64,000 nucleotides of DNA, taken from positions 2,294,001 to 2,358,000 of the forward strand of contig OY282430.1 of NCBI GenBank assembly GCA_958296025.1. Direction: 5' to 3'. The DNA comes from an uncultured Pseudomonadales bacterium. Its GTDB lineage: Bacteria; Pseudomonadota; Gammaproteobacteria; Pseudomonadales; Azotimanducaceae. Below are positions 1 through 64,000 of this stretch, piece after piece. How positions within the stretch are numbered: position 1 is the first letter of the stretch; each line of letters starts with the position of its first letter. The position numbers were made by a program, and so were the translations under genes. Under the pieces are notes generated by a model that was given only the letters and a program-made list of their open reading frames with translations, was not told where the DNA came from and did not search any database.

Positions 1-2
1 CT

Positions 3-560
3 GTGGGCGGCATCCACCTATTCCACCTGCTGCGCGACGACCTCAAACTTCTGCACCGCCTGCTGGACACATGGCGCATCAAGAGCCTCGGCCAGCTTGA
101 GGCCCTGCTGAACAGCAGCGCCGCCCAAGGCGCCATCGGTGACACCAACCGTCGCCAAACGCTCCCAAACCGTTGCGCCGCCACCCGGCATTGGGTGGAG
201 CTTTGGCGCCAAGGCCGCGGCAAGCCCGTTGACCGGCCGGCTTTGGAGCAGTCTGGGGCGGTAACGCCTGTGTTCATCGACAGAGCCACAAATTTGGCCG
301 CGGAGCTTGGGGGCAGCGGCCAAGACTTAATCGCCGCCTTGCGCGATGGCCGCTTGCCCTACTTCCAAGCAAACAATATCAACATATTGGAGCAATGGCT
401 TATCGACGAAGGCTATATCGATCTTCAGGCGCCGCTATCCTCCGACGAACGCCGCCGCTTGGCGCTGCAACAGACCAAGCCGGAATCCAACGCCCAAGCC
501 GAGGACATCAACCAACTCATCGACTGGCTTGAAGCAGCCATTGACGAGCCGGCCCAATAG
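3..560 (+). CDS. Unrecognised protein, possibly left-truncated
   Basis: I do not recognise this protein. The frame is open to the left edge, so the GTG at base 3 is only the first possible start and the gene may begin outside the window. The 185 residues visible show no signal peptide or membrane segment. The most protein-like part is residues 88-140 (VFIDRATNLAAELGG onward), followed by a Gln/Glu/Asp-rich tail ending IDWLEAAIDEPAQ. It converges on the HicB gene 90 bp away, at the edge of a toxin-antitoxin-rich stretch. It could be the C-terminal part of a larger accessory or defence protein, but nothing in the sequence proves this. Confidence 0.5.
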   Translation: MGGIHLFHLLRDDLKLLHRLLDTWRIKSLGQLEALLNSSAAQGAIGDTNRRQTLPNRCAATRHWVELWRQGRGKPVDRPALEQSGAVTPVFIDRATNLAAELGGSGQDLIAALRDGRLPYFQANNINILEQWLIDEGYIDLQAPLSSDERRRLALQQTKPESNAQAEDINQLIDWLEAAIDEPAQ

Positions 561-649
561 ATTTCCAAGCGCCGCTCAACCAGGCTTCCGCACACCCCCC
601 AAAGCCCGGTGCTGCAACGCCACAAAAACAGGCTGCGAATGCGAAAAAC

Positions 650-1036
650 CTATCCCCCTTCTTGCGCAATGCGCCGCGTCATCCACTCCACGAAGGCCCT
701 GCGCGTCATGCGCCGCCTGCGCGCCTCGGCATCAATGAAGGCGACGACGCCCTCATCAAGGGTCAGGTTGGCGCGAACGCTGCGGCCAGACAAACGAATC
801 AACGGAATGACGACGAGCCCCGACCCCATCGGCGGCGACATCTGCTCAAGTGGGCTTGAGCCAGCGATCGGCCTGCCATCTCTCTCCGCCTCCACCGCAT
901 AGTCGCGAAGCGCTTCCTCCGCATTCACCAAGGCTTCATCCATGGTCTTGCCCATAGCCACGATGCCGGGCAGGTCTGGGAACGTGACGCCGTAGGCGCC
1001 GCATTCTCCGTCAACAAAAGCGGGATATCGAGTCAT
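650..1036 (-). CDS. hicB: HicB-family antitoxin
   Basis: This is the antitoxin of a HicAB type II toxin-antitoxin pair, which binds and neutralises the HicA mRNA interferase and usually represses the operon. The N-terminal half has the HicB partial RNase-H fold signature: MTRYPAFVDGE, then YGVTFPDLPGIVAMGKTMDEAL, then a helix rich in Ala and Glu. The C-terminal part (VRANLTLDEGVVAFIDAEARRRRMTRRAFV) is a ribbon-helix-helix DNA-binding region, so this is a HicB of the RHH class. A perfect AGGAGG sits 6 nt before the ATG. The upstream hicA frame ends in an ATGA overlap with this start, which implies translational coupling. Family assignment is firm; whether it is still functional is unclear because its toxin partner is frameshifted. 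Confidence 0.85.
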   Translation of the reverse strand: MTRYPAFVDGECGAYGVTFPDLPGIVAMGKTMDEALVNAEEALRDYAVEAERDGRPIAGSSPLEQMSPPMGSGLVVIPLIRLSGRSVRANLTLDEGVVAFIDAEARRRRMTRRAFVEWMTRRIAQEGG

Positions 1037-1247
1037 TGCAGCCTCCTAGGTCCTGGGCTAGCCGAAGTCCAGCCGGCTTTCTTGGCGATGGAATTGGCAA
1101 CAGCCGAAGTAACTCGTCGATGCCGGGGATGGTCACGATGCCGTCAATTTCTGGATGCCGATAGATATCATGCGCCCCGCCATGACGCGCCAAGAACCAT
1201 CCATCTCTTTCAAGCCGATGTCTGATTTTGGCTGTGCTGGTTTCCAT
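1033..1247 (-). pseudogene. hicA: HicA-family mRNA interferase, frameshifted
   Basis: HicA toxins are small double-stranded-RNA-binding-fold ribonucleases that cleave mRNA. From the ATG at 1247 the frame gives METSTAKIRHRLERDGW, then HGGAHDIYRHPE (the catalytic His region, GxHxxxxHP type) and GIVTIPG, which is standard HicA. It then leaves the family pattern and would run on to 1011. In the neighbouring frame, the same DNA immediately downstream reads ANSIAKKAGW, the usual HicA C-terminus, and stops in a TGA that overlaps the hicB ATG (ATGA). A one-base shift near 1095-1115 therefore separates the two halves; the repaired protein would be about 71 residues, normal for HicA. This is either real decay of the toxin or an assembly error. 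Confidence 0.75.
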
Positions 1248-1465
1248 GTGTGCAAATATTTGCACGGAAGGCAGCCGAAAGCAACGCTCTGAGGGCACCA
1301 CTACGCCTTTCTAAGGCTGGAAATCGACTATCGGGTGGGCGACTTCCGGCTACGACGCCGCCCAAGCCCACGAGGGCAAACGAACCGGTATGGTCGAAAT
1401 GGGGAGTGCGTCTTGCCAGTGGATGCCCTATGCTTTCGGGATGAATGCATTGCGGTGGGAAGGTC

Positions 1466-2155
1466 ATGCGGAACGGCCCTTCGCTGGAAACTCAATCAGC
1501 TTGGGCGAGGGTGAAGACACTCATGCGGGGCATTGAAATCGACTTGGATCTGAGAGATCGGGCGCGGGGCTTGATGGTTGGCATCGCCGCCGGGAACCTG
1601 CTCGGCCTCCCCTACGAGTTCGGGGATTGGGATCGCAAGTCCATTGCGACGGCGCATCCCAATGGCATCCGCGAGATTGACGCCGAGCGGGGACACCCAG
1701 ACGATGACGACCTCGCCCAATCCATCCTACTGGCGGAGGCAAGCATTGCGGCGGACACCCTCGACATTGACGACCTCGCCCATAGATTTTGGAATTGGGG
1801 CGAAGTCAACGGCGCCGGCATGGGCGGGTTGACAAATCATGCGCTGTCGCTCTTCGGCGGCCATAGACCCCGGCGCGACCTCCGTAACTACGTCAAACAT
1901 CAACTCTCGCCGAGTGGGGAACCACCTCGCCAGCCGAACGGCTGCGCCGCAATCGACGCCGACACCAACGGCGCAATCGCCGGTGCGGTGTTGGGCGCAC
2001 GGTTCGGCCTTTCCGGAATACCAGCCCGCTGGCGCGACAAGATCACCACCATACGCGACTACAGGGCATCGGTCCCCGGCTGGGGGAAGCGCGAGAGGCT
2101 GGAATCGCTGGCTGACCGAATCTTGCAGTCAAGCGGCCAATTGGCTCAAAAGTAG
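1466..2155 (+). CDS. ADP-ribosylglycohydrolase-family protein with internal deletion
   Basis: This belongs to the ADP-ribosylglycohydrolase (ARH/DraG) family, which removes ADP-ribose from proteins or nucleic acids using two Mg2+ ions. The N-terminal metal-site region is present: DRARGLMVGIAAGNLLGLPYEF, then HPDDDDLAQSILLAEA in place of the usual WTDDT block. The C-terminal metal site is also present as DADTNGAIAGAVLG followed by GIPARW. The protein is about 230 residues, against roughly 300 for the family. The central block that normally contains the GNGxLMR motif is absent: the sequence jumps from SPSGEPPRQ straight to PNGCAAIDADTN. The ATG at 1466 follows a GGGAAGG ribosome-binding site; an ATG at 1445 is also in frame. 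Activity is doubtful given the missing core. Confidence 0.7.
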   Translation: MRNGPSLETQSAWARVKTLMRGIEIDLDLRDRARGLMVGIAAGNLLGLPYEFGDWDRKSIATAHPNGIREIDAERGHPDDDDLAQSILLAEASIAADTLDIDDLAHRFWNWGEVNGAGMGGLTNHALSLFGGHRPRRDLRNYVKHQLSPSGEPPRQPNGCAAIDADTNGAIAGAVLGARFGLSGIPARWRDKITTIRDYRASVPGWGKRERLESLADRILQSSGQLAQK

Positions 2156-2338
2156 CTACGCTCCATGGCCCTGTGGACGCCCCGCCTCACCAAGCAGCCG
2201 CTAATGCTCCCAACCCACCATCAGCCGGGCCGCCGCCAGTGTGCCTCGTCGCTCGCTGCGGGAACGCCGAGGCGACATGCGGCTTGAGAAAGCTGGTCTA
2301 TACTGGACTAGGACTATCCGCCGATTGGATGCGCGCGC

Positions 2339-2623
2339 ATGAACCCTCCCGCCCCCACACGCCTCTGGACGGTCGCCGAAGCCAAGGCCAAGCTGTCCGA
2401 AATCTTCCGCCTCGCTGAGGAGGAAGGTCCTCAGCACATCGGCACCAAAAGGCGCTTTATCGTGGTGCCTGAACGGCTATGGCAAGTGCAGGAACGGCAA
2501 CACATGGGGCACTGGCTGGTCGAGAATATGCCCCGGGGCGCAAACTTGGAGATTCCCGCTGATAGAAAGTCTCGGCGAGAGATCCCCTTCATCAACCCCG
2601 AAAGACACTCACGGCGTAGCTAA
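2339..2623 (+). CDS. Phd/YefM-type antitoxin, apparently orphan
   Basis: This 94-residue protein starts with the Phd/YefM DNA-binding fold (LWTVAEAKAKLSEIFRLAEEEGPQHIGTK, then RRFIVVPERLW). It continues with a toxin-binding tail containing HWLVENMPRGANLEIP and REIPF, typical of Phd antitoxins paired with PIN-domain toxins. Such antitoxins normally precede and overlap a VapC/FitB-like toxin gene. Here the next frame 29 bp downstream is not a PIN protein but a small gene of another unit, so the cognate toxin appears to have been lost or lies elsewhere. The family call is good; the orphan status is what the sequence shows. Confidence 0.75.
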   Translation: MNPPAPTRLWTVAEAKAKLSEIFRLAEEEGPQHIGTKRRFIVVPERLWQVQERQHMGHWLVENMPRGANLEIPADRKSRREIPFINPERHSRRS

Positions 2624-2651
2624 CCCAAGCCATCGGCACCACGAGCCACCC

Positions 2652-2879
2652 ATGCGGCACCGCCACCTCAACCACCAGCGCTTCACTCTTGCCGCCATTG
2701 ACGACATCATCTCCCGCGGCAAGTGGCAGGATTGGGCGGACCTTCGCGCCGCCGCCCTTGCGGACCCGTCCTTGTTCGACAAGATCGAGTGCATTTGCCG
2801 GCGCCGCACGGTTGATCCCTATGCCCAGCGACATCACTTTTGGCTGAACTATGTCCGGGAAAAGCGCACCCCCGCCTGA
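2652..2879 (+). CDS. Small protein coupled to AbiEii-like nucleotidyltransferase
   Basis: A 75-residue acidic-to-neutral protein (containing FTLAAIDDIISRGKWQDWADLR, AALADPSLFDKIECICR and DPYAQRHHFWLNYV). Its stop lies 29 nt inside the next gene, so the two are translationally coupled. Small proteins of this look accompany AbiEii/AbiGii-type nucleotidyltransferases, where they are candidate partners or antitoxins. I recognise the gene pairing rather than a biochemical function. No strong ribosome-binding site precedes the ATG. Confidence 0.55.
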   Translation: MRHRHLNHQRFTLAAIDDIISRGKWQDWADLRAAALADPSLFDKIECICRRRTVDPYAQRHHFWLNYVREKRTPA

Positions 2880-3549
2880 CTGGGAGGCTGTCTTGTCGGC
2901 GGCGGCGCAACTGCAGCAACTCCTGCCTGGCACCGTTCTGGTGGGCGGCACCGCCGCCGCCATCCATGCACAGCATAGGCTGTCCCAAGATGCAGACCAT
3001 GTCTTGACAGATTTGCGCCAACGCTTTGCACAGGTTTTGGCGCAGCTAGAGTCAGTGGCGGGTTGGAGAACGGCAAGGGTGGCGCAGCCAGTGTTGATCC
3101 TAGGCAGCCTTGATGGGATTGAGACCGGGGTGCGCCAACTCATTCGAGAGGCGCCCTTGGAAACGACCACCCTAAATGCTCGAGGAGCGGTCGTAACCGT
3201 CCCCACGGAGGCGGAAATCCTCCGCATCAAGGGGGTGCTGATTCTCAAGCGCAACGCCACCCGGGACTACCTTGACTTCGCCGCGCTGGCGGATCGCATG
3301 GGCGACGAGGCGGCGGCCCAAGCGCTCAATGTCTTCGACCGGCTATACCCGCAGGAAAACGGGGAGTCCAGCCTGCAGCAACTGCAAGCCCAGCTCGCCA
3401 ATCCCCTGCCCTACGACCTTGAGGAAACCGAACTGCGGGAGTACAAAAACCTCGCCTCCCGATGGCATGAATGGAACGCCGTGAAAGCGGTCTGCGCCCA
3501 TATCGCCGCCGTGGCCTTTGACTATGCCTGTGCGGGGAAGGCACCGTAA
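2851..3549 (+). CDS. AbiEii/AbiGii-like nucleotidyltransferase (putative toxin)
   Basis: This 232-residue protein carries a minimal nucleotidyltransferase core: LLPGTVLVGGTAAAIHAQHRLSQDADHVLTDL supplies the GG(T/S) loop followed by the HRxSxDxD catalytic-carboxylate segment at about residues 30-60. A later segment, TVPTEAEILRIKGVLILKRNATRDYLDFAALADRMG, is typical of AbiEii/AbiGii relatives and has the conserved KxxAxRDYxD. Family members act as toxins or abortive-infection effectors that transfer nucleotides to tRNA or other targets. In this copy the second carboxylate position reads DADH rather than a clean DxD, which may matter for activity. It overlaps the small upstream gene by 29 nt, supporting a two-gene unit. 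Confidence 0.7.
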   Translation: MSGKSAPPPDWEAVLSAAAQLQQLLPGTVLVGGTAAAIHAQHRLSQDADHVLTDLRQRFAQVLAQLESVAGWRTARVAQPVLILGSLDGIETGVRQLIREAPLETTTLNARGAVVTVPTEAEILRIKGVLILKRNATRDYLDFAALADRMGDEAAAQALNVFDRLYPQENGESSLQQLQAQLANPLPYDLEETELREYKNLASRWHEWNAVKAVCAHIAAVAFDYACAGKAP

Positions 3550-3707
3550 TTCAGCCGAAAACGACAACTGCCTTTGCCAACGCCAACAGCATCCACTGGC
3601 TTGTCGATTGACTGGAAGCCGCTCTCGTCCGCCTGTTCTCCATCCTCCCCCCGGCAAACCACCCCTGCAATGGCCGCCTGCCGCCTGCAAGGGGGCGTGG
3701 ACGCCCT

Positions 3708-4775
3708 TTATTCACAAGGGCTGGATTCCGGATGCAGGGAGTAGGTGCCCTCTGCAAAACCCTCGGCGGACATGACGATTTTGATGATCTCTCCCGGCGC
3801 CAAGTCCACAGGGATGGTCGGCCCCAATTCGATGATCTGGGCGCCTACGCCTAGGTGAATCTCCGTGCGCGACCGGCATATGGTGCTGCTGGTCGGGTTT
3901 TCGACGGTGCCGCGGAAGGCGCCGGTGGTGGCGTCGAAAGCGAAGTCGAAGTTCTGATTCTGAAACGTGCCGGAAAGTCCTTCCGTGAGGGGGGTGTCCG
4001 GGCTTGATTCGTCACCGTCCTCGCCGCCTTCGCCACCCTCTTCGCCATTACCTGCACCCTCTCCTTCTCCGCCCTCGTGTCCGCCTTCCGACCCCTCACC
4101 GCCTCCCTCGTCACCGCCCTCTCCCTCGCCGTGTTCGCCTTCGGCACCCTCACCACCTGAACCTTCGCCGTTGCCCGAGCCAGTGGGCGCACTGGCGCAG
4201 CCAAAAGTCTCCACTATTGCCGTCCATTCGGAGAACGACGCGCCAGGAGCGGGAAGCTCAAAGTCCGCACGGCCGAATCGGCGCAGGCCGGACAACATAA
4301 AGGGCGAGCCGGCGGATGGCTGATTAGCGGCTTGGGCGCCGTCGAGCTCTATGGAAACCCGGACATCGCAGACAGCGGCTTCCGCTTCATTGCGCAGACG
4401 CCCGACGAACTTCTCGTTGGCGGCGTCGAACCGCACCGCAATCTCCATCTGGTTCAACAAACCTGCGAAGCTCTCATCGGCGGCCAAGGGTATGGATTCA
4501 AAAACGCCGCGGCTTAGGCCATCGCTTGCAAACGAGGCTTCAGTGTCGCCATCACCACCGTCACCACCGTCACCATCATCGCCATCGCCATCACCATCCC
4601 CATCATCGCCTTCCCCGTCACCGCCATCCCCGTCACCGCCTTCCTCGTGGCGGCCTTCCGCCCCTTCGCCGCTCTCTCCGCCTCCTCCCCCGCAGGCTGC
4701 TAGGGATGAACAGAGCAATAGGGTCAAGACAATTCCGATTATCAGTCGGATTTTCGCTGGAACCAAGCCATCCAT
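3708..4775 (-). CDS. Acidic two-domain lipoprotein
   Basis: A 355-residue predicted lipoprotein. The N-terminus is a lipoprotein signal with lipobox LAAC (Cys about residue 28). It is followed by a Gly/Asp/Glu-only linker of about 50 residues, a first globular domain (about 80-195), a second Gly/Glu/Asp linker (about 198-265) and a second domain (about 268-355). The two domains are homologous: FDAANEKFVGRLRNEAEAAVC aligns with FDATTGAFRGTVENPTSSTIC, each followed by a beta-strand pair and a proline-rich end, so the protein arose by internal duplication. The linkers are simple-sequence DNA (CACCGTC/CTCGCC-like) and should be length-variable. It lies 24 bp downstream of the M56 peptidase gene and is the last gene of that operon. 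It is possibly the sensor partner or target of the M56/BlaI pair; function unknown. Confidence 0.7.
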   Translation of the reverse strand: MDGLVPAKIRLIIGIVLTLLLCSSLAACGGGGGESGEGAEGRHEEGGDGDGGDGEGDDGDGDGDGDDGDGGDGGDGDTEASFASDGLSRGVFESIPLAADESFAGLLNQMEIAVRFDAANEKFVGRLRNEAEAAVCDVRVSIELDGAQAANQPSAGSPFMLSGLRRFGRADFELPAPGASFSEWTAIVETFGCASAPTGSGNGEGSGGEGAEGEHGEGEGGDEGGGEGSEGGHEGGEGEGAGNGEEGGEGGEDGDESSPDTPLTEGLSGTFQNQNFDFAFDATTGAFRGTVENPTSSTICRSRTEIHLGVGAQIIELGPTIPVDLAPGEIIKIVMSAEGFAEGTYSLHPESSPCE

Positions 4776-4798
4776 GGTGTTTCTCCTGGTATTGCTGG

Positions 4799-5845
4799 CT
4801 AGTGAGTCAGTGCTTCAACGAAGTGGTGAGCGGGTTCGGCGCAGCGCACCGCCAAGACCAAGGCGGCAAGGGCGGCGACGCAAACCATCCACGGCAGCGG
4901 CTGGTCGATTGTCCTGTGGGTGGAAAGCAGGGCGCGAACCCGTTCTTCAAGATCGCCGCCGCCAAACGCCAAATGCGGCGCGGCGTAGCGGACATGGAAC
5001 CGAGCGCAATTCACCAAAGCGTCGGCGATGCAGATGGAATCGCCCATGGACTGCGCCGCCATGGCGTCGGCAGCGAGTTCCTGGCTTCGCTGAGCGCGTT
5101 GCTGCAGCCGCTTGGAGATGCCGGGCAGATGAAAGGTGCAGGCCAGCAGCGCGATGAGATGCCGCAACGGGTCGAAGCGCCGAATGTGCGCCCGCTCATG
5201 GGCCATGACGGCGGCAACGGTCGCGTCCGGCAGCCTGAGCAGCCCTTGGGAGACAAACAGCCTCGGCTGCAGCAGCCCGAGCACAAAGGCTTCGGGCGCA
5301 GCCGTCGGCAGCACCCAAGCGCCTTCCCCATTCAAACTAGCCACTTCACGCAGGCGGCGGGAGGTGGCGATTGAGGTGCCCACCGCTTGCAGGACCCGGC
5401 CCAGCATCAACAGCATGCGGCCGATCAAGGCCGCGCCCATAAACGCCAGGAAAGCCAGCATCGCTGGACCAGCAAAGGCGCTGGTTGTTTCGGCGGCCTC
5501 GCCTTCCGCGCCTGCATCGCCGCCATGCTCGGCGTCATCATGCCCGCGCCCCTCCGGATGTCCGCCGTCCCCATGCCCGGCCCGTTCGGCCAATTCCCGC
5601 TCCGAAAGCTCCCAAAAGCCCAAACGCTCGATGGGGTTGCCACCTGGCCATTCGGCGTAGGCGGCCGCGGATGCGCCGGCGACGGCGATTGGCAACAGAA
5701 TCACCAGCATCAAAAGACGGGATTCCGCAGCCGGGACCAAGGCCTTCCGCCAACGCTCGGTGAGCATCCAAGCGGCGCCGACCAACGCGGAGACCGCAAA
5801 CGCGACCAAGCCCAAAGCGCCCAGACTGACCAGCAGGGCATTCAC
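4799..5845 (-). CDS. BlaR1/MecR1-type M56 membrane metallopeptidase
   Basis: An integral membrane zinc peptidase of family M56, which senses a periplasmic signal and cleaves a BlaI-type repressor. Residues 1-65 contain two membrane segments and residues 124-160 two more. The zinc motif HExxH is HERAH at 216-220, and the third ligand region SQELAADAMAA places Glu at about 256. A final hydrophobic segment lies near 318-338. There is no C-terminal penicillin-binding domain, so the signal is unlikely to be a beta-lactam. The loop at 85-118 between membrane segments is rich in His, Asp, Glu and Gly (GHGDGGHPEGRGHDDAEHGG), a plausible metal-binding loop. The start overlaps the blaI stop by 4 nt (ATGA), indicating coupled translation. 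Confidence 0.85.
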   Translation of the reverse strand: MNALLVSLGALGLVAFAVSALVGAAWMLTERWRKALVPAAESRLLMLVILLPIAVAGASAAAYAEWPGGNPIERLGFWELSERELAERAGHGDGGHPEGRGHDDAEHGGDAGAEGEAAETTSAFAGPAMLAFLAFMGAALIGRMLLMLGRVLQAVGTSIATSRRLREVASLNGEGAWVLPTAAPEAFVLGLLQPRLFVSQGLLRLPDATVAAVMAHERAHIRRFDPLRHLIALLACTFHLPGISKRLQQRAQRSQELAADAMAAQSMGDSICIADALVNCARFHVRYAAPHLAFGGGDLEERVRALLSTHRTIDQPLPWMVCVAALAALVLAVRCAEPAHHFVEALTH

Positions 5846-6237
5846 TGCCGTTGCGCCTTCTTCGCACGCACCAAACGCTCGAGTTCGTCCAGGGTTTCCT
5901 CGCCAGCGTCCGTGACCACGTCGATGAACGCCGTCAACAAACCCTGCTCGCCCAAAGCCTTGAGGCCCCCTGCCGCGTTGACCATCGCTTGGGCCATGAA
6001 GCTGTCCCGGTCCATGACTGGCCGGTAGCGGTAGGCGTGGGAGACCTTTTCGCGCACGACCTGTTCCTTCTTATGCAGCCGCTCCAAGGCGGAGCCGACC
6101 GTGTTCAGCGTGATGCCCCTCGGCACCCCCAAGGCGGCGTGGGCCGCCTGCACATCGGCCTCGCCCACCCGCCAAAGGTGCTCCAAAACCTGTGCTTCAA
6201 GCTCGCCAAGGCGAGGAATTGATCTTGCTTTGTCCAT
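5842..6237 (-). CDS. blaI: BlaI/MecI/CopY-family repressor
   Basis: A 131-residue winged-helix transcriptional repressor. The N-terminal DNA-binding domain reads RLGELEAQVLEHLW and continues with ITLNTVGSALERLHKKEQVVREK, then a Y-rich wing (HAYRYRP), as in BlaI/MecI. The C-terminal helices (residues 75-131) form the dimerisation part that M56 peptidases cut. The ATG at 6237 (MDKARSIPRLGELE) was chosen over an in-frame ATG at 6288 because it gives the family's normal N-terminus. It is the first gene of a BlaI-M56-lipoprotein operon and is preceded by palindromic operators, so autorepression relieved by M56 cleavage is likely. Confidence 0.85.
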   Translation of the reverse strand: MDKARSIPRLGELEAQVLEHLWRVGEADVQAAHAALGVPRGITLNTVGSALERLHKKEQVVREKVSHAYRYRPVMDRDSFMAQAMVNAAGGLKALGEQGLLTAFIDVVTDAGEETLDELERLVRAKKAQRQ

Positions 6238-6259
6238 GTCGCCGAACCCTAAGTCCTTA

Positions 6260-6298
6260 AATCCGATTGTCAATAGGATTCCGAGCACAAATCGGAAT
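6260..6298 (-). promoter_or_regulatory. Promoter/operator of the BlaI operon: two adjacent palindromes
   Basis: Two palindromes abut just upstream of blaI. Bases 6260-6280 form a 21-bp near-perfect palindrome (AATCC-ATTG around a central base, mirrored by CAAT-GGATT; only one symmetric pair mismatches). Bases 6278-6298 contain ATTCCGA and TCGGAAT separated by 7 nt. A minus-strand TTGACA (-35-like) occupies 6273-6268 inside the first palindrome, with a weak TAGGGT (-10-like) 16 nt further on. Overlap of operator and -35 fits repression by BlaI. The operators differ from the textbook BlaI box (TACA.TGTA), as expected for a divergent family member. The site assignment is inference from position and symmetry. 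Confidence 0.6.
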
Positions 6299-6723
6299 TT
6301 TTTTGTATCAATTTGTATCTAGGTCTCTCCGGGCAGTCCTCAGCGAAGCGGCCAACTTGCTGCTCGATGAGGTGAAATGCTCGCGGCGCGTGGTGGCGGC
6401 ATGATCGCCGTCAAGCGAGCTTGGTCATGCCGCAATTCAGCAATCCACCGCCCGCCTGGCTGTTGAAGGCGACGCCCTCCACATCCATGACCGAGCGGAT
6501 GGCAGGAGCGCACTTATTTTTGGCTCCTAGCAAGGCGCGACAACGCTGTGTGGCGGGCTCCACACAAGGCGGAGCAACGCAGCTAGGAGCCCAAAAGACC
6601 CGCAGACAATGTGTGGTTATTTGCGGGACAGGGCACTAGCTGCTGCTGGACCTTATGCAAGCACAGGCCGCCCAGCGGGCCTTGCTGTCGGCAGCTTGAG
6701 CAACCAGACGCCGATGCCCCGCC
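6299..6723. other. Intergenic stretch between BlaI promoter and TonB receptor 1
   Basis: No convincing gene. On the minus strand a short open stretch around 6415-6515 (ending GLLNCGMTKLA then stop at about 6419) has coding-like character and may be the C-terminal relic of a lost gene, cut off by the hairpin element at 6522-6591. The rest holds no recognisable signal. Confidence 0.4.
6522..6591. repeat. 70-bp nested inverted repeat (MITE/REP-like or structured RNA)
   Basis: The outer arms GGCTCCTAGC (6522-6531) and GCTAGGAGCC (6582-6591) are perfect reverse complements. An inner stem TGTGTGG (6547-6553) / CCACACA (6560-6566) closes a 6-nt loop. The outside is flanked by TTTTT on the left and CAAAA on the right, which extends the symmetry. 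The element lies between a possible gene relic and the 3' end of TonB receptor 1. It resembles a small non-autonomous repeat or a stable RNA hairpin. No second copy was noticed in this window. Confidence 0.6.
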
Positions 6724-9024
6724 TCACAGGTCCCAACGTGCCCGGAAGTTCACGCGGCGCGGCTCGTTGTAGTAGAAGGTTCCCGCCAACACCGAGTGTT
6801 GAACGAGTTCGTTGTTGCAATTGTCGCATTCCAAGGTGAACCGCAGGTTCTCGCCAACGCCTAAGGTGAGGCCGGCGTTGAGCTGGCCGGTGTCCCCCAT
6901 GTGACCGTTGGGCAGACCATTGGTGGTCACGTTCATCTCGCTGTTGCGTCGATAGTTGACGGAGGCGGCGAGGTGGCCGTTCAGCGCGGGAATGTCGAAG
7001 CGGTAGCTGCCGCCAATGGCGAGGGTGAAGTCCGGTGAGCGGGTCGGGGGCGCCACCTCGCAGTCCCCATCCACGATGCCTCGACCGGCGGCGCTGGCGT
7101 CCCCGGCAAGGCAGCGCTGAATCTGCGCTTGAATGGCGGCGCCAGGCTTCTGCTCCGCGTCCTGAATGCCCAAGGAGGCGTAGAGGCTAAGTTGCTCGGT
7201 CGGCGCCAAGGTCAGATCGAGCTCCACGCCGTTGTTCTCCAAGTCTGCGAAGTTTTGCGTGATGAAGGCGATGGAGCCGTTGGCCCGGGTGAAGGCGGAA
7301 GGCACCTGAAAGTCCTCCGCCTCCATGAAGAAGGCGGTGAGGTTCAGGCGCAGGCGCCGGTCCCACCATTCGGAGCGCAAGCCAACCTCCCAAGAACTGA
7401 CACGCTCCGGGTCGAAGGGAAGCAGTTCCTCAGCCGAGGTGCCCCGGGCGTTCCAACCGCCGGACTTGAAGCCTTCCGTATAGGAAGCAAAGGCCATGAG
7501 GTCGTCGTTCAGACGGTACTGCACCGCCACGCGGGGAGTGAAGATGCTCTCGTTTAGCTCGGTGTCGATGCCTAGGGCCTCCAGGTTGGCGGTGTTCAGC
7601 TCAGTGCCCGGCGCCGCCCCAAAGATCAGGATGTTGGAATAGGGGTTGTTGGCCGCCAAGGCCGGCTTGAAGTCTTGATAGTCCAGTTCCTTTTCCTCCT
7701 TGGTCCAGCGCCCCCCCAAGGTGACGGTCAGCTGCTCCGTAAAGCGCATGTCCCCTTGGGCGTACAGGGCGAAGGAGAAGACGTCGTTTTGCAGCATCCG
7801 GTCGGCCAGCAGCAGGTTGCCGAAGGACAAGGCGAACACGTCGGAGAAATCCGTGTCGTTCTTCTCATCGAAGTAGAACAGGCCGGCGACCAGATCCAGC
7901 CGATCGTCCATCAGGCTGTTGGTGAGCTTCACCTCCTGGGAGAACTGGGTGTGGTCGCCGTCGTTGGCGATGGTGAAGCCGCCCACCGGGCCAGTGCCGT
8001 CAAAAAAGTCGATGATGAACTTCTGCGACAGGCTGCGATAGGCGGTGATGAACTCCAGAGAGCCCAAGGCAGTGCCCCAATTGAGGTTGGAGCTCAGGGC
8101 CCAGCTCTCCACGTTGTTGCCAAGTCCTTCGCTACGGCTTAGCTGCTCCAAGGTGCCTGCGGAGCGGGATGCGCGAATGCTCACCTGAGAATAGCGGTTG
8201 TCCGTGTTGTCGGTGATGCCGTTGTCCTGGGGGCGCTGGAAGGCGGAAAGGCCTCCGAAGGTGTTGAGCATGTTTAGGTTGTCGTCTTGGATGGCTTCGA
8301 CGGAGAGATCCCAAACCACGGCCTCAGAGGGCAGCAGCCGTAAATCCCCGCGGACGCCCCAGGTCTCCTGGCCGTTGAGTTTCTGGCCAGTGGCGCGGTT
8401 TTTCACATAGCCATCCTCGTTGATGTAAAAGGCGGACAGCTTGGACAGCGCCTGATCGCCAAGGGGCAGGTCGGCGCTGGCGCGCCCGAACCAACGGCCG
8501 AAGTCCCCGCCGCCGGCTTCCATGAAGAAACGCCGCTCTTCGCTGGGCTTCCTCATGTGCATCAGCACGGCGCCGCCAGTGGTGTTGCGCCCGAACAGGG
8601 TGCCCTGCGGACCGCGCACCACCTCCACCCGCTCCACGTCGAAGAAGGCGACGTTGTTGCCGTTCTGCCGGGCGACGTAAACGTTGTCCACATAGGTGCC
8701 CACGGGCGGGTCGAAAGTGGCGATGGACTCCGTGTTGCCCAAACCGCGCAGATAGTAGGCGTTGGCGGTGCCGAGGCCGGTGTTGTTGGTGCCGAACAGA
8801 TTGGGGACGTAGTGGATGATGTCCAAAGGCTCGTCGATCTGCCGGGCGTTCAGCGCCTCCTCGTCCAGCACGGTGAGGGCGAGAGGCACATCCTGCAGGG
8901 ACTGCTCCCGCCGCTGGGCGGTGACCACCACTTCCTCGATCTGCGCGAAGGAGGGCGCGGGAGGGAAAGCCCAAGTCAGGACCGCGCATAGGAATGCAAG
9001 CGCATTGCGGGATGGGGATTTCAT
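6724..9024 (-). CDS. TonB-dependent outer-membrane receptor 1
   Basis: A 766-residue outer-membrane receptor that imports a ligand with energy from TonB-ExbBD. A Sec signal (MKSPSRNALAFLCAVL to PSFA) is followed by a TonB-box/plug start IEEVVVTAQRREQSLQDV. The plug contains NLFGTNNTG, YLRGLGN, PPVGTYVDNVY and the conserved VERVEVVRGPQGTLFGRNTTGGAV. The remainder is a 22-strand barrel with typical LGGRWTKEEKELDY, FTPRVAVQYRL and YTEGFKSGGWNARG segments. The ATG at 9024 was preferred to that at 9090 because it gives a clean signal peptide. The substrate cannot be read from sequence; this 'VVVTAQRR' subgroup often imports hydrophobic or aromatic compounds, and neighbours include an MFS carrier and SnoaL-like proteins. 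Confidence 0.9.
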   Translation of the reverse strand: MKSPSRNALAFLCAVLTWAFPPAPSFAQIEEVVVTAQRREQSLQDVPLALTVLDEEALNARQIDEPLDIIHYVPNLFGTNNTGLGTANAYYLRGLGNTESIATFDPPVGTYVDNVYVARQNGNNVAFFDVERVEVVRGPQGTLFGRNTTGGAVLMHMRKPSEERRFFMEAGGGDFGRWFGRASADLPLGDQALSKLSAFYINEDGYVKNRATGQKLNGQETWGVRGDLRLLPSEAVVWDLSVEAIQDDNLNMLNTFGGLSAFQRPQDNGITDNTDNRYSQVSIRASRSAGTLEQLSRSEGLGNNVESWALSSNLNWGTALGSLEFITAYRSLSQKFIIDFFDGTGPVGGFTIANDGDHTQFSQEVKLTNSLMDDRLDLVAGLFYFDEKNDTDFSDVFALSFGNLLLADRMLQNDVFSFALYAQGDMRFTEQLTVTLGGRWTKEEKELDYQDFKPALAANNPYSNILIFGAAPGTELNTANLEALGIDTELNESIFTPRVAVQYRLNDDLMAFASYTEGFKSGGWNARGTSAEELLPFDPERVSSWEVGLRSEWWDRRLRLNLTAFFMEAEDFQVPSAFTRANGSIAFITQNFADLENNGVELDLTLAPTEQLSLYASLGIQDAEQKPGAAIQAQIQRCLAGDASAAGRGIVDGDCEVAPPTRSPDFTLAIGGSYRFDIPALNGHLAASVNYRRNSEMNVTTNGLPNGHMGDTGQLNAGLTLGVGENLRFTLECDNCNNELVQHSVLAGTFYYNEPRRVNFRARWDL

Positions 9025-9289
9025 GGCTTGTGATTCTCCGTTGTCAGTGGGACTAGGCGGCGGAGCCTTCGCTTCGCGACGCTTTGCCATATTGACCTAT
9101 TGATAGGTGAATAGCAACCGATACTTCCTCGTGCCCAGGCTCATCTCCAGGTCCCACGCACCCATCGGCAGTGGGGTGGAGAGCTCAAAAGCGCCCGGAA
9201 CGCATCTGCCAAAAACACTTGACGGCTCTCCGCCAAACGGGCTTCCTCCTCAGCGGAGAGGGGTTGGCTCTCCACCGAGCCGGCAGCGA

Positions 9290-10504
9290 TCAGGCGCGCC
9301 CCTTCCAAGCCCCGAAGCCGAACCACTGAATGCCTTCGGTCAACCGCCCCGTCTTGTCACTGAACCTGAGTTCGTCGCCAGCCACAACCGCGGCGAAGTC
9401 CCCCTCATCCATGTAGGTGTATTGGGGCGTGATGAACTGAAACAGCCGGTCCTCGGCGAAGCCCGCATCCAGGCAGAGCTGGGCGCAGCTCTGGTCCCGG
9501 AACGTCTTGTAGAAAGGCTCGTTGTTGTAGTAGGCGTCCCAGTCCAGGTAGAACGCATCGTAGGGAGACAGGCTGTCGTTGGGGGGCAGTTCCATGTGCA
9601 GCATCAGGCCGCCGGGGCGCAGCACCCGATGCGCCTCCGCCATGCAGGTGCCAATGTCCGCAACGGATAGTTCGTGCAGGAACATGGAGGAGAACACCAA
9701 ATCCAGGCTTGCGTCCGGAAAGTCCAGTGCGGTGGCGTCCATCTGCTTGAAATGCACCGCCACCCCCTGGCTGAGCGCACGCGCATGGCCGTAGCGCAGG
9801 CAGGGGGCGGCCACATCCACGGCCGTCACCTCCGCTTGCGGCCAAGCGTGCTTCCAGGCGCAGCTGTTGTGGCCGATCGTGCAGCCCACATCCAAGATTC
9901 TCTTTGGCTGGAACTTCGCGAACCGGTGCTTGACGTACTGGGCGAAAGAGTGGCCGATGTCGTCCAGGTTCTCACCCATCGCGCCGAAGGAGAACACGTT
10001 CAGGCCGTGGTCGTAAACCGCGCCGCCCAGCCACCCCATGCCCTCCTCCCGCCGATGATAGGAACCGGGCGCCAGATGCACATCCACATCAGCCACATTG
10101 CGCGGCAGGGGCAGGCTAGGATCCAGGCTGAGTGAGCCGCCGACCTGGGCCTGCCTCTCCTGCAACGCCTCAATGGTCTTGTCCACCTCCGGCGCCGCCT
10201 GCGCCAAGGGCCGCAGAACGCTGCGCCAGACCATTTCCTGGGCGTTGTAGCGCAGGCTGGAGTAGCACCGGAACAGAAGGTTCCCTTGCATGGCCGCATG
10301 CACTTGCGGGCCGCTGGCCGGTTCGGCGCCCGTGGCCCGCTCCACCTCTGGGGCCACGGAGACCTGATATTGCCGTTGCATGGCGGCGGCCAAGTCGTTC
10401 AGAACAAAGGCCCGCAGCCCCGACACGAAGGACTGCTTGGCAGCCTGCTCGCGGCTGCCCATGACATGCAGATCGTGCTGCAAGGGTTGAATCACAGCTG
10501 CCAT
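9290..10504 (-). CDS. Class I SAM-dependent methyltransferase
   Basis: A 404-residue protein with a class I methyltransferase domain in its C-terminal half. Motif I is ILDVGCTIGH at 203-212, the acidic end of strand 2 is TAVDVAAPCL near 229, and MDATALDFPDASLDLVFSSMFLHEL (motifs III-IV) lies near 255-280, with a motif V/post-motif HRVLRPGGLMLHMELP. The N-terminal 190 residues have no family I recognise and may hold the substrate. The start at 10504 has a very strong AAGGAGGAGG 6 nt upstream. It lies in the same direction as TonB receptor 1 and a SnoaL-like gene, suggesting a small catabolic or secondary-metabolite cluster. The substrate is unknown. Confidence 0.8.
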   Translation of the reverse strand: MAAVIQPLQHDLHVMGSREQAAKQSFVSGLRAFVLNDLAAAMQRQYQVSVAPEVERATGAEPASGPQVHAAMQGNLLFRCYSSLRYNAQEMVWRSVLRPLAQAAPEVDKTIEALQERQAQVGGSLSLDPSLPLPRNVADVDVHLAPGSYHRREEGMGWLGGAVYDHGLNVFSFGAMGENLDDIGHSFAQYVKHRFAKFQPKRILDVGCTIGHNSCAWKHAWPQAEVTAVDVAAPCLRYGHARALSQGVAVHFKQMDATALDFPDASLDLVFSSMFLHELSVADIGTCMAEAHRVLRPGGLMLHMELPPNDSLSPYDAFYLDWDAYYNNEPFYKTFRDQSCAQLCLDAGFAEDRLFQFITPQYTYMDEGDFAAVVAGDELRFSDKTGRLTEGIQWFGFGAWKGRA

Positions 10505-10869
10505 AGTTGCCTCCTCCTTAGATCTACATGCCTAGCGGTTGACGGGCTGCTAGGCACCGTGCCAAAGCCAGCCGAAAGGGGCGCGCGGCTTGTCGAACCT
10601 GAATTCTATGCCACAAAGCCCGCCTTTGCTGAACGAAGCCGTGCGATAGTCGCCAAACTCCAAGTCGGGCAGCAACTTCTTCCTTCGCCCTCGACACGCC
10701 CCAAAACTTGCCCACAGATCGCCGCAACGCCCTTGGCCGTCCAGACGATCTTGCCGCAACGCCTGTAGGCACCGGAAGCGACGGAGGTTGGCCTACCCCG
10801 GAACACCCAGCTCGGGCGACGTTGGCAAGCATGGAAGACATTGCAATGAGCATCAGGCGACAGGCGCCC
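10505..10869. other. Intergenic stretch, possible short relic
   Basis: No gene I can support. On the minus strand, bases 10550-10759 give a 69-residue open stretch whose end (KKLLPDLEFGDYRTASFSK, then IEFRFDKPRAPFGW) has coding-like composition but no recognised family. It could be the tail of a lost gene. The last bases before 10505 carry the methyltransferase ribosome-binding site. Confidence 0.3.
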
Positions 10870-11349
10870 TCATTCGTTCAGGTGGCGGCTGAGGTCGCCG
10901 GGGCTATCGATCAGGATTTGCCGCTCGGCGAGCTGCCAGCCGGCGATGGTGCGCTGGAATTGATCGACGTAGCGCCCGCCGGCGATGATCTCGTTGCGCC
11001 CGCCTAGATTTTGGTAAACGGTGAAAGTGCTGCGCACCTCTGCTTGGGTAACGGCGTTGTCGAACTCGAAGATCAGGTTGGTGGTGACGTGGCGGGTGCG
11101 GGGCGTGCATTGGCGACGCTGGTAGGGGGCGGGGTTTTCGTCCGCATCATAGAACTTAACGATCTTGGCGTACAGGTCCAAAACCGCTTGGGCACCCTGC
11201 ACCGGCTCGCCCACGGCTGGCTTGATGGCGCCGGCGGCGAACAGTTCAGCCAGCGTCTCAAGGTCGCCGCCGTCCAGCGCCTCCGCATAGCGGAAGATGA
11301 TGCCTTCAATGGCGAAGCGGGCTTGGGCGATGTTCTGGGAGCGATCCAT
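10870..11349 (-). CDS. SnoaL-like (NTF2-fold) protein 1
   Basis: A 159-residue SnoaL_4-type protein of the NTF2-like fold, a small alpha+beta cone seen in polyketide cyclases, dehydratases and non-haem oxygenase small subunits. The N-terminal helix (NIAQARFAIEGIIFRYAEALDGGDLETLAELF) is diagnostic, followed by the middle strands (RHVTTNLIFEFDN, AEVRSTFTVYQNLGG) and the C-terminal strands (GGRYVDQFQRTIAGWQLAERQILID). Its length is normal. It is probably co-transcribed with the methyltransferase downstream. The reaction is not determinable. Confidence 0.8.
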   Translation of the reverse strand: MDRSQNIAQARFAIEGIIFRYAEALDGGDLETLAELFAAGAIKPAVGEPVQGAQAVLDLYAKIVKFYDADENPAPYQRRQCTPRTRHVTTNLIFEFDNAVTQAEVRSTFTVYQNLGGRNEIIAGGRYVDQFQRTIAGWQLAERQILIDSPGDLSRHLNE

Positions 11350-11598
11350 GCTCTAGGATTCGCCTTGTTTCTACTTGTGGGTGGCTGCTTCGGAGCAACG
11401 CTTGGAAGACTCATCGGGCGTCCGCCTCAAACTGCGGCACGGTGACGTCGGCGATCCTCCCCATGCTTGACTCCCCAAACACGACATCTTGTGCTTATCA
11501 ATCAAGGGGCAACTCCCGCAGCGGCGACAAAGCCAAGTTGAACCGAACCCGGCGACAATGGCAAGTTACTTGCACCATCCAAAACAAGGGGGCGCGGC

Positions 11599-12192
11599 GT
11601 GAGCAGAATCAGCAAGATCGAGGCAGAGCACTGGGACCCGGGGCTTAGGGAAATGGCTAGGCCGGAGACCGCTACGCCCCTGGAGCAGGGGTTGACGCGC
11701 ATGTTCGCCCATTGCCCCGCCATCGCCAAGGGGCTGGCGGCGTTCGGCGGCTCCTTGAAGATGCACCGCAAGCTGCCGGATCGGTTGGTGGAGCTGGTGC
11801 GGCTGCGGGTGGCGTTCCACAACCAATGCCGCAGTTGCATGGCCATCCGCTATGCGGACGCGGTGGCCGCCGGCGTCACCGAGGACTTGGTGTGCGAACT
11901 GGCGGACCCGCCCAGGGCGCAAAACCTGACCGAGCAGGAGCAAGCCGCCCTAGCCTTCGCCGATCTGTTCGCCACCAACCACCTAGCCATTGACGACGAC
12001 ACCTACGCCGGCTTGCAGGCGCTCTTTGCGGAAGCGGAGGTGATGGAACTGGGCATGACCGTGGCCTTCTTCGTCGGCTTCGGGCGCTTGGCCGCCACCC
12101 TAGCCATGACCGAGGAGCTACCGGCCGCCTTTCAGGCGGAAAACAGCAAGCTTCTGACGCCTTGGAACGAAGAGTCCGTCGTGGTGCGTTAG
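11599..12192 (+). CDS. AhpD/carboxymuconolactone decarboxylase-like protein
   Basis: A 197-residue all-helical protein of the CMD/AhpD fold. The core ELVRLRVAFHNQCRSCMAIRYADAVAAG carries the AhpD-type redox motif CxxC (Cys77, Cys80) with the downstream conserved acidic/Tyr positions. AhpD-like proteins act as thiol peroxidase partners or disulfide reductases, and some have decarboxylase-like roles. The start is GTG (11599) with a weak GGGGCG ribosome-binding site. It is divergent from the SnoaL-like gene and converges on the PIN toxin gene. Confidence 0.8.
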   Translation: MSRISKIEAEHWDPGLREMARPETATPLEQGLTRMFAHCPAIAKGLAAFGGSLKMHRKLPDRLVELVRLRVAFHNQCRSCMAIRYADAVAAGVTEDLVCELADPPRAQNLTEQEQAALAFADLFATNHLAIDDDTYAGLQALFAEAEVMELGMTVAFFVGFGRLAATLAMTEELPAAFQAENSKLLTPWNEESVVVR

Positions 12193-12214
12193 GCGGTTTG
12201 CCAAGCCAACCGCC
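12192..12214. terminator. Possible bidirectional terminator hairpin
   Basis: A perfect 7-bp stem, GGCGGTT / AACCGCC, with a 9-nt loop lies exactly between the stop codons of two convergent genes (AhpD-like, +; PIN toxin, -). There is no clear T-run, so intrinsic termination would be weak; position is the main support. Confidence 0.45.
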
Positions 12215-12217
12215 GAC

Positions 12218-12709
12218 TCAGCCTTCCCCGGCTCGCTTGAGCGCCGCTTGGAGGATTTCGGCGGAGACCCTGAAGTCCGTTGCTGTCAGTCTGTCAATGT
12301 AGTGGCGAATTTCAGGTATGAGGCCAGCGTTTTTGGCTTCCAGAATTACGCCAATCAAACCAGCAACAGAAACCCCATGTTCTTTGGCGTAGGATCGACC
12401 ACTACTCTCATCCATCAACACAAGGCAAGCATCCGGCTGTTCCAGCGCAAGCGTAAGGGTGGTTGCCTCCCCGTCGCCAAGATCCGCGAACTCGGCATCT
12501 ATGTGGCTCGGCACCACATCCACCCAACCTTTCTCCATGGCGGCGGCAAGCTCCACCGCGCCGGGCAACCCAACACCAGCCAATACTTCACGATGAACCG
12601 CTTCCGTAACGGTGATGCTTCCGAATAGTCCCCTTAGCAGATCGAATGCTTCAATGGCGGCAAGTCCAATCAACGGGCTTGCGTCGGCAATGACAAGCCT
12701 CCTGGCCAT
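12218..12709 (-). CDS. DUF3368 PIN-like toxin
   Basis: A 163-residue PIN-domain-like putative ribonuclease toxin of the DUF3368 type. The N-terminal signature VIADASPLIGLAAIEAFDLLRGLFGSI supplies the first catalytic Asp (residue 9), then TVTEAVHREVL, and the later acidic positions lie in DLGDGEATTLTLAL and LVLMDESSGRSYAKEHG. DUF3368 proteins are characteristically paired with UPF0175 antitoxins, and exactly that domain is encoded just upstream. A canonical AGAAGGAGG precedes the ATG. Confidence 0.8.
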   Translation of the reverse strand: MARRLVIADASPLIGLAAIEAFDLLRGLFGSITVTEAVHREVLAGVGLPGAVELAAAMEKGWVDVVPSHIDAEFADLGDGEATTLTLALEQPDACLVLMDESSGRSYAKEHGVSVAGLIGVILEAKNAGLIPEIRHYIDRLTATDFRVSAEILQAALKRAGEG

Positions 12710-12794
12710 AGGAACCTCCTTCTACTATGGATTTAGGTCTTCTATGTGTTCTGTTAGATCGCCACTGCTAAGTTTGGCTGCTGTTTTTGCTGAA

Positions 12795-13145
12795 CTAGGG
12801 CAACGCACCACTCCGCCAACCGGCCAGAACCTCCACATCCTCCTTTACACCGGCGGCTTCCCCCCGCACGACTGGAATGCCAAGCCGGGACACATGGCGG
12901 ATAAACTCCGCCAAAGGGATGCCCGAGAAATGGGCGGCTCGACCGAGGGAAAGGCACTGGTCGCGATACAGCGCCGCGGCGAGCGCTTGCCGAATGCCCG
13001 GCTCGGCGAGCATCGAGTCCTCATCAAGATGCACCAACAGCGCTTCAGGGCGGTCTCGGTTCAGCACCATGACGGGATGATCGCGGGCCGCCCGCAACGC
13101 TGCTGACGGGTTGTTCTTCAATTGACGGACATTGACGGCCTTCAT
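12795..13145 (-). CDS. Fused Phd-UPF0175 antitoxin
   Basis: A 116-residue protein joining two antitoxin modules. Residues 1-45 (MKAVNVRQLKNNPSAALRAA, then HPVMVLNRDRPEALLVHLD) match the Phd/YefM DNA-binding fold. Residues 50-106 (IRQALAAALYRDQCLSLGRA, HFSGIPLAEFIRHVSRLGIPVVR, EDVEVL) match UPF0175, whose members are the usual partners of DUF3368 PIN toxins. It precedes the PIN gene by 86 bp on the same strand. An extended start at 13205 is in frame but adds residues unlike the family. The likely roles are toxin neutralisation by the UPF0175 part and operon repression by the Phd part; this division is inference. Confidence 0.75.
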   Translation of the reverse strand: MKAVNVRQLKNNPSAALRAARDHPVMVLNRDRPEALLVHLDEDSMLAEPGIRQALAAALYRDQCLSLGRAAHFSGIPLAEFIRHVSRLGIPVVRGEAAGVKEDVEVLAGWRSGALP

Positions 13146-13174
13146 CAAGCGCCCCACTCGTCGTTCGTGGAAAC

Positions 13175-14551
13175 CTAGGGTAGGCGCAAACCGGGGTGGG
13201 TACAAGCCGAGACGTTGCCGGCCGCCCTACGCGCCTCCAGTTGCGCCCGCAGTTCGGCGTGCCGAGCCTCCGTGATCGGGTAGTTCCAGACGATTGCGCC
13301 GGCGGATAGGAAGAAGACCGAAGGGAGCACCGCGAACAGCAGCCGCAAGCCCAGCAATGGCCCCTCGCCGTTGACCGCGTTCGGCGCCGCATCAAAGCCG
13401 ACCAGGGCCAAGCTGGCCAAGGCCAGCCAAGCGCCGAAGGCGGCGGAGGACTTGAAGGTGAACGACCACACCGAAAAGAACTGGGCGGCACGGCTTTCCC
13501 CGCTCTGCAGGCTGTCCAGGTCGATCACGTCGGCCTTCATGGAGTTCGGCAACATGGCGGAGAAGCCGCCGGCGGCGAAGCCGGTGACCAGGGTGACCGG
13601 CAGCATCCACCAAAAGTCGCCGGCGCCCAACAGCATGTAGAACGGATGCACAGCCGCGATGAGCGCGTAGGAGGCCACATAGGCGCGGTGCTTGCCGATG
13701 CGTGCGGACGCCCGCACCCACAGGGGAATGGCGGCGAAGTTGGCCAAGTAGAAGAACGTCAGCATGAAGATGGCCTGCTCCTCCGCCCCCAGCACGAAGG
13801 CGATGAAGAACAGGTAGAGCGGCGTAGTGATGGCCAATCCAGCCTGCCCCAGCATGAACGACAGCACCAGCCGCTTGAACGGGCCATTCGCAAACATCAG
13901 CTTCAGGCCCCGCCACACCGGAATTTGGCTGCGCTCCCGCGCCCCGCCTTCCGGCACCCGCGTTACGGTGAGCAGGACGCAGGCCGGCATCAGGGCCAGC
14001 ATGGTGAAGCCGACAACCTCCAGGACCGCAGCACTGCCGCCGATGCCGAACAGCAACAGCGCCAGCGCTGGCGCAAGCTGCGCCACCAAGCTGCCCACCA
14101 CGCCCATCATGGAGCGCCAGCCGGTGATGCGGGAGCGCTCGTTGTAGTCCGGCGACAGCTCCGCCGCCCAAGCGTAGTAGGGAATGAGCATCATGGTCGT
14201 GCCGGCCGACACCACCATCATCCAAGCCAGCATGTGCAGGGCGCCGGCGCCCTGCGGCGGCATAAAGAGATTGTAGATGCCGATCATCATGATCGGCGCG
14301 GCCAGCGCCAGCCAAGGGCGGCGGCGGCCCCAAGGGGTTTCGGTGCGGTCGCTGACGTAGCCCATCAGCGGATCGGTCACCAAGTCAAAGATGCGCACCG
14401 CTAGAATGATGTTGGCCGCCAGCGCCAAGGGAACGCCCATTTCGCTGGTGTAGAATTTTGGGATGAACACCAAGGCCGGGAAGATGGACATCATCAACGG
14501 CACCTCGGTGAGGCTGTAGTGGAAAAGCGTTGAGCGCTTCAGTGTCTGCAA
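13175..14551 (-). CDS. GPH-family (MelB-like) MFS cation symporter
   Basis: About 458 residues with 12 hydrophobic segments. The diagnostic GPH signature is DPLMGYVSDRTETPWGRRRPW after the second segment, and the second half has the corresponding loop (PNSMKADVIDLDSLQSGESR). GPH carriers move glycosides, glucuronides and other polar solutes with H+ or Na+. I chose a TTG start at 14551 (LQTLKRSTLFHYSLTEVP) because it is preceded by GGGAGGGA and gives the family's normal N-terminus; an in-frame ATG at 14653 would add 34 residues of Arg/Gly-rich sequence. Its presence beside TonB receptor 1 suggests an uptake pathway. Confidence 0.85.
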   Translation of the reverse strand: MQTLKRSTLFHYSLTEVPLMMSIFPALVFIPKFYTSEMGVPLALAANIILAVRIFDLVTDPLMGYVSDRTETPWGRRRPWLALAAPIMMIGIYNLFMPPQGAGALHMLAWMMVVSAGTTMMLIPYYAWAAELSPDYNERSRITGWRSMMGVVGSLVAQLAPALALLLFGIGGSAAVLEVVGFTMLALMPACVLLTVTRVPEGGARERSQIPVWRGLKLMFANGPFKRLVLSFMLGQAGLAITTPLYLFFIAFVLGAEEQAIFMLTFFYLANFAAIPLWVRASARIGKHRAYVASYALIAAVHPFYMLLGAGDFWWMLPVTLVTGFAAGGFSAMLPNSMKADVIDLDSLQSGESRAAQFFSVWSFTFKSSAAFGAWLALASLALVGFDAAPNAVNGEGPLLGLRLLFAVLPSVFFLSAGAIVWNYPITEARHAELRAQLEARRAAGNVSACTHPGLRLP

Positions 14552-14746
14552 ACGAAATTCCCTCCCACCGGATGCGGCGCCGGCGCGGCGACGCCCTGAA
14601 GCGAAAAGACGGAAGGCGCACCTAAGCAGCCCCTTCGCCAAAGCCAACTCCAAGCGTTCGCCGTTCCAACGCCCGCCAATGTTATCCGGAGCGGCTCTGT
14701 CGCGAGCTTTTTTCTGACCGGCAAGGCCAAGCCGACGCGATGCGGC

Positions 14747-14935
14747 CTAGCCAGCGTGGGCGGCGGCAGCACCGCGACGCCGAAGCGGGCACCGGGGGCG
14801 TCCCAAGGTCTGATCGCACCTCGCGCACTCGGCCTCGAAGTTGTCCAAAATCTTGTGCAGCACGGTGTCGGGAATCGGCTCGTCGGCAAATTCCCGCGCC
14901 GCGAAGGGGGTTCGCATAACGTCATACAGTTCCAT
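14747..14935 (-). pseudogene. Nitroreductase N-terminal remnant
   Basis: MELYDVMRTPFAAREFADEPIPDTVLHKILDN is the standard beginning of FMN-dependent nitroreductase-family proteins (FMN-binding Arg in the FAAREF segment). The usual continuation with APSGGNxQ-type FMN contacts is missing: the frame turns into Arg/Cys-rich sequence and stops after about 62 residues, against 190-220 for the family. This is a truncated remnant between the MFS gene and the ZIP gene. Confidence 0.65.
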
Positions 14936-15031
14936 GGCGTCCTCGCCGGTACTTGGCAACCTGTGCCGTTGTAGCGTACGTGAACCCGCCGTGGCCTTAT
15001 GCGACGGAAAACTTCTGTCCCACGGAGTCGG

Positions 15032-15883
15032 CTACATCCAAATCCCCAGCACCGCCATGCTGGCCAAGCCGGCAATAACCAATACGAATTTGAGGAACCG
15101 GTCGCGGTCGCGCAGCGGCATCGCCACATCGCCCTCACCCGTCAAAGCGCTGCTGACGAAATGCGCAACCCGGTCGTCGAACCGGGACATCTCGGCATCG
15201 ATGACATCCAAAATCGCCACGTAAATGAAGGTGCCCGCCGCCAGTGCCATAAAGCTGCCCTCGACCAGTGTGGCGGCCTGATCCCTGAGCAGATTCGAGG
15301 CGACCGTGCCCAGTAGGATTCCCAGCGGCGTCATCAGAACGAAGACCCCAAGAATCACCCTGAGCCGTGTCTTGCCGGCACCGGCGGAATGTGCGCTCAC
15401 CATGAGGGCGAAGGCGGCGGAACCCTTGTGGAATAGAATCCCAATCATGACAAGCACCGAGGTGGCGACTTCCGGCTCGAGCCCAAGGGCGATGCCCGCG
15501 ATGATGGAGTGGATCGACAGCACCACCAGCAGTACAACCGGATAGACCGGCTGCCGCGACCCAACAGCCCGTTCCGAGCCCTGCGCACGGGCACTCTCGA
15601 ACAGCACACGGTCAACGAGCAGCAAAACGCCGACACCGAAAGCCGCCAAAAGCGCCGCCAAGGGGTAGTCGACGATGTCTTCCAGAGCTTCCGCGGCTTC
15701 CGGCAGCAAATGAATGAAACCCGCCCCGAGAAAGATGCCGCCCGCCAAGGCGTTGCCAAGTGACAGAAAGCGGCGGCTCGCCTGATGGCGGGCCGCCAAC
15801 AGCGGGACGATGCCCCCGACAATCCCGATAGCGAGAGTTACCAGGGCGGCAATGGCTTTGATGGCAACTAGCGACATACTCAT
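15032..15883 (-). CDS. ZIP-family divalent metal transporter
   Basis: A 283-residue membrane protein with eight hydrophobic segments. The ZIP metal path is recognisable: HLLPEA near the end of segment 2, HSIIAGIALGLE in segment 4 and HKGSAAFAL in segment 5 carry the conserved His/Glu ligands. Family members import Zn2+, Fe2+ or other divalent ions. It stands alone, divergent from the second SnoaL-like gene. No Zur or Fur box was evident upstream. Confidence 0.85.
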   Translation of the reverse strand: MSMSLVAIKAIAALVTLAIGIVGGIVPLLAARHQASRRFLSLGNALAGGIFLGAGFIHLLPEAAEALEDIVDYPLAALLAAFGVGVLLLVDRVLFESARAQGSERAVGSRQPVYPVVLLVVLSIHSIIAGIALGLEPEVATSVLVMIGILFHKGSAAFALMVSAHSAGAGKTRLRVILGVFVLMTPLGILLGTVASNLLRDQAATLVEGSFMALAAGTFIYVAILDVIDAEMSRFDDRVAHFVSSALTGEGDVAMPLRDRDRFLKFVLVIAGLASMAVLGIWM

Positions 15884-16097
15884 TCCAGCCCGGCGCGGAA
15901 ACGGACAGAATCCGCCTCAACCCTTGAATTCGGCGATGCGGTCTTGACCACGCCGAACCCCGAGAGCGGCACAGTGTGCGGGACTTGCCTTTGTTCTGCA
16001 ACCAACTACGCTGACTGGCGGAATGTCTTTGCCGGCCCTCGCAGATGGGATGGCAAGGCCTTGGATCTGCGTTCACGGAAAACAAGAGGAGGCGCCC

Positions 16098-16658
16098 ATG
16101 CCCTACGCCATCAATCCCCATCAGAGCTGGCTGCCCTTGGAGGTGGCCGCCGCCCGTGCAACGGACCCCCGCCACAGGGCCTTAATCACCGAGGTGCGGG
16201 ACCACATGGAGCACGAGATCAAGGGCGACCTGGACGCCCTGATGGGTACGCTGACGGAGCACCCCATCTACCACTTCTGGGGCAACGGCGAGCCGTCCGT
16301 CATCGAAGGCCGAGAAGCGGTTCGAGCCTTCTACTCCGGCATGTTCGCCACCGGCGGCCAACAATTCGAGGTGGTGGTGGACAAGGTCATCGCCAACGAC
16401 GACCATGTGGTGACCGAAGGCCAAGTCAAGCAGGTTCACCGAGGGCCGGCGCTGCTGGCGATGGGGATGCCGAAGGTCGGCGACGTCCCGGTTGGCGAAG
16501 ATGATCTCTGGCTAGGCGCCGCCCAATTGGTGACGCTGTGGCCGGCGGACGCCACCGGCAAGCTGATCGGCGAGGACATCTATTTCGGCGCCAGCCCGCT
16601 CGCTACGCTGCGCAAGATCACCCCCCAAGAGCTGCCGCCCTACTACCAATTGCCCTGA
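16098..16658 (+). CDS. SnoaL-like (NTF2-fold) protein 2
   Basis: A 186-residue NTF2-like protein. The start MPYAINPHQ at 16098 follows AAGAGGAGG; an upstream in-frame ATG at 16023 is less likely. Family features are an N-terminal helix (ALITEVRDHMEHEIKGDLDALMGTLTEHPIYHFWG), then GREAVRAFYSGMFATGG and the strands EVVVDKVIANDDHVVTEGQVKQVHRG. Such proteins are polyketide cyclase-, steroid isomerase- or dehydratase-like; this one may act with the first SnoaL-like protein on the same pathway. The exact reaction is unknown. Confidence 0.8.
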   Translation: MPYAINPHQSWLPLEVAAARATDPRHRALITEVRDHMEHEIKGDLDALMGTLTEHPIYHFWGNGEPSVIEGREAVRAFYSGMFATGGQQFEVVVDKVIANDDHVVTEGQVKQVHRGPALLAMGMPKVGDVPVGEDDLWLGAAQLVTLWPADATGKLIGEDIYFGASPLATLRKITPQELPPYYQLP

Positions 16659-16810
16659 CAACACCGGGCGCAATGTGAAGGCTGGGCAGAACCCGCGCCA
16701 GAAGTACACGCCATCCACGGGTAGCGAGCAAGACTGATTCAACCCAGAAACCGAGATAGTGCCAAGGGAATGCCGGTATGGGTTGCCAGCTGAATAAACG
16801 CCATCCGCCT

Positions 16811-17771
16811 TCATCCAGCAATTGACCCTTCGGGTGCGATTCGCAGCGCATGGTGGAAGATCTCCTTCATAAAGTCTTGCCATGCGTCATCGTCGCTAAG
16901 AAGTTGATCGATGTCGAAGTCCGCCTCGACCCGCATCTCTCCCAGCCGCTCGCGCATGGTCGCGGTGATAACGCCGGCGATCAGGAAGTTCTTGCAGCTA
17001 ACGGGCGCTTCGTCAAAGGTGTTCTTGATGGCGCCAAGCCGCTCCATCGCCCCCGCCCGATCCTTGCCGCCTTTTACCTCAATAAGCACTGCCCGCGCAC
17101 CGTTCCTCTCGAACGCGATATCCGGCTCTGAACCGAATAGCATGCGCACCCCGCCGACCAACTGCCACTCGCGATCCGACGGGCTTGCGGTCTCGGCGCT
17201 ATCCAGCAAGCCTTGAGCGCGGACCCAATCGATCAGCCTTTCTTTGACCGCTTCCTCGGCTTCTTGCCCGATAATGTTGCGAATGGCGCCGTCTTCAGTA
17301 ATGCCCAGCGTCGCAAGGATATTTCGGTAGCCATCTCGCAACGTCCAGTCGATGTTGTCCACGATGATCGAACTGATGACGGCGTTGTACAGACGGCATA
17401 CGCGAAGCGCTTTCTCGTCGGTCACCCGAGCCGTCTTTGGGGAACGTTCCCATGTGGTCACCCCACCAGCAATTTCCTGCACCCGTTTGAGCGAGAGAAG
17501 CGCGATGCCCCGATAAATGCACCGAGGCGTCGGGAATGGCCTTGAGAATGGCTGGATGAGCAAAAACCAAGCGCCTTCTGATGCCAGCTTCCGCCACATG
17601 CCGCCAAGCATCCCTTGCGATGCACAGTTCGCGCTTGCGATACCGAAGTTTGGTTTGGAATGCCTTGATTTTTTTGCGTACACGCAGATCGTCGCCGCCG
17701 GTAATACGTCGTGCGATCTTCACCGTACGGGCGACAGCATCCTCAGTACGCTTGGCTGTCTGGTCAGACAC
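16811..17771 (-). pseudogene. Type II restriction endonuclease, frameshifted
   Basis: Predicted nuclease partner of the adjacent methyltransferase. The catalytic PD-(D/E)xK segment is SEPDIAFERNGARAVLIEVKGGKD in the C-terminal half. The coding sequence is split between two frames. From a GTG at 17771 (VSDQTAKRTEDAVAR) it reads about 85 residues to HPAILKAIPDASVHL. Then, around 17512-17522, the family-like sequence continues one frame over as YRGIALLSLKRVQEIAGG and NILATLGITEDGAIRNIIGQ to the stop at 16811. The repaired protein would be about 319 residues, normal for a type II enzyme. The GTG start overlaps the methyltransferase stop (GTGTCTGA), so both were coupled. Specificity is unknown. 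Either the nuclease has been inactivated or there is a one-base sequence error. Confidence 0.7.
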
Positions 17772-19194
17772 GGGCGGACGATTCCGGCATCCGCCACCGA
17801 TACACGCACTTACGCAGTTCCCGGCGACCGAAGCGTCCCATCTGCTGGCTGGCGTTGCCTTTGCCGCGGGGCAGCACGCCGATTTCTTCACAAACGAATC
17901 CGCATTGCTCGGCGATGTCGGAGAGGATCAAGTCCACGGGCACTTCCTCGCCGTGGTATTGAACGTTGTCGTTCACCATGACCACGCTGCCGCCCGGTCG
18001 CGTCACCCGCGCCAGCTCCGCGATAATCAGCGCCATCTCTTGAAAATAGTTTTCAACCAAGCGAATGACATGTGGATTGCTGAGTTCGCTTTTGCGAGAA
18101 CGCAGCGCATCCAACGTTTCGGCGAGGGCCGCTTGCGAACGGATGGCCGCCCGCGCATGGGCGAGCACGGCCGGCCGCGGATACTCGCGCTCCAGCTGTT
18201 GCGCTTTGGAGCGGTTTTCCACCGTAGCGCTCAGCAACGCCTGCCGCAGTTCGCCGAAGGCGGCCTGGTCGTAACCGAGCCAAGCCAACTCGAGCGCATA
18301 GGTGCGGGTATAGTCGTAGCGGTTGGCGTAGGGCGGCGATGTGATGGTTAGGCCAACCGAGCCGGCCTCCAGGCGCGGTAGTTCCCGCAGGGCGGAACCT
18401 TCAACGATGCGGGGAGGTCGAGTTGCGTAGTATTTGGCGAGCTGCGGGGCGTCCTGCAGGATTTCCGCGAGACGCCTTCGCAACGCGTCGGCGAAGCCGG
18501 GTATCGGGCCTTTGTCCATGCCGCCACGCAGGTTCCGCCCGCACCGCTGGTCCCAGCGCAGGTACTGCCCGTCCTTGCGCGTGTAGCTGGCCTCTTCCAG
18601 GACGCTCATGCAGGCGAAATCCAACACCAAGCGGACATTCTCGTCCTTCATTTGGTTCAGGAAGGCGCGGGCCCGGGCGATGGCGTCTTCCGCCGCTGCC
18701 GGAAATGCCCGTTCGGTGATGCGCACATGGGGAAAGCGGAACGCTGGTGCGACGCTGCCGCCATCCAAGGCCCGCAGCAGCCCCGCCCCGCTTTTTTCCA
18801 GAACGCTGCGCTTCAGGCCGTTTGCCACGCAGGCGATGGCTCGTGTTGCCCGTGCGCCTACCGGCATGATTTCGATGCCAACGGCGTCGCGACCGGCACC
18901 GCCCGCGACCAGCACACTCGTTCCCGCGCCAGCAAACGGGTCGAGTACAGGGCCGTCGCCGAGACGCAAGGCGGAGCGCACCAGATCCGCGGAGAACCCT
19001 TCCTTGTATTTGAACCACCGAAGGCCCGGCTGCACCTTATTGGCTTGCCAGGAGACGACGCGGCGGTTCAGGTCGGGCCGCTCGACCATACGATCGGCAA
19101 AACGCCGCCGCAGGGCACACCGAGCCTCGCTGTCGCGCGGGGTTTTCCGCTGCCGGAGCGGGTCGAAAGCGATGGCCGTCTGGGCTTCGCTCAT
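17764..19194 (-). CDS. Type II DNA methyltransferase (N4-cytosine or N6-adenine)
   Basis: A 476-residue amino-methyltransferase. The SAM motif FxGxG is present as LDPFAGAGTSVLVAG (85-92), and the catalytic motif IV is TSPPYANRYDY (285-289, SPPY type, most often N4-cytosine). The final third has DLILSDIAEQCGFVCEEIG and a cysteine-containing end. The FxGxG-before-SPPY order with about 195 residues between them places the target-recognition region in the middle. It overlaps the start of the endonuclease gene on the same strand, giving a compact R-M unit with the methylase first. An intact methylase with a broken nuclease would act as a solitary epigenetic modifier. Confidence 0.85.
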   Translation of the reverse strand: MSEAQTAIAFDPLRQRKTPRDSEARCALRRRFADRMVERPDLNRRVVSWQANKVQPGLRWFKYKEGFSADLVRSALRLGDGPVLDPFAGAGTSVLVAGGAGRDAVGIEIMPVGARATRAIACVANGLKRSVLEKSGAGLLRALDGGSVAPAFRFPHVRITERAFPAAAEDAIARARAFLNQMKDENVRLVLDFACMSVLEEASYTRKDGQYLRWDQRCGRNLRGGMDKGPIPGFADALRRRLAEILQDAPQLAKYYATRPPRIVEGSALRELPRLEAGSVGLTITSPPYANRYDYTRTYALELAWLGYDQAAFGELRQALLSATVENRSKAQQLEREYPRPAVLAHARAAIRSQAALAETLDALRSRKSELSNPHVIRLVENYFQEMALIIAELARVTRPGGSVVMVNDNVQYHGEEVPVDLILSDIAEQCGFVCEEIGVLPRGKGNASQQMGRFGRRELRKCVYRWRMPESSARV

Positions 19195-19395
19195 CAGTCG
19201 CTCAATCGCTCGCCTCGCCGGGAAACCGCCTGAAAGTTAAAAGCCGCCATCGTTCAGCACTGGGCAGCAGGCCGTAAACCACCTCCGACGCAGAGCCTGT
19301 TCATTGGCCACGGCCTTGGATGCATCCACACCGCTCCCTGCTTCACCGAGACGTTGAACAAGCGGTCATCCTCGTTGAGCTGCGGCCTCACCCCG

Positions 19396-22059
19396 CTAGA
19401 ATTCGTGCGTCACCTCAATGCCCCAGGTGCGGCCCGGCAACACGGAACCGAACCAAAACACACCAACATCAACAGAAGTTGAGAGGTAGTTGTTGCTGTG
19501 AAAGGCGTCCTTGACGTAGCCGGCCACCTTAAACGGAGCGCGCTCCCAAATGAGCGTGAAATCCATTTCGCCACGAGCGGGGAACTCGTTGCGCCCAAGC
19601 CCCCGCGGGTCTGGTTGGCCGAAATTGCCGGTGGTTTTGCCAGCCCATGCGTAGTTTGCCGAACCGACCAATTGGCCCCAGCCCTCAGCGAGCGGCTGCG
19701 TCACCATAATGCCTGCATTGACATTCCAGTCCGGCTGGAAGCCGAATTCATAGTCATCGGAACGATCGACCTTGGGGCAGGTGGCGCGGGAGATCCCTTG
19801 GCAGGCAATTCGATCCGGCGCCAGGAACTCTTCATACTTGCCGTCGATCATGCCCACCGAAAGACGCAGCTGAACTCGCTCGCTCGCCGCCAGCATGGCT
19901 TCCACTTCGAGCCCGTCAATCGTCGCCTTGGCGGCGTTGTTCACAACGGTTTCCGTAGCCGCGCCAAACTGGTAGATCTCGCTCTCGTGCTTATCCTTGT
20001 ATTTGGCGCGGAACAGGGTCGCGTTGACTATCAGCCGGTTGTCGAGCAGGCTGGACCTCAGGCCGACCTCGTAGCTGTCAACCGTCTCGGGATCATAGGG
20101 GCCAATTGAGCTTGGCGTGGTGGCGCGGCCGTTGAAACCGCCGGACCGAAACCCGCGCGACCAAGACAGATAACCCATGATGTCTTCGGAGAACGCGTAA
20201 TCCAGGCTCACCCGTGGGGTGAACTTGGTCCAGGTTTCCTCGCCGTCGGAATTGCAGGCCAGCCCGGCTGTTCGCGCCGCGGCGATTTCCGGCGTTGGGG
20301 CGGAGGCAATCCAAGCGGATGCCACCGCATCGGCCTGCGCCTGCAAATCGCTATTGAGGCCGCAGCCCCACGCGGTGGGCGGCAGCAGTCCGCTGGCATC
20401 GCCGGAAAGCCGCTGGAAGATGAAGAAATCCTTTTTCTCGCGCGTCCACCTGCCGCCCAGCGTTAGTCGCAGCTGGTCGGTGACTTGATAGTGGCCTTCG
20501 CCGTACAACGCATAGGCGTTCAACTTTTGTCCCGCGTCGCCATCGGGAGTGGGCATTGCGCCGGGCACTCTGCGGTTGCCAAAAACATAGACGCTTTGGG
20601 TAATGAAGTACTCGGACTCCACGTAATAGAAACCTCCGACGAAGTTGAACTTGCCGTCGAAATCCGATGCCACCCGCCATTCGCTGCTGAATTGGTCGTA
20701 TTCCTGCGGCCGCCAGGGATGGAAGACGTACACCGGCGCACCGAGGTTGTCCTCGTCGAGGAGCTCCTCTTCTTCTTTGTAGCCGGTCACCGAGGTCAAT
20801 TTCAGATCACCGAACTCATAGTTGAGTTCCAGCGTGAATCCGTGCTGCTCAATTGAGTTGTTGAACAGTTGCGCCGCCAGCGAGTATTTGTAACCGTTGC
20901 TCTCGCCAAGCTCATAGCCGTACTTGGCGCAAGCGACCTCCGGCACCCAGCCGTTGAGCGGGGCCAAAACGGCGCCGTAAACGTCGCAGAAGTTGCCGCC
21001 TTGAACCAAGGCGCCACCGATTCCGCCCCCCACCGCGGCACCTGGAGGTACTCCAGCACCAAGGCTCGCGAACACCGACCCCGTGATGGCCCCCCATTGC
21101 GCCGGCGAGAGATTGGGAACGGTCAAATTGGCGGGAGTGGCAAGCGTGGACTTGTCGTTGGTGTACTCGAAGGTGAATAGTGCATCGAATGCCTCGTTCG
21201 GCTCCCAGAGAAGGCTGGCGTAGGCGTTTATGGTGTCCTCGCCGGGAATGTCGTCACCAGTTCCTTCAATCGCGCCGGTCGCCAAGTCGAAAAGCCCTTG
21301 TTCCTGATAGCCGTCGCCCTTGTCGAGAAAACCCGCCACTTTCACCGCCAGGGTGTCACTCAACGGAAAATTCAACACCGCCTTCACATCGGTTTCGTTG
21401 TGCGCCCCGTAACGGAATTGAGTGCGCAGCCCGAATTCTCCGGTCGGGCGGGTGCGGCGCACATTGACCACGCCGGCGATCGTGTTGCGCCCGAACAGCG
21501 TTCCCTGCGGCCCGCGCAGTATTTCAACCGACTCCAGGTCGAACGTGTCGATCAAGGCACCCGTGTTGGTGACCAAGGCGACGCCATCCACAACCACGCC
21601 GACGGCCGGGTCGAAGCTCTTCTCGAGGTCGCCGAAGACGATGCCGCGCATGCCGGCGAACAAGGCGTTGCCCGCATAGGGTTGCCTCGTGAGAGTTACG
21701 TTGGGCGCGAACTTGGAGAATTCGCCGATGTTTTCCCCATAGGCGTTCTCAATGGTGGTTTCGTTGAACGCGGTCACGGAAAGCGGCACGTCCTGCAGGG
21801 ATTCCTCCCGCTTGCGCGCCGTCACCACAATTTCCTCAATGGCGGCACCATCAAGGTTTTGCGCCTGCAGCGAGTTCATGCCGCCCACCGCCGCCAACGT
21901 AAGCACTGAAAAACCAAGAACAGGCAAGGCCCCAACAAGACGACGGGCGAAACGAACGGAAAGCCGGTGGTCGGGCGAAAGGCGTGGCTCATCCGCCATC
22001 TCCTTACCGCGTTCAAGGAATATGGCGCAAGGATGGCGATGAAGTTGGCGTGGCTGCAT
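19396..22059 (-). CDS. TonB-dependent outer-membrane receptor 2
   Basis: An 887-residue TonB receptor. MQPRQL at 22059 follows AGGGGAGAG. The export signal ends at GGMNSLQAQ, then the plug starts IEEIVVTARKREESLQDVPLSVTAF and includes ESVEILRGPQGTLFGRNTIAGVV. Barrel segments include LTLGGRWTREKKDF, FTPRVSLDYAF, SWSRGFRSGGFNG and VDSYEVGLRS, and the C-terminal residue is Phe (IEVTHEF), the usual BAM-targeting end. It has two Cys-bearing extracellular-loop regions (near 'GNFCDVYG...VACAKYG' and 'WGCGL...GLACNSDG') that may form loop disulfides. It is transcribed divergently from giant gene A across a 193-bp region rich in palindromes. The ligand is unknown. Confidence 0.9.
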   Translation of the reverse strand: MQPRQLHRHPCAIFLERGKEMADEPRLSPDHRLSVRFARRLVGALPVLGFSVLTLAAVGGMNSLQAQNLDGAAIEEIVVTARKREESLQDVPLSVTAFNETTIENAYGENIGEFSKFAPNVTLTRQPYAGNALFAGMRGIVFGDLEKSFDPAVGVVVDGVALVTNTGALIDTFDLESVEILRGPQGTLFGRNTIAGVVNVRRTRPTGEFGLRTQFRYGAHNETDVKAVLNFPLSDTLAVKVAGFLDKGDGYQEQGLFDLATGAIEGTGDDIPGEDTINAYASLLWEPNEAFDALFTFEYTNDKSTLATPANLTVPNLSPAQWGAITGSVFASLGAGVPPGAAVGGGIGGALVQGGNFCDVYGAVLAPLNGWVPEVACAKYGYELGESNGYKYSLAAQLFNNSIEQHGFTLELNYEFGDLKLTSVTGYKEEEELLDEDNLGAPVYVFHPWRPQEYDQFSSEWRVASDFDGKFNFVGGFYYVESEYFITQSVYVFGNRRVPGAMPTPDGDAGQKLNAYALYGEGHYQVTDQLRLTLGGRWTREKKDFFIFQRLSGDASGLLPPTAWGCGLNSDLQAQADAVASAWIASAPTPEIAAARTAGLACNSDGEETWTKFTPRVSLDYAFSEDIMGYLSWSRGFRSGGFNGRATTPSSIGPYDPETVDSYEVGLRSSLLDNRLIVNATLFRAKYKDKHESEIYQFGAATETVVNNAAKATIDGLEVEAMLAASERVQLRLSVGMIDGKYEEFLAPDRIACQGISRATCPKVDRSDDYEFGFQPDWNVNAGIMVTQPLAEGWGQLVGSANYAWAGKTTGNFGQPDPRGLGRNEFPARGEMDFTLIWERAPFKVAGYVKDAFHSNNYLSTSVDVGVFWFGSVLPGRTWGIEVTHEF

Positions 22060-22070
22060 GGTTCTCTCCC

Positions 22071-22175
22071 CTAGATTGCCCACGGAATCTCCGCAACTAG
22101 GGCACTATACACGCCTAGATTCAGCACACAAACGCATTTTCCCCGGCAGCTGGGCGATTTAAGGTCCTAGATTCA
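22071..22175 (-). promoter_or_regulatory. Promoter of TonB receptor 2 with CTAGATT direct repeats
   Basis: A minus-strand TATAGT (-10) lies at 22109-22104, about 45 nt before the start codon; the -35 is poor (TTTGTG). CTAGATT occurs three times at 22071-22077, 22115-22121 and 22167-22173, the latter two within the longer CCTAGATTCA spaced 52 bp apart (about five helical turns). These are candidate sites for a regulator of the receptor. Confidence 0.45.
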
Positions 22176-22178
22176 ACC

Positions 22179-22230
22179 CCCAAGTGCTTGGGCTGCCGAA
22201 TCCCTAGGGAAGCGTTTAGGGGGCTATAAT
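22179..22230 (+). promoter_or_regulatory. Promoter of giant gene A with palindromes
   Basis: A perfect TATAAT (22225-22230) precedes the giant gene by 23 bp. No -35 consensus is present; instead, a perfect 10-bp palindrome TCCCTAGGGA (22201-22210) occupies that position, and CCCAAG-TG-CTTGGG lies at 22179-22192. This layout suggests an activator-dependent or repressible promoter. A GGAAAGGAAG ribosome-binding site follows at 22233-22242. Confidence 0.5.
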
Positions 22231-22252
22231 CTGGAAAGGAAGTGTCGCGCTT

Positions 22253-25200
22253 ATGGGTTGGATGCAGGGTCCTGATATGCCGCTGCTTTTCTCTTTGCCC
22301 CGCTTCGAGGGCATGACTCGGCGGATTGCCGGCCGGCGGTGCGCCCACCTTGTCCCCTTGCTGCTCCTCGCCTTCGCCGCCGCCGCGCCCGATGCCGCCG
22401 CGCAGACGACGATTTCCGTCAACTCGCCGAGCGTGACGGAGGGCAACAGCGGCACGACGACCCTGACCTTCACGCTGACGCTGAGCAGGGCGTCCCCCGA
22501 GGGAAAGGAGACTGTCCGTTACCGGGATGACGGCACCGGGACGGCGACCGCGGGCACGGATTATGTGGAGCTCTCAACGATTGACGACAAGGATGCGAAC
22601 TACGCGGTAGTGACCTTCGACGCCTTCGAGACCACGGCGACCATCAATGTCACGGTGAACGGCGACACCGACGTCGAAGCGGACGAGACGATCAAACTGG
22701 CCCTGAGCAATCCGGTAGACGCCACTCTCGCCGCCACGACCGCCACGGGAACGATCACCAACGACGATCTGCCGACGCTATCGATCAACTCGCCACGGGT
22801 GACGGAGGGGGCGGCGGGGACGACGGCGAACCTGACCTACACGGTGAGCCTGACTCCGGCGAGCACACAGCAGGTGACGGTGAACTGGGCGGAGGGGACG
22901 GGCGGCACTGCCACTTCCGGGATGGACTACACGGCCATCACGGGCGGGACGCTGACCTTCGCGGCGGGGACGACCAGCCAGACCTTCAACGTGTCGGTGA
23001 AGGGGGACCCGCTGGACGAGGCGGACGAGACAGTGATTGCGACCCTGAGCAGCCCGACGAACGCGACGGTCTCGACCACGGCGGGTACCGGCACGGGGAC
23101 GATCACCGACGACGACGACCCGCCGACGGTGTCGGTCGCCGCGGCGAGCGTGACGGAGGGGGACAGCGGGTCGAAGAACCTGACTTTCACGGCGACCCTG
23201 AGCGCGGACAGCGGCAGGGAGGTGACGGTGGACTGGGCCGAGGGGACGGGCGGCACCGCCACTTCCGGGACGGACTACACGGCCATCACGGGCGGGAAGC
23301 TGACCTTCGCGGCGGGGACGAGGAGCCAGACCTTCCATGTGTCGGTGACGGGCGATGTCGTGGACGAGTCGAACGAGACGGTGGTGGTGGCGTTGAGCAG
23401 CCCGACGAACGCGACGATCTCGGCCACGGCGGGCAGCGCCACGGGGACCATCACGGACAACGACGCGACGCCGACCTCGATCACGCTGACGGTGAACGAC
23501 GACAGCGTGGACGAGGGGGACGGGGACACCACGATCACGGTGACGGCCACGGTGGACGGGACGACGCGGTTCGGCGTGGACAAGACGGTGACCGTGAGCG
23601 TGGCGGGCAGCGGCACGGCGGGGGCGGTGGACTTCGCGGCAGTGACGGATTTCGACATCACGATCGCGGCCGGGACGGCGAGCAAGAGCGAAACCTTCAC
23701 GCTGTCGCCCACGGACGACTCGGTGGACGAGACCGACGAGACGATCACGGTGAGCGGCGCTTCGACCGGCCTGACGGTGAACCAGGACACGATCACGTTG
23801 TCGGACGACGACGCGGCGCCGACCTCGATCACCCTGTCGGTGGACGACAGCAGCGTGGCGGAGGACGACGGGGCGACCACCATCACGGTTACCGCCACGG
23901 TGGATGGCACGACGCGGTTCGTTGACGACACCACGGTGGCGGTGAGCGTGGCGGGCAGCGGCACGGCGGCGGCGGTGGACTTCGCCGCGGTGTCGAACTT
24001 CAACATCTCCATCGGCGCCGGGGAGGCGAGCGGCACCGAAACCTTCACGCTGACGCCGACCGACGACACGGTACACGAGGCCAACGAGACGATCACGGTC
24101 AGCGGCACGTCGGGCGCCCTGACGGTGAACTCGGCCACGATCACCCTGACGGACGACGAGGCCCTGCCGACGGTGGCGCTGTCGCTGTCGCCGACGTCCA
24201 TCGGGGAGGCCGGCGGCGCCTCCACGGTGACGGCGACGCTTTCGGCGGTGTCGAGCGCGGCGGTGACGTTGACGGTGGGGGCGGCGGCGGGAACGGGCGC
24301 GGTCGCGGCCGACTTCAGTCTGAGCACGGCGAAGACGCTGACCATCGCGGCGGGCGCGACCACGAGCACGGGCACCGTGACGGTGACGGCCGCGGACAAC
24401 GACGTGGACGCGGCGAACAAGTCGGTGACCGTCTCGGCCACGGCGACGGGCGGCAACGGGGTGGCGGCGCCGTCCGATGTGACGCTGACGCTGACGGACG
24501 ACGACACCGCGGGCGTGACCTTCAACCCCACCACCCTGACCCTGACCGAGCAAGGCGCCAGCCAGAAGTTCACCATGGTGCTGGACTCGGAGCCCACCGG
24601 GCTGGTGTATATCACATTCCACCCGGACCCCGGGATCTCGGTGAAGGGCGCCGTGGCACCCGGTACGTACTCCTGGGGGAGCCTCGACTCGTCGAACTGG
24701 GACACGGGGATCACAGCGAGGGAGTTAACCGTCGCGGCCCTCGCGGACAGCAACATGCAGGACGAGACCAGGTACGTCAAATATTCGATGTCCGGCTACG
24801 GCTCCTTGGACGCGCCGTTCAGCAACCCCAGGAATGGGGTGAAGGTGATGGTCATCGACGACGACAAGCCGACCGTGACGCTGTCGCTGTCGCCGTCGTC
24901 CATCTCGGAGAACGGCGGGGTGGCCACGGTGACGGCGACGCTGGACGAGGCTGCGACCGTGGCCACCACGGTCACGGTGGCGGCGGCTGCGGGCACGGAC
25001 ACGGACGCTTCCGACTTCACCCTGAGTTCGGCGAACACGCTGACGATCGCCGCGGGGGACACGACGAGCACCGGCACGGTGACGATCACCGGCGTGGACA
25101 ACGCCCTCGACGAACCGGACAAGAGCGTCGCCGTGTCCGGCGCGGTTTCGCACAACGGCGTGGCGACGCCCACCGCCAAGACGCTGACGATCACCGACGA

Positions 25201-28200
25201 CGATCCCGCGCCGATGCTCTCCATCTCCTCCCCGAGCGTGACGGAGGGCGACAGCGGCTCGAGGAACCTGACCTTCACGGCCACCCTGAGCGCCGCCTCC
25301 GGACGCCAGGTGACGGTGCAGTATGCGGACGCGGGCACGGGGACGGCCACTTCCGGGACGGACTACACGGCCATCACCGCCGGCACGCTGACCTTCGCGG
25401 CGGGGACGACCAGCCAGACCTTCAACGTGGCGGTGACGGGCGACGTCCTGGACGAGGCGGACGAGACGGTGAAAGTGCGGCTGAAGGATCCGGTGAACGC
25501 GGCGGTCTCGACCACGGCGGGCACCGGCACCGGGACGATCACCGACGACGACGCCACGCCGACGCTGTCGATCAGCTCGCCGAGCGTAATGGAGGGCGAC
25601 AGTGGCTCCGCGGCGCTGACTTACACGGTGACCCTGAGCGCGGCCTCCGGCCGCCCGGTGACGGTGCAGTATGCGGACGCGGGCACGGGGACGGCCACTT
25701 CCGGGACGGACTACACGGCCATCACCGCCGGCACGCTGACCTTCGCGGCGGGGACGACCAGCCGGACCTTCAGCGTGTTGGTGACGGGCGACGTCGTGGA
25801 CGAGTCGAACGAGACGGTGGTGGTGACGTTGAGCAGCCCGACGAACGCGACGCTCTCGAGCACGGCGGCCAGCGCCACGGGGACGATCACCGACGACGAC
25901 GGCGCACCGGACACGATCACGCTGACGGTGGACGACGACGACGTGGGCGAGGGCGACGGGGCGACGACGATCACGGTGACCGCCACGGTGGACGGCACGA
26001 CCCGGTTCGCCGCGGCCAAGACGGTGACGGTGAGCGTGGCGGACAGCGGCACGGCGGGGGCGGTGGACTTCGCCGCGGTGTCGAACTTCAACATCTCCAT
26101 CGCCGCCGGGGCGGCGAGCGGCACAGGAAGCTTCACGCTGACGCCGACGGACGACTCGGACGACGAGACCGACGAGACCATCACGGTCAGCGGCACATCG
26201 ACCGGCCTGACGGTGAACCCGGCCACGATCAGCCTCACGGACGACGACGGCACGCCGACCTCGATCACGCTGACGGTGAACGACGACAGCGTCGGCGAAG
26301 GCGACGGGGCCACCACGATCACGGTGACCGCCACGCTGGACGGCTCGACGACGCTCGGCTCGGCCACGACGGTGCGGGTACACGTGGCGGGGAGCGGCGC
26401 CGCGACGGCGGTGGACTTCGACACGGTGTCGGCGTTCGACATCACGATCGCCGCGGGCGACGCGAGCGGCACCGCAGACTTCACGCTGACGCCAACGAAC
26501 GACGCAGTGGACGAGACCGACGAGACCATCACGGTGCGCGGCGCCTCGACCGGCCTGACGGTGAACTCGGCCACGATCAGCCTGACGGACAACGACGCCG
26601 CCCCGACCGCGATCACGCTGACGGTGAGCGACAGCAGCGTGGGCGAGGGCGACGGGGCGACCTCGATCACGGTGACCGCCACGGTGGACGGGACCACCCG
26701 CTTCGCCGAGGCGAAGACGGTGCGGGTGAGCGTGGCGGGGAGCGGCACGGCGCGGGCGGTGGACTTCGCGGCGGTGGAGGCGTTCAACATCGAGATCGCG
26801 GCGGAGGCGGCAAGCGACACCGCCGGCTTCACGCTGACGCCGACGGACGATGCCGTGGACGAGACCAACGAGACGGTGACGGTCAGGGGCACTTCCTCCG
26901 GTCTGACGGTGAACTCGGCCACGATCAGCCTGACGGACGACGACGGGGCGCCGACCGCGATCACGCTGACGGTGGACGACAGCAGCGTGGGCGAGGGGGA
27001 CGGGGCGGCCACGATCACGGTGACGGCCACGGTGGACGGCACGATGCGGTTCGCCGAGGACACGACGGTGACGGTGAGCGTGGCGGGCAGCGGCACGGCG
27101 ACGGCGGTGGACTTCGCGGCGGTGTCGTCCTTCGACATTACGATCCCCGCCGGGGCGGCGAGCAAGACCGGGAGCTTCACGCTGACGCCGACCAACGACG
27201 CGGTGGACGAGACCGACGAGACGGTGACGGTGGGCGGCACGTCGGGCAGCCTGACGGTGAACTCGGCCACGATCACGCTGACGGACAACGACGCGGCGCC
27301 GACCGAGATCACCTTGACGGTGAGCGACGACAGCGTGAGCGAGGGCGACGGGGCGACCACGATCACGGTGACGGCCACGGTGGACGGCACGACCCGGTTC
27401 GCCGAGGCCACGACGGTGACCGTGATCGTGACGGGGGGCGGTACGCCGGGAGGGGTGAATTTCTCGGCGGGGCTGGACTTCGACATCGTGATCGCCGCGG
27501 GGGCGGCGAGCGGCGCCAGCGACTTCATGCTGACGCCGACCGACGACGCGTTGGACGGGGTCAACGAGACGGTGACGTTTGCCGGCTACTCAGGCAGCCT
27601 GACGGTGAACGACGCCACGATCACGTTGACGGACGACGACGCTACGCCGACCGCGATCACCTTGACGGTGGACGACGACAGCGTGGCCGAGGACGACGGG
27701 GCGACCACCATCACGGTGACCGCCACGGTGGATGGCGGAACCCGGTTCATCACGGACACGACGGTGACGGTGAGCGTGGCCGGGAGCGGCGCGGCGGGAG
27801 CGGTGGACTTCGCGGCGGTGTCGGACTTCGACATTACGATCCAAGCGGCCGACGCGAGCAAGACCGGCACCTTCACGCTGACGCCGACCAACGACGCGTT
27901 CGATGAGACGAACGAGACGATCACGGTGAGCGGCACGTCGGGCAGCCTGACGGTGAACTCGGCCACGATCACGTTGACGGACGACGACGACGCCCCGACC
28001 GCGATCACGCTGACGGTGGACGACAGCAGCGTGGCCGAGGACGACGGGGCGACCACGATCACGGTGACCGCCACGGTGGACGGCGCGAGCCGGTTCGTTG
28101 ACGCCACGACCGTGACGGTGAGCGTGGCGGGCAGCGGCACGGCGACGGCGGTGGACTTCGCGGCGGTGTCGGACTTCGACATTACGATCGCCGCGGGCGC

Positions 28201-31200
28201 AGCGAGCAAGACCGGCACCTTCACGCTGACGCCGACGAACGACGCGGTGGACGAAACCAACGAGACGATCACGGTGAGCGGCACGTCGGGCAGCCTGACG
28301 GTGAACTCGGCCACGATCACTCTGACGGACGACGACGCGACGCCCTCGATCACGTTGACGGTGAACGACAACAGCGTGGCCGAGGACGACGGGGCGACCA
28401 CGATCACGGTGACCGCCACGGTGGATGGCACGACCCGGTTCGCCGGGGCGACGGCGGTGACCGTGAGCGTTGGGGGGAGCGGGACGGCGTCGGCGGTGGA
28501 CTTCGCGGCGGTGTCGGACTTCGACATCACGATCGCCGCGGGGGAGGCGAGCAAGACCGGCACCTTCACGCTGACGCCGACGAACGACGCGGTGGACGAA
28601 ACCAACGAGACGGTGACCGTGAGCGGCTCGTCAGGCACCCTGACGGTGAACTCGGCCACGATCACGTTGACGGACGACGACGACGCCCCGACCGCGATCA
28701 CGCTAACCGTGGACGACGACGGCGTGGGCGAGGACGACGGCGCCACCACGATCACGGTGACGGCCACGGTGGACGGCACGACCCGGTTCGCCGCGGCCAC
28801 GACGGTGACCGTGAGCGTCGCCGGGAGCGGGACGCCAACGGCGGTGGACTTCGCGTCGGTGTCGGATTTCGATATCGAGATCCCCGCCGGGGAGGGCAGC
28901 GGCACCGGAACCTTCACGTTGACGCCCACGGACGACGCGGACGACGAGACCGACGAGACCGTCACGGTGAGCGGCTCGTCGGGCAGCCTGACGGTGAACT
29001 CGGACACGATCAATCTGACGGACGATGACGGCGTGCCGACCTCGATCACGCTCACGGTGGACGACGACGACGTGGGCGAGGGCGACGGCGCTGCCACCAT
29101 CACGGTGACCGCCTCCGCGAACGGTGTCACGGGGTTCACCCAACCCCAGACCGTCCGCGTCAGCGTCGCCGGGAGCGGCGCGGCGGCGGCGGTGGACTTC
29201 GCGTCGGTGCCGGCGTTCGACATCATGCTCCCTGCTGGGGCGCTGAGCGCGAGCGGGGCCTTCACGTTAACGCCGATCAACGACACGGCCGACGAGGCCG
29301 ACGAGACCATCACGGTGAGCGGCGTGTCAGGCAGCCTGCCGGTGAACTCGGCCACGATCAGCCTGACGGACGACGACGGCGTGCCGACGTCGCTCACGCT
29401 GACGGTGGACGACGACTTCGTGAGCGAGGGGGACGGGCCGGCCACGATCAGGGTGACGGCCACGCTGAACGGCACGGGCCGGTTCGGCGAAGCCAAGACT
29501 GTGCGGGTACGCGTGTCGGGAAGCGGCACCGCGACCGCGGTGGATTTCGCGTCGGTGCCAGAGTTCGACATCACGATCAACGCCTCGGCGGCGAGCGGCA
29601 CCGGCACCTTCACCTTGACGCCGACCGACGACGTGGTGGACGAGACCAACGAGACCATCAAGGTGAGGGGCACTGCGTCCGGGCTGAGGGTGAACTCAGA
29701 CACCATCACGTTGGCGGACGACGACGCGACGCCAACCGCCATCAGCCTCACGGTGAACGACAACAGCGTCGGCGAGGGCGACGGCGCCACCACCATCACT
29801 GTCACCGCCACCGTGGACGGCGCCACCCGGTTCGCCGAGGCCACGACGGTGAGCGTGAGCGTGGCGGGCAGCGGCACGGCGACGGCGGTGGACTTCGCGG
29901 CGGTGTCGGACTTCGACATCGAGATCGCCGCCGAGGCGGCGAGCGGCACCGAAACCTTCACATTGACGCCAACCAACGACGTGGTGGACGAGACCACCGA
30001 GACCGTCACGGTTAGCGGCGAGTCAGGCAGCCTGACGGTGAGCTCGGCCACGATCAGCCTGACGGACAACGACGCCGCGCCGACTTCCATCACGCTGACG
30101 GTGGACGACAACAGCGTCGGCGAGGGCGACGGCGCCACCACCATCACCGTCACCGCCACGGTCGGCAGCACGCGGTTCGCCGCGGCCAGGACGGTGACGG
30201 TGAGCGTGGCGGGCAGCGGCACGGCGACGGCGGTGGACTTCGCGGCGGTGTCGGACTTCGACATCACGATCGCCGCAGGAATGGCGAGCGGGACCAACAC
30301 CTTCACGCTGACGCCGACGAACGACTTGCTGGACGAGACCGACGAGACCATCACCGTGAGCGGCACGTCAGGCACCCTGACGGTTACCTCGGCGACGATC
30401 AGCCTCACAGACGACGACGCGACGCCGACGCTGTCGATCAGCGAGCCGAGCGTGTCGGAGGGCGACAGTGGCTCGACGTCACTGACGTACACGGTGACCC
30501 TGAGCGCAGCCTCCGCACGCCAGGTGACGGTGCAGTATGCGGACGCGGGCACGGGGACGGCCACTTCCGGGACGGACTACACGGCCATCACCGCCGGCAC
30601 GCTGACCTTCACGGCGGGGACGACCAGCCAGACCTTCAGCGTGTCGGTGACGGGCGACGTCCTGGCCGAGTCGAACGAGACGGTGGTGGTGGCGTTGAGC
30701 AGCCCGACGAACGCGACGATCTCGGCTACGGCGGGCAGCGCCACGGGGACGATCACGAACGACGACGCGGCGCCGACCTCGATCACGCTAACGGTGAACG
30801 ACAACAGCGTGGCCGAGGGCGACGGGCCGACGACGATCACGGTGACGGCCACGGTGGACGGCACGACCCGCTTCGCCGCGGGCACCACGGTGACCGTGAG
30901 CGTGGCGGACAGCGGCACGGCGACGGCGGTGGACTTCGCGTCGGTGTCGGACTTCGACATTACGATCGCCGCGGGGGAGGCGAGCAAGACCGGCACCTTC
31001 ACGCTGACGCCGACGAACGACGCGGTGGACGAGACCAACGAGACGGTGACGGTGAGCGGCGAGTCGGGCAGCCTGACGGTGAACTCGGCGACGATCACGT
31101 TGACGGACGACGACGCGGCGCCGACGGCGATCACGCTGACGGTGAACGACAACAGCGTGGCCGAGGACGACGGGGCCACCACGATCACGGTGACGGCCAC

Positions 31201-34200
31201 GGTGGACGGCACGACGCGGTTCGCCGCGGCCACGACGGTGACGGTGAGCGTGGCGGGCAGCGGGACGGCGACGGCGGTGGACTTCGCGGCGGTGTCGGAC
31301 TTCGACATCACGATCGCCGCCGAGGCGGCGAGCAAGACCGGGACCTTCACGCTGACGCCGACGAACGACGCGGAGGACGAGGCCGACGAGACGGTGACGG
31401 TGAGCGGCGAGTCGGGCAGCCTGACGGTGAACTCGGCCACGATCACGCTGGCGGACGACGACCCGATGCCGTCGCTGTCGATCGACTCGCCGATCGTGGC
31501 GGAGGGGAACGCCGGCGCCAAGGACATGACGTTCACGGTGACGCTGTCGGCGGCCAGCGGCCAGCAAGTGACGGTGGACTACGCGGTGGACAGCACAGAC
31601 CCAGGGACAGCGACGAGCGGGACGGACTACGCGCCCGTCTCGTCGGGGACGCTGACGTTCGCGGTAGGCGCCACGTCGGAGACCATCACCGTGTCGGTGA
31701 CCGGGGACACGGCGATGGAGCCGGACGAGACGGTGCGGCTGACGCTGAGCGCCCCGACGAACGCGACGCTCGGCACGGCGACCGGGGTGGGGACGATCGT
31801 GAGCGAAGACGGGGTGTCGCTGCTGCGCATAGACGCAGACCCGACGACGCCCAACGTCGACCCGGGCCCGCTCGCGCTGAACGAGCTGTCCACGGACCCG
31901 GCGAACTCGAAGAGCTACTCGGTGCGGCTGAAGACGCCGCCGACGCAAACCGCGACGGTGACGATCACCAGCGGCGACACCGGGGCGGTGACGGTCAACG
32001 ACACCGACGGCGACAACACGAACGGCGTGCAGAACACGCTGACGTTCACGGCGCAGAACTGGAGCGAGGCGCGGACGGTGACGCTGACGGCCGCGGAGGA
32101 CGACGACGGCGCGGACGAGAGCGTGGCGGTGACGCACGCGGCCAGCACGGCCTCGAACAGCGAGTACACGGGCATGACGGCGAGCCTGACGGCGACGGTG
32201 GACGACGACGAGACTCCGGCGGTGGTGATCGACGCGGACCCCTCCACGGCCAACATGGACGAAGCCGGCCCGCTGACGCTGACCGAGGGCCACGCCTCGA
32301 ACGCGGCCAAGACCTACTCGGTGCGGCTGGCCACGGAGCCGACGCAAACCGTGACGGTCACCCTGACGAGCGCCGACACGGGCGCGGTGTCCATCGACGA
32401 CACCGACGGCGACAACACGAACGGCGTGCAGAACGCCCTGACCTTCACCTCCACCACTTGGGAGACGGCGCAGAGCGTCACCGCGCGGGCGGCGGACGAC
32501 GACGACGCCACGGACGAGTCCGTGGCCCTGGGCGCGACCGCGAGCACCGCCACGACGAGCGAGTACACCGGCGTCACGGCCAGCCTCGCCGCCGCGGTGG
32601 ACGACGACGAGACCCGCGCCGTGACGCTGGGCGCCGCGACCCTGTCGGTGCCGGAGAACGGCAGCGCCATGTACACCGCGAAGCTGGCCGCGCAGCCGGT
32701 GGGCGGCAACGCGACGGTGACGATCACCGGCGCCGCCGGCGGCATCACGGCCAGCCCGACGACCCTGACGTTCACGCGGTCGAACTGGAGCGCGACGCGG
32801 ACCGTGACGGTGAGCGCGGCGAACGACGCGAACACGGCCAACGAGGTGGCGACGCTGACGCACACGCCGACCGGGGCGGACTACGGCGGCGTGACGCCGG
32901 CGGCCCTGGCGGCGACGGCGACGGACGACGACACGCCGAGCCTGCGGGTGAGCCCGACCGTGCTGACGGTGGCCGAGGGAGGCAGCGCCGCCTACAAGGT
33001 GCGCCTGAACACGCAGCCGAGCGCCGGCGTGACGGTGACGGTGGGCGGCGCGACGGGCGCGGTGACCGTGGACACGGACGGCGACGCGACCGGCGACCAG
33101 AGCACGCTGACGTTCACGACGACGGACTGGGGCACCGACCGGGAGGTGAAGGTGAGCGCCGCCGCGGACGACGACGCGACGAACGAGACGCTGACGCTGG
33201 GCCACACGGCGAACGGCGGCGACTACACCGGGCTGGACGGCTCGGCCAGGCCGGGCGTGGAGGTGACGGTGGAGGACGACGACACGCCGGCCATCGTGAT
33301 CGACGCCGATCCGTCCACGACCAACGTGGACGAAACCGGCCCGCTGGCGCTGAACGAGCTGTCCACGGACCCGGCGAACTCGAAGAGCTACACGGTGCGG
33401 CTGGCGACGGAGCCGACCACGGCGGTGACGGTGGAGGTCGAGAGCGGCGACCGGGCGGTGTCGGTGGACACGGACATGACGCCGCGCACGCGGACGCTGG
33501 CGTTCACGAGGACGAACTGGTCGTCGCCGCAGACGGTGACCGCGACGGCGGCCGAGGACGACGACGCCTCGGACGAGAGGGTGACGATTGAGCATTCGGC
33601 GGCCGGCGGCGACTACCAGGGGGTGGAGGCGTCGCTGGTCGCCACGACGGTTGACGACGACGAGCCGGCGCTGGTTGTGGACGCCTCGGCGCTGACGGCT
33701 GCGGGGCTGGCGGAGGGCGCTTCGGGGACGTACTCGGTGCGCTTGGCGACGCAGCCGACGGGCGCGGTTCGGGTGTCGGTGTCGGTCTCGGGGGGCGTGT
33801 CGGTGGACGCGGACGGGGACCAGGCCGGGGACCAGGGCTCCCTGCGCTTCGGGACGGCGGACTGGAGCGTCCCGAAGGCGGTGGCGGTGCGGGCGCTGCC
33901 GGACGACGACGCGGCGGCCGGGACGGCGACGCTGGGGCACTCGGCGTCCGGGTCGGACTACGGGGGCGTGTCCGCGGATGCGTTCTCGTTCGAGGTGCGT
34001 GACGGGGACGCGCCGGCGCTGGCGGTCAGCGCCTCGACGCTGGCGGTGAACGAGGGCTCCTCGGCGGCGTACTCGGTGGCCTTGGCGACGCGCCCGGTCG
34101 GGGGTCCGGTGACGGTGGCCCTGTCGAGTTCGGACGCGGCGGCGGCGACGGTCTCGCCGGCGACGCTGAGGTTCACGGCGGGGAACTGGGACCGGCCGCG

Positions 34201-36853
34201 GGCGGTGACGGTTCTGGGGGTGGCGGACGCGGACTCGACGGACGGCTCGGCGACGGTTTCGCACGCGGCGTCCGGGGCGGACTACGACCTGGTCGCGGCG
34301 ACGGTGACGGTTGCGGTGCGCGACTCGGGCGCGGCGGGGGTGCGGGTGGAGCCGCCGCAGTTGACGGTGCGCGAGGGCGGTTCGGGGAGCTACCGGGTGC
34401 GGCTGAACACGCAGCCGACGGCGACGACGACGGTGACGGCGACGGCGACGAGCACGGCGCTGGCGATCGACGACGACGGGACGCCGCAGTCGCGGGCGCT
34501 GACGTTCACGACGGAGGACTGGGGCGTCGGGCAGGCGGTGACGGTTTCGGCGGGGGAGGACGACGGTTCGGAGGACGGGGCGTTCACGGTGACGCACGCG
34601 GTGTCGGGCTACGCCGGGGTTTCGTCGGCGCCGGCCCTGGCGGTGGCGGTGGAGGACGACGACGCGCCGGGCTTCGCGTTCGCTCCGGCGGGGGGCCTGC
34701 CGCTGTCGGAGCCGGCGCCGGGGGTCGATCCGGCGGCGTCCTCGGGGAGCTACTCGGTGCGCCTGGCGACGCAGCCGACGGCGACGACGACGGTTGCGGT
34801 CACGAGCGACGACGCCGGGGTGGAGGTGGACGGGGCGCCGCGGACGCTGACGTTCGACGGGTCGAACTGGGACGCGCCGCAGTCGGTGACGGTGCGGGCG
34901 GTTGCGGACGCGGACGCGGTCAGCGAGACGGCGTCGCTGCGCCACGCGGCGTCCGGCGGGGGCTACGGCGGGGTGTCGGCGTCCCTTCCGGTTCGGGTTT
35001 TGGACGCCACCGCGCCGCCGCCGGATCCGGAGCCGCCGCCGGTCAACCAGCCGCCGCGGGCGGTGGGTTCGCTCCCGGACCTAAACCTGGACGTGGGGGA
35101 GTCGGCTTCGCTGGCGCTGGCGGGCGCATTCGCGGACGACGGGCCGCTGACCCACCGAGCGGAGTCGTCGGACCCGTCGGTGGCCTCGGCGCGGGTTTCG
35201 GGCAACGCCGCGCTGCGGGTGGAGGGCCTGTCGGCGGGGCTGGCGACGGTGACGGCGACGGCGACGGACCGCGGCGGCCTGAGCGCCCGGCTGAGCTTCC
35301 GGGCGTCGGTGGGTCGGGTGCTGTCGTTCGCGGCGCCCTCGGCCTCGGCGCCGGAGGGCGGGGTGCTGCGCCTGGCGCTGGCGCTGAGCCGCCCGGCGAG
35401 CGCGGCGCTGTCCGTCGCCTGGGCCGCCCGTCCCGACGGCGACCCGGCCACCGCCGACGCGGACGCCGCCGACCTGGGGGCCATGAGCGGGACCGCCGCG
35501 TTCGCCGCCGGGGGGACGGAGGCCTTCATCGAAATCCCGGTGCCGGACGACGCCGACATCGAGCCGGCCCGGGAGTTCCTGGCGGTGGAGCTGGCGGCGC
35601 CGCCGGAGGGCGCGGGCTGGGCGCTGGGCCTCTCCGAGGCGCTGCTGGAGGTTCGGGAGGGGGTGTGCGACCGCTCGCCGGCGGTTCGCGACGCGCTGGT
35701 TCGGGACCCGCTGCGCGGGCCGCGGGCCTGCTGGGCGCCGACGCCGGCGGAGTTGGCCGACCGCGGCTACCTGAGCTTGGACCGGAAGGGGATCGCGGCG
35801 CTGCGCCCGCTGGACCTCCTGGGGCTTTCCGAGCTGCGCGTCCTGCACCTGCACGGCAACCGGCTGGCCGCCCTGCCGGAGGGCCTGTTCGCCGGCTTGG
35901 GCGCGCTGGAGCGCCTGCGCCTGGAAGGCAACCGCCTGGCCCGGCTGCCGACGGGGACCTTCGCCGGCCTGGGCCGGCTGTCGTCGCTGAACCTGGGCGG
36001 CAACCGGCTGACGGAGCTTGCGCCGGACCTTTTGGCGGGGACGCCGGGGCTGAAGCGCCTGGACCTGGGCGGCAACCGCGTCGAGTCGCTGCCGGCGGGC
36101 CTGTTCGCCGGCGCGGCGGGCCTTGCGGAGCTGAACCTTTCGGGCAACCCCGGCGCCCCGTTCCCGCTGGTCGTGCGCCTGGCCCGAACGGATGCCGAGT
36201 CCTGGGCGCCCGGCCCGGCGCGGGTGGAGGCGCGGGTCGCCGAGGGCGCCCCCTTCGCCCTGTCCGCCGGGCTCTTGGCGCAGGGCGCCGAACTGTCCGC
36301 GGCGCAAACGTCCGTGCCGGCCGGCGCCACCGCCGGCCCGCCGCTGCAGGCCGCGCAGGCCGGCCCGGGGGCCGCCCGCCTGTCCCTGGCCGCCGACCCC
36401 GCCGTTCCCGAGGACCTCTGCGGCGACGTGCAGGACAGCCTTCACCCCTGCTTCCGCGGCCTGGCCCCGCAGGCCGGCCCGCCCCTGGTCCTGTTCAAGG
36501 CGCCGCCGAGGCCGACGGGGCGGCCCCCGGTCCCGGCGCTCTCCGCCAACGGGGACCGGGCGTCGCTCGCCTTGGACGGGCTGTTCGACCTCGCCGAGGC
36601 CGGCGACCGGCTGGCCTACGAGGCCCGCTCCGACCGCCCGGACCTGCTCGCCGCCCGCATCGCCGACGGCCGGCTGGTGCTGGAGGCCAACGAGGACGGC
36701 CTGGACGGAACCGCCGTCGTCACCGTCACCGCGACCGACCCCGACGGCCTCTCCGCCTCCATCACCCTCACCCTCACCGTCGAGTTCGCCCCGACCGCCA
36801 CCCCCAACTGGCGCCTGCAGTGGATGCGAACCCTGAGCGAGGCGAGCGAGTAA
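22253..36853 (+). CDS. Giant Calx-beta-repeat / LRR exported protein A
   Basis: A 4866-residue exported repeat protein. A Sec signal ends near residue 51 (LLLLAFAAAAPDAAAQ); in-frame ATGs at 22277 and 22313 could also serve as the start. Residues 52-3180 are Calx-beta modules: two opening ones, two more groups of TVALSLSP/LSISSPSVTEGDSGS type, and 17 copies of a 116-residue unit (ITLTV.D.SVGEGDGATTITVTATV ... TPTNDAVDETDETVTV ... TITLTDDD). The acidic DDD and DETDET clusters are the Ca2+-binding positions of Calx-beta. Residues about 3180-4260 are a second repeat type (LTFT..NW....TVTV.A..DDDA). Then come an Ig-like domain (PPRAVGSLPDLNLDVGE), another Calx-beta, a Cys-capped LRR block of five to six repeats (about 4470-4640) and a final Ig-like domain. 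No C-terminal anchor is visible (ends LQWMRTLSEASE). Likely a Ca2+-stiffened adhesin; inference. Confidence 0.88.
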   Translation: MGWMQGPDMPLLFSLPRFEGMTRRIAGRRCAHLVPLLLLAFAAAAPDAAAQTTISVNSPSVTEGNSGTTTLTFTLTLSRASPEGKETVRYRDDGTGTATAGTDYVELSTIDDKDANYAVVTFDAFETTATINVTVNGDTDVEADETIKLALSNPVDATLAATTATGTITNDDLPTLSINSPRVTEGAAGTTANLTYTVSLTPASTQQVTVNWAEGTGGTATSGMDYTAITGGTLTFAAGTTSQTFNVSVKGDPLDEADETVIATLSSPTNATVSTTAGTGTGTITDDDDPPTVSVAAASVTEGDSGSKNLTFTATLSADSGREVTVDWAEGTGGTATSGTDYTAITGGKLTFAAGTRSQTFHVSVTGDVVDESNETVVVALSSPTNATISATAGSATGTITDNDATPTSITLTVNDDSVDEGDGDTTITVTATVDGTTRFGVDKTVTVSVAGSGTAGAVDFAAVTDFDITIAAGTASKSETFTLSPTDDSVDETDETITVSGASTGLTVNQDTITLSDDDAAPTSITLSVDDSSVAEDDGATTITVTATVDGTTRFVDDTTVAVSVAGSGTAAAVDFAAVSNFNISIGAGEASGTETFTLTPTDDTVHEANETITVSGTSGALTVNSATITLTDDEALPTVALSLSPTSIGEAGGASTVTATLSAVSSAAVTLTVGAAAGTGAVAADFSLSTAKTLTIAAGATTSTGTVTVTAADNDVDAANKSVTVSATATGGNGVAAPSDVTLTLTDDDTAGVTFNPTTLTLTEQGASQKFTMVLDSEPTGLVYITFHPDPGISVKGAVAPGTYSWGSLDSSNWDTGITARELTVAALADSNMQDETRYVKYSMSGYGSLDAPFSNPRNGVKVMVIDDDKPTVTLSLSPSSISENGGVATVTATLDEAATVATTVTVAAAAGTDTDASDFTLSSANTLTIAAGDTTSTGTVTITGVDNALDEPDKSVAVSGAVSHNGVATPTAKTLTITDDDPAPMLSISSPSVTEGDSGSRNLTFTATLSAASGRQVTVQYADAGTGTATSGTDYTAITAGTLTFAAGTTSQTFNVAVTGDVLDEADETVKVRLKDPVNAAVSTTAGTGTGTITDDDATPTLSISSPSVMEGDSGSAALTYTVTLSAASGRPVTVQYADAGTGTATSGTDYTAITAGTLTFAAGTTSRTFSVLVTGDVVDESNETVVVTLSSPTNATLSSTAASATGTITDDDGAPDTITLTVDDDDVGEGDGATTITVTATVDGTTRFAAAKTVTVSVADSGTAGAVDFAAVSNFNISIAAGAASGTGSFTLTPTDDSDDETDETITVSGTSTGLTVNPATISLTDDDGTPTSITLTVNDDSVGEGDGATTITVTATLDGSTTLGSATTVRVHVAGSGAATAVDFDTVSAFDITIAAGDASGTADFTLTPTNDAVDETDETITVRGASTGLTVNSATISLTDNDAAPTAITLTVSDSSVGEGDGATSITVTATVDGTTRFAEAKTVRVSVAGSGTARAVDFAAVEAFNIEIAAEAASDTAGFTLTPTDDAVDETNETVTVRGTSSGLTVNSATISLTDDDGAPTAITLTVDDSSVGEGDGAATITVTATVDGTMRFAEDTTVTVSVAGSGTATAVDFAAVSSFDITIPAGAASKTGSFTLTPTNDAVDETDETVTVGGTSGSLTVNSATITLTDNDAAPTEITLTVSDDSVSEGDGATTITVTATVDGTTRFAEATTVTVIVTGGGTPGGVNFSAGLDFDIVIAAGAASGASDFMLTPTDDALDGVNETVTFAGYSGSLTVNDATITLTDDDATPTAITLTVDDDSVAEDDGATTITVTATVDGGTRFITDTTVTVSVAGSGAAGAVDFAAVSDFDITIQAADASKTGTFTLTPTNDAFDETNETITVSGTSGSLTVNSATITLTDDDDAPTAITLTVDDSSVAEDDGATTITVTATVDGASRFVDATTVTVSVAGSGTATAVDFAAVSDFDITIAAGAASKTGTFTLTPTNDAVDETNETITVSGTSGSLTVNSATITLTDDDATPSITLTVNDNSVAEDDGATTITVTATVDGTTRFAGATAVTVSVGGSGTASAVDFAAVSDFDITIAAGEASKTGTFTLTPTNDAVDETNETVTVSGSSGTLTVNSATITLTDDDDAPTAITLTVDDDGVGEDDGATTITVTATVDGTTRFAAATTVTVSVAGSGTPTAVDFASVSDFDIEIPAGEGSGTGTFTLTPTDDADDETDETVTVSGSSGSLTVNSDTINLTDDDGVPTSITLTVDDDDVGEGDGAATITVTASANGVTGFTQPQTVRVSVAGSGAAAAVDFASVPAFDIMLPAGALSASGAFTLTPINDTADEADETITVSGVSGSLPVNSATISLTDDDGVPTSLTLTVDDDFVSEGDGPATIRVTATLNGTGRFGEAKTVRVRVSGSGTATAVDFASVPEFDITINASAASGTGTFTLTPTDDVVDETNETIKVRGTASGLRVNSDTITLADDDATPTAISLTVNDNSVGEGDGATTITVTATVDGATRFAEATTVSVSVAGSGTATAVDFAAVSDFDIEIAAEAASGTETFTLTPTNDVVDETTETVTVSGESGSLTVSSATISLTDNDAAPTSITLTVDDNSVGEGDGATTITVTATVGSTRFAAARTVTVSVAGSGTATAVDFAAVSDFDITIAAGMASGTNTFTLTPTNDLLDETDETITVSGTSGTLTVTSATISLTDDDATPTLSISEPSVSEGDSGSTSLTYTVTLSAASARQVTVQYADAGTGTATSGTDYTAITAGTLTFTAGTTSQTFSVSVTGDVLAESNETVVVALSSPTNATISATAGSATGTITNDDAAPTSITLTVNDNSVAEGDGPTTITVTATVDGTTRFAAGTTVTVSVADSGTATAVDFASVSDFDITIAAGEASKTGTFTLTPTNDAVDETNETVTVSGESGSLTVNSATITLTDDDAAPTAITLTVNDNSVAEDDGATTITVTATVDGTTRFAAATTVTVSVAGSGTATAVDFAAVSDFDITIAAEAASKTGTFTLTPTNDAEDEADETVTVSGESGSLTVNSATITLADDDPMPSLSIDSPIVAEGNAGAKDMTFTVTLSAASGQQVTVDYAVDSTDPGTATSGTDYAPVSSGTLTFAVGATSETITVSVTGDTAMEPDETVRLTLSAPTNATLGTATGVGTIVSEDGVSLLRIDADPTTPNVDPGPLALNELSTDPANSKSYSVRLKTPPTQTATVTITSGDTGAVTVNDTDGDNTNGVQNTLTFTAQNWSEARTVTLTAAEDDDGADESVAVTHAASTASNSEYTGMTASLTATVDDDETPAVVIDADPSTANMDEAGPLTLTEGHASNAAKTYSVRLATEPTQTVTVTLTSADTGAVSIDDTDGDNTNGVQNALTFTSTTWETAQSVTARAADDDDATDESVALGATASTATTSEYTGVTASLAAAVDDDETRAVTLGAATLSVPENGSAMYTAKLAAQPVGGNATVTITGAAGGITASPTTLTFTRSNWSATRTVTVSAANDANTANEVATLTHTPTGADYGGVTPAALAATATDDDTPSLRVSPTVLTVAEGGSAAYKVRLNTQPSAGVTVTVGGATGAVTVDTDGDATGDQSTLTFTTTDWGTDREVKVSAAADDDATNETLTLGHTANGGDYTGLDGSARPGVEVTVEDDDTPAIVIDADPSTTNVDETGPLALNELSTDPANSKSYTVRLATEPTTAVTVEVESGDRAVSVDTDMTPRTRTLAFTRTNWSSPQTVTATAAEDDDASDERVTIEHSAAGGDYQGVEASLVATTVDDDEPALVVDASALTAAGLAEGASGTYSVRLATQPTGAVRVSVSVSGGVSVDADGDQAGDQGSLRFGTADWSVPKAVAVRALPDDDAAAGTATLGHSASGSDYGGVSADAFSFEVRDGDAPALAVSASTLAVNEGSSAAYSVALATRPVGGPVTVALSSSDAAAATVSPATLRFTAGNWDRPRAVTVLGVADADSTDGSATVSHAASGADYDLVAATVTVAVRDSGAAGVRVEPPQLTVREGGSGSYRVRLNTQPTATTTVTATATSTALAIDDDGTPQSRALTFTTEDWGVGQAVTVSAGEDDGSEDGAFTVTHAVSGYAGVSSAPALAVAVEDDDAPGFAFAPAGGLPLSEPAPGVDPAASSGSYSVRLATQPTATTTVAVTSDDAGVEVDGAPRTLTFDGSNWDAPQSVTVRAVADADAVSETASLRHAASGGGYGGVSASLPVRVLDATAPPPDPEPPPVNQPPRAVGSLPDLNLDVGESASLALAGAFADDGPLTHRAESSDPSVASARVSGNAALRVEGLSAGLATVTATATDRGGLSARLSFRASVGRVLSFAAPSASAPEGGVLRLALALSRPASAALSVAWAARPDGDPATADADAADLGAMSGTAAFAAGGTEAFIEIPVPDDADIEPAREFLAVELAAPPEGAGWALGLSEALLEVREGVCDRSPAVRDALVRDPLRGPRACWAPTPAELADRGYLSLDRKGIAALRPLDLLGLSELRVLHLHGNRLAALPEGLFAGLGALERLRLEGNRLARLPTGTFAGLGRLSSLNLGGNRLTELAPDLLAGTPGLKRLDLGGNRVESLPAGLFAGAAGLAELNLSGNPGAPFPLVVRLARTDAESWAPGPARVEARVAEGAPFALSAGLLAQGAELSAAQTSVPAGATAGPPLQAAQAGPGAARLSLAADPAVPEDLCGDVQDSLHPCFRGLAPQAGPPLVLFKAPPRPTGRPPVPALSANGDRASLALDGLFDLAEAGDRLAYEARSDRPDLLAARIADGRLVLEANEDGLDGTAVVTVTATDPDGLSASITLTLTVEFAPTATPNWRLQWMRTLSEASE
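25909..31450 (+). repeat. Tandem 348-bp Calx-beta array of giant A
   Basis: Units 3-17 of the 116-residue module. The marker GATCACGCTGACGGT (or its one-base variants) recurs at 26263, 26611, 26959, 27307, 27655 and 28003, which is an exact 348-bp step; a few units are one codon shorter (TPSITLTV form). One foreign-type Calx-beta (LSISEPSVSEGDSGS) interrupts the array at about 30425-30770. Two further units of the same type lie at about 23470-24160. Confidence 0.85.
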
Positions 36854-36921
36854 TGTGGCGCCTCAGCCATGGCGCGATGGCCAGCAGCAGGGCGCCAACC
36901 GCCACGGCCACCAGTGCAAGA
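35055..36921 (+). repeat. 3' block shared by giants A and B (copy in A)
   Basis: From the GCGGTGGGTTCGCTCCCGGA segment to beyond the stop codon, the DNA is nearly identical to 50330-52110. The match covers the Ig-like, Calx-beta, LRR and final Ig-like parts plus 68 bp after the stop. It ends abruptly at 36921, where the sequence switches to the TPR-like fragment. Within the block A has one additional LRR pair relative to B. Confidence 0.8.
36854..36921 (-). pseudogene. Stub of transporter C-terminus carried with giant A's 3' flank
   Basis: Read on the minus strand this gives LALVAVAVGALLLAIAPWLRR, the last about 22 codons of the transporter relic found intact at its 3' end beside giant B (52035-52469). 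The stub has lost 14 bp near the giant's stop codon. It marks how far the duplicated DNA extended. Confidence 0.7.
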
Positions 36922-37381
36922 CCTGTACGGCTGGATGGCGTGGCGTTCCCACCAGCCGGCGCCGCGGGACCCGCCGAGCGCCATCCATCGCAACGAGATG
37001 CTGAGGGCCTACGGCGAATACCTGGGTCTGGCGCAGGCCGACGAACGGTCTTCGATGAACGGCTACGTCGAGGACGTCGTACCGTTGGCCGAAGGCAACT
37101 ACTGGTCGCTCATGGGCATGTCCAAGGCGCTCGCGACCCAGTCGGGCGACCGGTCGCTGCGGCTGGCGGAAACCTACCTGCGGCGGGCCCTGGAGCTGGC
37201 CGGGGACGACCGCGGCAAGAAGAATCGGGCGACGGAACGCTTCGTCGAGGGGCAGATCGCGTGGCGTCGGGGCGATATCGGCACGGCGAGGACGCTGTTC
37301 CGGGAATCCCTGTCGATCGACCGCGACGCGGACAATCCTGCCCGCCAGGCGCTTGAGAAGCTGGACTCCTCCGGCGGCTGA
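36922..37381 (+). CDS. TPR-like protein, 5'-truncated
   Basis: About 153 residues starting abruptly at the duplication junction (DLYGWMAWRSHQPAPRDPPS), so the natural start has been lost; in-frame ATGs at 36936 and about 36994 could still start translation. The C-terminal 110 residues look like tetratricopeptide helices (YWSLMGMSKALATQ, LRLAETYLRRALELAGDD, ATERFVEGQIAWRRGDIGTARTLFRESLSID). It lies 19 bp before the GT22 mannosyltransferase on the same strand and was probably part of that glycosylation operon. It may be non-functional now. Confidence 0.55.
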
Positions 37382-37400
37382 CGAGGGCTCGGAGGGGGCG

Positions 37401-39116
37401 ATGGCGAAGCGGCGGAAGGAGGCGCGGAAGATGCGCCGCGCCGAACGGCCCCGGCCGAAGAGGGCCGGGACGGCGCGCCCGCGCGTGACCCCCGGCGCCG
37501 CGCTGGCGTCGCTGGCGCACCCGTGCGAGCCCGAGGGCCCGGTGTGGAAACACCTGTGGTCCGTGCTCGCGCTGGCCTTCGCAGCGCGCGCGTTCGTCGC
37601 CTTGTCCGGCGACTTCGCGCTGCATCCGGACGAGATCATGCAATATCTGGAGCAGGCGCACCGTCTGGTCTTCGGCAACGGCATCGTCCACTGGGAGCAC
37701 TTCTACGGTGCGCGCCCGTGGCTGGTGCCCGGCCTGATCGCCGGGATCCTGGCGCTGTTCGACGCCGTGGGCCTCGACCGGCCCGTCTGGTACGTCGGCG
37801 GCGTCGAGCTGGCCTTCTGCGCCCTTTCCCTAGCGGTGCCGGCCGGAATGTACTTCTTCGCCCGCCACCACTTCGACGAAAGCGCGGCCCGGGTCGCGCT
37901 CGTGGCCGGGGCATTCTGGTACGAGCTGGTCGGCTTCGCCCACAAGCCGATGACCGAGTTCGTGGCCACCGGCCTGCTGGTGGCGTTGCTGGCGCTGTGC
38001 GTGCGCCCGAACCCGGCCCGGCCGGGGGTGATCTGGCCGGCGGCCCTCCTGGCGGTGCTGGCCACGGCGGTGCGGATGCAGTACGCCCCGCTCGCGCTGG
38101 TGCTGCTCGGCCTGATCTTCCTGCGCGCCGGTGGGGCGTCCGGGCCGGGCGGCGCGTGGTGGCGGGGCGCACGGGCGCAGCTCGCGTTCGCCGCGGCCCT
38201 GTTCTTCCTCACGGTCGGCGCCTTCGACGGGCTGACGTGGGGCGCCGAGCCGTTCCACTCCTATCTCGCCAACCTGCGGTTCAATCTGGCGCTGGAGGAG
38301 ACGCGCGCCGGTTCGATCCCGACCTGGCAATACCTGTGGTGGCTCCTGCTCGCCACGGCGGGGCTGGGTGCGCTCTGCCTGGCGGCGTCGTTGCGCGACC
38401 CGCGCCGTTACGGACTTCTCCTCGGGCTCGTCGTTCTGGCGCTGATCGTCCATTCCGCGGAGGCGCACAAGGAATACCGCTTCGTCTTCGTCGTCGTCCC
38501 GTTGTGGCTGCTGATCGGCGCCGACGTGGCGGCGCGGCTCGCCGCCCGCCGGCGGGCGTGGGTCTTCGGCGCGGCCGGCGCCGCGTTCGCCGCGGTCTCC
38601 CTGGCCGGGCTCCTGAACGCCCTGCCGCGCCAGGACGACGCCTGGAGGTTGATCTTCGCGCCGGAGGAGACCCCGGTCAGGTTCGTCCGCGGCCAGGACC
38701 CCCTCTTCGCCGCCTACCGCCACCTCGCCGAGGCGCCCGGCGTCCTCGCCGTATGGCACATCGACCGCCACTACCACGCCCTTCCCGGCTATTACTACCT
38801 GCATCGCGAGATACCGCTTTACGACGCGACGACCGGCGGCGCCCTCGTCGGCGCGGACATGCCGACGGTCCTGGCCTCGGTCAGCCACATCCTGTCCGCG
38901 GATCCGCGCCTTTCCGCCCCCGGCTACGCGGAGGAGCAGACCTTCGGCGACATCCGCGTCCTGCGCCGCCTGGAAAACGACGCTCCCGTCCGCCACTGGC
39001 GCGAATTCACGCCGACCGTGACCGAAAGGTCGGCCGACCGGATCATGTCCCTCCTTTACCCTGACGCGCCGCCGCCGCCTGCCGATTTCGGGATCCGCTT
39101 CGCCGCTCCGGAATGA
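37401..39116 (+). CDS. GT22-family (PIG-B/Alg9-like) mannosyltransferase
   Basis: A 571-residue GT-C-fold membrane glycosyltransferase that uses a polyprenyl-phosphate mannose donor. The catalytic first-loop motif is LHPDEIMQYLEQAH (His-Pro-Asp-Glu at about 74-78), and the family-specific HKEYRF motif is at about 356-361 between membrane segments. About ten hydrophobic segments follow a basic N-terminus rich in Lys/Arg. The ATG at 37401 sits behind GGAGGGGGCG. GT22 enzymes add mannose to lipid-linked glycans such as GPI or dolichol precursors in eukaryotes; bacterial members act on envelope glycans. The neighbouring GT2-GtrA gene would supply the donor. The acceptor is unknown; the giant proteins are possible but unproven. 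Confidence 0.8.
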   Translation: MAKRRKEARKMRRAERPRPKRAGTARPRVTPGAALASLAHPCEPEGPVWKHLWSVLALAFAARAFVALSGDFALHPDEIMQYLEQAHRLVFGNGIVHWEHFYGARPWLVPGLIAGILALFDAVGLDRPVWYVGGVELAFCALSLAVPAGMYFFARHHFDESAARVALVAGAFWYELVGFAHKPMTEFVATGLLVALLALCVRPNPARPGVIWPAALLAVLATAVRMQYAPLALVLLGLIFLRAGGASGPGGAWWRGARAQLAFAAALFFLTVGAFDGLTWGAEPFHSYLANLRFNLALEETRAGSIPTWQYLWWLLLATAGLGALCLAASLRDPRRYGLLLGLVVLALIVHSAEAHKEYRFVFVVVPLWLLIGADVAARLAARRRAWVFGAAGAAFAAVSLAGLLNALPRQDDAWRLIFAPEETPVRFVRGQDPLFAAYRHLAEAPGVLAVWHIDRHYHALPGYYYLHREIPLYDATTGGALVGADMPTVLASVSHILSADPRLSAPGYAEEQTFGDIRVLRRLENDAPVRHWREFTPTVTERSADRIMSLLYPDAPPPPADFGIRFAAPE

Positions 39117-39132
39117 CGGCGCGAGGGTCCCC

Positions 39133-39246
39133 ATGACGCCGATCCTTCCGGTGGTGCCGGCGGGCGGGTCGGGTACGCGCCTCCGGCCGCTGTCCCGCGC
39201 CCTCCGCCCGAAGCAGTTCCTAGCCCTGACCGGCGGCCGCCCGTGA
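39133..39246 (+). pseudogene. manC: Mannose-1-phosphate guanylyltransferase, 5' stub
   Basis: The 37 codons read MTPILPVVPAGGSGTRLRPL then RPKQFLAL, which is the nucleotide-binding start of ManC/AlgA-type GDP-mannose pyrophosphorylases (GGSGTRLWPLSR...PKQF). The frame stops right after TGGRP, 4 bp before the convergent GT2 gene, so about 430 residues are missing. It follows the GT22 gene by 16 bp. The operon therefore once carried its own GDP-mannose supply. Confidence 0.75.
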
Positions 39247-39250
39247 GCCG

Positions 39251-40447
39251 CTATTTCGGGGCCGTGTCCTGGAACGTCCAGTAGGAGTTCGTGAGGTAGT
39301 TCAGCGCCACGGCGGGGACGATGGCGCAGGCTTGGAGCAGCACCGGCGAGGCGCACGGGAAGAGGACCGACAGGCCGACGAAGATGGCATAGCTCAGGGC
39401 GAGTGCGGCCATCGAGACGGCGTTGTATTTCAGGCCCCAGACGCGCTTGCGGCCGATCATGACCCGGTCGGCGAAGGTCCAGTAGTTGTGCATCAGGAAG
39501 TTCGAGACGATCGACAGCTCGACGGCGATCGGCGACGCCAGGAATTTGTGCACCCCGAGATCGAGCAGGATCCGGAACGATCCGAGGTTGACCGGCACGC
39601 CGACGAGGCCCGTCAGCCCGTACTTGAGGAGAACCCGATGGCTCGTCAGGCGCAGCCACCAGACGGTGCAGAAGAACTCCAGGATGCTCCGGGCGCCGAG
39701 CTTCGTCCGCCCACGCTCGCGGTCGCGGAAGTGGATCGGTTCCTCGACGACCCGCGCGCCGGCGTGGATCAGGCGATGCAGGAGCATTATCTGGAAGGTG
39801 TGGCCCCGCGCCCGGATGTCCTCCACCCTCACGGCGCGGAGCGCTTCCGCCCGGATCGCCTTGAAGCCCGAGGTGCAGTCGCGGACTCCCCGGATATCGG
39901 CGATGTACCGGGCGAAGCGGTTGCCCCAACGGGACAGCAGCCGCCTTCCGACGTGCCAGCGCGGGTCGAGCGAGCCGCCGGCGACGTAGCGGCTGCCGAT
40001 CGCCACGTCGGCGCCGTCCGCGAGGCGATCCAGCAGCAGCCGCGCGGCGGCGGGGTCGTGGGAGAAGTCGGCGTCCATCTGCACGACCGCATTCGCGCCG
40101 AGGGTCTCCAGGGCATACGTCATCCCCCGCACGCAGGCCTGCCCGAATCCGCGCCGCGGACCCTCGAGCAGGCGGACGCGGCCATCCGCCGCGGCGAGCT
40201 CCCGGACCAGACGGCCGGTGCCGTCCAGGCTCTCGTCGTCAATGACCAGGAACGCGGCGTCCGGATCCGTGTACAGCCCGGTCAGGCGCCGCAGCAGCGG
40301 AACGATGTTCGGCGCTTCGTTGTACGCAGGGACGACGAAGCATGCGCCGGCCCCGGCGGTCTTGCTCGGAGCGAGGGCCGGTGGAGTGTCCTCGCGGAGG
40401 GTTTCCCCCGGATGCACCGGGTCCATGGAAGGGCGTCTCTCGATCAT
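39251..40447 (-). CDS. Polyprenyl-phosphate mannose synthase-like GT2 fused to GtrA domain
   Basis: A 398-residue protein. Residues about 35-265 are a GT2 glycosyltransferase of the dolichyl-phosphate mannose synthase type: VVPAYNEAPNI, LVIDDESLDGTG, then the DxD MDADFSHDP, IGSRYVAGG, and DCTSGFKAIRAEAL, RGHTFQIMLLHR. Residues about 285-398 are a GtrA-like four-helix membrane domain (KYGLTGLVGVPVNLGSFRILLD, NYWTFADR, NSYWTFQD). DPMS-GtrA fusions make polyprenyl-phosphate sugars and help flip them. It is convergent with the GT22 gene. The ATG at 40447 (MIERRPSMDP) follows GGAG. Its first 33 codons are included in the block duplicated ahead of giant C. Confidence 0.85.
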   Translation of the reverse strand: MIERRPSMDPVHPGETLREDTPPALAPSKTAGAGACFVVPAYNEAPNIVPLLRRLTGLYTDPDAAFLVIDDESLDGTGRLVRELAAADGRVRLLEGPRRGFGQACVRGMTYALETLGANAVVQMDADFSHDPAAARLLLDRLADGADVAIGSRYVAGGSLDPRWHVGRRLLSRWGNRFARYIADIRGVRDCTSGFKAIRAEALRAVRVEDIRARGHTFQIMLLHRLIHAGARVVEEPIHFRDRERGRTKLGARSILEFFCTVWWLRLTSHRVLLKYGLTGLVGVPVNLGSFRILLDLGVHKFLASPIAVELSIVSNFLMHNYWTFADRVMIGRKRVWGLKYNAVSMAALALSYAIFVGLSVLFPCASPVLLQACAIVPAVALNYLTNSYWTFQDTAPK

Positions 40448-40762
40448 CGGCGGTGGTTCTCCATGCCCGTGTCGGCAGCGCCGTCGTCCCATCCGAGGGC
40501 GGCGCGGACATCGGCCGCGAGGGGCGCGGAACCGCCTGCAGGTGCGGCGACAACCCTAATTCATCGAGCATTGCCAACAATCATTAAATGTCGTTGTACA
40601 ATCGAATCCCTTGCTTGTTGTATTCCCGTTTCGGCAGCGGCACGGTCGATGTGGATGTGGTGGAGCCATGGCGAGTTCATGGATCGAATGTGAAGCTGTA
40701 CGGCTGGGCGGAGTCCATGCGTAGCGGGTGGACATCGTAATGCCCTTCCCTTGCGAGGCGGC
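40347..40762. repeat. Leader block, copy 1 (upstream of giant B)
   Basis: About 416 bp that recur with only about ten differences at 53495-53909, immediately upstream of giant C. It starts at CCGGCCC inside the GT2 coding region, runs through the GT2 start and the intergenic leader, and ends at the giant's start codon. The edge carries an inverted repeat CCGGCCC (40347-40353) / GGGCCGG (40375-40381). The AT-richer part near 40560-40630 (TTGTACAA palindrome, then TTGTTGTATT) is the most promoter-like. Confidence 0.8.
40668..40724 (+). CDS. Short leader ORF (18 codons)
   Basis: MASSWIECEAVRLGGVHA lies in the 5' leader of giant B and is preserved with a single synonymous change in the copy ahead of giant C. 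A GGTGGAG lies close upstream. It could be a leader peptide or simply reflect conservation of the duplicated block. Confidence 0.3.
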   Translation: MASSWIECEAVRLGGVHA

Positions 40763-40766
40763 GTGA
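40740..40766 (+). CDS. Micro-ORF coupled to giant B start (8 codons)
   Basis: ATG-initiated MPFPCEAA whose TGA overlaps the giant's GTG start (GTGA). The copy ahead of giant C has a 3-bp insertion that keeps the frame and the overlap (MPFPCEAAA). This suggests translation of the micro-ORF delivers ribosomes to the weak GTG start. Small size makes coding status uncertain. Confidence 0.4.
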   Translation: MPFPCEAA

Positions 40767-43700
40767 AGCGCACGGTTGGAAGGGGCCTCTGCGCCGCGGC
40801 CTTCCTGGGCCTCGCCCTCTTGGCGGCCGCGCCGGACGCGGCGGCGCATACCGGCGGCAGCGCACTCCACAACCTTACCCACCCGCACCACCTGAACAAT
40901 CCGCGCATCATCACTTCCCCCGCGTCCGGCGACACCTACTTGCCGGGCGAAACCATCACGGTGTATGTCCCGTGGGGCCGGACCCTGAGCGGCACCTGTA
41001 TCCAGATCCACACCGTCGGCACCGTCGAGCTCGAGATGACGGTCGGCGGCGTCACGCGCACGCTCACCGGGCGTTACGAGAACCGGCGAAACCGCTACGG
41101 AAGCGGCTTTGACGGCACGTGGCTCTATTTCGACTATGTCGTGCAAGTGGGCGACCGCGACACCGACGGCGTGAGCCTCCCCGAGGACGCGCTGAGCTCC
41201 CCCGGCACCTCCGGGAGCAGCATCAGGGGTGTGGCCTGCGGCGATTTCCTCGGGACGACGTTCGAACTGTCAACGGACCTGCACGGCTTCGCCGACCAGT
41301 CCGGCCACAAGGTGGACACGCCGGCGCCGACCTTCTCCGGGGTGACGGGTCCGGACATCATTTTCTACGCGGGCGGTTCGGTGAGCTACCGGCTGCCGCA
41401 GGTGGCGAACGCGGCCGCGGCGCACAACGTCAGCTATTCGGTGACGTCGGCGCGGCCGCTGCCGACGGGCTATGCGCTGAACGCGTCCACGGCGACGATC
41501 ACGGGGTCGTATGGCAGCGCGTCGGCGCGGCAGAGCTACACGCTGCGGGCGACGGACGGGTTCAGCCGCACCGCCGATCTGACGTTCCACCTGCAGGTGA
41601 GCGCCGACGCGGGGATCGAGTCGATCTCGATCACGTCGAACCCCGGCGCGGACAAGACCTACGGCAAGGTCGCGCCGTTCGGGACCAACGACACGATCAC
41701 CGTGCGGGTGGACTTGACGCACCGGCTCACGACGGTCCTCGCGTCGAGCGTGTGCCTGGACATCCAGATCGGGAGCAACACCCGCCGGACGTGCAGCCCC
41801 TCCTATTCCACCTCGGACTCCAGCCGCTGGGACAAGCTCGATTTCAGCTACGCGGTGCAGGCGGGCGACTGGGACGGCGACGGCATCTCCTTCCCGACGA
41901 ACCCGATGGGCGCCGGCAAGATCGGCGGCCTCCGTTTCCGCCTCACCGGAAGCGGCACCGACAACCGGGTGAACCGGAACTTCGCGTCGATTCCGGCCGA
42001 CCCGAACCACAAGGTGCGCGGGCAGCAGACCGTGCCGAGCTTCGGCTCGACGGCCAGCCCTGTCTATAGCTGGGTGAAGGGCAACGCGGTGTCGCAGGCG
42101 CTGCCGGCGGTGCCGGCGGCGACGGACGGCGACGGCGGCGTGACGTACAGCATCGAGGAGAGTCTGCCGGCCGGGCTGAGCTTCGCCGCGGCGACGCGGA
42201 CCATTTCCGGCACGCCGACGGCGGCGCAGGCGGCGGCGAACTACACGCTGGCGGCGACGGACGCGGACGGCGACAAGGCGACGCTGCGCTTCTCCCTCGA
42301 GATCCAGGAGATCACGGTCTCCATCTCCTCGCCGAGCGTGACCGAGGGCGACAGCGGTTCGAAGAACCTGACTTTCACCGCGACCCTGAGCACGGCCAGC
42401 GCCCAGCAGGTGACGGTGGACTACGCCGACGCCGGAACCGGCACGGCGGCCTCGGGGACGGACTACACGGCGATCACCGGCGGCACGCTGACCTTCACGG
42501 CGGGGACGACCAGCCAGACCTTCGACGTCTCGGTGACCGGCGACACGACCGACGAGGTGGACGAGACCATCCTGGTGACCCTGAGCAACGCGTCCGGGGC
42601 AACGATCTCGACGGGTACCGGCACGGGGACGATCACCGACGACGACGACCCGCCGACGGTGTCGGTCGCCGCGGCGAGCGTGACGGAGGGCGACAGCGGC
42701 TCGAAGAACCTGACGTTCACGGCGACCCTGAGCGCCGCGAGCGGCAAGCAGGTGACGGTGGCCTGGGCGGAGGGGACCGGCGGCACCGCCACTTCCGGGA
42801 CGGACTACGCGGCCATCACGGGCGGGACGCTGACCTTCGCGGCGGGGACGAGGAGCCAGACCTTCAACGTGTCGGTGACGGGCGACGTCGTGGACGAGTC
42901 GAACGAGACGGTGGTGGTGACGTTGAGCAGCCCGACGAACGCGACGATCTCGGCCACGGCGGGCAGCGCCACGGGGACGATCACGGACAACGACGCGACG
43001 CCGACCTCGATCACGCTGACGGTGAACGACGACAGCGTGGGCGAGGGTGACGGGGACACCACGATCACGGTGACGGCCACGGTGGACGGGACGACGCGGT
43101 TCGGCGTGGACAAGACGGTGAGCGTGAGCGTGGCGGGCAGCGGCACGGCGTCGGCGGTGGACTTCGCGGCGGTGTCGGACTTCGACATCACGATCGCGGC
43201 CGGGGCGGCGAGCAAGAGCGAAACCTTCACGCTGTCGCCGACGGACGACGCGTTGGACGAGACCGACGAGACGATCACGGTGAGCGGCACTTCGACCGGC
43301 CTGACGGTGAACCAGGACACGATCACGTTGTCGGACGACGACGCGACGCCCTCGATCACGCTGTCGGTGGACGACAGCAGCGTGGCGGAGGACGACGGTG
43401 CGACCACCATCACGGTGACCGGCACGGTGGACGGCACGACGCGGTTCGTTGACGACACCACGGTGGAGGTGAGCGTGGCGGGCAGCGGCACGGCGGCGGC
43501 GGTGGACTTCGCCGCGGTGTCGTCGTTCAACGTCTCCATCGGCGCCGGGGAGGCGAGCGGCGCCGAAACCTTCACGCTGACGCCGACCAACGACGCGGTG
43601 CACGAGGCCAACGAGACGATCACGGTCAGCGGCACGTCGGGCGCCCTGACGGTGAACTCGGCCACGATCACGTTGACGGACGACGAGGCCCTGCCGACGG

Positions 43701-46700
43701 TGGCGCTGGCGCTGTCGCCGACGTCCATCGGGGAGGCCGGCGGCGCCTCCACGGTGACGGCGACGCTTTCGGCGGCGTCGAGCGCGGCGGTGACCTTGAC
43801 GGTGGGGGCGGCGGCGGGAACGGGCGCGGTCGCGGCGGACTTCTCCCTGAGCGCGGCGAAGACGCTGACCATCGCGGCGGGCGCGACCACGAGCACGGGC
43901 GCCGTGACGGTGACGGCCGCGGACAACGACGTGGATGCGGCGAACAAGTCGGTGACCGTTTCGGCGACGGTGACGGGGGGCAACGGGGTGGCGGCGCCGT
44001 CCAGCGTGACGTTGACGCTGACGGACGACGACACCGCGGGCGTCACCTTCAACCCAACCACCCTGACCGTGACCGAGCAAGGCGCCAGCCAGTCGTTCAC
44101 CGTGGTGCTGGACTCCGAGCCCACCGGGGGGATAAGCGGGACAACATGGGTCGGTCTCACTCGCTCCGACGACGAGCTCGATCTGAACGCCGCCTTGACT
44201 TACCCGTACAACCTCTCGTTCACCCCGTCGAACTGGGACACGCCGCAGACGGTGGCCGTCACGGCCCTCGGGGACAGCGACCGCGCGAACGACAGCAAGC
44301 AGATCAGATACACGGTGACCGGCTATACGGGCGGGGAGGTGACGAACCAGCTCGCGGTCACCGTCACGGTCATCGACGACGACAAGCCGATCGTGTCGCT
44401 GTCGCTGTCGCCGTCGTCGATCTCGGAGAACGGCGGGGTGGCCACGGTGACGGCGACGCTGGACGAGGCTGTGACCGTGGCCACCACGGTCACGGTGTCG
44501 GCGGCTGCGGGGACGGACACGGACGCTTCCGACTTCACCCTGAGTTCGGCGAACACGCTGACGATCGCCGCGGGGAACACGACGAGCACCGGCACGGTGA
44601 CGATCACCGGCGTGGACAACGCCCTCGACGAACCGGACAAGAGCGTCACCGTGTCCGGCGCGGTTTCGCACAACGGCGTGACGACGCCCACCGCCAAGAC
44701 GCTGACGATCACCGACGACGATCCCGCGCCGATGCTCTCGATCAACTCGCCGAGCGTGTCGGAGGGCGACAGCGGCTCCAAGAACCTGACCTTCACGGCA
44801 ACCCTGAGCGCCGCCTCCGCACGCCAGGTGACGGTGCAGTATGCGGACGCGGGCACGGGGACGGCCACTTCCGGGACGGACTACACGGCCATCACCGCCG
44901 CCACGCTGACCTTCGCGGCGGGGACGACCAGCCAAACCTTCAACGTGTCGGTGACGGGCGACGTCCTGGACGAGGCGAACGAGACGGTGAAAGTGCGGCT
45001 GAAGGATCCGGTGAATGCGGCGGTCTCGACCACGGCGGGCACCGGCACCGGGACGATCACGGACAACGACGCGACGCCGACGCTGTCGATCAGCTCGCCG
45101 AGCGTGACGGAGGGCGACAGCGGCTCCGCGGCGCTGACTTACACAGTGACCCTGAGCGCCGCCTCCGGACGCCAGGTGACGGTGCGGTATGCGGACGCGG
45201 CCACGGGGACGGCCACTTCCGGGACGGACTACACGGCCATCACCGCCGGCACGCTGACCTTCGCGGCGGGGACGACCAGCCAGACCTTCAGCGTGTCGGT
45301 GACGGGCGACACGGTGAACGAGTCGAACGAGACGGTGGTGCTGACGTGGAGCAACGCGACGAACGCGACGATCTCGTCGCGCAGCGGGGTCGTCGCCACT
45401 GCGCTAAGGGTTGACGGGACGATCACGGACGACGACGGCGCGCCGACCTCGATCACGCTGACGGTGGACGACGACGACGTGGGCGAGGGCGACGGGGCGA
45501 CGACGATCACGGTGACCGCCACGGTGGTCGGCACGACCCGGTTCGCCGAGGCCAAGACGGTGCGGGTGAGCGTGTCGGCGAGCGGCACGACGGGGAACGT
45601 GGTGGACTTCGCGACGGTGCCCGCCTTCGACATCGGGATCGCGGCCGGGGCGGCGAGCGGCACCGGAACCTTCACGCTGACGCCGACGGACGACACGGAG
45701 GACGAGACCGACGAGACGATCACGGTCAGCGGCACATCGACCGGCCTGACGGTGAACCCCGACACGATCAGCCTCACCGACGACGACGGGAGGACGACCT
45801 CGATCACGCTGACGGTGGACGACAGCAGCGTCGGCGAGGGCGACGGGGCGACCACGATCACGGTTACGGCCACTTTGAACGGCACGGGCCGGTTCGTTGA
45901 TGCCAGGACGGTCCAGGTGAGCGTGGCGGGGAGCGGCACGGCGGGGGCGGTGGACTTCGCGGCGGTGCCGTCGTTCGACATCCCGATCGCCGCCAGGGCG
46001 GCGAGCGGCGCCGCAACCTTCACGCTGACGCCGACGAACGACGCAGTGGACGAGACCGACGAGACCATCACGGTGCGCGGCACGTCGGGCAGCCTGACGG
46101 TGAACTCGGCCACGATCAGCCTGACGGACAACGACGCGGCCCCGACCGCGATCACCTTGACGGTGAGCGACAGCAGCGTGGGCGAGGGCGACGGGGCGAC
46201 CTCGATCACCGTGACGGCCACGGTGGACGGCACGACCCGGTTCGCCGAGGCGAAGGTGGTGCGGGTGAGCGTGGCGGGGAGCGGCGCGGCGGGGGCGGTG
46301 GACTTCGCGGCGGTGGAGGCGTTCGACATCGAGATCGCGGCGGGGGCGGCGAGCGACACCGCCGGCTTCACGCTGACGCCGACGGACGACGCGGTGGACG
46401 AGACCAACGAGACGATCACGGTCAGCGGCACGTCAGGCAGTCTGACGGTGAACTCGGCCACGATCAGCCTGACGGACGACGACGGGGCGCCGACCGCGAT
46501 CACGCTGACGGTGGACGACAGCAGCGTCGGCGAGGGGGACGGGGCGGCCACGATCACGGTGACGGCCACGGTGGACGGCACGATGCGGTTCGCCGAGGAC
46601 ACGACGGTGGCGGTGAGCGTGGCGGGCGGCGGCACGGCGACGGCGGTGGACTTCGCGGCGGTGTCGTCCTTCGACATTACGATCCCCGCCGGGGCGGCGA

Positions 46701-49700
46701 GCAAGACCGGGAGCTTCACGCTGACGCCGACCAACGACGCGGTGGACGAGACCGACGAGACGGTGACGGTGGGCGGCATGTCGGGCAGCCTGACGGTGAA
46801 CTCGGCCACGATCACGTTGACGGACAACGACGCCGCGCCGACCGCGATCACGCTGACGGTGAGCGACAGCAGCGTGGCCGAGGACGACGGGGCGACCGCG
46901 ATCACGGTGACCGCCACGGTGGACGGCACGACCCGGTTCGCCGCGGCCACGACGGTGAGCGTGCTCGTGAGGTCGGACAGCGGGACGATGAACGCGGTGG
47001 ACTTCGCGTCGGTGCCGGGGTTCGACATTACGATCGCCGCGGGGGCGGCGAGCGGTACCGAAACCTTCACGCTGACGCCGACGAACGACGCGGTGGACGA
47101 GAACGACGAGACGGTGACGGTGTACGGCGCCTCAGGCAGCCTGACGGTGAGCTCGGCCACGATCACGTTGACGGACGACGACGCGACGCCGACCGCGATC
47201 ACGCTGACGGTGAGCGACAACAGCGTGGCCGAGGACGACGGGGCCACCACGATCACGGTGACCGCCACGGTGGATGGCGCGAGCCGGTTCGCCACGGCGA
47301 CGACGGTGACGGTGAGCGTGGCGGGGACCGGCACGGCGTCGGCGGTGGACTTCGCGGCGGTGGCGGACTTCGACATCGAGATCCCCGCGGCCGACCCGAG
47401 CGCTACCGGAACCTTCACGCTGACGCCGACGAACGACGCGTTCGACGAGACGAACGAGACGATCACGGTGAGCGGCACGTCGGGCAGCCTGACGGTGAGC
47501 TCGGCCACGATCACGCTGACGGACGACGACGACGCCCCGACCGCGATCACGCTGACGGTGGACGACAACAGCGTGGCCGAGGACGACGGGGCCACCACGA
47601 TCACGGTGACCGCCACGGTGGATGGCGCGAGCCGGTTCGTTGACGCCACGACCGTGACCGTGAGCGTGGGGGGCGGCGGCACGGCGACGGCGGTGGACTT
47701 CGCGGCAGTGACGGACTTCGACATTACGATCGCCGCGGGGGAGGCGAGCAAGACCGGCACCTTCACGCTGACGCCGACGAACGACGCGGTGGACGAGACG
47801 AACGAGACGATCACGGTGAGCGGCACGTCGGGCGGCCTGACGGTGAACTCGGCCACGATCACGTTGACGGACGACGACGCGACGCCCTCGATCACGCTGA
47901 CGGTGAACGACAACAGCGTGGCCGAGGACGACGGGGCCACCACGATCACGGTGACCGCCACGGTGGACGGGACAACCCGGTTCGCCGCGGCCACGACGGT
48001 GACGGTGAGCGTGGGGGGCAGCGGCACGGCGACGGCGGTGGACTTCGCGGCGGTGTCGGACTTCGACATCGAGATCGCGGCGGAGGCGCAGAGCAAGACC
48101 GGCACCTTCACGTTGACGCCGACCGACGACGCGGTGGACGAGACCAACGAGTCGGTGACGGTGAGCGGCGAGTCGGGCAGCCTGACGGTGAACTCGGCCA
48201 CGATCACGTTGACGGACAACGACGCCGCGCCGACCGCGATCACGCTGACGGTGAACGACAACAGCGTGGCCGAGGACGACGGGGCGACCACGATCACGGT
48301 GACCGCCACGGTGGACGGCACGACCCGGTTCGCCGCGGCAACGACGGTGAGCGTGAGCGTTTCGGGCAGCGGCACGGCGACGGCGGTGGACTTCGCGGCG
48401 GTGTCGTCGTTCAACATCACGATCGCCGCGGAGGCGCAGAGCAAAACCGGCACCTTCACGCTGACGCCGACCAACGATGCGGTGGACGAGACCGACGAGA
48501 CGATCACGGTGAGCGGGTCGTCGGGCAGCCTGACGGTGAACTCGGCCACGATCACGTTGACCGACGACGACGCGGCGCCGACCGCGATCACGCTGACGGT
48601 GAACGACAACAGCGTGGCCGAGGACGACGGGGCCACCACCATCACGGTGACGGCGACGGTGGACGGCGCGACGCGGTTCGCCACGGCCACGACGGTGAGC
48701 GTGAGCGTGGGGGGCAGCGGCACGGCGACGGCGGTGGACTTCGCGGCGGTGTCGGACTTCAACATCGAGATCGCGGCGGAGGCGCAGAGCAAGACCGGCA
48801 CCTTCACGCTGACGCCGACGAACGACGTGGTGGACGAGACCGACGAGACGGTGACGGTGAGCGGCACGTCGGGCAGCCTGACGGTGAACTCGGCCACGAT
48901 CACGTTGACGGACGACGACGCGGCGCCGACCGCGATCACGCTGACGGTGAACGACAACAGCGTGGCCGAGGACGACGGGGCCACCACCATCACGGTGACG
49001 GCGACGGTGGACGGCGCGACGCGGTTCGCCGAGGCCACGACCGTTGGGGTGAGCGTGGGGGGCAGCGGCACGGCGACGGCGGTGGACTTCGCGGCGGTGT
49101 CGGACTTCAACATCGAGATCGCGGCGGAGGCGCAGAGCAAGACCGGCACCTTCACGCTGACGCCGACGAACGACGTGGTGGACGAGACCGACGAGACGGT
49201 GACGGTGAGCGGCGAGTCGGGCAGCCTGACGGTGAACTCGGCCACGATCACGGTGACGGACGACGACGCGGCCCCGACCGCGATCACGCTGACGGTGGAC
49301 GACAGCAGCGTGGCCGAGGACGACGGGGCCACCACGATCACGGTGACGGCGACGGTGGACGGCGCGACCCGGTTCGCCGAGGCCACGACCGTTGGGGTGA
49401 GCGTGGGGGGCAGCGGCACGGCGACGGCGGTGGACTTCGCGGCGGTGTCGGACTTCAACATCGAGATCGCGGCGGAGGCGCAGAGCAAGACCGGCACCTT
49501 CACGCTGACGCCGACGAACGACGTGGTGGACGAGACCGACGAGACGGTGACGGTGAGCGGCGAGTCGGGCGGCCTGACGGTGAACTCGGCCACGATCACG
49601 TTGACGGACGACGACGCGGCGCCGACCGCGATCACGCTGACGGTGGACGACGGCAGCGTGGCCGAGGGCGACGGGGCGACCACCATCACGGTGACGGCGA

Positions 49701-52030
49701 CGGTGGACGGCGCCACCCGGTTCGCCGCGGCGACGACGGTGACCGTGAGCGTATCGGGGAGCGGCACGGCGACGGCGGTGGACTTCGCGGCGGTGGCGAA
49801 CTTCAACATCACGATCGCCGCCGGGGCGGAGAGCGATACCGGAACCTTCACGCTGACGCCGACCGACGACGCGGTGGACGAGACCGACGAGACGGTGACG
49901 GTGGGCGGCGCCTCGGGCAGCCTGACGGTGAACTCGGCCACGATCACGTTGACCGACGACGACATGCGCGCCGTGACGCTGAGCGCCTCGACCCTCTCGG
50001 TGCCGGAGAACGGCAGCGCGGAGTACACGGTCAAGCTGGCCGCGCAGCCGGTGCCGGTGGGCGACAACGTGACCGTCACGATCACCGGCGCGGGCGGCGG
50101 CATCACGGTGGACGCGGACGGCGGCGCGACCGGCGACCAGAACACGCTGACGTTCACGTCGCAGAACTGGAGCGCGGCGCAGACCGTGACGGTGCGGGCG
50201 GCGTCGGACACGAACACGGCCGACGAGAGCGTCACGCTCACGCACACGCCGTCCGGGGCGGACTACGGCGGCGTGACGGCGGCGGAGATCGTGGCGACAG
50301 TGACGGACAGCGACACATTGGCGCCGCGGGCGGTGGGTTCGCTCCCGGACCTGAACCTGGACGTGGGGGAGTCGGCTTCGCTAGCGCTGGCGGGCGCGTT
50401 CGCGGACGACGGGCCGCTGACCCACCGGGCGGAGTCGTCGGACCCGTCGGTGGCCTCGGCGCGGGTTTCGGGCAACGCCGCGCTGCGGGTGGAGGGCCTG
50501 TCGGCGGGGCTGGCGACGGTGACGGTGACGGCGGTCGACGAGGACGGCCTGAGCGCCCGGCTGAGCTTCCGGGCGTCGGTGGGGCGGGTGCTGTCGTTCG
50601 CGGCGGCCTCGGCGCCGGAGGGCGGGGTGCTGCGCCTGGCGCTGACGCTGAGCCGCCCGGCGACCGCGGCGCTGTCCGTCGCCTGGGCCGCCCGTCCCGA
50701 CGGCGACCCGGCCACCGCCGACGCGGACGCCGCCGACCTGGGGGCCATGAGCGGAACCGCCGCGTTCGCGCTTGGGGGGACGGAGGCGCTCATCGAAATC
50801 CCGGTGCGCGACGACGCCGACATCGAGCCGGCCCGGGAGTTCCTGACGGCGGCGCTGGCGGCCCCGCCGGCGGGGGCGGACTGGGCCCTGGGCCGCTCCG
50901 AGGCGACGCTTGCGGTTCAGGAGGGCGTCTGCGACCGCTCGCCGGCGGTTCGGGACGCGCTGCGCGGGTCGCGGGCCTGCTGGGCGCCGACGCCTGCGGA
51001 GTTGGCGGGGCGGGGCTACCTGAGCCTGCACCGCAAGGGGATCGCGGCGCTGCGCCCGAAGGACCTCCTGGGGCTTTCCGGGCTGCGCGTCCTGCACCTG
51101 CACGGCAACCGGCTGTCCGCCCTGCCGGAGGGCCTGTTCGCCGGCCTGGGCGCGCTGGAGCGCCTGCGCCTGGACGGCAACCGGCTGGCGGAACTGCCGG
51201 CCGGCCTGCTGGCGGGGGCGCCGCGGCTTTCCCTGCTGGACCTGGGCGGCAACCGCGTCGAATCGCTGCCGGCGGGCCTGTTCGCCGGCGCGGCGGGCCT
51301 CGCGGAGCTGAACCTTTCGGGCAACCCCGGCGCCCCGTTCCCGCTGGTCGTGCGCCTGGCCCGAACGGACGCCGAGTCCTGGGCGCCCGGCCCGGCGCGG
51401 GTGGAGGCGCGGGTCGCCGAGGGCGCCCCCTTCGCCCTGTCCGCCGGGCTCCTGGCGCAGGGCGCCGAACTGTCCGCGGCGCAAACGTCCGTGCCGGCCG
51501 GCGCCACCGCCGGCCCGCCGCTGCAGGCCGCGCAGGCCGGCCCGGGGGCCGCCCGCCTGTCCCTGGCCGCCGACCCCGCCGTTCCCGAGGACGTCTGCGG
51601 CGACCCGCAGGACGGCCTTTACCCCTGCTTCCGCGGCCTGGCCCCGCGGGCCGGCCCGCCCCTGCTCCTGTTCAAGGCGCCGCCGAGGCCGACGGGGCGG
51701 CCCCCGGTCCCGGCGCTCTCCGCCAACGGGGACCGGGCGTCGCTCGCCCTGGACGGGCTGTTCGACCTCGCCAAGGCCGGCGACCGGCTGACCTACGAGG
51801 CCCGCTCCGACCGCCCGGACCTGCTCGCCGCCCGCATCGCCGACGGCCGGCTGGTGCTGGAAGCCAACGAGGACGGCCTGGAGGGAACCGCCGTCGTCAC
51901 CGTCACCGCGACCGACCCCGACGGCCTCTCCGCCTCCATCACCCTCCCCCTCACCATCGAGTTCGCCCCGACCGCCACCCCCAACTGGCGCCTGCAGTGG
52001 ATGCGGACCCTGAGCGAGGCGAGCGAGTAG
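40763..52030 (+). CDS. Giant Calx-beta-repeat / LRR exported protein B
   Basis: About 3755 residues from the GTG at 40763 (a TTG at 40751 is also in frame). A signal peptide (KRTVGRGLCAAAFLGLALLAAAPDAAA) is followed by a variable domain (about 30-178), an Ig-like He_PIG domain (about 180-280), a second copy of the variable-domain fold (about 285-415, sharing the pattern L.F.Y.VQ.GD.D.DG.S) and a second He_PIG domain (LPAGLSFAAATRTISGTP). Calx-beta modules start near residue 515 and include 15 copies of the 116-residue unit, then one NW-type repeat. The tail is the same Ig/Calx-beta/LRR/Ig module as in giant A, with fewer LRRs. No C-terminal anchor is visible. The flanking genes suggest this is the ancestral locus of the family. 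Confidence 0.88.
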   Translation: MKRTVGRGLCAAAFLGLALLAAAPDAAAHTGGSALHNLTHPHHLNNPRIITSPASGDTYLPGETITVYVPWGRTLSGTCIQIHTVGTVELEMTVGGVTRTLTGRYENRRNRYGSGFDGTWLYFDYVVQVGDRDTDGVSLPEDALSSPGTSGSSIRGVACGDFLGTTFELSTDLHGFADQSGHKVDTPAPTFSGVTGPDIIFYAGGSVSYRLPQVANAAAAHNVSYSVTSARPLPTGYALNASTATITGSYGSASARQSYTLRATDGFSRTADLTFHLQVSADAGIESISITSNPGADKTYGKVAPFGTNDTITVRVDLTHRLTTVLASSVCLDIQIGSNTRRTCSPSYSTSDSSRWDKLDFSYAVQAGDWDGDGISFPTNPMGAGKIGGLRFRLTGSGTDNRVNRNFASIPADPNHKVRGQQTVPSFGSTASPVYSWVKGNAVSQALPAVPAATDGDGGVTYSIEESLPAGLSFAAATRTISGTPTAAQAAANYTLAATDADGDKATLRFSLEIQEITVSISSPSVTEGDSGSKNLTFTATLSTASAQQVTVDYADAGTGTAASGTDYTAITGGTLTFTAGTTSQTFDVSVTGDTTDEVDETILVTLSNASGATISTGTGTGTITDDDDPPTVSVAAASVTEGDSGSKNLTFTATLSAASGKQVTVAWAEGTGGTATSGTDYAAITGGTLTFAAGTRSQTFNVSVTGDVVDESNETVVVTLSSPTNATISATAGSATGTITDNDATPTSITLTVNDDSVGEGDGDTTITVTATVDGTTRFGVDKTVSVSVAGSGTASAVDFAAVSDFDITIAAGAASKSETFTLSPTDDALDETDETITVSGTSTGLTVNQDTITLSDDDATPSITLSVDDSSVAEDDGATTITVTGTVDGTTRFVDDTTVEVSVAGSGTAAAVDFAAVSSFNVSIGAGEASGAETFTLTPTNDAVHEANETITVSGTSGALTVNSATITLTDDEALPTVALALSPTSIGEAGGASTVTATLSAASSAAVTLTVGAAAGTGAVAADFSLSAAKTLTIAAGATTSTGAVTVTAADNDVDAANKSVTVSATVTGGNGVAAPSSVTLTLTDDDTAGVTFNPTTLTVTEQGASQSFTVVLDSEPTGGISGTTWVGLTRSDDELDLNAALTYPYNLSFTPSNWDTPQTVAVTALGDSDRANDSKQIRYTVTGYTGGEVTNQLAVTVTVIDDDKPIVSLSLSPSSISENGGVATVTATLDEAVTVATTVTVSAAAGTDTDASDFTLSSANTLTIAAGNTTSTGTVTITGVDNALDEPDKSVTVSGAVSHNGVTTPTAKTLTITDDDPAPMLSINSPSVSEGDSGSKNLTFTATLSAASARQVTVQYADAGTGTATSGTDYTAITAATLTFAAGTTSQTFNVSVTGDVLDEANETVKVRLKDPVNAAVSTTAGTGTGTITDNDATPTLSISSPSVTEGDSGSAALTYTVTLSAASGRQVTVRYADAATGTATSGTDYTAITAGTLTFAAGTTSQTFSVSVTGDTVNESNETVVLTWSNATNATISSRSGVVATALRVDGTITDDDGAPTSITLTVDDDDVGEGDGATTITVTATVVGTTRFAEAKTVRVSVSASGTTGNVVDFATVPAFDIGIAAGAASGTGTFTLTPTDDTEDETDETITVSGTSTGLTVNPDTISLTDDDGRTTSITLTVDDSSVGEGDGATTITVTATLNGTGRFVDARTVQVSVAGSGTAGAVDFAAVPSFDIPIAARAASGAATFTLTPTNDAVDETDETITVRGTSGSLTVNSATISLTDNDAAPTAITLTVSDSSVGEGDGATSITVTATVDGTTRFAEAKVVRVSVAGSGAAGAVDFAAVEAFDIEIAAGAASDTAGFTLTPTDDAVDETNETITVSGTSGSLTVNSATISLTDDDGAPTAITLTVDDSSVGEGDGAATITVTATVDGTMRFAEDTTVAVSVAGGGTATAVDFAAVSSFDITIPAGAASKTGSFTLTPTNDAVDETDETVTVGGMSGSLTVNSATITLTDNDAAPTAITLTVSDSSVAEDDGATAITVTATVDGTTRFAAATTVSVLVRSDSGTMNAVDFASVPGFDITIAAGAASGTETFTLTPTNDAVDENDETVTVYGASGSLTVSSATITLTDDDATPTAITLTVSDNSVAEDDGATTITVTATVDGASRFATATTVTVSVAGTGTASAVDFAAVADFDIEIPAADPSATGTFTLTPTNDAFDETNETITVSGTSGSLTVSSATITLTDDDDAPTAITLTVDDNSVAEDDGATTITVTATVDGASRFVDATTVTVSVGGGGTATAVDFAAVTDFDITIAAGEASKTGTFTLTPTNDAVDETNETITVSGTSGGLTVNSATITLTDDDATPSITLTVNDNSVAEDDGATTITVTATVDGTTRFAAATTVTVSVGGSGTATAVDFAAVSDFDIEIAAEAQSKTGTFTLTPTDDAVDETNESVTVSGESGSLTVNSATITLTDNDAAPTAITLTVNDNSVAEDDGATTITVTATVDGTTRFAAATTVSVSVSGSGTATAVDFAAVSSFNITIAAEAQSKTGTFTLTPTNDAVDETDETITVSGSSGSLTVNSATITLTDDDAAPTAITLTVNDNSVAEDDGATTITVTATVDGATRFATATTVSVSVGGSGTATAVDFAAVSDFNIEIAAEAQSKTGTFTLTPTNDVVDETDETVTVSGTSGSLTVNSATITLTDDDAAPTAITLTVNDNSVAEDDGATTITVTATVDGATRFAEATTVGVSVGGSGTATAVDFAAVSDFNIEIAAEAQSKTGTFTLTPTNDVVDETDETVTVSGESGSLTVNSATITVTDDDAAPTAITLTVDDSSVAEDDGATTITVTATVDGATRFAEATTVGVSVGGSGTATAVDFAAVSDFNIEIAAEAQSKTGTFTLTPTNDVVDETDETVTVSGESGGLTVNSATITLTDDDAAPTAITLTVDDGSVAEGDGATTITVTATVDGATRFAAATTVTVSVSGSGTATAVDFAAVANFNITIAAGAESDTGTFTLTPTDDAVDETDETVTVGGASGSLTVNSATITLTDDDMRAVTLSASTLSVPENGSAEYTVKLAAQPVPVGDNVTVTITGAGGGITVDADGGATGDQNTLTFTSQNWSAAQTVTVRAASDTNTADESVTLTHTPSGADYGGVTAAEIVATVTDSDTLAPRAVGSLPDLNLDVGESASLALAGAFADDGPLTHRAESSDPSVASARVSGNAALRVEGLSAGLATVTVTAVDEDGLSARLSFRASVGRVLSFAAASAPEGGVLRLALTLSRPATAALSVAWAARPDGDPATADADAADLGAMSGTAAFALGGTEALIEIPVRDDADIEPAREFLTAALAAPPAGADWALGRSEATLAVQEGVCDRSPAVRDALRGSRACWAPTPAELAGRGYLSLHRKGIAALRPKDLLGLSGLRVLHLHGNRLSALPEGLFAGLGALERLRLDGNRLAELPAGLLAGAPRLSLLDLGGNRVESLPAGLFAGAAGLAELNLSGNPGAPFPLVVRLARTDAESWAPGPARVEARVAEGAPFALSAGLLAQGAELSAAQTSVPAGATAGPPLQAAQAGPGAARLSLAADPAVPEDVCGDPQDGLYPCFRGLAPRAGPPLLLFKAPPRPTGRPPVPALSANGDRASLALDGLFDLAKAGDRLTYEARSDRPDLLAARIADGRLVLEANEDGLEGTAVVTVTATDPDGLSASITLPLTIEFAPTATPNWRLQWMRTLSEASE
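45445..49960 (+). repeat. Tandem 348-bp Calx-beta array of giant B
   Basis: Units 3-15 of the 116-residue module, in the same order as giant A for the first several units. Units starting at 48586, 48934 and 49282 are almost identical to each other over 348 bp and represent the most recent expansion. Units 1-2 are at about 43006-43690. Confidence 0.85.
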
Positions 52031-52110
52031 CCCCTTAGTGCATGCGGCGCCTCAGCCAAGGCGCGATGGCCAGCAGCAGGGCGCCAACCGCCACGGCCAC
52101 CAGTGCAAGA
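50330..52110 (+). repeat. 3' block shared by giants A and B (copy in B)
   Basis: Counterpart of 35055-36921. Here the similarity passes through the stop codon into the C-terminal codons of the transporter relic, which continues beyond the breakpoint at 52110. B's flank is thus the longer, parental-looking context. Confidence 0.8.
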
Positions 52111-52469
52111 TATGCAAAGGTGTCCGCGTATGTGGCTAGGGAAACCGCTCGGTCCAAGCCCTCGCTGGTGTCAACGCTGGCGCCGGCGGCGATCCAGAAG
52201 GTCTGGGGGGGAGGACCTTGCGTCTGGGCAGCCGGATGAAGAGCGGATGGCTGACCTGGAGTCTGGAACTGGACCACCGGGAGAGTCTCGATGGTGCGCC
52301 CGTACACGGCATTCTGTTCGAGTTCGGCAACGGGGCGGCCAACCAGCAGCTCGGTGCGCCGCTCCACCCGTCCGCCGCGCCCGCCGCTCCCCGTAACGGC
52401 CCCGCTGCCGCTCCCGCCCCGCCGCCGCTGCCGTAAAGGATTGCGGCTACCGGCCAATTCCGCCAGCAT
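52035..52469 (-). pseudogene. MFS (POT/PTR2-like) transporter, C-terminal relic
   Basis: The last 45 residues (GLDRAVSLATYADTFAYLAL to IAPWLRRRMH) form a final membrane helix and basic tail like those of proton-dependent peptide transporters. The preceding 95 residues of the frame (TELLVGRPVAELEQNAVYGR, then QTPGQPSALHPAAQ) are hydrophilic and not transporter-like, so only the extreme C-terminus of the transporter survives, joined to unrelated sequence. The family assignment among MFS subgroups is tentative. Confidence 0.5.
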
Positions 52470-52501
52470 GTAGCTTCGGCGCGGTCATTCGTGCAGCGGT
52501 C

Positions 52502-53272
52502 ATGGCGGATTTCGATACGGGCAAGCCACGCAAACGAGGCATCTATCTACTGCCCAACCTGCTGACCACCGGGGCGTTGTTCGCGGGGTTCTACTCCATC
52601 GTCGCGGCCATCGACGAAAATTTCCTCGGCGCCGCGTGGGCTATCTACATCGCCATGTTCCTGGACGGCCTGGACGGCCGCGTAGCCCGCATGACCAGCA
52701 CGGAAAGCGATTTCGGCAAGGAGTACGACAGTCTGTCGGACATGGTGTCCTTCGGGCTCGCGCCGGCCATCGTGACTTACCAGTGGGGTGTCGTGCGTCT
52801 GTCCGAGTACGGTGTTCTCTGGGGCCGGCTCGGTTGGCTGGCGGCCTTTCTTTATGCGGTGTCCGCCGCGCTGCGGTTGGCGCGGTTCAACACCGGCGGG
52901 TCCAGCGACAAGCGATTCTTTCGCGGCCTTCCCAGCCCGCCGGCCGCCGCGGGCATTGCGGCGATGGTTTGGGGGAGCATCGAATACGAAATCGGCGGGC
53001 TGATTGCGTTGGTGGCCGGAGTCGCCATCACCGCGCTGACGGGTATCGCCATGATGTCCAACTTCCGCTACCTGAGCTTCAAGGACTTCAATTTGAGTAG
53101 CCGCGTTCCGTTTGGCAACCTCATGTTCGTGCTTGCCCTGCTGATCGTCGTGGCGCTGAACCCGCCGGTCGTTATCTTCGCCATGTTCTGCGTGTACTCC
53201 TGCTCCGCGCCGGCCGTGTGGGCTTGGCGGCGGTTCCGCCGCCGCCGCGCCATGGCCAGAGAGTCCGGCTGA
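52502..53272 (+). CDS. pssA: CDP-diacylglycerol-serine O-phosphatidyltransferase
   Basis: A 256-residue membrane enzyme that makes phosphatidylserine from CDP-diacylglycerol and serine, the precursor of phosphatidylethanolamine. The CDP-alcohol phosphotransferase signature is exact: Asp58-Gly59, Ala62-Arg63, Gly72, Asp76 and Asp80 (DGRVAR ... FGKEYDSLSD). It has about eight hydrophobic segments and a basic end (WRRFRRRRAMARESG). The N-terminus RKRGIYLLPNLLTTGALFAGFYSIV is typical of gammaproteobacterial PssA. It is a core housekeeping gene enclosed between giants B and C. Confidence 0.92.
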   Translation: MADFDTGKPRKRGIYLLPNLLTTGALFAGFYSIVAAIDENFLGAAWAIYIAMFLDGLDGRVARMTSTESDFGKEYDSLSDMVSFGLAPAIVTYQWGVVRLSEYGVLWGRLGWLAAFLYAVSAALRLARFNTGGSSDKRFFRGLPSPPAAAGIAAMVWGSIEYEIGGLIALVAGVAITALTGIAMMSNFRYLSFKDFNLSSRVPFGNLMFVLALLIVVALNPPVVIFAMFCVYSCSAPAVWAWRRFRRRRAMARESG

Positions 53273-53494
53273 AAAGATGCGGAGTGAGAATCTCGATGGT
53301 AAATCAGGACGCAATCGTCCATTATCGATCAGTAGCTTGAAATTGCCTGGGAGCTTGCTTGCACCACAGGAAATCGCGAGAGTGAAAATTCGATACCGCC
53401 TCGATATCGCCAAGGATGTCGTTGCTCATTGTGAGGCGAATTATGTAACGAAAATGAATAGGATTGTCGTCATCGCTATTCGTCCATCGAATAA
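53273..53494. other. A+T-richer spacer upstream of the second leader block
   Basis: This is visibly less G+C-rich than both sides. An open plus-strand stretch (EIARVKIRYRLDIAKDVVAHCEANYVT region, about 53367-53490) has coding-like composition, but it runs directly into the duplicated block and is not a complete gene. It may be a relic interrupted when the leader block arrived. Together with 53495-53909 it makes a 637-bp stretch without a complete gene. Confidence 0.4.
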
Positions 53495-53595
53495 CCGGCC
53501 CCGGCGGTCTTGCTCGGAGCGAGGGCCGGTGGAGTGTCCTCGCGGAGGGTTTCCCCCGGATGCACCGGGTCCATGGAAGGGCGTCTCTCGATCAT
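53495..53595 (-). pseudogene. 5' stub of the GT2 synthase gene
   Basis: The minus strand encodes the first about 33 codons of the GT2-GtrA protein (MIERRPSMDPVHPGETLRED...), then breaks off at 53495 at the duplication edge. It shows that the leader came from the GT2/giant B intergenic region. Confidence 0.75.
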
Positions 53596-53909
53596 CGGCG
53601 GTGGTTCTCCATGCCCGTGTCGGCAGCGCCGTCGTCCCATCCGAGGGCGGCGCGGACATCGGCCGCGAGGGGCGAGGAACCGCCTGCAGGTGCGGCGACA
53701 ACCCTAATTCATCGAGCATTGCCAACAATCATTATCTTTGTACAATCGAATCCCTTGCTTGTTGTATTCTCGTTTCGGCAGCGGCCCGGTCGATGTGGAT
53801 GTGGTGGAGCCATGGCGAGTTCATGGATCGAATGTGAAGCTGTACGGCTGGGCGGAGTCCATGCATAGCGGGTGGACATCGTAATGCCCTTCCCTTGCGA
53901 GGCGGCGGC
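53495..53909. repeat. Leader block, copy 2 (upstream of giant C)
   Basis: Near-identical copy of 40347-40762. The left edge is the same CCGGCCC...GGGCCGG inverted repeat. Differences cluster in the AT-rich promoter-like part (a few bases missing after CAATCATTA) and at one GGC insertion before the start codon. Confidence 0.8.
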
Positions 53910-53913
53910 GTGA
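53884..53913 (+). CDS. Micro-ORF coupled to giant C start (9 codons)
   Basis: MPFPCEAAA, ending in a TGA that overlaps the GTG start of giant C. It has one extra Ala codon compared with the copy ahead of giant B; the reading frame and GTGA overlap are kept. Confidence 0.4.
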   Translation: MPFPCEAAA

Positions 53914-56900
53914 AGCGCGCGGTTGGAAGGGGCCTCTGCGCCGCGGCCTTCCTGGGCATCGCCCTCGTGGCGGCCTTCGCCGCGGCGCCGGCGGCGGCGC
54001 AGGACTCCTGCACGAACTGCCTGCAGCGGCCGGTCGTCACCTCCACCCCGGCGTCGGGGACCACCTACTATCCGGGCGAGACCATCGTGGTGCAGGTGCG
54101 GCCCCGGAGCGCGCCGTGGGTCAGCATCACCAGCGCGGACAGCCCCACGCTGGGGCTCAACGTCGGCGGCAGCGTCAAGTCGTTGAGCGGGAACCTCCAG
54201 TCCCAGCGATTTTCCTACACCTATTACGACCTCGGGGACGTCCAGACCGCCTACCGGGATTCCAACGTGCTGGAGTTCCGCTACACGGTGCAGAAGGGGG
54301 ACCGCGACACCGACGGGGTGAGCGTGGCGGCGAACGCGCTGGGCGGCGGCAATATCGGCGCCAACGTCGGCGGCAGCCAGCACGGCGGCGGGACCTGGCG
54401 CCCGAACCTCAGCAAGAACCACAGCGCGATGAGCGCCCAGTCCGGCCACAAGGTGGACACGCCGGCGCCGTCCTGGAGCGGGGTGACGGCGCCGGACATC
54501 ATTTTCTACGCGGGCGGTTCGGTGAGCTACCGGCTGCCGCAGGTGGCGAACGCGGCCTCGGCGCACAACGTCAGCTATTCGGTGACGTCGGCGCGGCCGC
54601 TGCCGACGGGCTATACGCTGAACGCGTCCACGGCGACGATCACGGGGTCGTATGCCTCCGCGCTGGCGCGGCAGAGCTACACGCTGCGGGCGACGGACGG
54701 GTTCAGCCGCACCGCCGATCTGACGTTCCACCTGCAGGTGAGCGCCGACGCGGGGATCGAGTCGATCTCGATCACGTCGAACCCCGGCGCGGACAAGACC
54801 TACGGCAAGGTCGCGCCGTTCGGGACCAACGACACGATCACCGTGAGGGTGGACTTGACGCACCGGCTCACGACGGTCCTCCCGTCGAACGTGTGCCTGG
54901 ACATCCAGATCGGGAGCAACACCCGCCGGACGTGCAGCCCCTCCTATTCCACCTCGGACTCCAGCCGCTGGGACAAGCTCGATTTCAGCTACGCGGTGCA
55001 GGCGGGCGACTGGGATGGCGACGGCATCTCCTTCCCGACGAACTCGATGGGCGCCGGCAAGATCGGCGGCCTCCGTTTCCACCGCACCGGAGGCGGCACC
55101 GACAACCGGGTGAACCGGAACTTCGCGTCGATTCCGGACGACGCGAACCACAAGGTGCGCGGGCAGCAGACCGTGCCGAGCTTCGGCTCGACGGCCAGCC
55201 CGTCCCATAGCTGGGTGAAGGACAACGCGGTGTCGCAGGTGCTGCCGGCGGCGACGGGCGGCGACGGCGGCGTGACGTACAGCATCGAGGAGAGTCTGCC
55301 GGCCGGGCTGAGCTTCGCCGCGGCGACGCGGACCGTTTCCGGCACGCCGACGGCGGCGCAGGCGGCGGCGAACTATACGCTGGCGGCGACGGACGCGGAC
55401 GGCGACAAGGCGACGCTGCGCTTCTCCATCGAGATCCAGGGGATCACGGTCTCCATCGACTCGCCGAGCGTGACGGAGGGGGACAGCGGCTCGAAGAACC
55501 TGACTTTCACCGCGACCCTGAGCACGGCCAGCGCCCAGCAGGTGACGGTGGACTACGCCGACGCCGGAACCGGGACGGCCACTTCGGGCGCGGACTACAC
55601 GGCGATCACCGACGGCACGCTGACCTTCACGGCGGGGACGACCAGCCAGACCTTCGACGTCTCGGTGACCGGCGACACGACCGACGAGGTGGACGAGACC
55701 ATCCTGGTGACCCTGAGCAACGCGTCCGGGGCAACGATCTCGACGGCGACCGGCACGGGGACGATCACGGACAACGACGACCCGCCGACGGTGTCGGTCG
55801 CCGCGGCGAGCGTGACGGAGGGGGACAGCGGCTCGAAGAACCTGACGTTCACGGCGACGTTGAGCGCCGCGAGCGGCAAGCAGGTGACGGTGACCTGGGC
55901 GGAGGGGACGGGCGGCACCGCCACTTCCGGGACGGACTACACGGCCATCACCGGCGGGACGCTGACCTTCGCGGCGGGGACGACCAGCCAGACCTTCAAC
56001 GTGTCGGTGACGGGCGACGTCGTGGACGAGTCGAACGAGACGGTGGTGGTGACGTTGAGCAGCCCGGCGAACGCGACGATCTCGGCCACGGCGGGCAGCG
56101 CCACGGGGACGATCACCGACAACGATGCGACGCCGACCTCGATCACGCTGACGGTGAACGACGACAGCGTGGACGAGGGGGATGGGGACACCACGATCAC
56201 GGTGACGGCCACGGTGGACGGGACGACGCGGTTCGGCACGGCCAAGACGGTGAGCGTGAGCGTGGCGGGCAGCGGCACGGCGTCGGCGGTGGACTTCGCG
56301 GCGGTGTCGGACTTCAACATCACGATCGCGGCCGGGACGGCGAGCAAGAGCGAAACCTTCACGCTGTCGCCCACGGACGACTCGGTGGACGAGACCGACG
56401 AGACGATCACGGTGAGCGGCACTTCGTCCGGCCTGACGATTAACTCGGACACGATCACGTTGTCGGACGACGACGACACGCCCTCGATCACGCTGTCGGT
56501 GAGCGACAGCAGCGTGGCGGAGGACGACGGGGCGACCACCATCACGGTGACCGCCACGGTGGACGGGACGACGCGGTTCGGCGTGGACAAGACGGTGAGC
56601 GTGAGCGTGGCGGGGAGCGGCACGGCGGCGGCGGTGGACTTCGCCGCGGTGTCGAACTTCAACATCTCCATCGGCGCCGGGGAGACGAGCGGCACCGAAA
56701 CCTTCACGCTGACCCCGACCGACGACACGGTACACGAGGCCAACGAGACGATCACGGTCAGCGGCACGTCGGGCACGCTGACGGTGAACTCGGCCACGAT
56801 CACCCTGACGGACGACGAGGCCCTGCCGACGGTGGCGCTGGCGCTGTCGCCGACGTCCATCGGGGAGGCCGGCGGCGCCTCCACGGTGACGGCGACGCTT

Positions 56901-59900
56901 TCGGCGGTGTCGAGCGCGGCGGTGACCTTGACGGTGGCGGCGGCGGCGGGAACGGGCGCGGTCGCGGCGGACTTCAGTCTGAGCACGGCGAAGACGCTGA
57001 CCATCGCGGCGGGCGCGACCACGAGCACGGGCACCGTGACGGTGACGGCCGCGGACAACGACGTGGACGCGGCGAACAAGTCGGTGACCATCTCGGCCAC
57101 GGTGACGGGCGGCAACGGGGTGGCGGCGCCGTCCGACGTGACGCTGACGCTGACGGACGACGACACCGCGGGCGTGACCTTCAACCCCACCACCCTGACC
57201 GTGACCGAGCAAGGCGCCAGCCAGTCGTTCACCGTGGTGCTGGACTCCGAGCCCACCGGGGGGACAAACGGGACAACGTGGGTCGGTCTCACTCCCTCCG
57301 ACACCGACGAGCTCGATCTGAACAGCGCCTTGACTTACCCGTACAACCTCTCGTTCACCACGTCGAACTGGGACACGGCGCAGACGGTGGCCGTCACGGC
57401 CCTCGGGGACAGCGACCGCACGAACGACACCAAGCAGATCAGGTACACGGTGGCCGGCTATACGGGCGGGGAGGTGACGAACCAGCTCGCGGTCACCGTC
57501 ACGGTCATCGACGACGACAAGCCGACCGTGTCGCTGTCGCTGTCGTCGTCGTCCATCTCGGAGAACGGCGGGGTGGCCACGGTGACGGCGACGCTGGACG
57601 AGGCTGCGACCGTTGCCACCACGGTCACGGTGGCGGCGGCTGCGGGCGCGGACACGGACGCTTCGGACTTCACCCTGAGTTCGGCGAACACGCTGACGAT
57701 CGCCGCGGGGAACACGACGAGCACCGGCACGGTGACGATCACCGGCGTGAACAACGCCCTCAACGAACCGGACAAGAGCGTCACCGTGTCCGGCACGGTT
57801 TCGCACGACGGCGTGGCACCGCCCACCGCCAAGACGCTGACGATCACCGACGACGATCCCGCGCCGATGCTCTCGATCAACTCGCCGAGCGTGACCGAGG
57901 GCAATAGTGGCTCTAAGAACCTGACCTTCACGGCAACCCTGAGCGCCGCCTCCGGACGCCAGGTGACGGTGGACTACGCCGACGCCGGGATCGGCACGGC
58001 CACTTCCGGGACGGACTACACGGCCATCACCGCCGGCACGCTGACCTTCGCGGCGGGGACGACCAGCCAGACTTTCAACGTGTCCGTGACGGGCGACGTC
58101 CTGGACGAGGCGGACGAGACGGTGAAAGTGCGGATGAAGGATCCGGTGAACGCGGCGGTCTCGACCACGGCGGGCACCGGCACCGGGACGATCACCGACG
58201 ACGACGCCACGCCGACGCTGTTGATCAGCTCGCCGAGCGTGTCGGAGGGCGACAGTGGCTCGACGGCGCTGACCTATACGGTGACCCTGAGCGCCGCCTC
58301 CGGACGCGAGGTGACGGTGCAGTATGCGGACTCGGGCCTGGGGACAGCCACTTCCGGGACGGACTACACGGCCATCACCGCCGGCACGCTGACCTTCGCG
58401 GCGGGGACGACCAGCCGGACCTTCAGCGTGTCGGTGACGGGCGACACGGTGGCCGAGTCGGACGAGACGGTGGAGGTGACGTGGAGCAACGCGGCGAACG
58501 CGATGATCTCGACGCGCGCCGGGCTCGTCACCAATGCGCTAAGGGTTGACGGGACGATCACGGACGACGACGGCGCGCCGGACACGATCACGCTGACGGT
58601 GGACGACGACGACGTGGGCGAGGGCGAGGGAGCCACCACCATCACGGTGACGGCCACGGTGGACGGCACGACCCGGTTCGCCGAAGCCAAGACGGTGACG
58701 GTGAGCGTGGCGGGGACCGGCACAGCGGGGGCGGTGGACTTCACCGCCGTGTCGTCCTTCAACATCTCCATCGCCGCCGGGGCGGCGAGCGGCACCGGAA
58801 GCTTCACGCTGACGCCGACGGACGACTCGGACGACGAGACCGACGAGACCATCACGGTCAGCGGCACATCGACCGGCCTGACGGTGAACCCGGACACGAT
58901 CAGCCTCACGGACGACGACGGCACGCCGACCTCGATCACGCTGACGGTGAACGACGACAGCGTGGGCGAGGGCGACGGGGCGACCACGATCACGGTGACC
59001 GCCACTTTGGACGGCTCGACGACGCTCGGCTCAGCCACGACGGTGCGGGTACACGTGGCGGGGAGCGGCACAGCGACGGCGGTGGATTTCGACACGGTGT
59101 CGGCGTTCGACATCACGATCGCCGCGGGCGACGCGAGCGGCACCGCAAACTTCACGCTGACGCCGACCGACGATGTGGAGGACGAGACGGACGAGAGGAT
59201 CAAGGTGAGAGGGACATCGTCCGGTCTGACGGTGAACTCGGCCACGATCAGCCTGACGGACGACGACGCGGCCCCGACCTCGATCACCTTGACGGTGGAC
59301 GACAGCAGCGTGGGCGAGGGCGACGGGGCGACCTCGATCACGGTGACCGCCACGGTGGACGGGACCACCCGCTTCGCCGAGGCGAAGACGGTGCGGGTGA
59401 GCGTGGCGGGGACCGGCGCGGCGGGGGCGGTGGACTTCGCGGCGGTGGAGGCGTTCGACATCGAGATCGCGGCGGGGGCGGCGAGCGACACCGCCGGCTT
59501 CACGCTGACGCCGACGGACGACGCGGTGGACGAGACGGACGAGACGATCACGGTCAGCGGCACGTCAGGCAGTCTGACGGTGAACTCGGCCACGATCAGC
59601 CTGACGGACGACGACGGGGCGCCGACCTCGATCACCTTGACGGTGGACGACAGCAGCGTCGGCGAGGGGGACGGGGCGGCCACGATCACGGTGACGGCCA
59701 CGGTGGACGGCACGATGCGGTTCGCCGAGGACACGACGGTGACGGTGAGCGTGGCCGGCAGCGGCGCGGCGACGGCGGTGGACTTCGCGGCGGTGTCGTC
59801 CTTCAACATCACGATCCCCGCCGGGGCGGCGAGCAGGACCGGGAGCTTCACGCTGACGCCGACGGACGACGCGGTGGACGAGACCGACGAGACGGTGACG

Positions 59901-62900
59901 GTGGGCGGCATGTCGGGCAGCCTGACGGTGAACTCGGCCACGATCACCCTGACGGACAACGACGCGGCGCCGACCGCGATCACCTTGACGGTGAGCGACG
60001 ACAGCGTGAGCGAGGGCGACGGGGCCACCGCGATCACGGTGACCGCGACGGTGGACGGCACGACCCGGTTCGCCGCGGACACGACGGTGAGCGTGCTCGT
60101 GAGGACGGACAGCGGGACGATGAACGCGGTGGACTTTGCGTCGGTGCCGGGGTTCGACATTACGATCGCCGCGGGGGCGGCGAGCGGTACCGAAACCTTC
60201 ACGCTGACGCCGACGAACGATGCGGTGGACGAGAACGACGAGACGATCACGGTGTACGGCGCCTCAGGCAGCCTGACGGTGAGCTCGGCCACGATCACGT
60301 TGACGGACGACGACGCGACGCCGACCGCGATCACGCTGACGGTGAGCGACAGCAGCGTGGCGGAGGACGACGGGGCGACCACGATCACGGTGACCGCCAC
60401 GGTGGACGGCGCGACGCGGTTCGCCACGGCGACGACGGTGACGGTGAGCGTGGCGGGGACCGGCACGGCGTCGGCGGTGGACTTCGCGGCGGTGTCGGAC
60501 TTCGACGTCGAGATCGATGCGGCCGACGCGAGCGCTACCGAAACCTTCACGCTGACGCCGACGAACGACGTGCTGGACGAGACGAACGAGACGATCACGG
60601 TGAGCGGCACGTCGGGCAGCCTGACGGTGAACTCGGCGACGATCACGCTGACGGATGACGACGCGACGCCCTCGATCACGCTGACGGTGAACGACGACAG
60701 CGTGGCCGAGGACGACGGGGCGACCACGATCACGGTGACGGCCACGGTGGACGGGACGACCCGGTTCGTTGATGCCACGACCGTGACCGTGAGCGTGGCG
60801 GGCAGCGGGACGGCGACGGCGGTGGACTTCGCGGCGGTGTCGGACTTCAACATCGAGATCGCGGCGGAGGCACAGAGCAAGACCGGGACCTTCACGCTGA
60901 CGCCGACGAACGACGTGGTGGACGAGACGAACGAGACGATCACGGTGAGCGGCTCGTCGGGCAGCCTGACGGTGAACGCGGCCACGATCACGTTGACGGA
61001 CGACGACGCGACGCCCTCGATCACGCTGACGGTGGACGACAACAGCGTGGCCGAGGACGACGGGGCGACCACGATCACGGTGACCGCCACGGTGGACGGG
61101 ACGACCCGGTTCGCCGGGGCGACGACGGTGACGGTGAGCGTGGCGGGCAGCGGGACGGCGACGGCGGTGGACTTCGCGGCGGTGTCGGACTTCAACATCG
61201 AGATCGCGGCGGAGGCACAGAGCAAGACCGGGACCTTCACGCTGACGCCGACGAACGACGCGGTGGACGAGACCGACGAGACCGTCACGGTGAGCGGCGA
61301 GTCGGGCAGCCTGACGGTGAACTCGGCCACGATCGCGCTGACGGACGACGACGCGGCGCCGACCGCGATCACGCTGACGGTGAGCGACAGCAGCGTGGCC
61401 GAGGACGACGGGGCGACCACGATCACGGTGACGGCCACGGTGGACGGGACGACCCGGTTCGCCGCGGCCACGACGGTGAGCGTGAGCGTTTCGGGCAGCG
61501 GCACGGCGACGGCGGTGGACTTCGCGGCGGTGTCGTCGTTCAACATCACGATCTCCGCGGAGGCGGCGAGCGCGAACAACACCTTCACGCTGACGCCGAC
61601 GGACGACGCGGTGGACGAGACCGACGAGACGGTGACGGTGAGCGGCGAGTCGGGCAGCCTGACGGTGAACTCGGCCACGATCGCGCTGACGGACGACGAC
61701 GCGGCGCCGACGGCGATCACGCTGACGGTGAACGACAACAGCGTGGCCGAGGACGACGGGGCCACCACGATCACGGTGACGGCCACGGTGGACGGGACGA
61801 CCCGGTTCGCCGCGGCGACGACGGTGACGGTGAGCGTTGCGGGGACCGGCACGGCGACGGCGGTGGACTTCGCGGCGGTGTCGGACTTCAACATCCAGAT
61901 CGCGGCGGAGGCGCAGAGCAAGACCGGGACCTTCACGCTGACGCCGACGAACGACGCGGAGGACGAGGCCGACGAGACGGTGACGGTGAGCGGCGAGTCG
62001 GGCAGCCTGACGGTGAACTCGGCCACGATCACGCTGGCGGACGACGACCCGATGCCATCGCTGTCGATCGACTCGCCGATCGTGGCGGAGGGGAACGCCG
62101 GCGCCAAGGACATGACGTTCACGGTGACGCTGTCGGCGGCCAGCGGCCGGCAAGTGACGGTGAACTACGCGGTGGACAGCACAGACCCGGGGACGGCGAC
62201 GAGCGGGACGGACTACGCGCCAGTCTCGTCGGGGACGCTGACGTTCGCGGTAGGCGCCACGTCGAGGACCGTCACGGTGTCGGTGACCGGGGACACGGCG
62301 ATGGAGCCGGACGAGACGGTGCGGCTGACGCTGAGCGCCCCGACGAACGCGACGCTCGGCACGGCGACCGGGGTGGGGACGATCGTGAGCGAGGACGGGG
62401 TGTCGCTGATCCGCATAGACGCGGACCCGACGACGGTCAACGTGGCCGAACCGGGGCCGCTGGCGCTGAAGGAGCTGTCCACGGACTCGGCGAACTCGAA
62501 GAGCTACTCGGTGCGGCTGAAGACGCCGCCGACGCAAACCGCGACGGTGACGATCACCAGCGGCGACACCGGGGCGGTGACGGTCAACGACACCGACGGC
62601 GACAACACGAACGGCGTGCAGAACACGCTGACGTTCACGGCGCAGAACTGGAGCGCGGCGCGGACGGTGACGCTGACGGCCGCGGAGGACGACGACGGCG
62701 CGGACGAGAGCGTGGCGGTGACGCACGCGGCCAGCACGGCCTCGAACAGCGAGTACACGGGCATGACGGCGAGCCTGACGGCGACGGTGGACGACGACGA
62801 GACTCCGGCGGTGGTGATCGACGCGGACCCCTCCACGGCCAACGTGGACGAAGCCGGCCCGCTGACGCTGACCGAGGGCCACGCCTCGAACGCGAAGACC

Positions 62901-64000
62901 TACTCGGTGCGGCTGGCCACGGAGCCGACGCAAACCGTGACGGTGACCCTGACGAGCGCCGACACGGGCGCGGTGTCCATCGACGACACCGACGGCGACA
63001 ACACGAACGGCGTGCAGAACGCCCTGACCTTCACCTCCACCACTTGGGAGACGGCGCAGAGCGTCACCGCGCGGGCGGCGGACGACGACGACGCCACGGA
63101 CGAGTCCGTGGCCCTGGGCGCGACCGCGAGCACCGCCACGACGAGCGAGTACACCGGCGTCACGGCCAGCCTCGCCGCCGCGGTGGACGACGACGAGACC
63201 CGCGCCGTGACGCTGGGCGCCGCGACCCTGTCGGTGCCGGAGAACGGCAGCGCCATGTACACCGCGAAGCTGGCCGCGCAGCCGGTGGGCGGGAACGTGA
63301 CGGTGACGATCACGGGCGCCGGCAGCGGCATCACGGCGCGCCCGACGACGCTGACGTTCACGCCGACGAGCTGGAGCACGGCGCAGACCGTGACGGTGAG
63401 CGCGGCGGCGGACCTGAACGGGGTCCACGAGAGCGTCACGCTCAGGCACGCCGCGTCCGGCGCGGACTACAACAGCGTGACGCCGGCGGAGATCGTGGCG
63501 ACGGCGACGGACGACGACGGTCCGAGCCTGCATGTGAGTTCGAACATGCTGACAGTCGAAGAGGGGAGCAGCGCCGCCTACCAGGTGCGCCTGAACACGC
63601 AGCCGAGCGCCGGCGTGACGGTGACGGTGGGCGGCGCGACGACCGGGGTGACGGTGGACACGGACGGCGACGCGACCGGCAACCAGACCACGCTGACGTT
63701 CTCGACGACGGACTGGGGCACTGACCGGGAGGTGAAGGTGAGCGCCGCCGCGGACGACGACGCCACCAACGAGACGCTGACGCTAACGCACGGGGCGAGC
63801 GGCGCGACGGAGTACACGGGGCTGGCCGCCGGGGCGCGGCCAAGCGTGGCGGTGACGGTGGACGACGACGACACGCGGGCCGTCCTGATCGACGCCGATC
63901 CGACGACGACGAACGTGGACGACCCCGGCCCGCTGGCGCTGAACGAGTTGTCCACGGACCCGGCGAACGCGAAGACCTACTCGGTGCGGCTGGCGACGGA
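53910..64000 (+). CDS. Giant Calx-beta-repeat exported protein C (partial)
   Basis: Open from the GTG at 53910 to the right edge without a stop (at least 3363 residues); I read the frame at many points along its length. A signal peptide (KRAVGRGLCAAAFLGIALVAAFAAAPAAAQ) is followed by a variable domain with a CTNC pair (about 30-175), then the same He_PIG, variable-fold and He_PIG module as giant B, nearly identical from 54437 onward. Calx-beta modules include 12 copies of the 116-residue unit, then the EGNAGAKDMTFTVTL module and NW-type repeats as in giant A. So C has a B-like head and an A-like later part. The C-terminal LRR tail, if present, is outside the window. Confidence 0.88.
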   Translation, partial: MKRAVGRGLCAAAFLGIALVAAFAAAPAAAQDSCTNCLQRPVVTSTPASGTTYYPGETIVVQVRPRSAPWVSITSADSPTLGLNVGGSVKSLSGNLQSQRFSYTYYDLGDVQTAYRDSNVLEFRYTVQKGDRDTDGVSVAANALGGGNIGANVGGSQHGGGTWRPNLSKNHSAMSAQSGHKVDTPAPSWSGVTAPDIIFYAGGSVSYRLPQVANAASAHNVSYSVTSARPLPTGYTLNASTATITGSYASALARQSYTLRATDGFSRTADLTFHLQVSADAGIESISITSNPGADKTYGKVAPFGTNDTITVRVDLTHRLTTVLPSNVCLDIQIGSNTRRTCSPSYSTSDSSRWDKLDFSYAVQAGDWDGDGISFPTNSMGAGKIGGLRFHRTGGGTDNRVNRNFASIPDDANHKVRGQQTVPSFGSTASPSHSWVKDNAVSQVLPAATGGDGGVTYSIEESLPAGLSFAAATRTVSGTPTAAQAAANYTLAATDADGDKATLRFSIEIQGITVSIDSPSVTEGDSGSKNLTFTATLSTASAQQVTVDYADAGTGTATSGADYTAITDGTLTFTAGTTSQTFDVSVTGDTTDEVDETILVTLSNASGATISTATGTGTITDNDDPPTVSVAAASVTEGDSGSKNLTFTATLSAASGKQVTVTWAEGTGGTATSGTDYTAITGGTLTFAAGTTSQTFNVSVTGDVVDESNETVVVTLSSPANATISATAGSATGTITDNDATPTSITLTVNDDSVDEGDGDTTITVTATVDGTTRFGTAKTVSVSVAGSGTASAVDFAAVSDFNITIAAGTASKSETFTLSPTDDSVDETDETITVSGTSSGLTINSDTITLSDDDDTPSITLSVSDSSVAEDDGATTITVTATVDGTTRFGVDKTVSVSVAGSGTAAAVDFAAVSNFNISIGAGETSGTETFTLTPTDDTVHEANETITVSGTSGTLTVNSATITLTDDEALPTVALALSPTSIGEAGGASTVTATLSAVSSAAVTLTVAAAAGTGAVAADFSLSTAKTLTIAAGATTSTGTVTVTAADNDVDAANKSVTISATVTGGNGVAAPSDVTLTLTDDDTAGVTFNPTTLTVTEQGASQSFTVVLDSEPTGGTNGTTWVGLTPSDTDELDLNSALTYPYNLSFTTSNWDTAQTVAVTALGDSDRTNDTKQIRYTVAGYTGGEVTNQLAVTVTVIDDDKPTVSLSLSSSSISENGGVATVTATLDEAATVATTVTVAAAAGADTDASDFTLSSANTLTIAAGNTTSTGTVTITGVNNALNEPDKSVTVSGTVSHDGVAPPTAKTLTITDDDPAPMLSINSPSVTEGNSGSKNLTFTATLSAASGRQVTVDYADAGIGTATSGTDYTAITAGTLTFAAGTTSQTFNVSVTGDVLDEADETVKVRMKDPVNAAVSTTAGTGTGTITDDDATPTLLISSPSVSEGDSGSTALTYTVTLSAASGREVTVQYADSGLGTATSGTDYTAITAGTLTFAAGTTSRTFSVSVTGDTVAESDETVEVTWSNAANAMISTRAGLVTNALRVDGTITDDDGAPDTITLTVDDDDVGEGEGATTITVTATVDGTTRFAEAKTVTVSVAGTGTAGAVDFTAVSSFNISIAAGAASGTGSFTLTPTDDSDDETDETITVSGTSTGLTVNPDTISLTDDDGTPTSITLTVNDDSVGEGDGATTITVTATLDGSTTLGSATTVRVHVAGSGTATAVDFDTVSAFDITIAAGDASGTANFTLTPTDDVEDETDERIKVRGTSSGLTVNSATISLTDDDAAPTSITLTVDDSSVGEGDGATSITVTATVDGTTRFAEAKTVRVSVAGTGAAGAVDFAAVEAFDIEIAAGAASDTAGFTLTPTDDAVDETDETITVSGTSGSLTVNSATISLTDDDGAPTSITLTVDDSSVGEGDGAATITVTATVDGTMRFAEDTTVTVSVAGSGAATAVDFAAVSSFNITIPAGAASRTGSFTLTPTDDAVDETDETVTVGGMSGSLTVNSATITLTDNDAAPTAITLTVSDDSVSEGDGATAITVTATVDGTTRFAADTTVSVLVRTDSGTMNAVDFASVPGFDITIAAGAASGTETFTLTPTNDAVDENDETITVYGASGSLTVSSATITLTDDDATPTAITLTVSDSSVAEDDGATTITVTATVDGATRFATATTVTVSVAGTGTASAVDFAAVSDFDVEIDAADASATETFTLTPTNDVLDETNETITVSGTSGSLTVNSATITLTDDDATPSITLTVNDDSVAEDDGATTITVTATVDGTTRFVDATTVTVSVAGSGTATAVDFAAVSDFNIEIAAEAQSKTGTFTLTPTNDVVDETNETITVSGSSGSLTVNAATITLTDDDATPSITLTVDDNSVAEDDGATTITVTATVDGTTRFAGATTVTVSVAGSGTATAVDFAAVSDFNIEIAAEAQSKTGTFTLTPTNDAVDETDETVTVSGESGSLTVNSATIALTDDDAAPTAITLTVSDSSVAEDDGATTITVTATVDGTTRFAAATTVSVSVSGSGTATAVDFAAVSSFNITISAEAASANNTFTLTPTDDAVDETDETVTVSGESGSLTVNSATIALTDDDAAPTAITLTVNDNSVAEDDGATTITVTATVDGTTRFAAATTVTVSVAGTGTATAVDFAAVSDFNIQIAAEAQSKTGTFTLTPTNDAEDEADETVTVSGESGSLTVNSATITLADDDPMPSLSIDSPIVAEGNAGAKDMTFTVTLSAASGRQVTVNYAVDSTDPGTATSGTDYAPVSSGTLTFAVGATSRTVTVSVTGDTAMEPDETVRLTLSAPTNATLGTATGVGTIVSEDGVSLIRIDADPTTVNVAEPGPLALKELSTDSANSKSYSVRLKTPPTQTATVTITSGDTGAVTVNDTDGDNTNGVQNTLTFTAQNWSAARTVTLTAAEDDDGADESVAVTHAASTASNSEYTGMTASLTATVDDDETPAVVIDADPSTANVDEAGPLTLTEGHASNAKTYSVRLATEPTQTVTVTLTSADTGAVSIDDTDGDNTNGVQNALTFTSTTWETAQSVTARAADDDDATDESVALGATASTATTSEYTGVTASLAAAVDDDETRAVTLGAATLSVPENGSAMYTAKLAAQPVGGNVTVTITGAGSGITARPTTLTFTPTSWSTAQTVTVSAAADLNGVHESVTLRHAASGADYNSVTPAEIVATATDDDGPSLHVSSNMLTVEEGSSAAYQVRLNTQPSAGVTVTVGGATTGVTVDTDGDATGNQTTLTFSTTDWGTDREVKVSAAADDDATNETLTLTHGASGATEYTGLAAGARPSVAVTVDDDDTRAVLIDADPTTTNVDDPGPLALNELSTDPANAKTYSVRLAT
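58580..62040 (+). repeat. Tandem 348-bp Calx-beta array of giant C
   Basis: Units 3-12 of the 116-residue module; starts at about 58932, 59280, 59628 and 59976 step by 348 bp, later ones by 345-354 bp. Units 1-2 lie at about 56134-56820. The array has fewer units than A or B. Confidence 0.8.

What the first reader, a model, noticed from the sequence alone, without database searches (positions are those of the whole stretch)
22253..64000. Three giant tandem paralogues built from an almost exact 348-bp Calx-beta unit
Giants A, B and C (4866, about 3755 and at least 3363 residues) lie on one strand within 42 kb. Each is an exported protein with arrays of a 116-residue Ca2+-type Calx-beta unit whose DNA period is exactly 348 bp over many units. 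Copy number differs (17, 15, at least 12) while the order of the first modules is kept. This is a locus built for length variation and inter-gene recombination of a surface or secreted protein.
Basis: partly seen in the sequence, partly recalled or inferred. Interest (0 to 1): 0.85.

Follow-up and report, generated by a model that had tools for sequence, protein, structure and literature searches.

The report
Giant recombining Calx-beta surface-protein family
Three neighbouring bacterial genes for enormous, probably calcium-stiffened exported proteins have been reshuffled with each other, differ in length, and have near-identical relatives in bacteria of other genera, as expected of interchangeable surface fibres with swappable tips, stalks and bases.

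Summary
A (4866 aa), B (3759) and C (4988; it runs past the window) carry 17, 15 and exactly 12 regular 116-residue units. AlphaFold and Foldseek place the unit with NCX1/CALX Calx-beta domains, though alone it misses Pfam's cut-off. The genes differ throughout and have different neighbours, so they are no assembly duplicate. They are mosaics: the closest pair switches along the gene, and C joins B's leader, N-zone and 3' flank to a distal half like A, E and F.

Seven giants in this genome share one C-terminal module. B- and C-type genes recur in another genus (16S 89%) at 92% DNA over 8-10 kb, tip dS 0.03, while five core frames have dS above 1: horizontal transfer. Relatives keep units 1-9 in order but differ in tail length. 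B and C differ sharply in one first domain, each type shared across genera. Some relatives carry poly-C tracts suggesting phase variation.

Best reading: length-variable, Periscope-like fibrillar adhesins. Function and within-species variation are untested.

The parts
22253..36853 (+). Giant A, 4866 codons; probable start ATG 22313 before a Sec-type signal peptide
   Evidence: signal peptide by eye
23453..24148 (+). A regular units 1-2
25889..30406 (+). A regular units 3-15
30755..31450 (+). A regular units 16-17
32594..36850 (+). A distal trunk and LRR/Ig C-terminal module, shared with C (97.4%), E (94.1%, not to the end) and F (93.2% DNA)
36854..36921 (+). 3' flank shared with B and C only
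37353..39116 (+). GT22 (Alg9-like mannosyltransferase) between A and B
39251..40492 (-). GT2-GtrA glycosyltransferase; its first 146 bp are copied exactly in front of C
40019..49973 (+). Stretch 92.5% identical over 9968 columns to genome G364 (other genus): GT2 5' part, leader, B tip, N-zone and array; ends at the array end
40347..40846 (+). 5' leader of B, 96% identical to the leader of C; only these two copies found in the genome
40751..52030 (+). Giant B, 3759 codons
40847..41338 (+). B tip: sharply bounded divergent first domain (58% DNA to C tip, 96.7% to G364 B tip)
41339..42298 (+). B N-zone (He_PIG Ig domains and a second tip-like domain), 97% identical to C
42983..43675 (+). B regular units 1-2
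45425..49951 (+). B regular units 3-15; units 12-14 are 96-98% identical (recent tandem growth)
50321..52027 (+). B LRR/Ig C-terminal module common to the seven giants of the genome
52031..52197 (+). 3' flank of B, 98% identical to that of C
52191..52361 (+). Relic (57 codons, 46% identity, E about 1e-8) of the beta-barrel-like C-terminus found on giants of G005 and G366
52502..53272 (+). CDP-alcohol phosphatidyltransferase (pssA-like), second copy in the genome, between B and C
53495..53996 (+). 5' leader of C (copy of the B leader with the GT2 remnant)
53739..62048 (+). Stretch 92.3% identical over 8325 columns to the C-type giant of G364; ends at the array end
53895..64000 (+). Giant C (4988 codons in all, ends at genome position 2362861)
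53991..54479 (+). C tip (95.9% DNA to G364 C tip, 89.5% to G332 C tip, 58% to B tip)
54480..55430 (+). C N-zone
56115..56807 (+). C regular units 1-2
58560..62036 (+). C regular units 3-12

Best explanation
A, B and C are exported giant fibrous proteins of a recombining gene family. Each has a signal peptide, then in B and C an N-terminal tip domain and an N-zone, then a Calx-beta stalk (fixed-order units 1-9 followed by a tail array whose copy number changes), then a resident C-terminal trunk with LRR and Ig-like domains. Shown: modules are exchanged between the three genes and with dispersed members of the family; arrays differ in length between close relatives; tip-plus-stalk stretches have moved between genera. 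The likeliest history of C (inferred): a copy of the B locus in which a C-type tip and an A/E/F-like distal half replaced B's own. Inferred: the proteins act as fibrillar, Periscope-like adhesins in which the tip sets specificity, the Ca2+-stiffened stalk sets reach and the C-terminal module serves retention or release.
For: Unit order and counts. Mosaic tests. B-like flanks but A/E/F-like distal half of C (32, 77, 79); in G332 and G364 C-type genes carry another leader, so the B leader of C looks like a local acquisition. A GT2 remnant before C (82). The divergent tip is bounded by mostly 96-100% identical DNA (41), and each tip type is shared across genera: B tip 95% aa in G364; C tip 94% (G364) and 80% (G332); B against C 39%. 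Transfer: dS 0.03 in tips and 0.03-0.05 in the N-zone between G000 and G364, against dS 1.08-1.50 in six comparisons of five core frames and 16S of 89%; transposase remnants or genes lie beside both G364 giants. Tail length: A 8, B 6, C 4, G364B 9, G364C 12 units. Calx-beta fold: best model pLDDT 86.6, top Foldseek hits NCX1, CALX close behind. dN/dS 0.46-0.81 in the aligned unit zones.
Against: No functional, localisation or expression data. The N-terminal model is unusable (pLDDT 39.5), so the tip fold and ligand are unknown. No known anchor was found in A, B or C: no RTX motif in the seven giants, and the barrel-like end is only a relic behind B. Ca2+ binding is inferred from fold and conserved acidic residues. 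The single regular unit misses the Pfam cut-off; TMq is only 0.33 over the two-domain model, perhaps because the domain angle differs. dN/dS is not below 1 everywhere: 1.86 in the B-C N-zone (28 changes), 0.94 in part of the A-C distal zone, and about 1 within each tip type, so tip identity across genera reflects recency more than shown constraint. No second isolate of this species is held, so variation within a species is untested.
Confidence: 0.66

Rival explanations
1. The giants are released matrix or coat proteins (biofilm scaffold or S-layer-like mesh) rather than cell-anchored adhesins; the LRR/Ig end is not an anchor.
For: No RTX motif in A, B or C and no Pfam anchor family in A or B as wholes, although relatives in G005 and G366 end in a barrel-like domain and B has its relic. 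Foldseek also hits the Vibrio cholerae matrix protein RbmA, below NCX1 and CALX domains.
Against: Shared N-terminal tip types and a length-variable stalk fit projection from a surface better; the similar C-terminus of all seven giants suggests a common retention or export step.
Confidence: 0.25
2. The arrays grow and shrink by unselected recombination; size and mosaicism are by-products and the proteins do little.
For: Gene D holds 14 copies of a 1.37-kb block at 99.4-100% identity; B units 12-14 are fresh copies. dN/dS is about 1 within tip types and above 1 in the N-zone, which can mean weak constraint as well as selection for change. (Odds raised from 0.08 to 0.10 on re-reading these ratios.)
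Against: Open frames of 11-35 kb stay intact, dN/dS in the unit zones is 0.46-0.81, and nine unit positions keep their order across genera.
Confidence: 0.1
3. An assembly artefact duplicated one locus.
For: The repeats are hard to assemble; homopolymer and copy-number errors are possible, above all in gene D.
Against: The copies differ in nearly every module (block identities from about 65 to 99.7%), have different neighbours, and B- and C-type genes recur separately in other single-contig genomes.
Confidence: 0.02
4. The similarity across genera is vertical descent under extreme constraint, not transfer.
For: Tip and N-zone might be under strong constraint.
Against: Synonymous sites and non-coding leader are nearly identical (dS 0.03; leader blocks 92-100% between B and G364B) while the core frames compared have dS above 1; the congener G005 is less similar (70-83% in the longest matches of each locus) than the other-genus genome G364 (92%); locations differ.
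Confidence: 0.03

Closest known systems
Periscope Proteins (SasG, Rib, Sgo_0707, CdrA; Whelan 2021, PMC8201768: abstract, start of introduction, sections 7 and 21 read)
   Same: A tandem array of similar folded domains forms a stalk; copy number varies between relatives; the functional domain is N-terminal; detection depended on long reads.
   Different: Much larger; seven paralogues in this genome recombining with each other; transfer between genera; no known anchor; variation within a species not shown here.
Apilactobacillus kunkeei giant1-5 cluster (PMC12863079: abstract and passages read)
   Same: Consecutive genes for 3000-8000-aa exported repeat proteins; short intragenic recombination; sequence exchange between two genera.
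   Different: Gram-positive; beta-solenoid tips, alpha-helical repeats in Giant1-3, DUF5776 ends; homology was not tested here.
Kordia antarctica 16,944-aa Calx-beta giant gene (PMC7477175: passages read)
   Same: Over 100 tandem Calx-beta domains with a signal peptide.
   Different: One gene in a Flavobacteriaceae genome, with a TIGR04131 gliding-type C-terminus; no paralogue mosaic reported in the passages read.
BapP of Pseudoalteromonas tunicata and the RTX adhesin LapA (PMC12153261, PMC7616799: passages read)
   Same: Calx-beta or cadherin-like domains; Ca2+-dependent biofilm formation shown for BapP.
   Different: BapP is about 1600 aa with possible type 1 secretion; LapA has RTX repeats, absent here.

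Membership tests
Calx-beta domain (PF03160) | Sequence match above the curated cut-off | tested here: inconclusive
   A and B as wholes pass, through non-regular units; a single regular unit scores 18 of 27 bits and a B13-14 pair gives no match.
Calx-beta domain (PF03160) | Calx-beta fold | tested here: met
   AF2 model of a unit pair, best pLDDT 86.6, two of five models poor; Foldseek top hits NCX1 (E 2.5e-9), CALX CBD12 at rank 9; TMq only 0.33 over two domains.
Calx-beta domain (PF03160) | Ca2+-coordinating acidic residues | tested here: inconclusive
   E21, D89, D92, E96, D118 and D120 invariant in 34 unit pairs; their match to NCX1 ligands is recalled, binding not measured.
Periscope Protein | Tandem repeats over 50 residues with at least 80% identity | tested here: met
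   B units 12-14 96-98% DNA identity; the last B unit pairs are 90-97% identical in protein to the B13-14 pair. Several A pairs fall below 80% to it (65-86%).
Periscope Protein | Repeat-number variation between close relatives | tested here: met
   B 15 vs 17, C 12 vs 21 units between genes whose shared stretch is 92% identical in DNA, across genera; not tested within a species.
Periscope Protein | N-terminal functional domain projected from the cell surface, C-terminal attachment | not testable with these tools
   Signal peptide (by eye) and N-terminal tip present; ligand and anchor unknown.
RTX adhesin | C-terminal GGxGxD nonapeptide repeats | tested here: not met
   0 motifs in each of the seven giants.
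Autotransporter | C-terminal outer-membrane beta-barrel | tested here: not met
   A-C end in an LRR/Ig module. Three G005 and three G366 frames end in a barrel-like domain; of these three were tested and are strongly amphipathic, the two whose ends were scanned plus a third match no Pfam barrel at E<=1, one searched against PDB has no significant hit; only a relic follows B.
Diversity-generating retroelement target | Adenine-biased substitutions in the variable region | tested here: not met
   B/C tip differences are not A-biased.

The most novel reading that the evidence does not exclude
A shared adhesin gene pool in one gammaproteobacterial family: discrete tip alleles circulate between genera on stretches of about 10 kb that end at the array boundary, are grafted onto each genome's own homogenised C-terminal module (LRR or barrel-like), are re-lengthened by tail-array growth, and in several members are switched by poly-C tracts at the 5' end. 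The giants would be exchangeable, length-tuned and phase-variable fibres.
Probability: 0.45. Interest if true: 0.8.

Novelty: new variant of a known kind. Interest (0 to 1): 0.66.

Why it matters
Giant repeat genes are hard to assemble from short reads, so how they evolve is hard to see. Here a closed genome and closed relatives let one separate four layers in one family: ancestral order of stalk units, local growth of the tail array, exchange between paralogues, and transfer between genera with the tip kept as a discrete type. That makes testable whether reach (stalk length) and specificity (tip) of surface fibres evolve separately, and gives exact junctions to look for in long-read metagenomes.

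Tried and rejected
Retroelement-driven tip variation: rejected, no A bias and a ~490-bp whole-domain difference. RTX adhesin: no motif. Rfam scan of the window at gathering thresholds: nothing. Promoter and terminator scan of 36800-41000: nothing above chance. Sequence search of PDB with the unit profile: nothing significant. Fold of the N-terminal module from two sequences: unusable. Link of giants to glycosylation through the neighbouring GT2 gene: its best homologue in the congener G005 (2118257) lies about 95 kb from the nearest family member seen there, so the link stays speculative. NCBIfam hits of the C-terminal module to LRR-bearing type III effectors are far below cut-off and reflect LRR similarity only. 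Genome-contig scan with the C-terminal alignment: one distant Gemmatimonadetes MAG locus (45% identity), not followed. Taxonomy: the best near-full-length 16S match listed in the plasmid collection is 86.4% (Methylomagnum, a gammaproteobacterium); 15 unlisted records matched at 90% or more, over shorter parts to judge by the ranking; so class level only. Three 'tandem giants' of G366: rejected as such, two of the three frames meet out of frame at a C26 tract and look like one interrupted gene. In one search my query was in the wrong frame (start 50530); redone in frame, and conclusions on the C-terminal family rest. Ten paper searches on Calx-beta giants, gene conversion, concerted evolution, autotransporters, Periscope Proteins and phase variation listed no paper that describes this family by title or abstract; only openly licensed PMC papers are covered and full texts were read only where stated.
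Full report
CHECK OF THE OBSERVATION. The window is position 2294001-2358000 of a single-contig genome of 3,915,453 bp. Three open frames A, B and C are as described; C continues to 2362861 and is complete at 4988 aa. The units are not near copies: median DNA identity within a gene is 82-85%.

WHAT THE UNIT IS. Pfam recognises Calx-beta in seven stretches of A and five of B, but a single regular unit reaches only 18 bits (cut-off 27) and a B13-14 pair gives no Calx-beta match. An AlphaFold2 model of a unit pair from 34 window pairs has pLDDT 86.6 for the best model; two of its five models were poor, 45.4 and 42.9. Foldseek's five best solved matches are NCX1 structures including its CBD12 tandem (E 2.5e-9 to 4.3e-8); protein 4.2, the CALX CBD12 tandem, transglutaminases and RbmA follow. 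TMq is 0.33, perhaps because the angle between the two domains differs. I therefore call the regular unit a divergent Calx-beta domain by fold. Several acidic positions are invariant in all 34 pairs; that they match the NCX1 Ca2+ ligands is recalled, not tested.

ANATOMY. Signal peptides are visible by eye in A, B and C. B and C start with a tip domain (B 40847-41338, C 53991-54479), followed by the N-zone, in which Pfam finds He_PIG Ig domains (two stretches) and I see by eye a second tip-like domain. A enters the Calx-beta part directly. The stalk mixes canonical Calx-beta units with the regular units. The last ~490 aa form an LRR/Ig module that seven giants of this genome share, 87-92% identical to that of B: A, B, C, D (11,836-aa open frame), E (4209), F (5070) and G (3747; stop-to-stop lengths for D-G), together about 38,500 codons or 3% of the genome. 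One orphan 118-aa frame and several small LRR proteins also match. The module is narrowly spread: 5 of 38 relatives at E<=1e-20, the own genome included, and only the own genome among 293 sampled from the order at E<=1e-40; most of those assemblies are fragmented.

MOSAIC AND UNIT PHYLOGENY. Units 1-8 of A, B and C find their best match mostly at the same position of another gene rather than within their gene (exceptions by identity B04 and A07), so the array is older than the three copies. By identity the closest pair changes: A-B at units 1, 2, 6 and 9; A-C at 3 and 4; B-C at 5, 7 and 8. In a maximum-likelihood tree of 63 units the groupings A-B (2, 9), A-C (3, 4) and B-C (7, 8) have support of at least 95 and 80; at units 1, 5 and 6 the tree groups the genes otherwise than identity does, below that support. 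Informative sites are clustered beyond shuffles (chi2 536.5; largest of 2000 site shuffles 139.6, of 2000 codon shuffles 172.6; synonymous sites only 65.8 against 53.1); part of that alignment includes units of uncertain homology. Tail units show fresh local growth: B12-14 are 96-98% identical.

C HAS TWO PARENTS. The 5' leader of C is 96% identical to that of B and holds the first 146 bp of the GT2 gene that starts in front of B, 146 of 146 identical; the genome search found no third copy. The N-zone is 97% identical between B and C and the 3' flank of C is 98% identical to that of B. The distal ~1400 codons of C are 97.4% identical to A; E and F, hundreds of kilobases away, match A and C there at 92-94% over 3.4-6.3 kb, while B lacks most of this zone. 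In G364 and G332 C-type genes carry other leaders except for the last stretch before the start. The simplest history, inferred, is a duplicated B locus in which a C-type tip and an A/E/F-type distal half replaced B's own.

THE TIP. Between B and C identity falls to about 58% in the first domain and returns to mostly 96-100% on both sides. dN/dS between B and C tips is about 1.3 (dN 0.52-0.66, dS 0.39-0.49). Substitutions are not adenine-biased. Each tip type is shared: the B tip of this genome is 95% identical in protein to one in G364, the C tip 94% to one in G364 and 80% to one in G332, while B and C tips share 39%. Within a type dN and dS are about equal (0.033 and 0.033; 0.045 and 0.034; 0.119 and 0.094), so this identity shows recent common origin, not strong constraint. 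There are thus at least two discrete types, far more different from each other than their copies in different genera are.

TRANSFER BETWEEN GENERA. G364 and G332 belong to other genera of the family; their 16S is 89% and 91% identical to this genome, that of the congener G005 97%. Window 40019-49973 matches G364 at 92.5% over 9968 columns and 53739-62048 matches G364's C-type gene at 92.3% over 8325; both end at the end of the regular array, beyond which the C-terminal modules differ. Between G000 and G364 dS is about 0.03 in tips and 0.03-0.05 in the N-zone. As control I compared five core-looking frames, chosen from the tblastn hits, in six pairs between G000 and G364 or G332: 49-69% protein identity, dS 1.08-1.50; two of them against G005 gave dS 0.61 and 0.79. 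The giants of G005 are less similar to A-C than those of G364 are (70-83% in the five longest matches of each locus). Locations differ: in G332 the C-type gene follows two genes that I name hflC and purA by eye; beside G364's C-type gene lies a 333-aa rve-type transposase frame; G364's B-type gene has a truncated GT2 piece in front and lies between an N-terminal and a C-terminal transposase remnant, as if one gene had been split. The two remnants are 68-82% and 92-96% identical to that transposase, and the 165-aa frame of one has no Pfam match, so two unrelated remnants are not excluded. Donor and direction are unknown.

LENGTH. With units 1-9 as fixed reference, the tail has 8 (A), 6 (B), 4 (C), 9 (G364B; position 7 absent) and 12 (G364C) units. 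Total regular units are 15 against 17 for B-type and 12 against 21 for C-type. Assignments inside the tail are ambiguous because tail units resemble each other. A profile of the regular unit pair hits 9 of 150 genomes of the family at E<=1e-30. All five single-contig genomes among the 29 listed rows (own genome included) are among the nine; the contig counts of the 121 unlisted genomes are unknown, so I suspect but cannot show that fragmented assemblies hide such genes. Frame lengths in those genomes run up to 20,170 aa (G366).

C-TERMINAL EXCHANGE. C-terminal modules cluster by genome: the seven of G000 form one clade (96/97) against R1, R2 and R3 of G005, although the N-termini of E and F match that of R2 (about 53%). 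Giants of G332 and G364 end in another motif (four of four); two of the four were scanned and have LRRs. Three frames of G005 and three of G366 end in a barrel-like sequence: in the three tested, alternating hydrophobicity is reached by at most 1 of 1000 shuffles, in three control stretches of B by 61-142; but there is no Pfam barrel at E<=1 in the three scanned and no significant PDB hit for the one searched. A 57-codon relic of that end lies 160 bp behind B, where the flank shared with C stops. I read this as an exchange of the C-terminal module.

SELECTION. dN/dS is 0.46-0.81 in the aligned unit zones, 0.48-0.56 in the C-terminal module, 0.40 and 0.94 in two parts of the A-C distal zone, 1.7 in the first 40 codons and 1.86 in the B-C N-zone, the last two on few changes.

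MECHANISM PROPOSED. Shown: exchange, array-length change, transfer. Inferred from fold and analogy: Ca2+-stiffened rods that hold a binding tip away from the cell, as for Periscope Proteins (PMC8201768), with recombination at the arrays and flanking identity allowing tip and end replacement. Not shown: surface location, ligand, Ca2+ binding, adhesion.

RELATED LITERATURE. Tandem Calx-beta giants (PMC7477175, passages), Calx-beta biofilm adhesins (PMC12153261, passages), giant-gene clusters with intragenic recombination and exchange between genera (PMC12863079, abstract and passages) and Periscope Proteins (PMC8201768, abstract, start of introduction, sections 7 and 21) are known. The combination here is therefore a new variant of a known kind. 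PMC11573180 and PMC7616799 were read as passages only; PMC7493085 was seen only in a listing.

SIDE FINDING. Long poly-C tracts (15-31 nt) lie at the 5' end of giant frames in G005 (three of the five frames checked; R1 none, R3 a run of 8) and G366 (five of five, one of them inside what looks like one interrupted gene). In this genome F has C15 and E has C11 between an ATG and the signal peptide, F's ATG being in frame with its signal peptide and E's not. Of 10 C/G runs of at least 15 in about 723 kb held from five genomes, 9 lie between -600 and +250 of a giant's open-frame start; the held DNA was chosen around giants, and homopolymer lengths in assemblies are unreliable. A, B, C, D, G and the four G332/G364 giants have no run of 8 or more in that range.

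Noticed in passing
G000:C1:2903161-2938668 (L026, L027, L032): Gene D: an 11,836-aa open frame with an N-terminal GH123-like domain, I36/crystallin-like domains, many tip-like domains (by eye) and 14 tandem copies of a 1368/1371-bp block at 99.4-100% DNA identity. Copy number may be an assembly estimate.
   Followed up: partly
L054 (E), L055 (F); G005 and G366 giants: Poly-C tracts at the 5' end of giant genes; E and F have near-identical 5' ends, F's ATG in frame with its signal peptide and E's out of frame, as in phase-variable genes.
   Followed up: partly
G366:C1:2849536-2866456 (L086, L087): Two long frames (1717 and 4130 aa) meet out of frame at an internal C26 tract, so they look like one interrupted giant gene; beside them lies a 5695-aa frame with an A-like N-terminus.
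   Followed up: partly
G366:C1:3696266-3756775 (L088-L091): A 20,170-aa open frame with 125 matches to the unit profile (18 of them regular) and a barrel-like C-terminus.
   Followed up: partly
window 52191-52361: Relic of a barrel-like C-terminus behind B.
   Followed up: yes
window 16811-19194: XcyI-like restriction endonuclease and an N6/N4 DNA methylase gene, about 3 kb upstream of A beyond a TonB-dependent receptor gene.
   Followed up: no
window 52502-53272: Second CDP-alcohol phosphatidyltransferase of the genome, 47-50% identical to the copy found in each of the nine genus genomes searched.
   Followed up: partly
L117, L118, L119, L120, L121: Small LRR proteins of the genome share another C-terminus (about GKWRLFITA...GHVTNLST); six of the eleven frames examined.
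   Followed up: no
G000:C1:3086809-3087129 (L030): Orphan 118-aa frame with only the last part of the giants' C-terminal module.
   Followed up: no
L095 2642-2810 and 16901-17265: Transposase remnants (C-terminal and N-terminal parts) on either side of G364's B-type giant, perhaps one split gene.
   Followed up: partly
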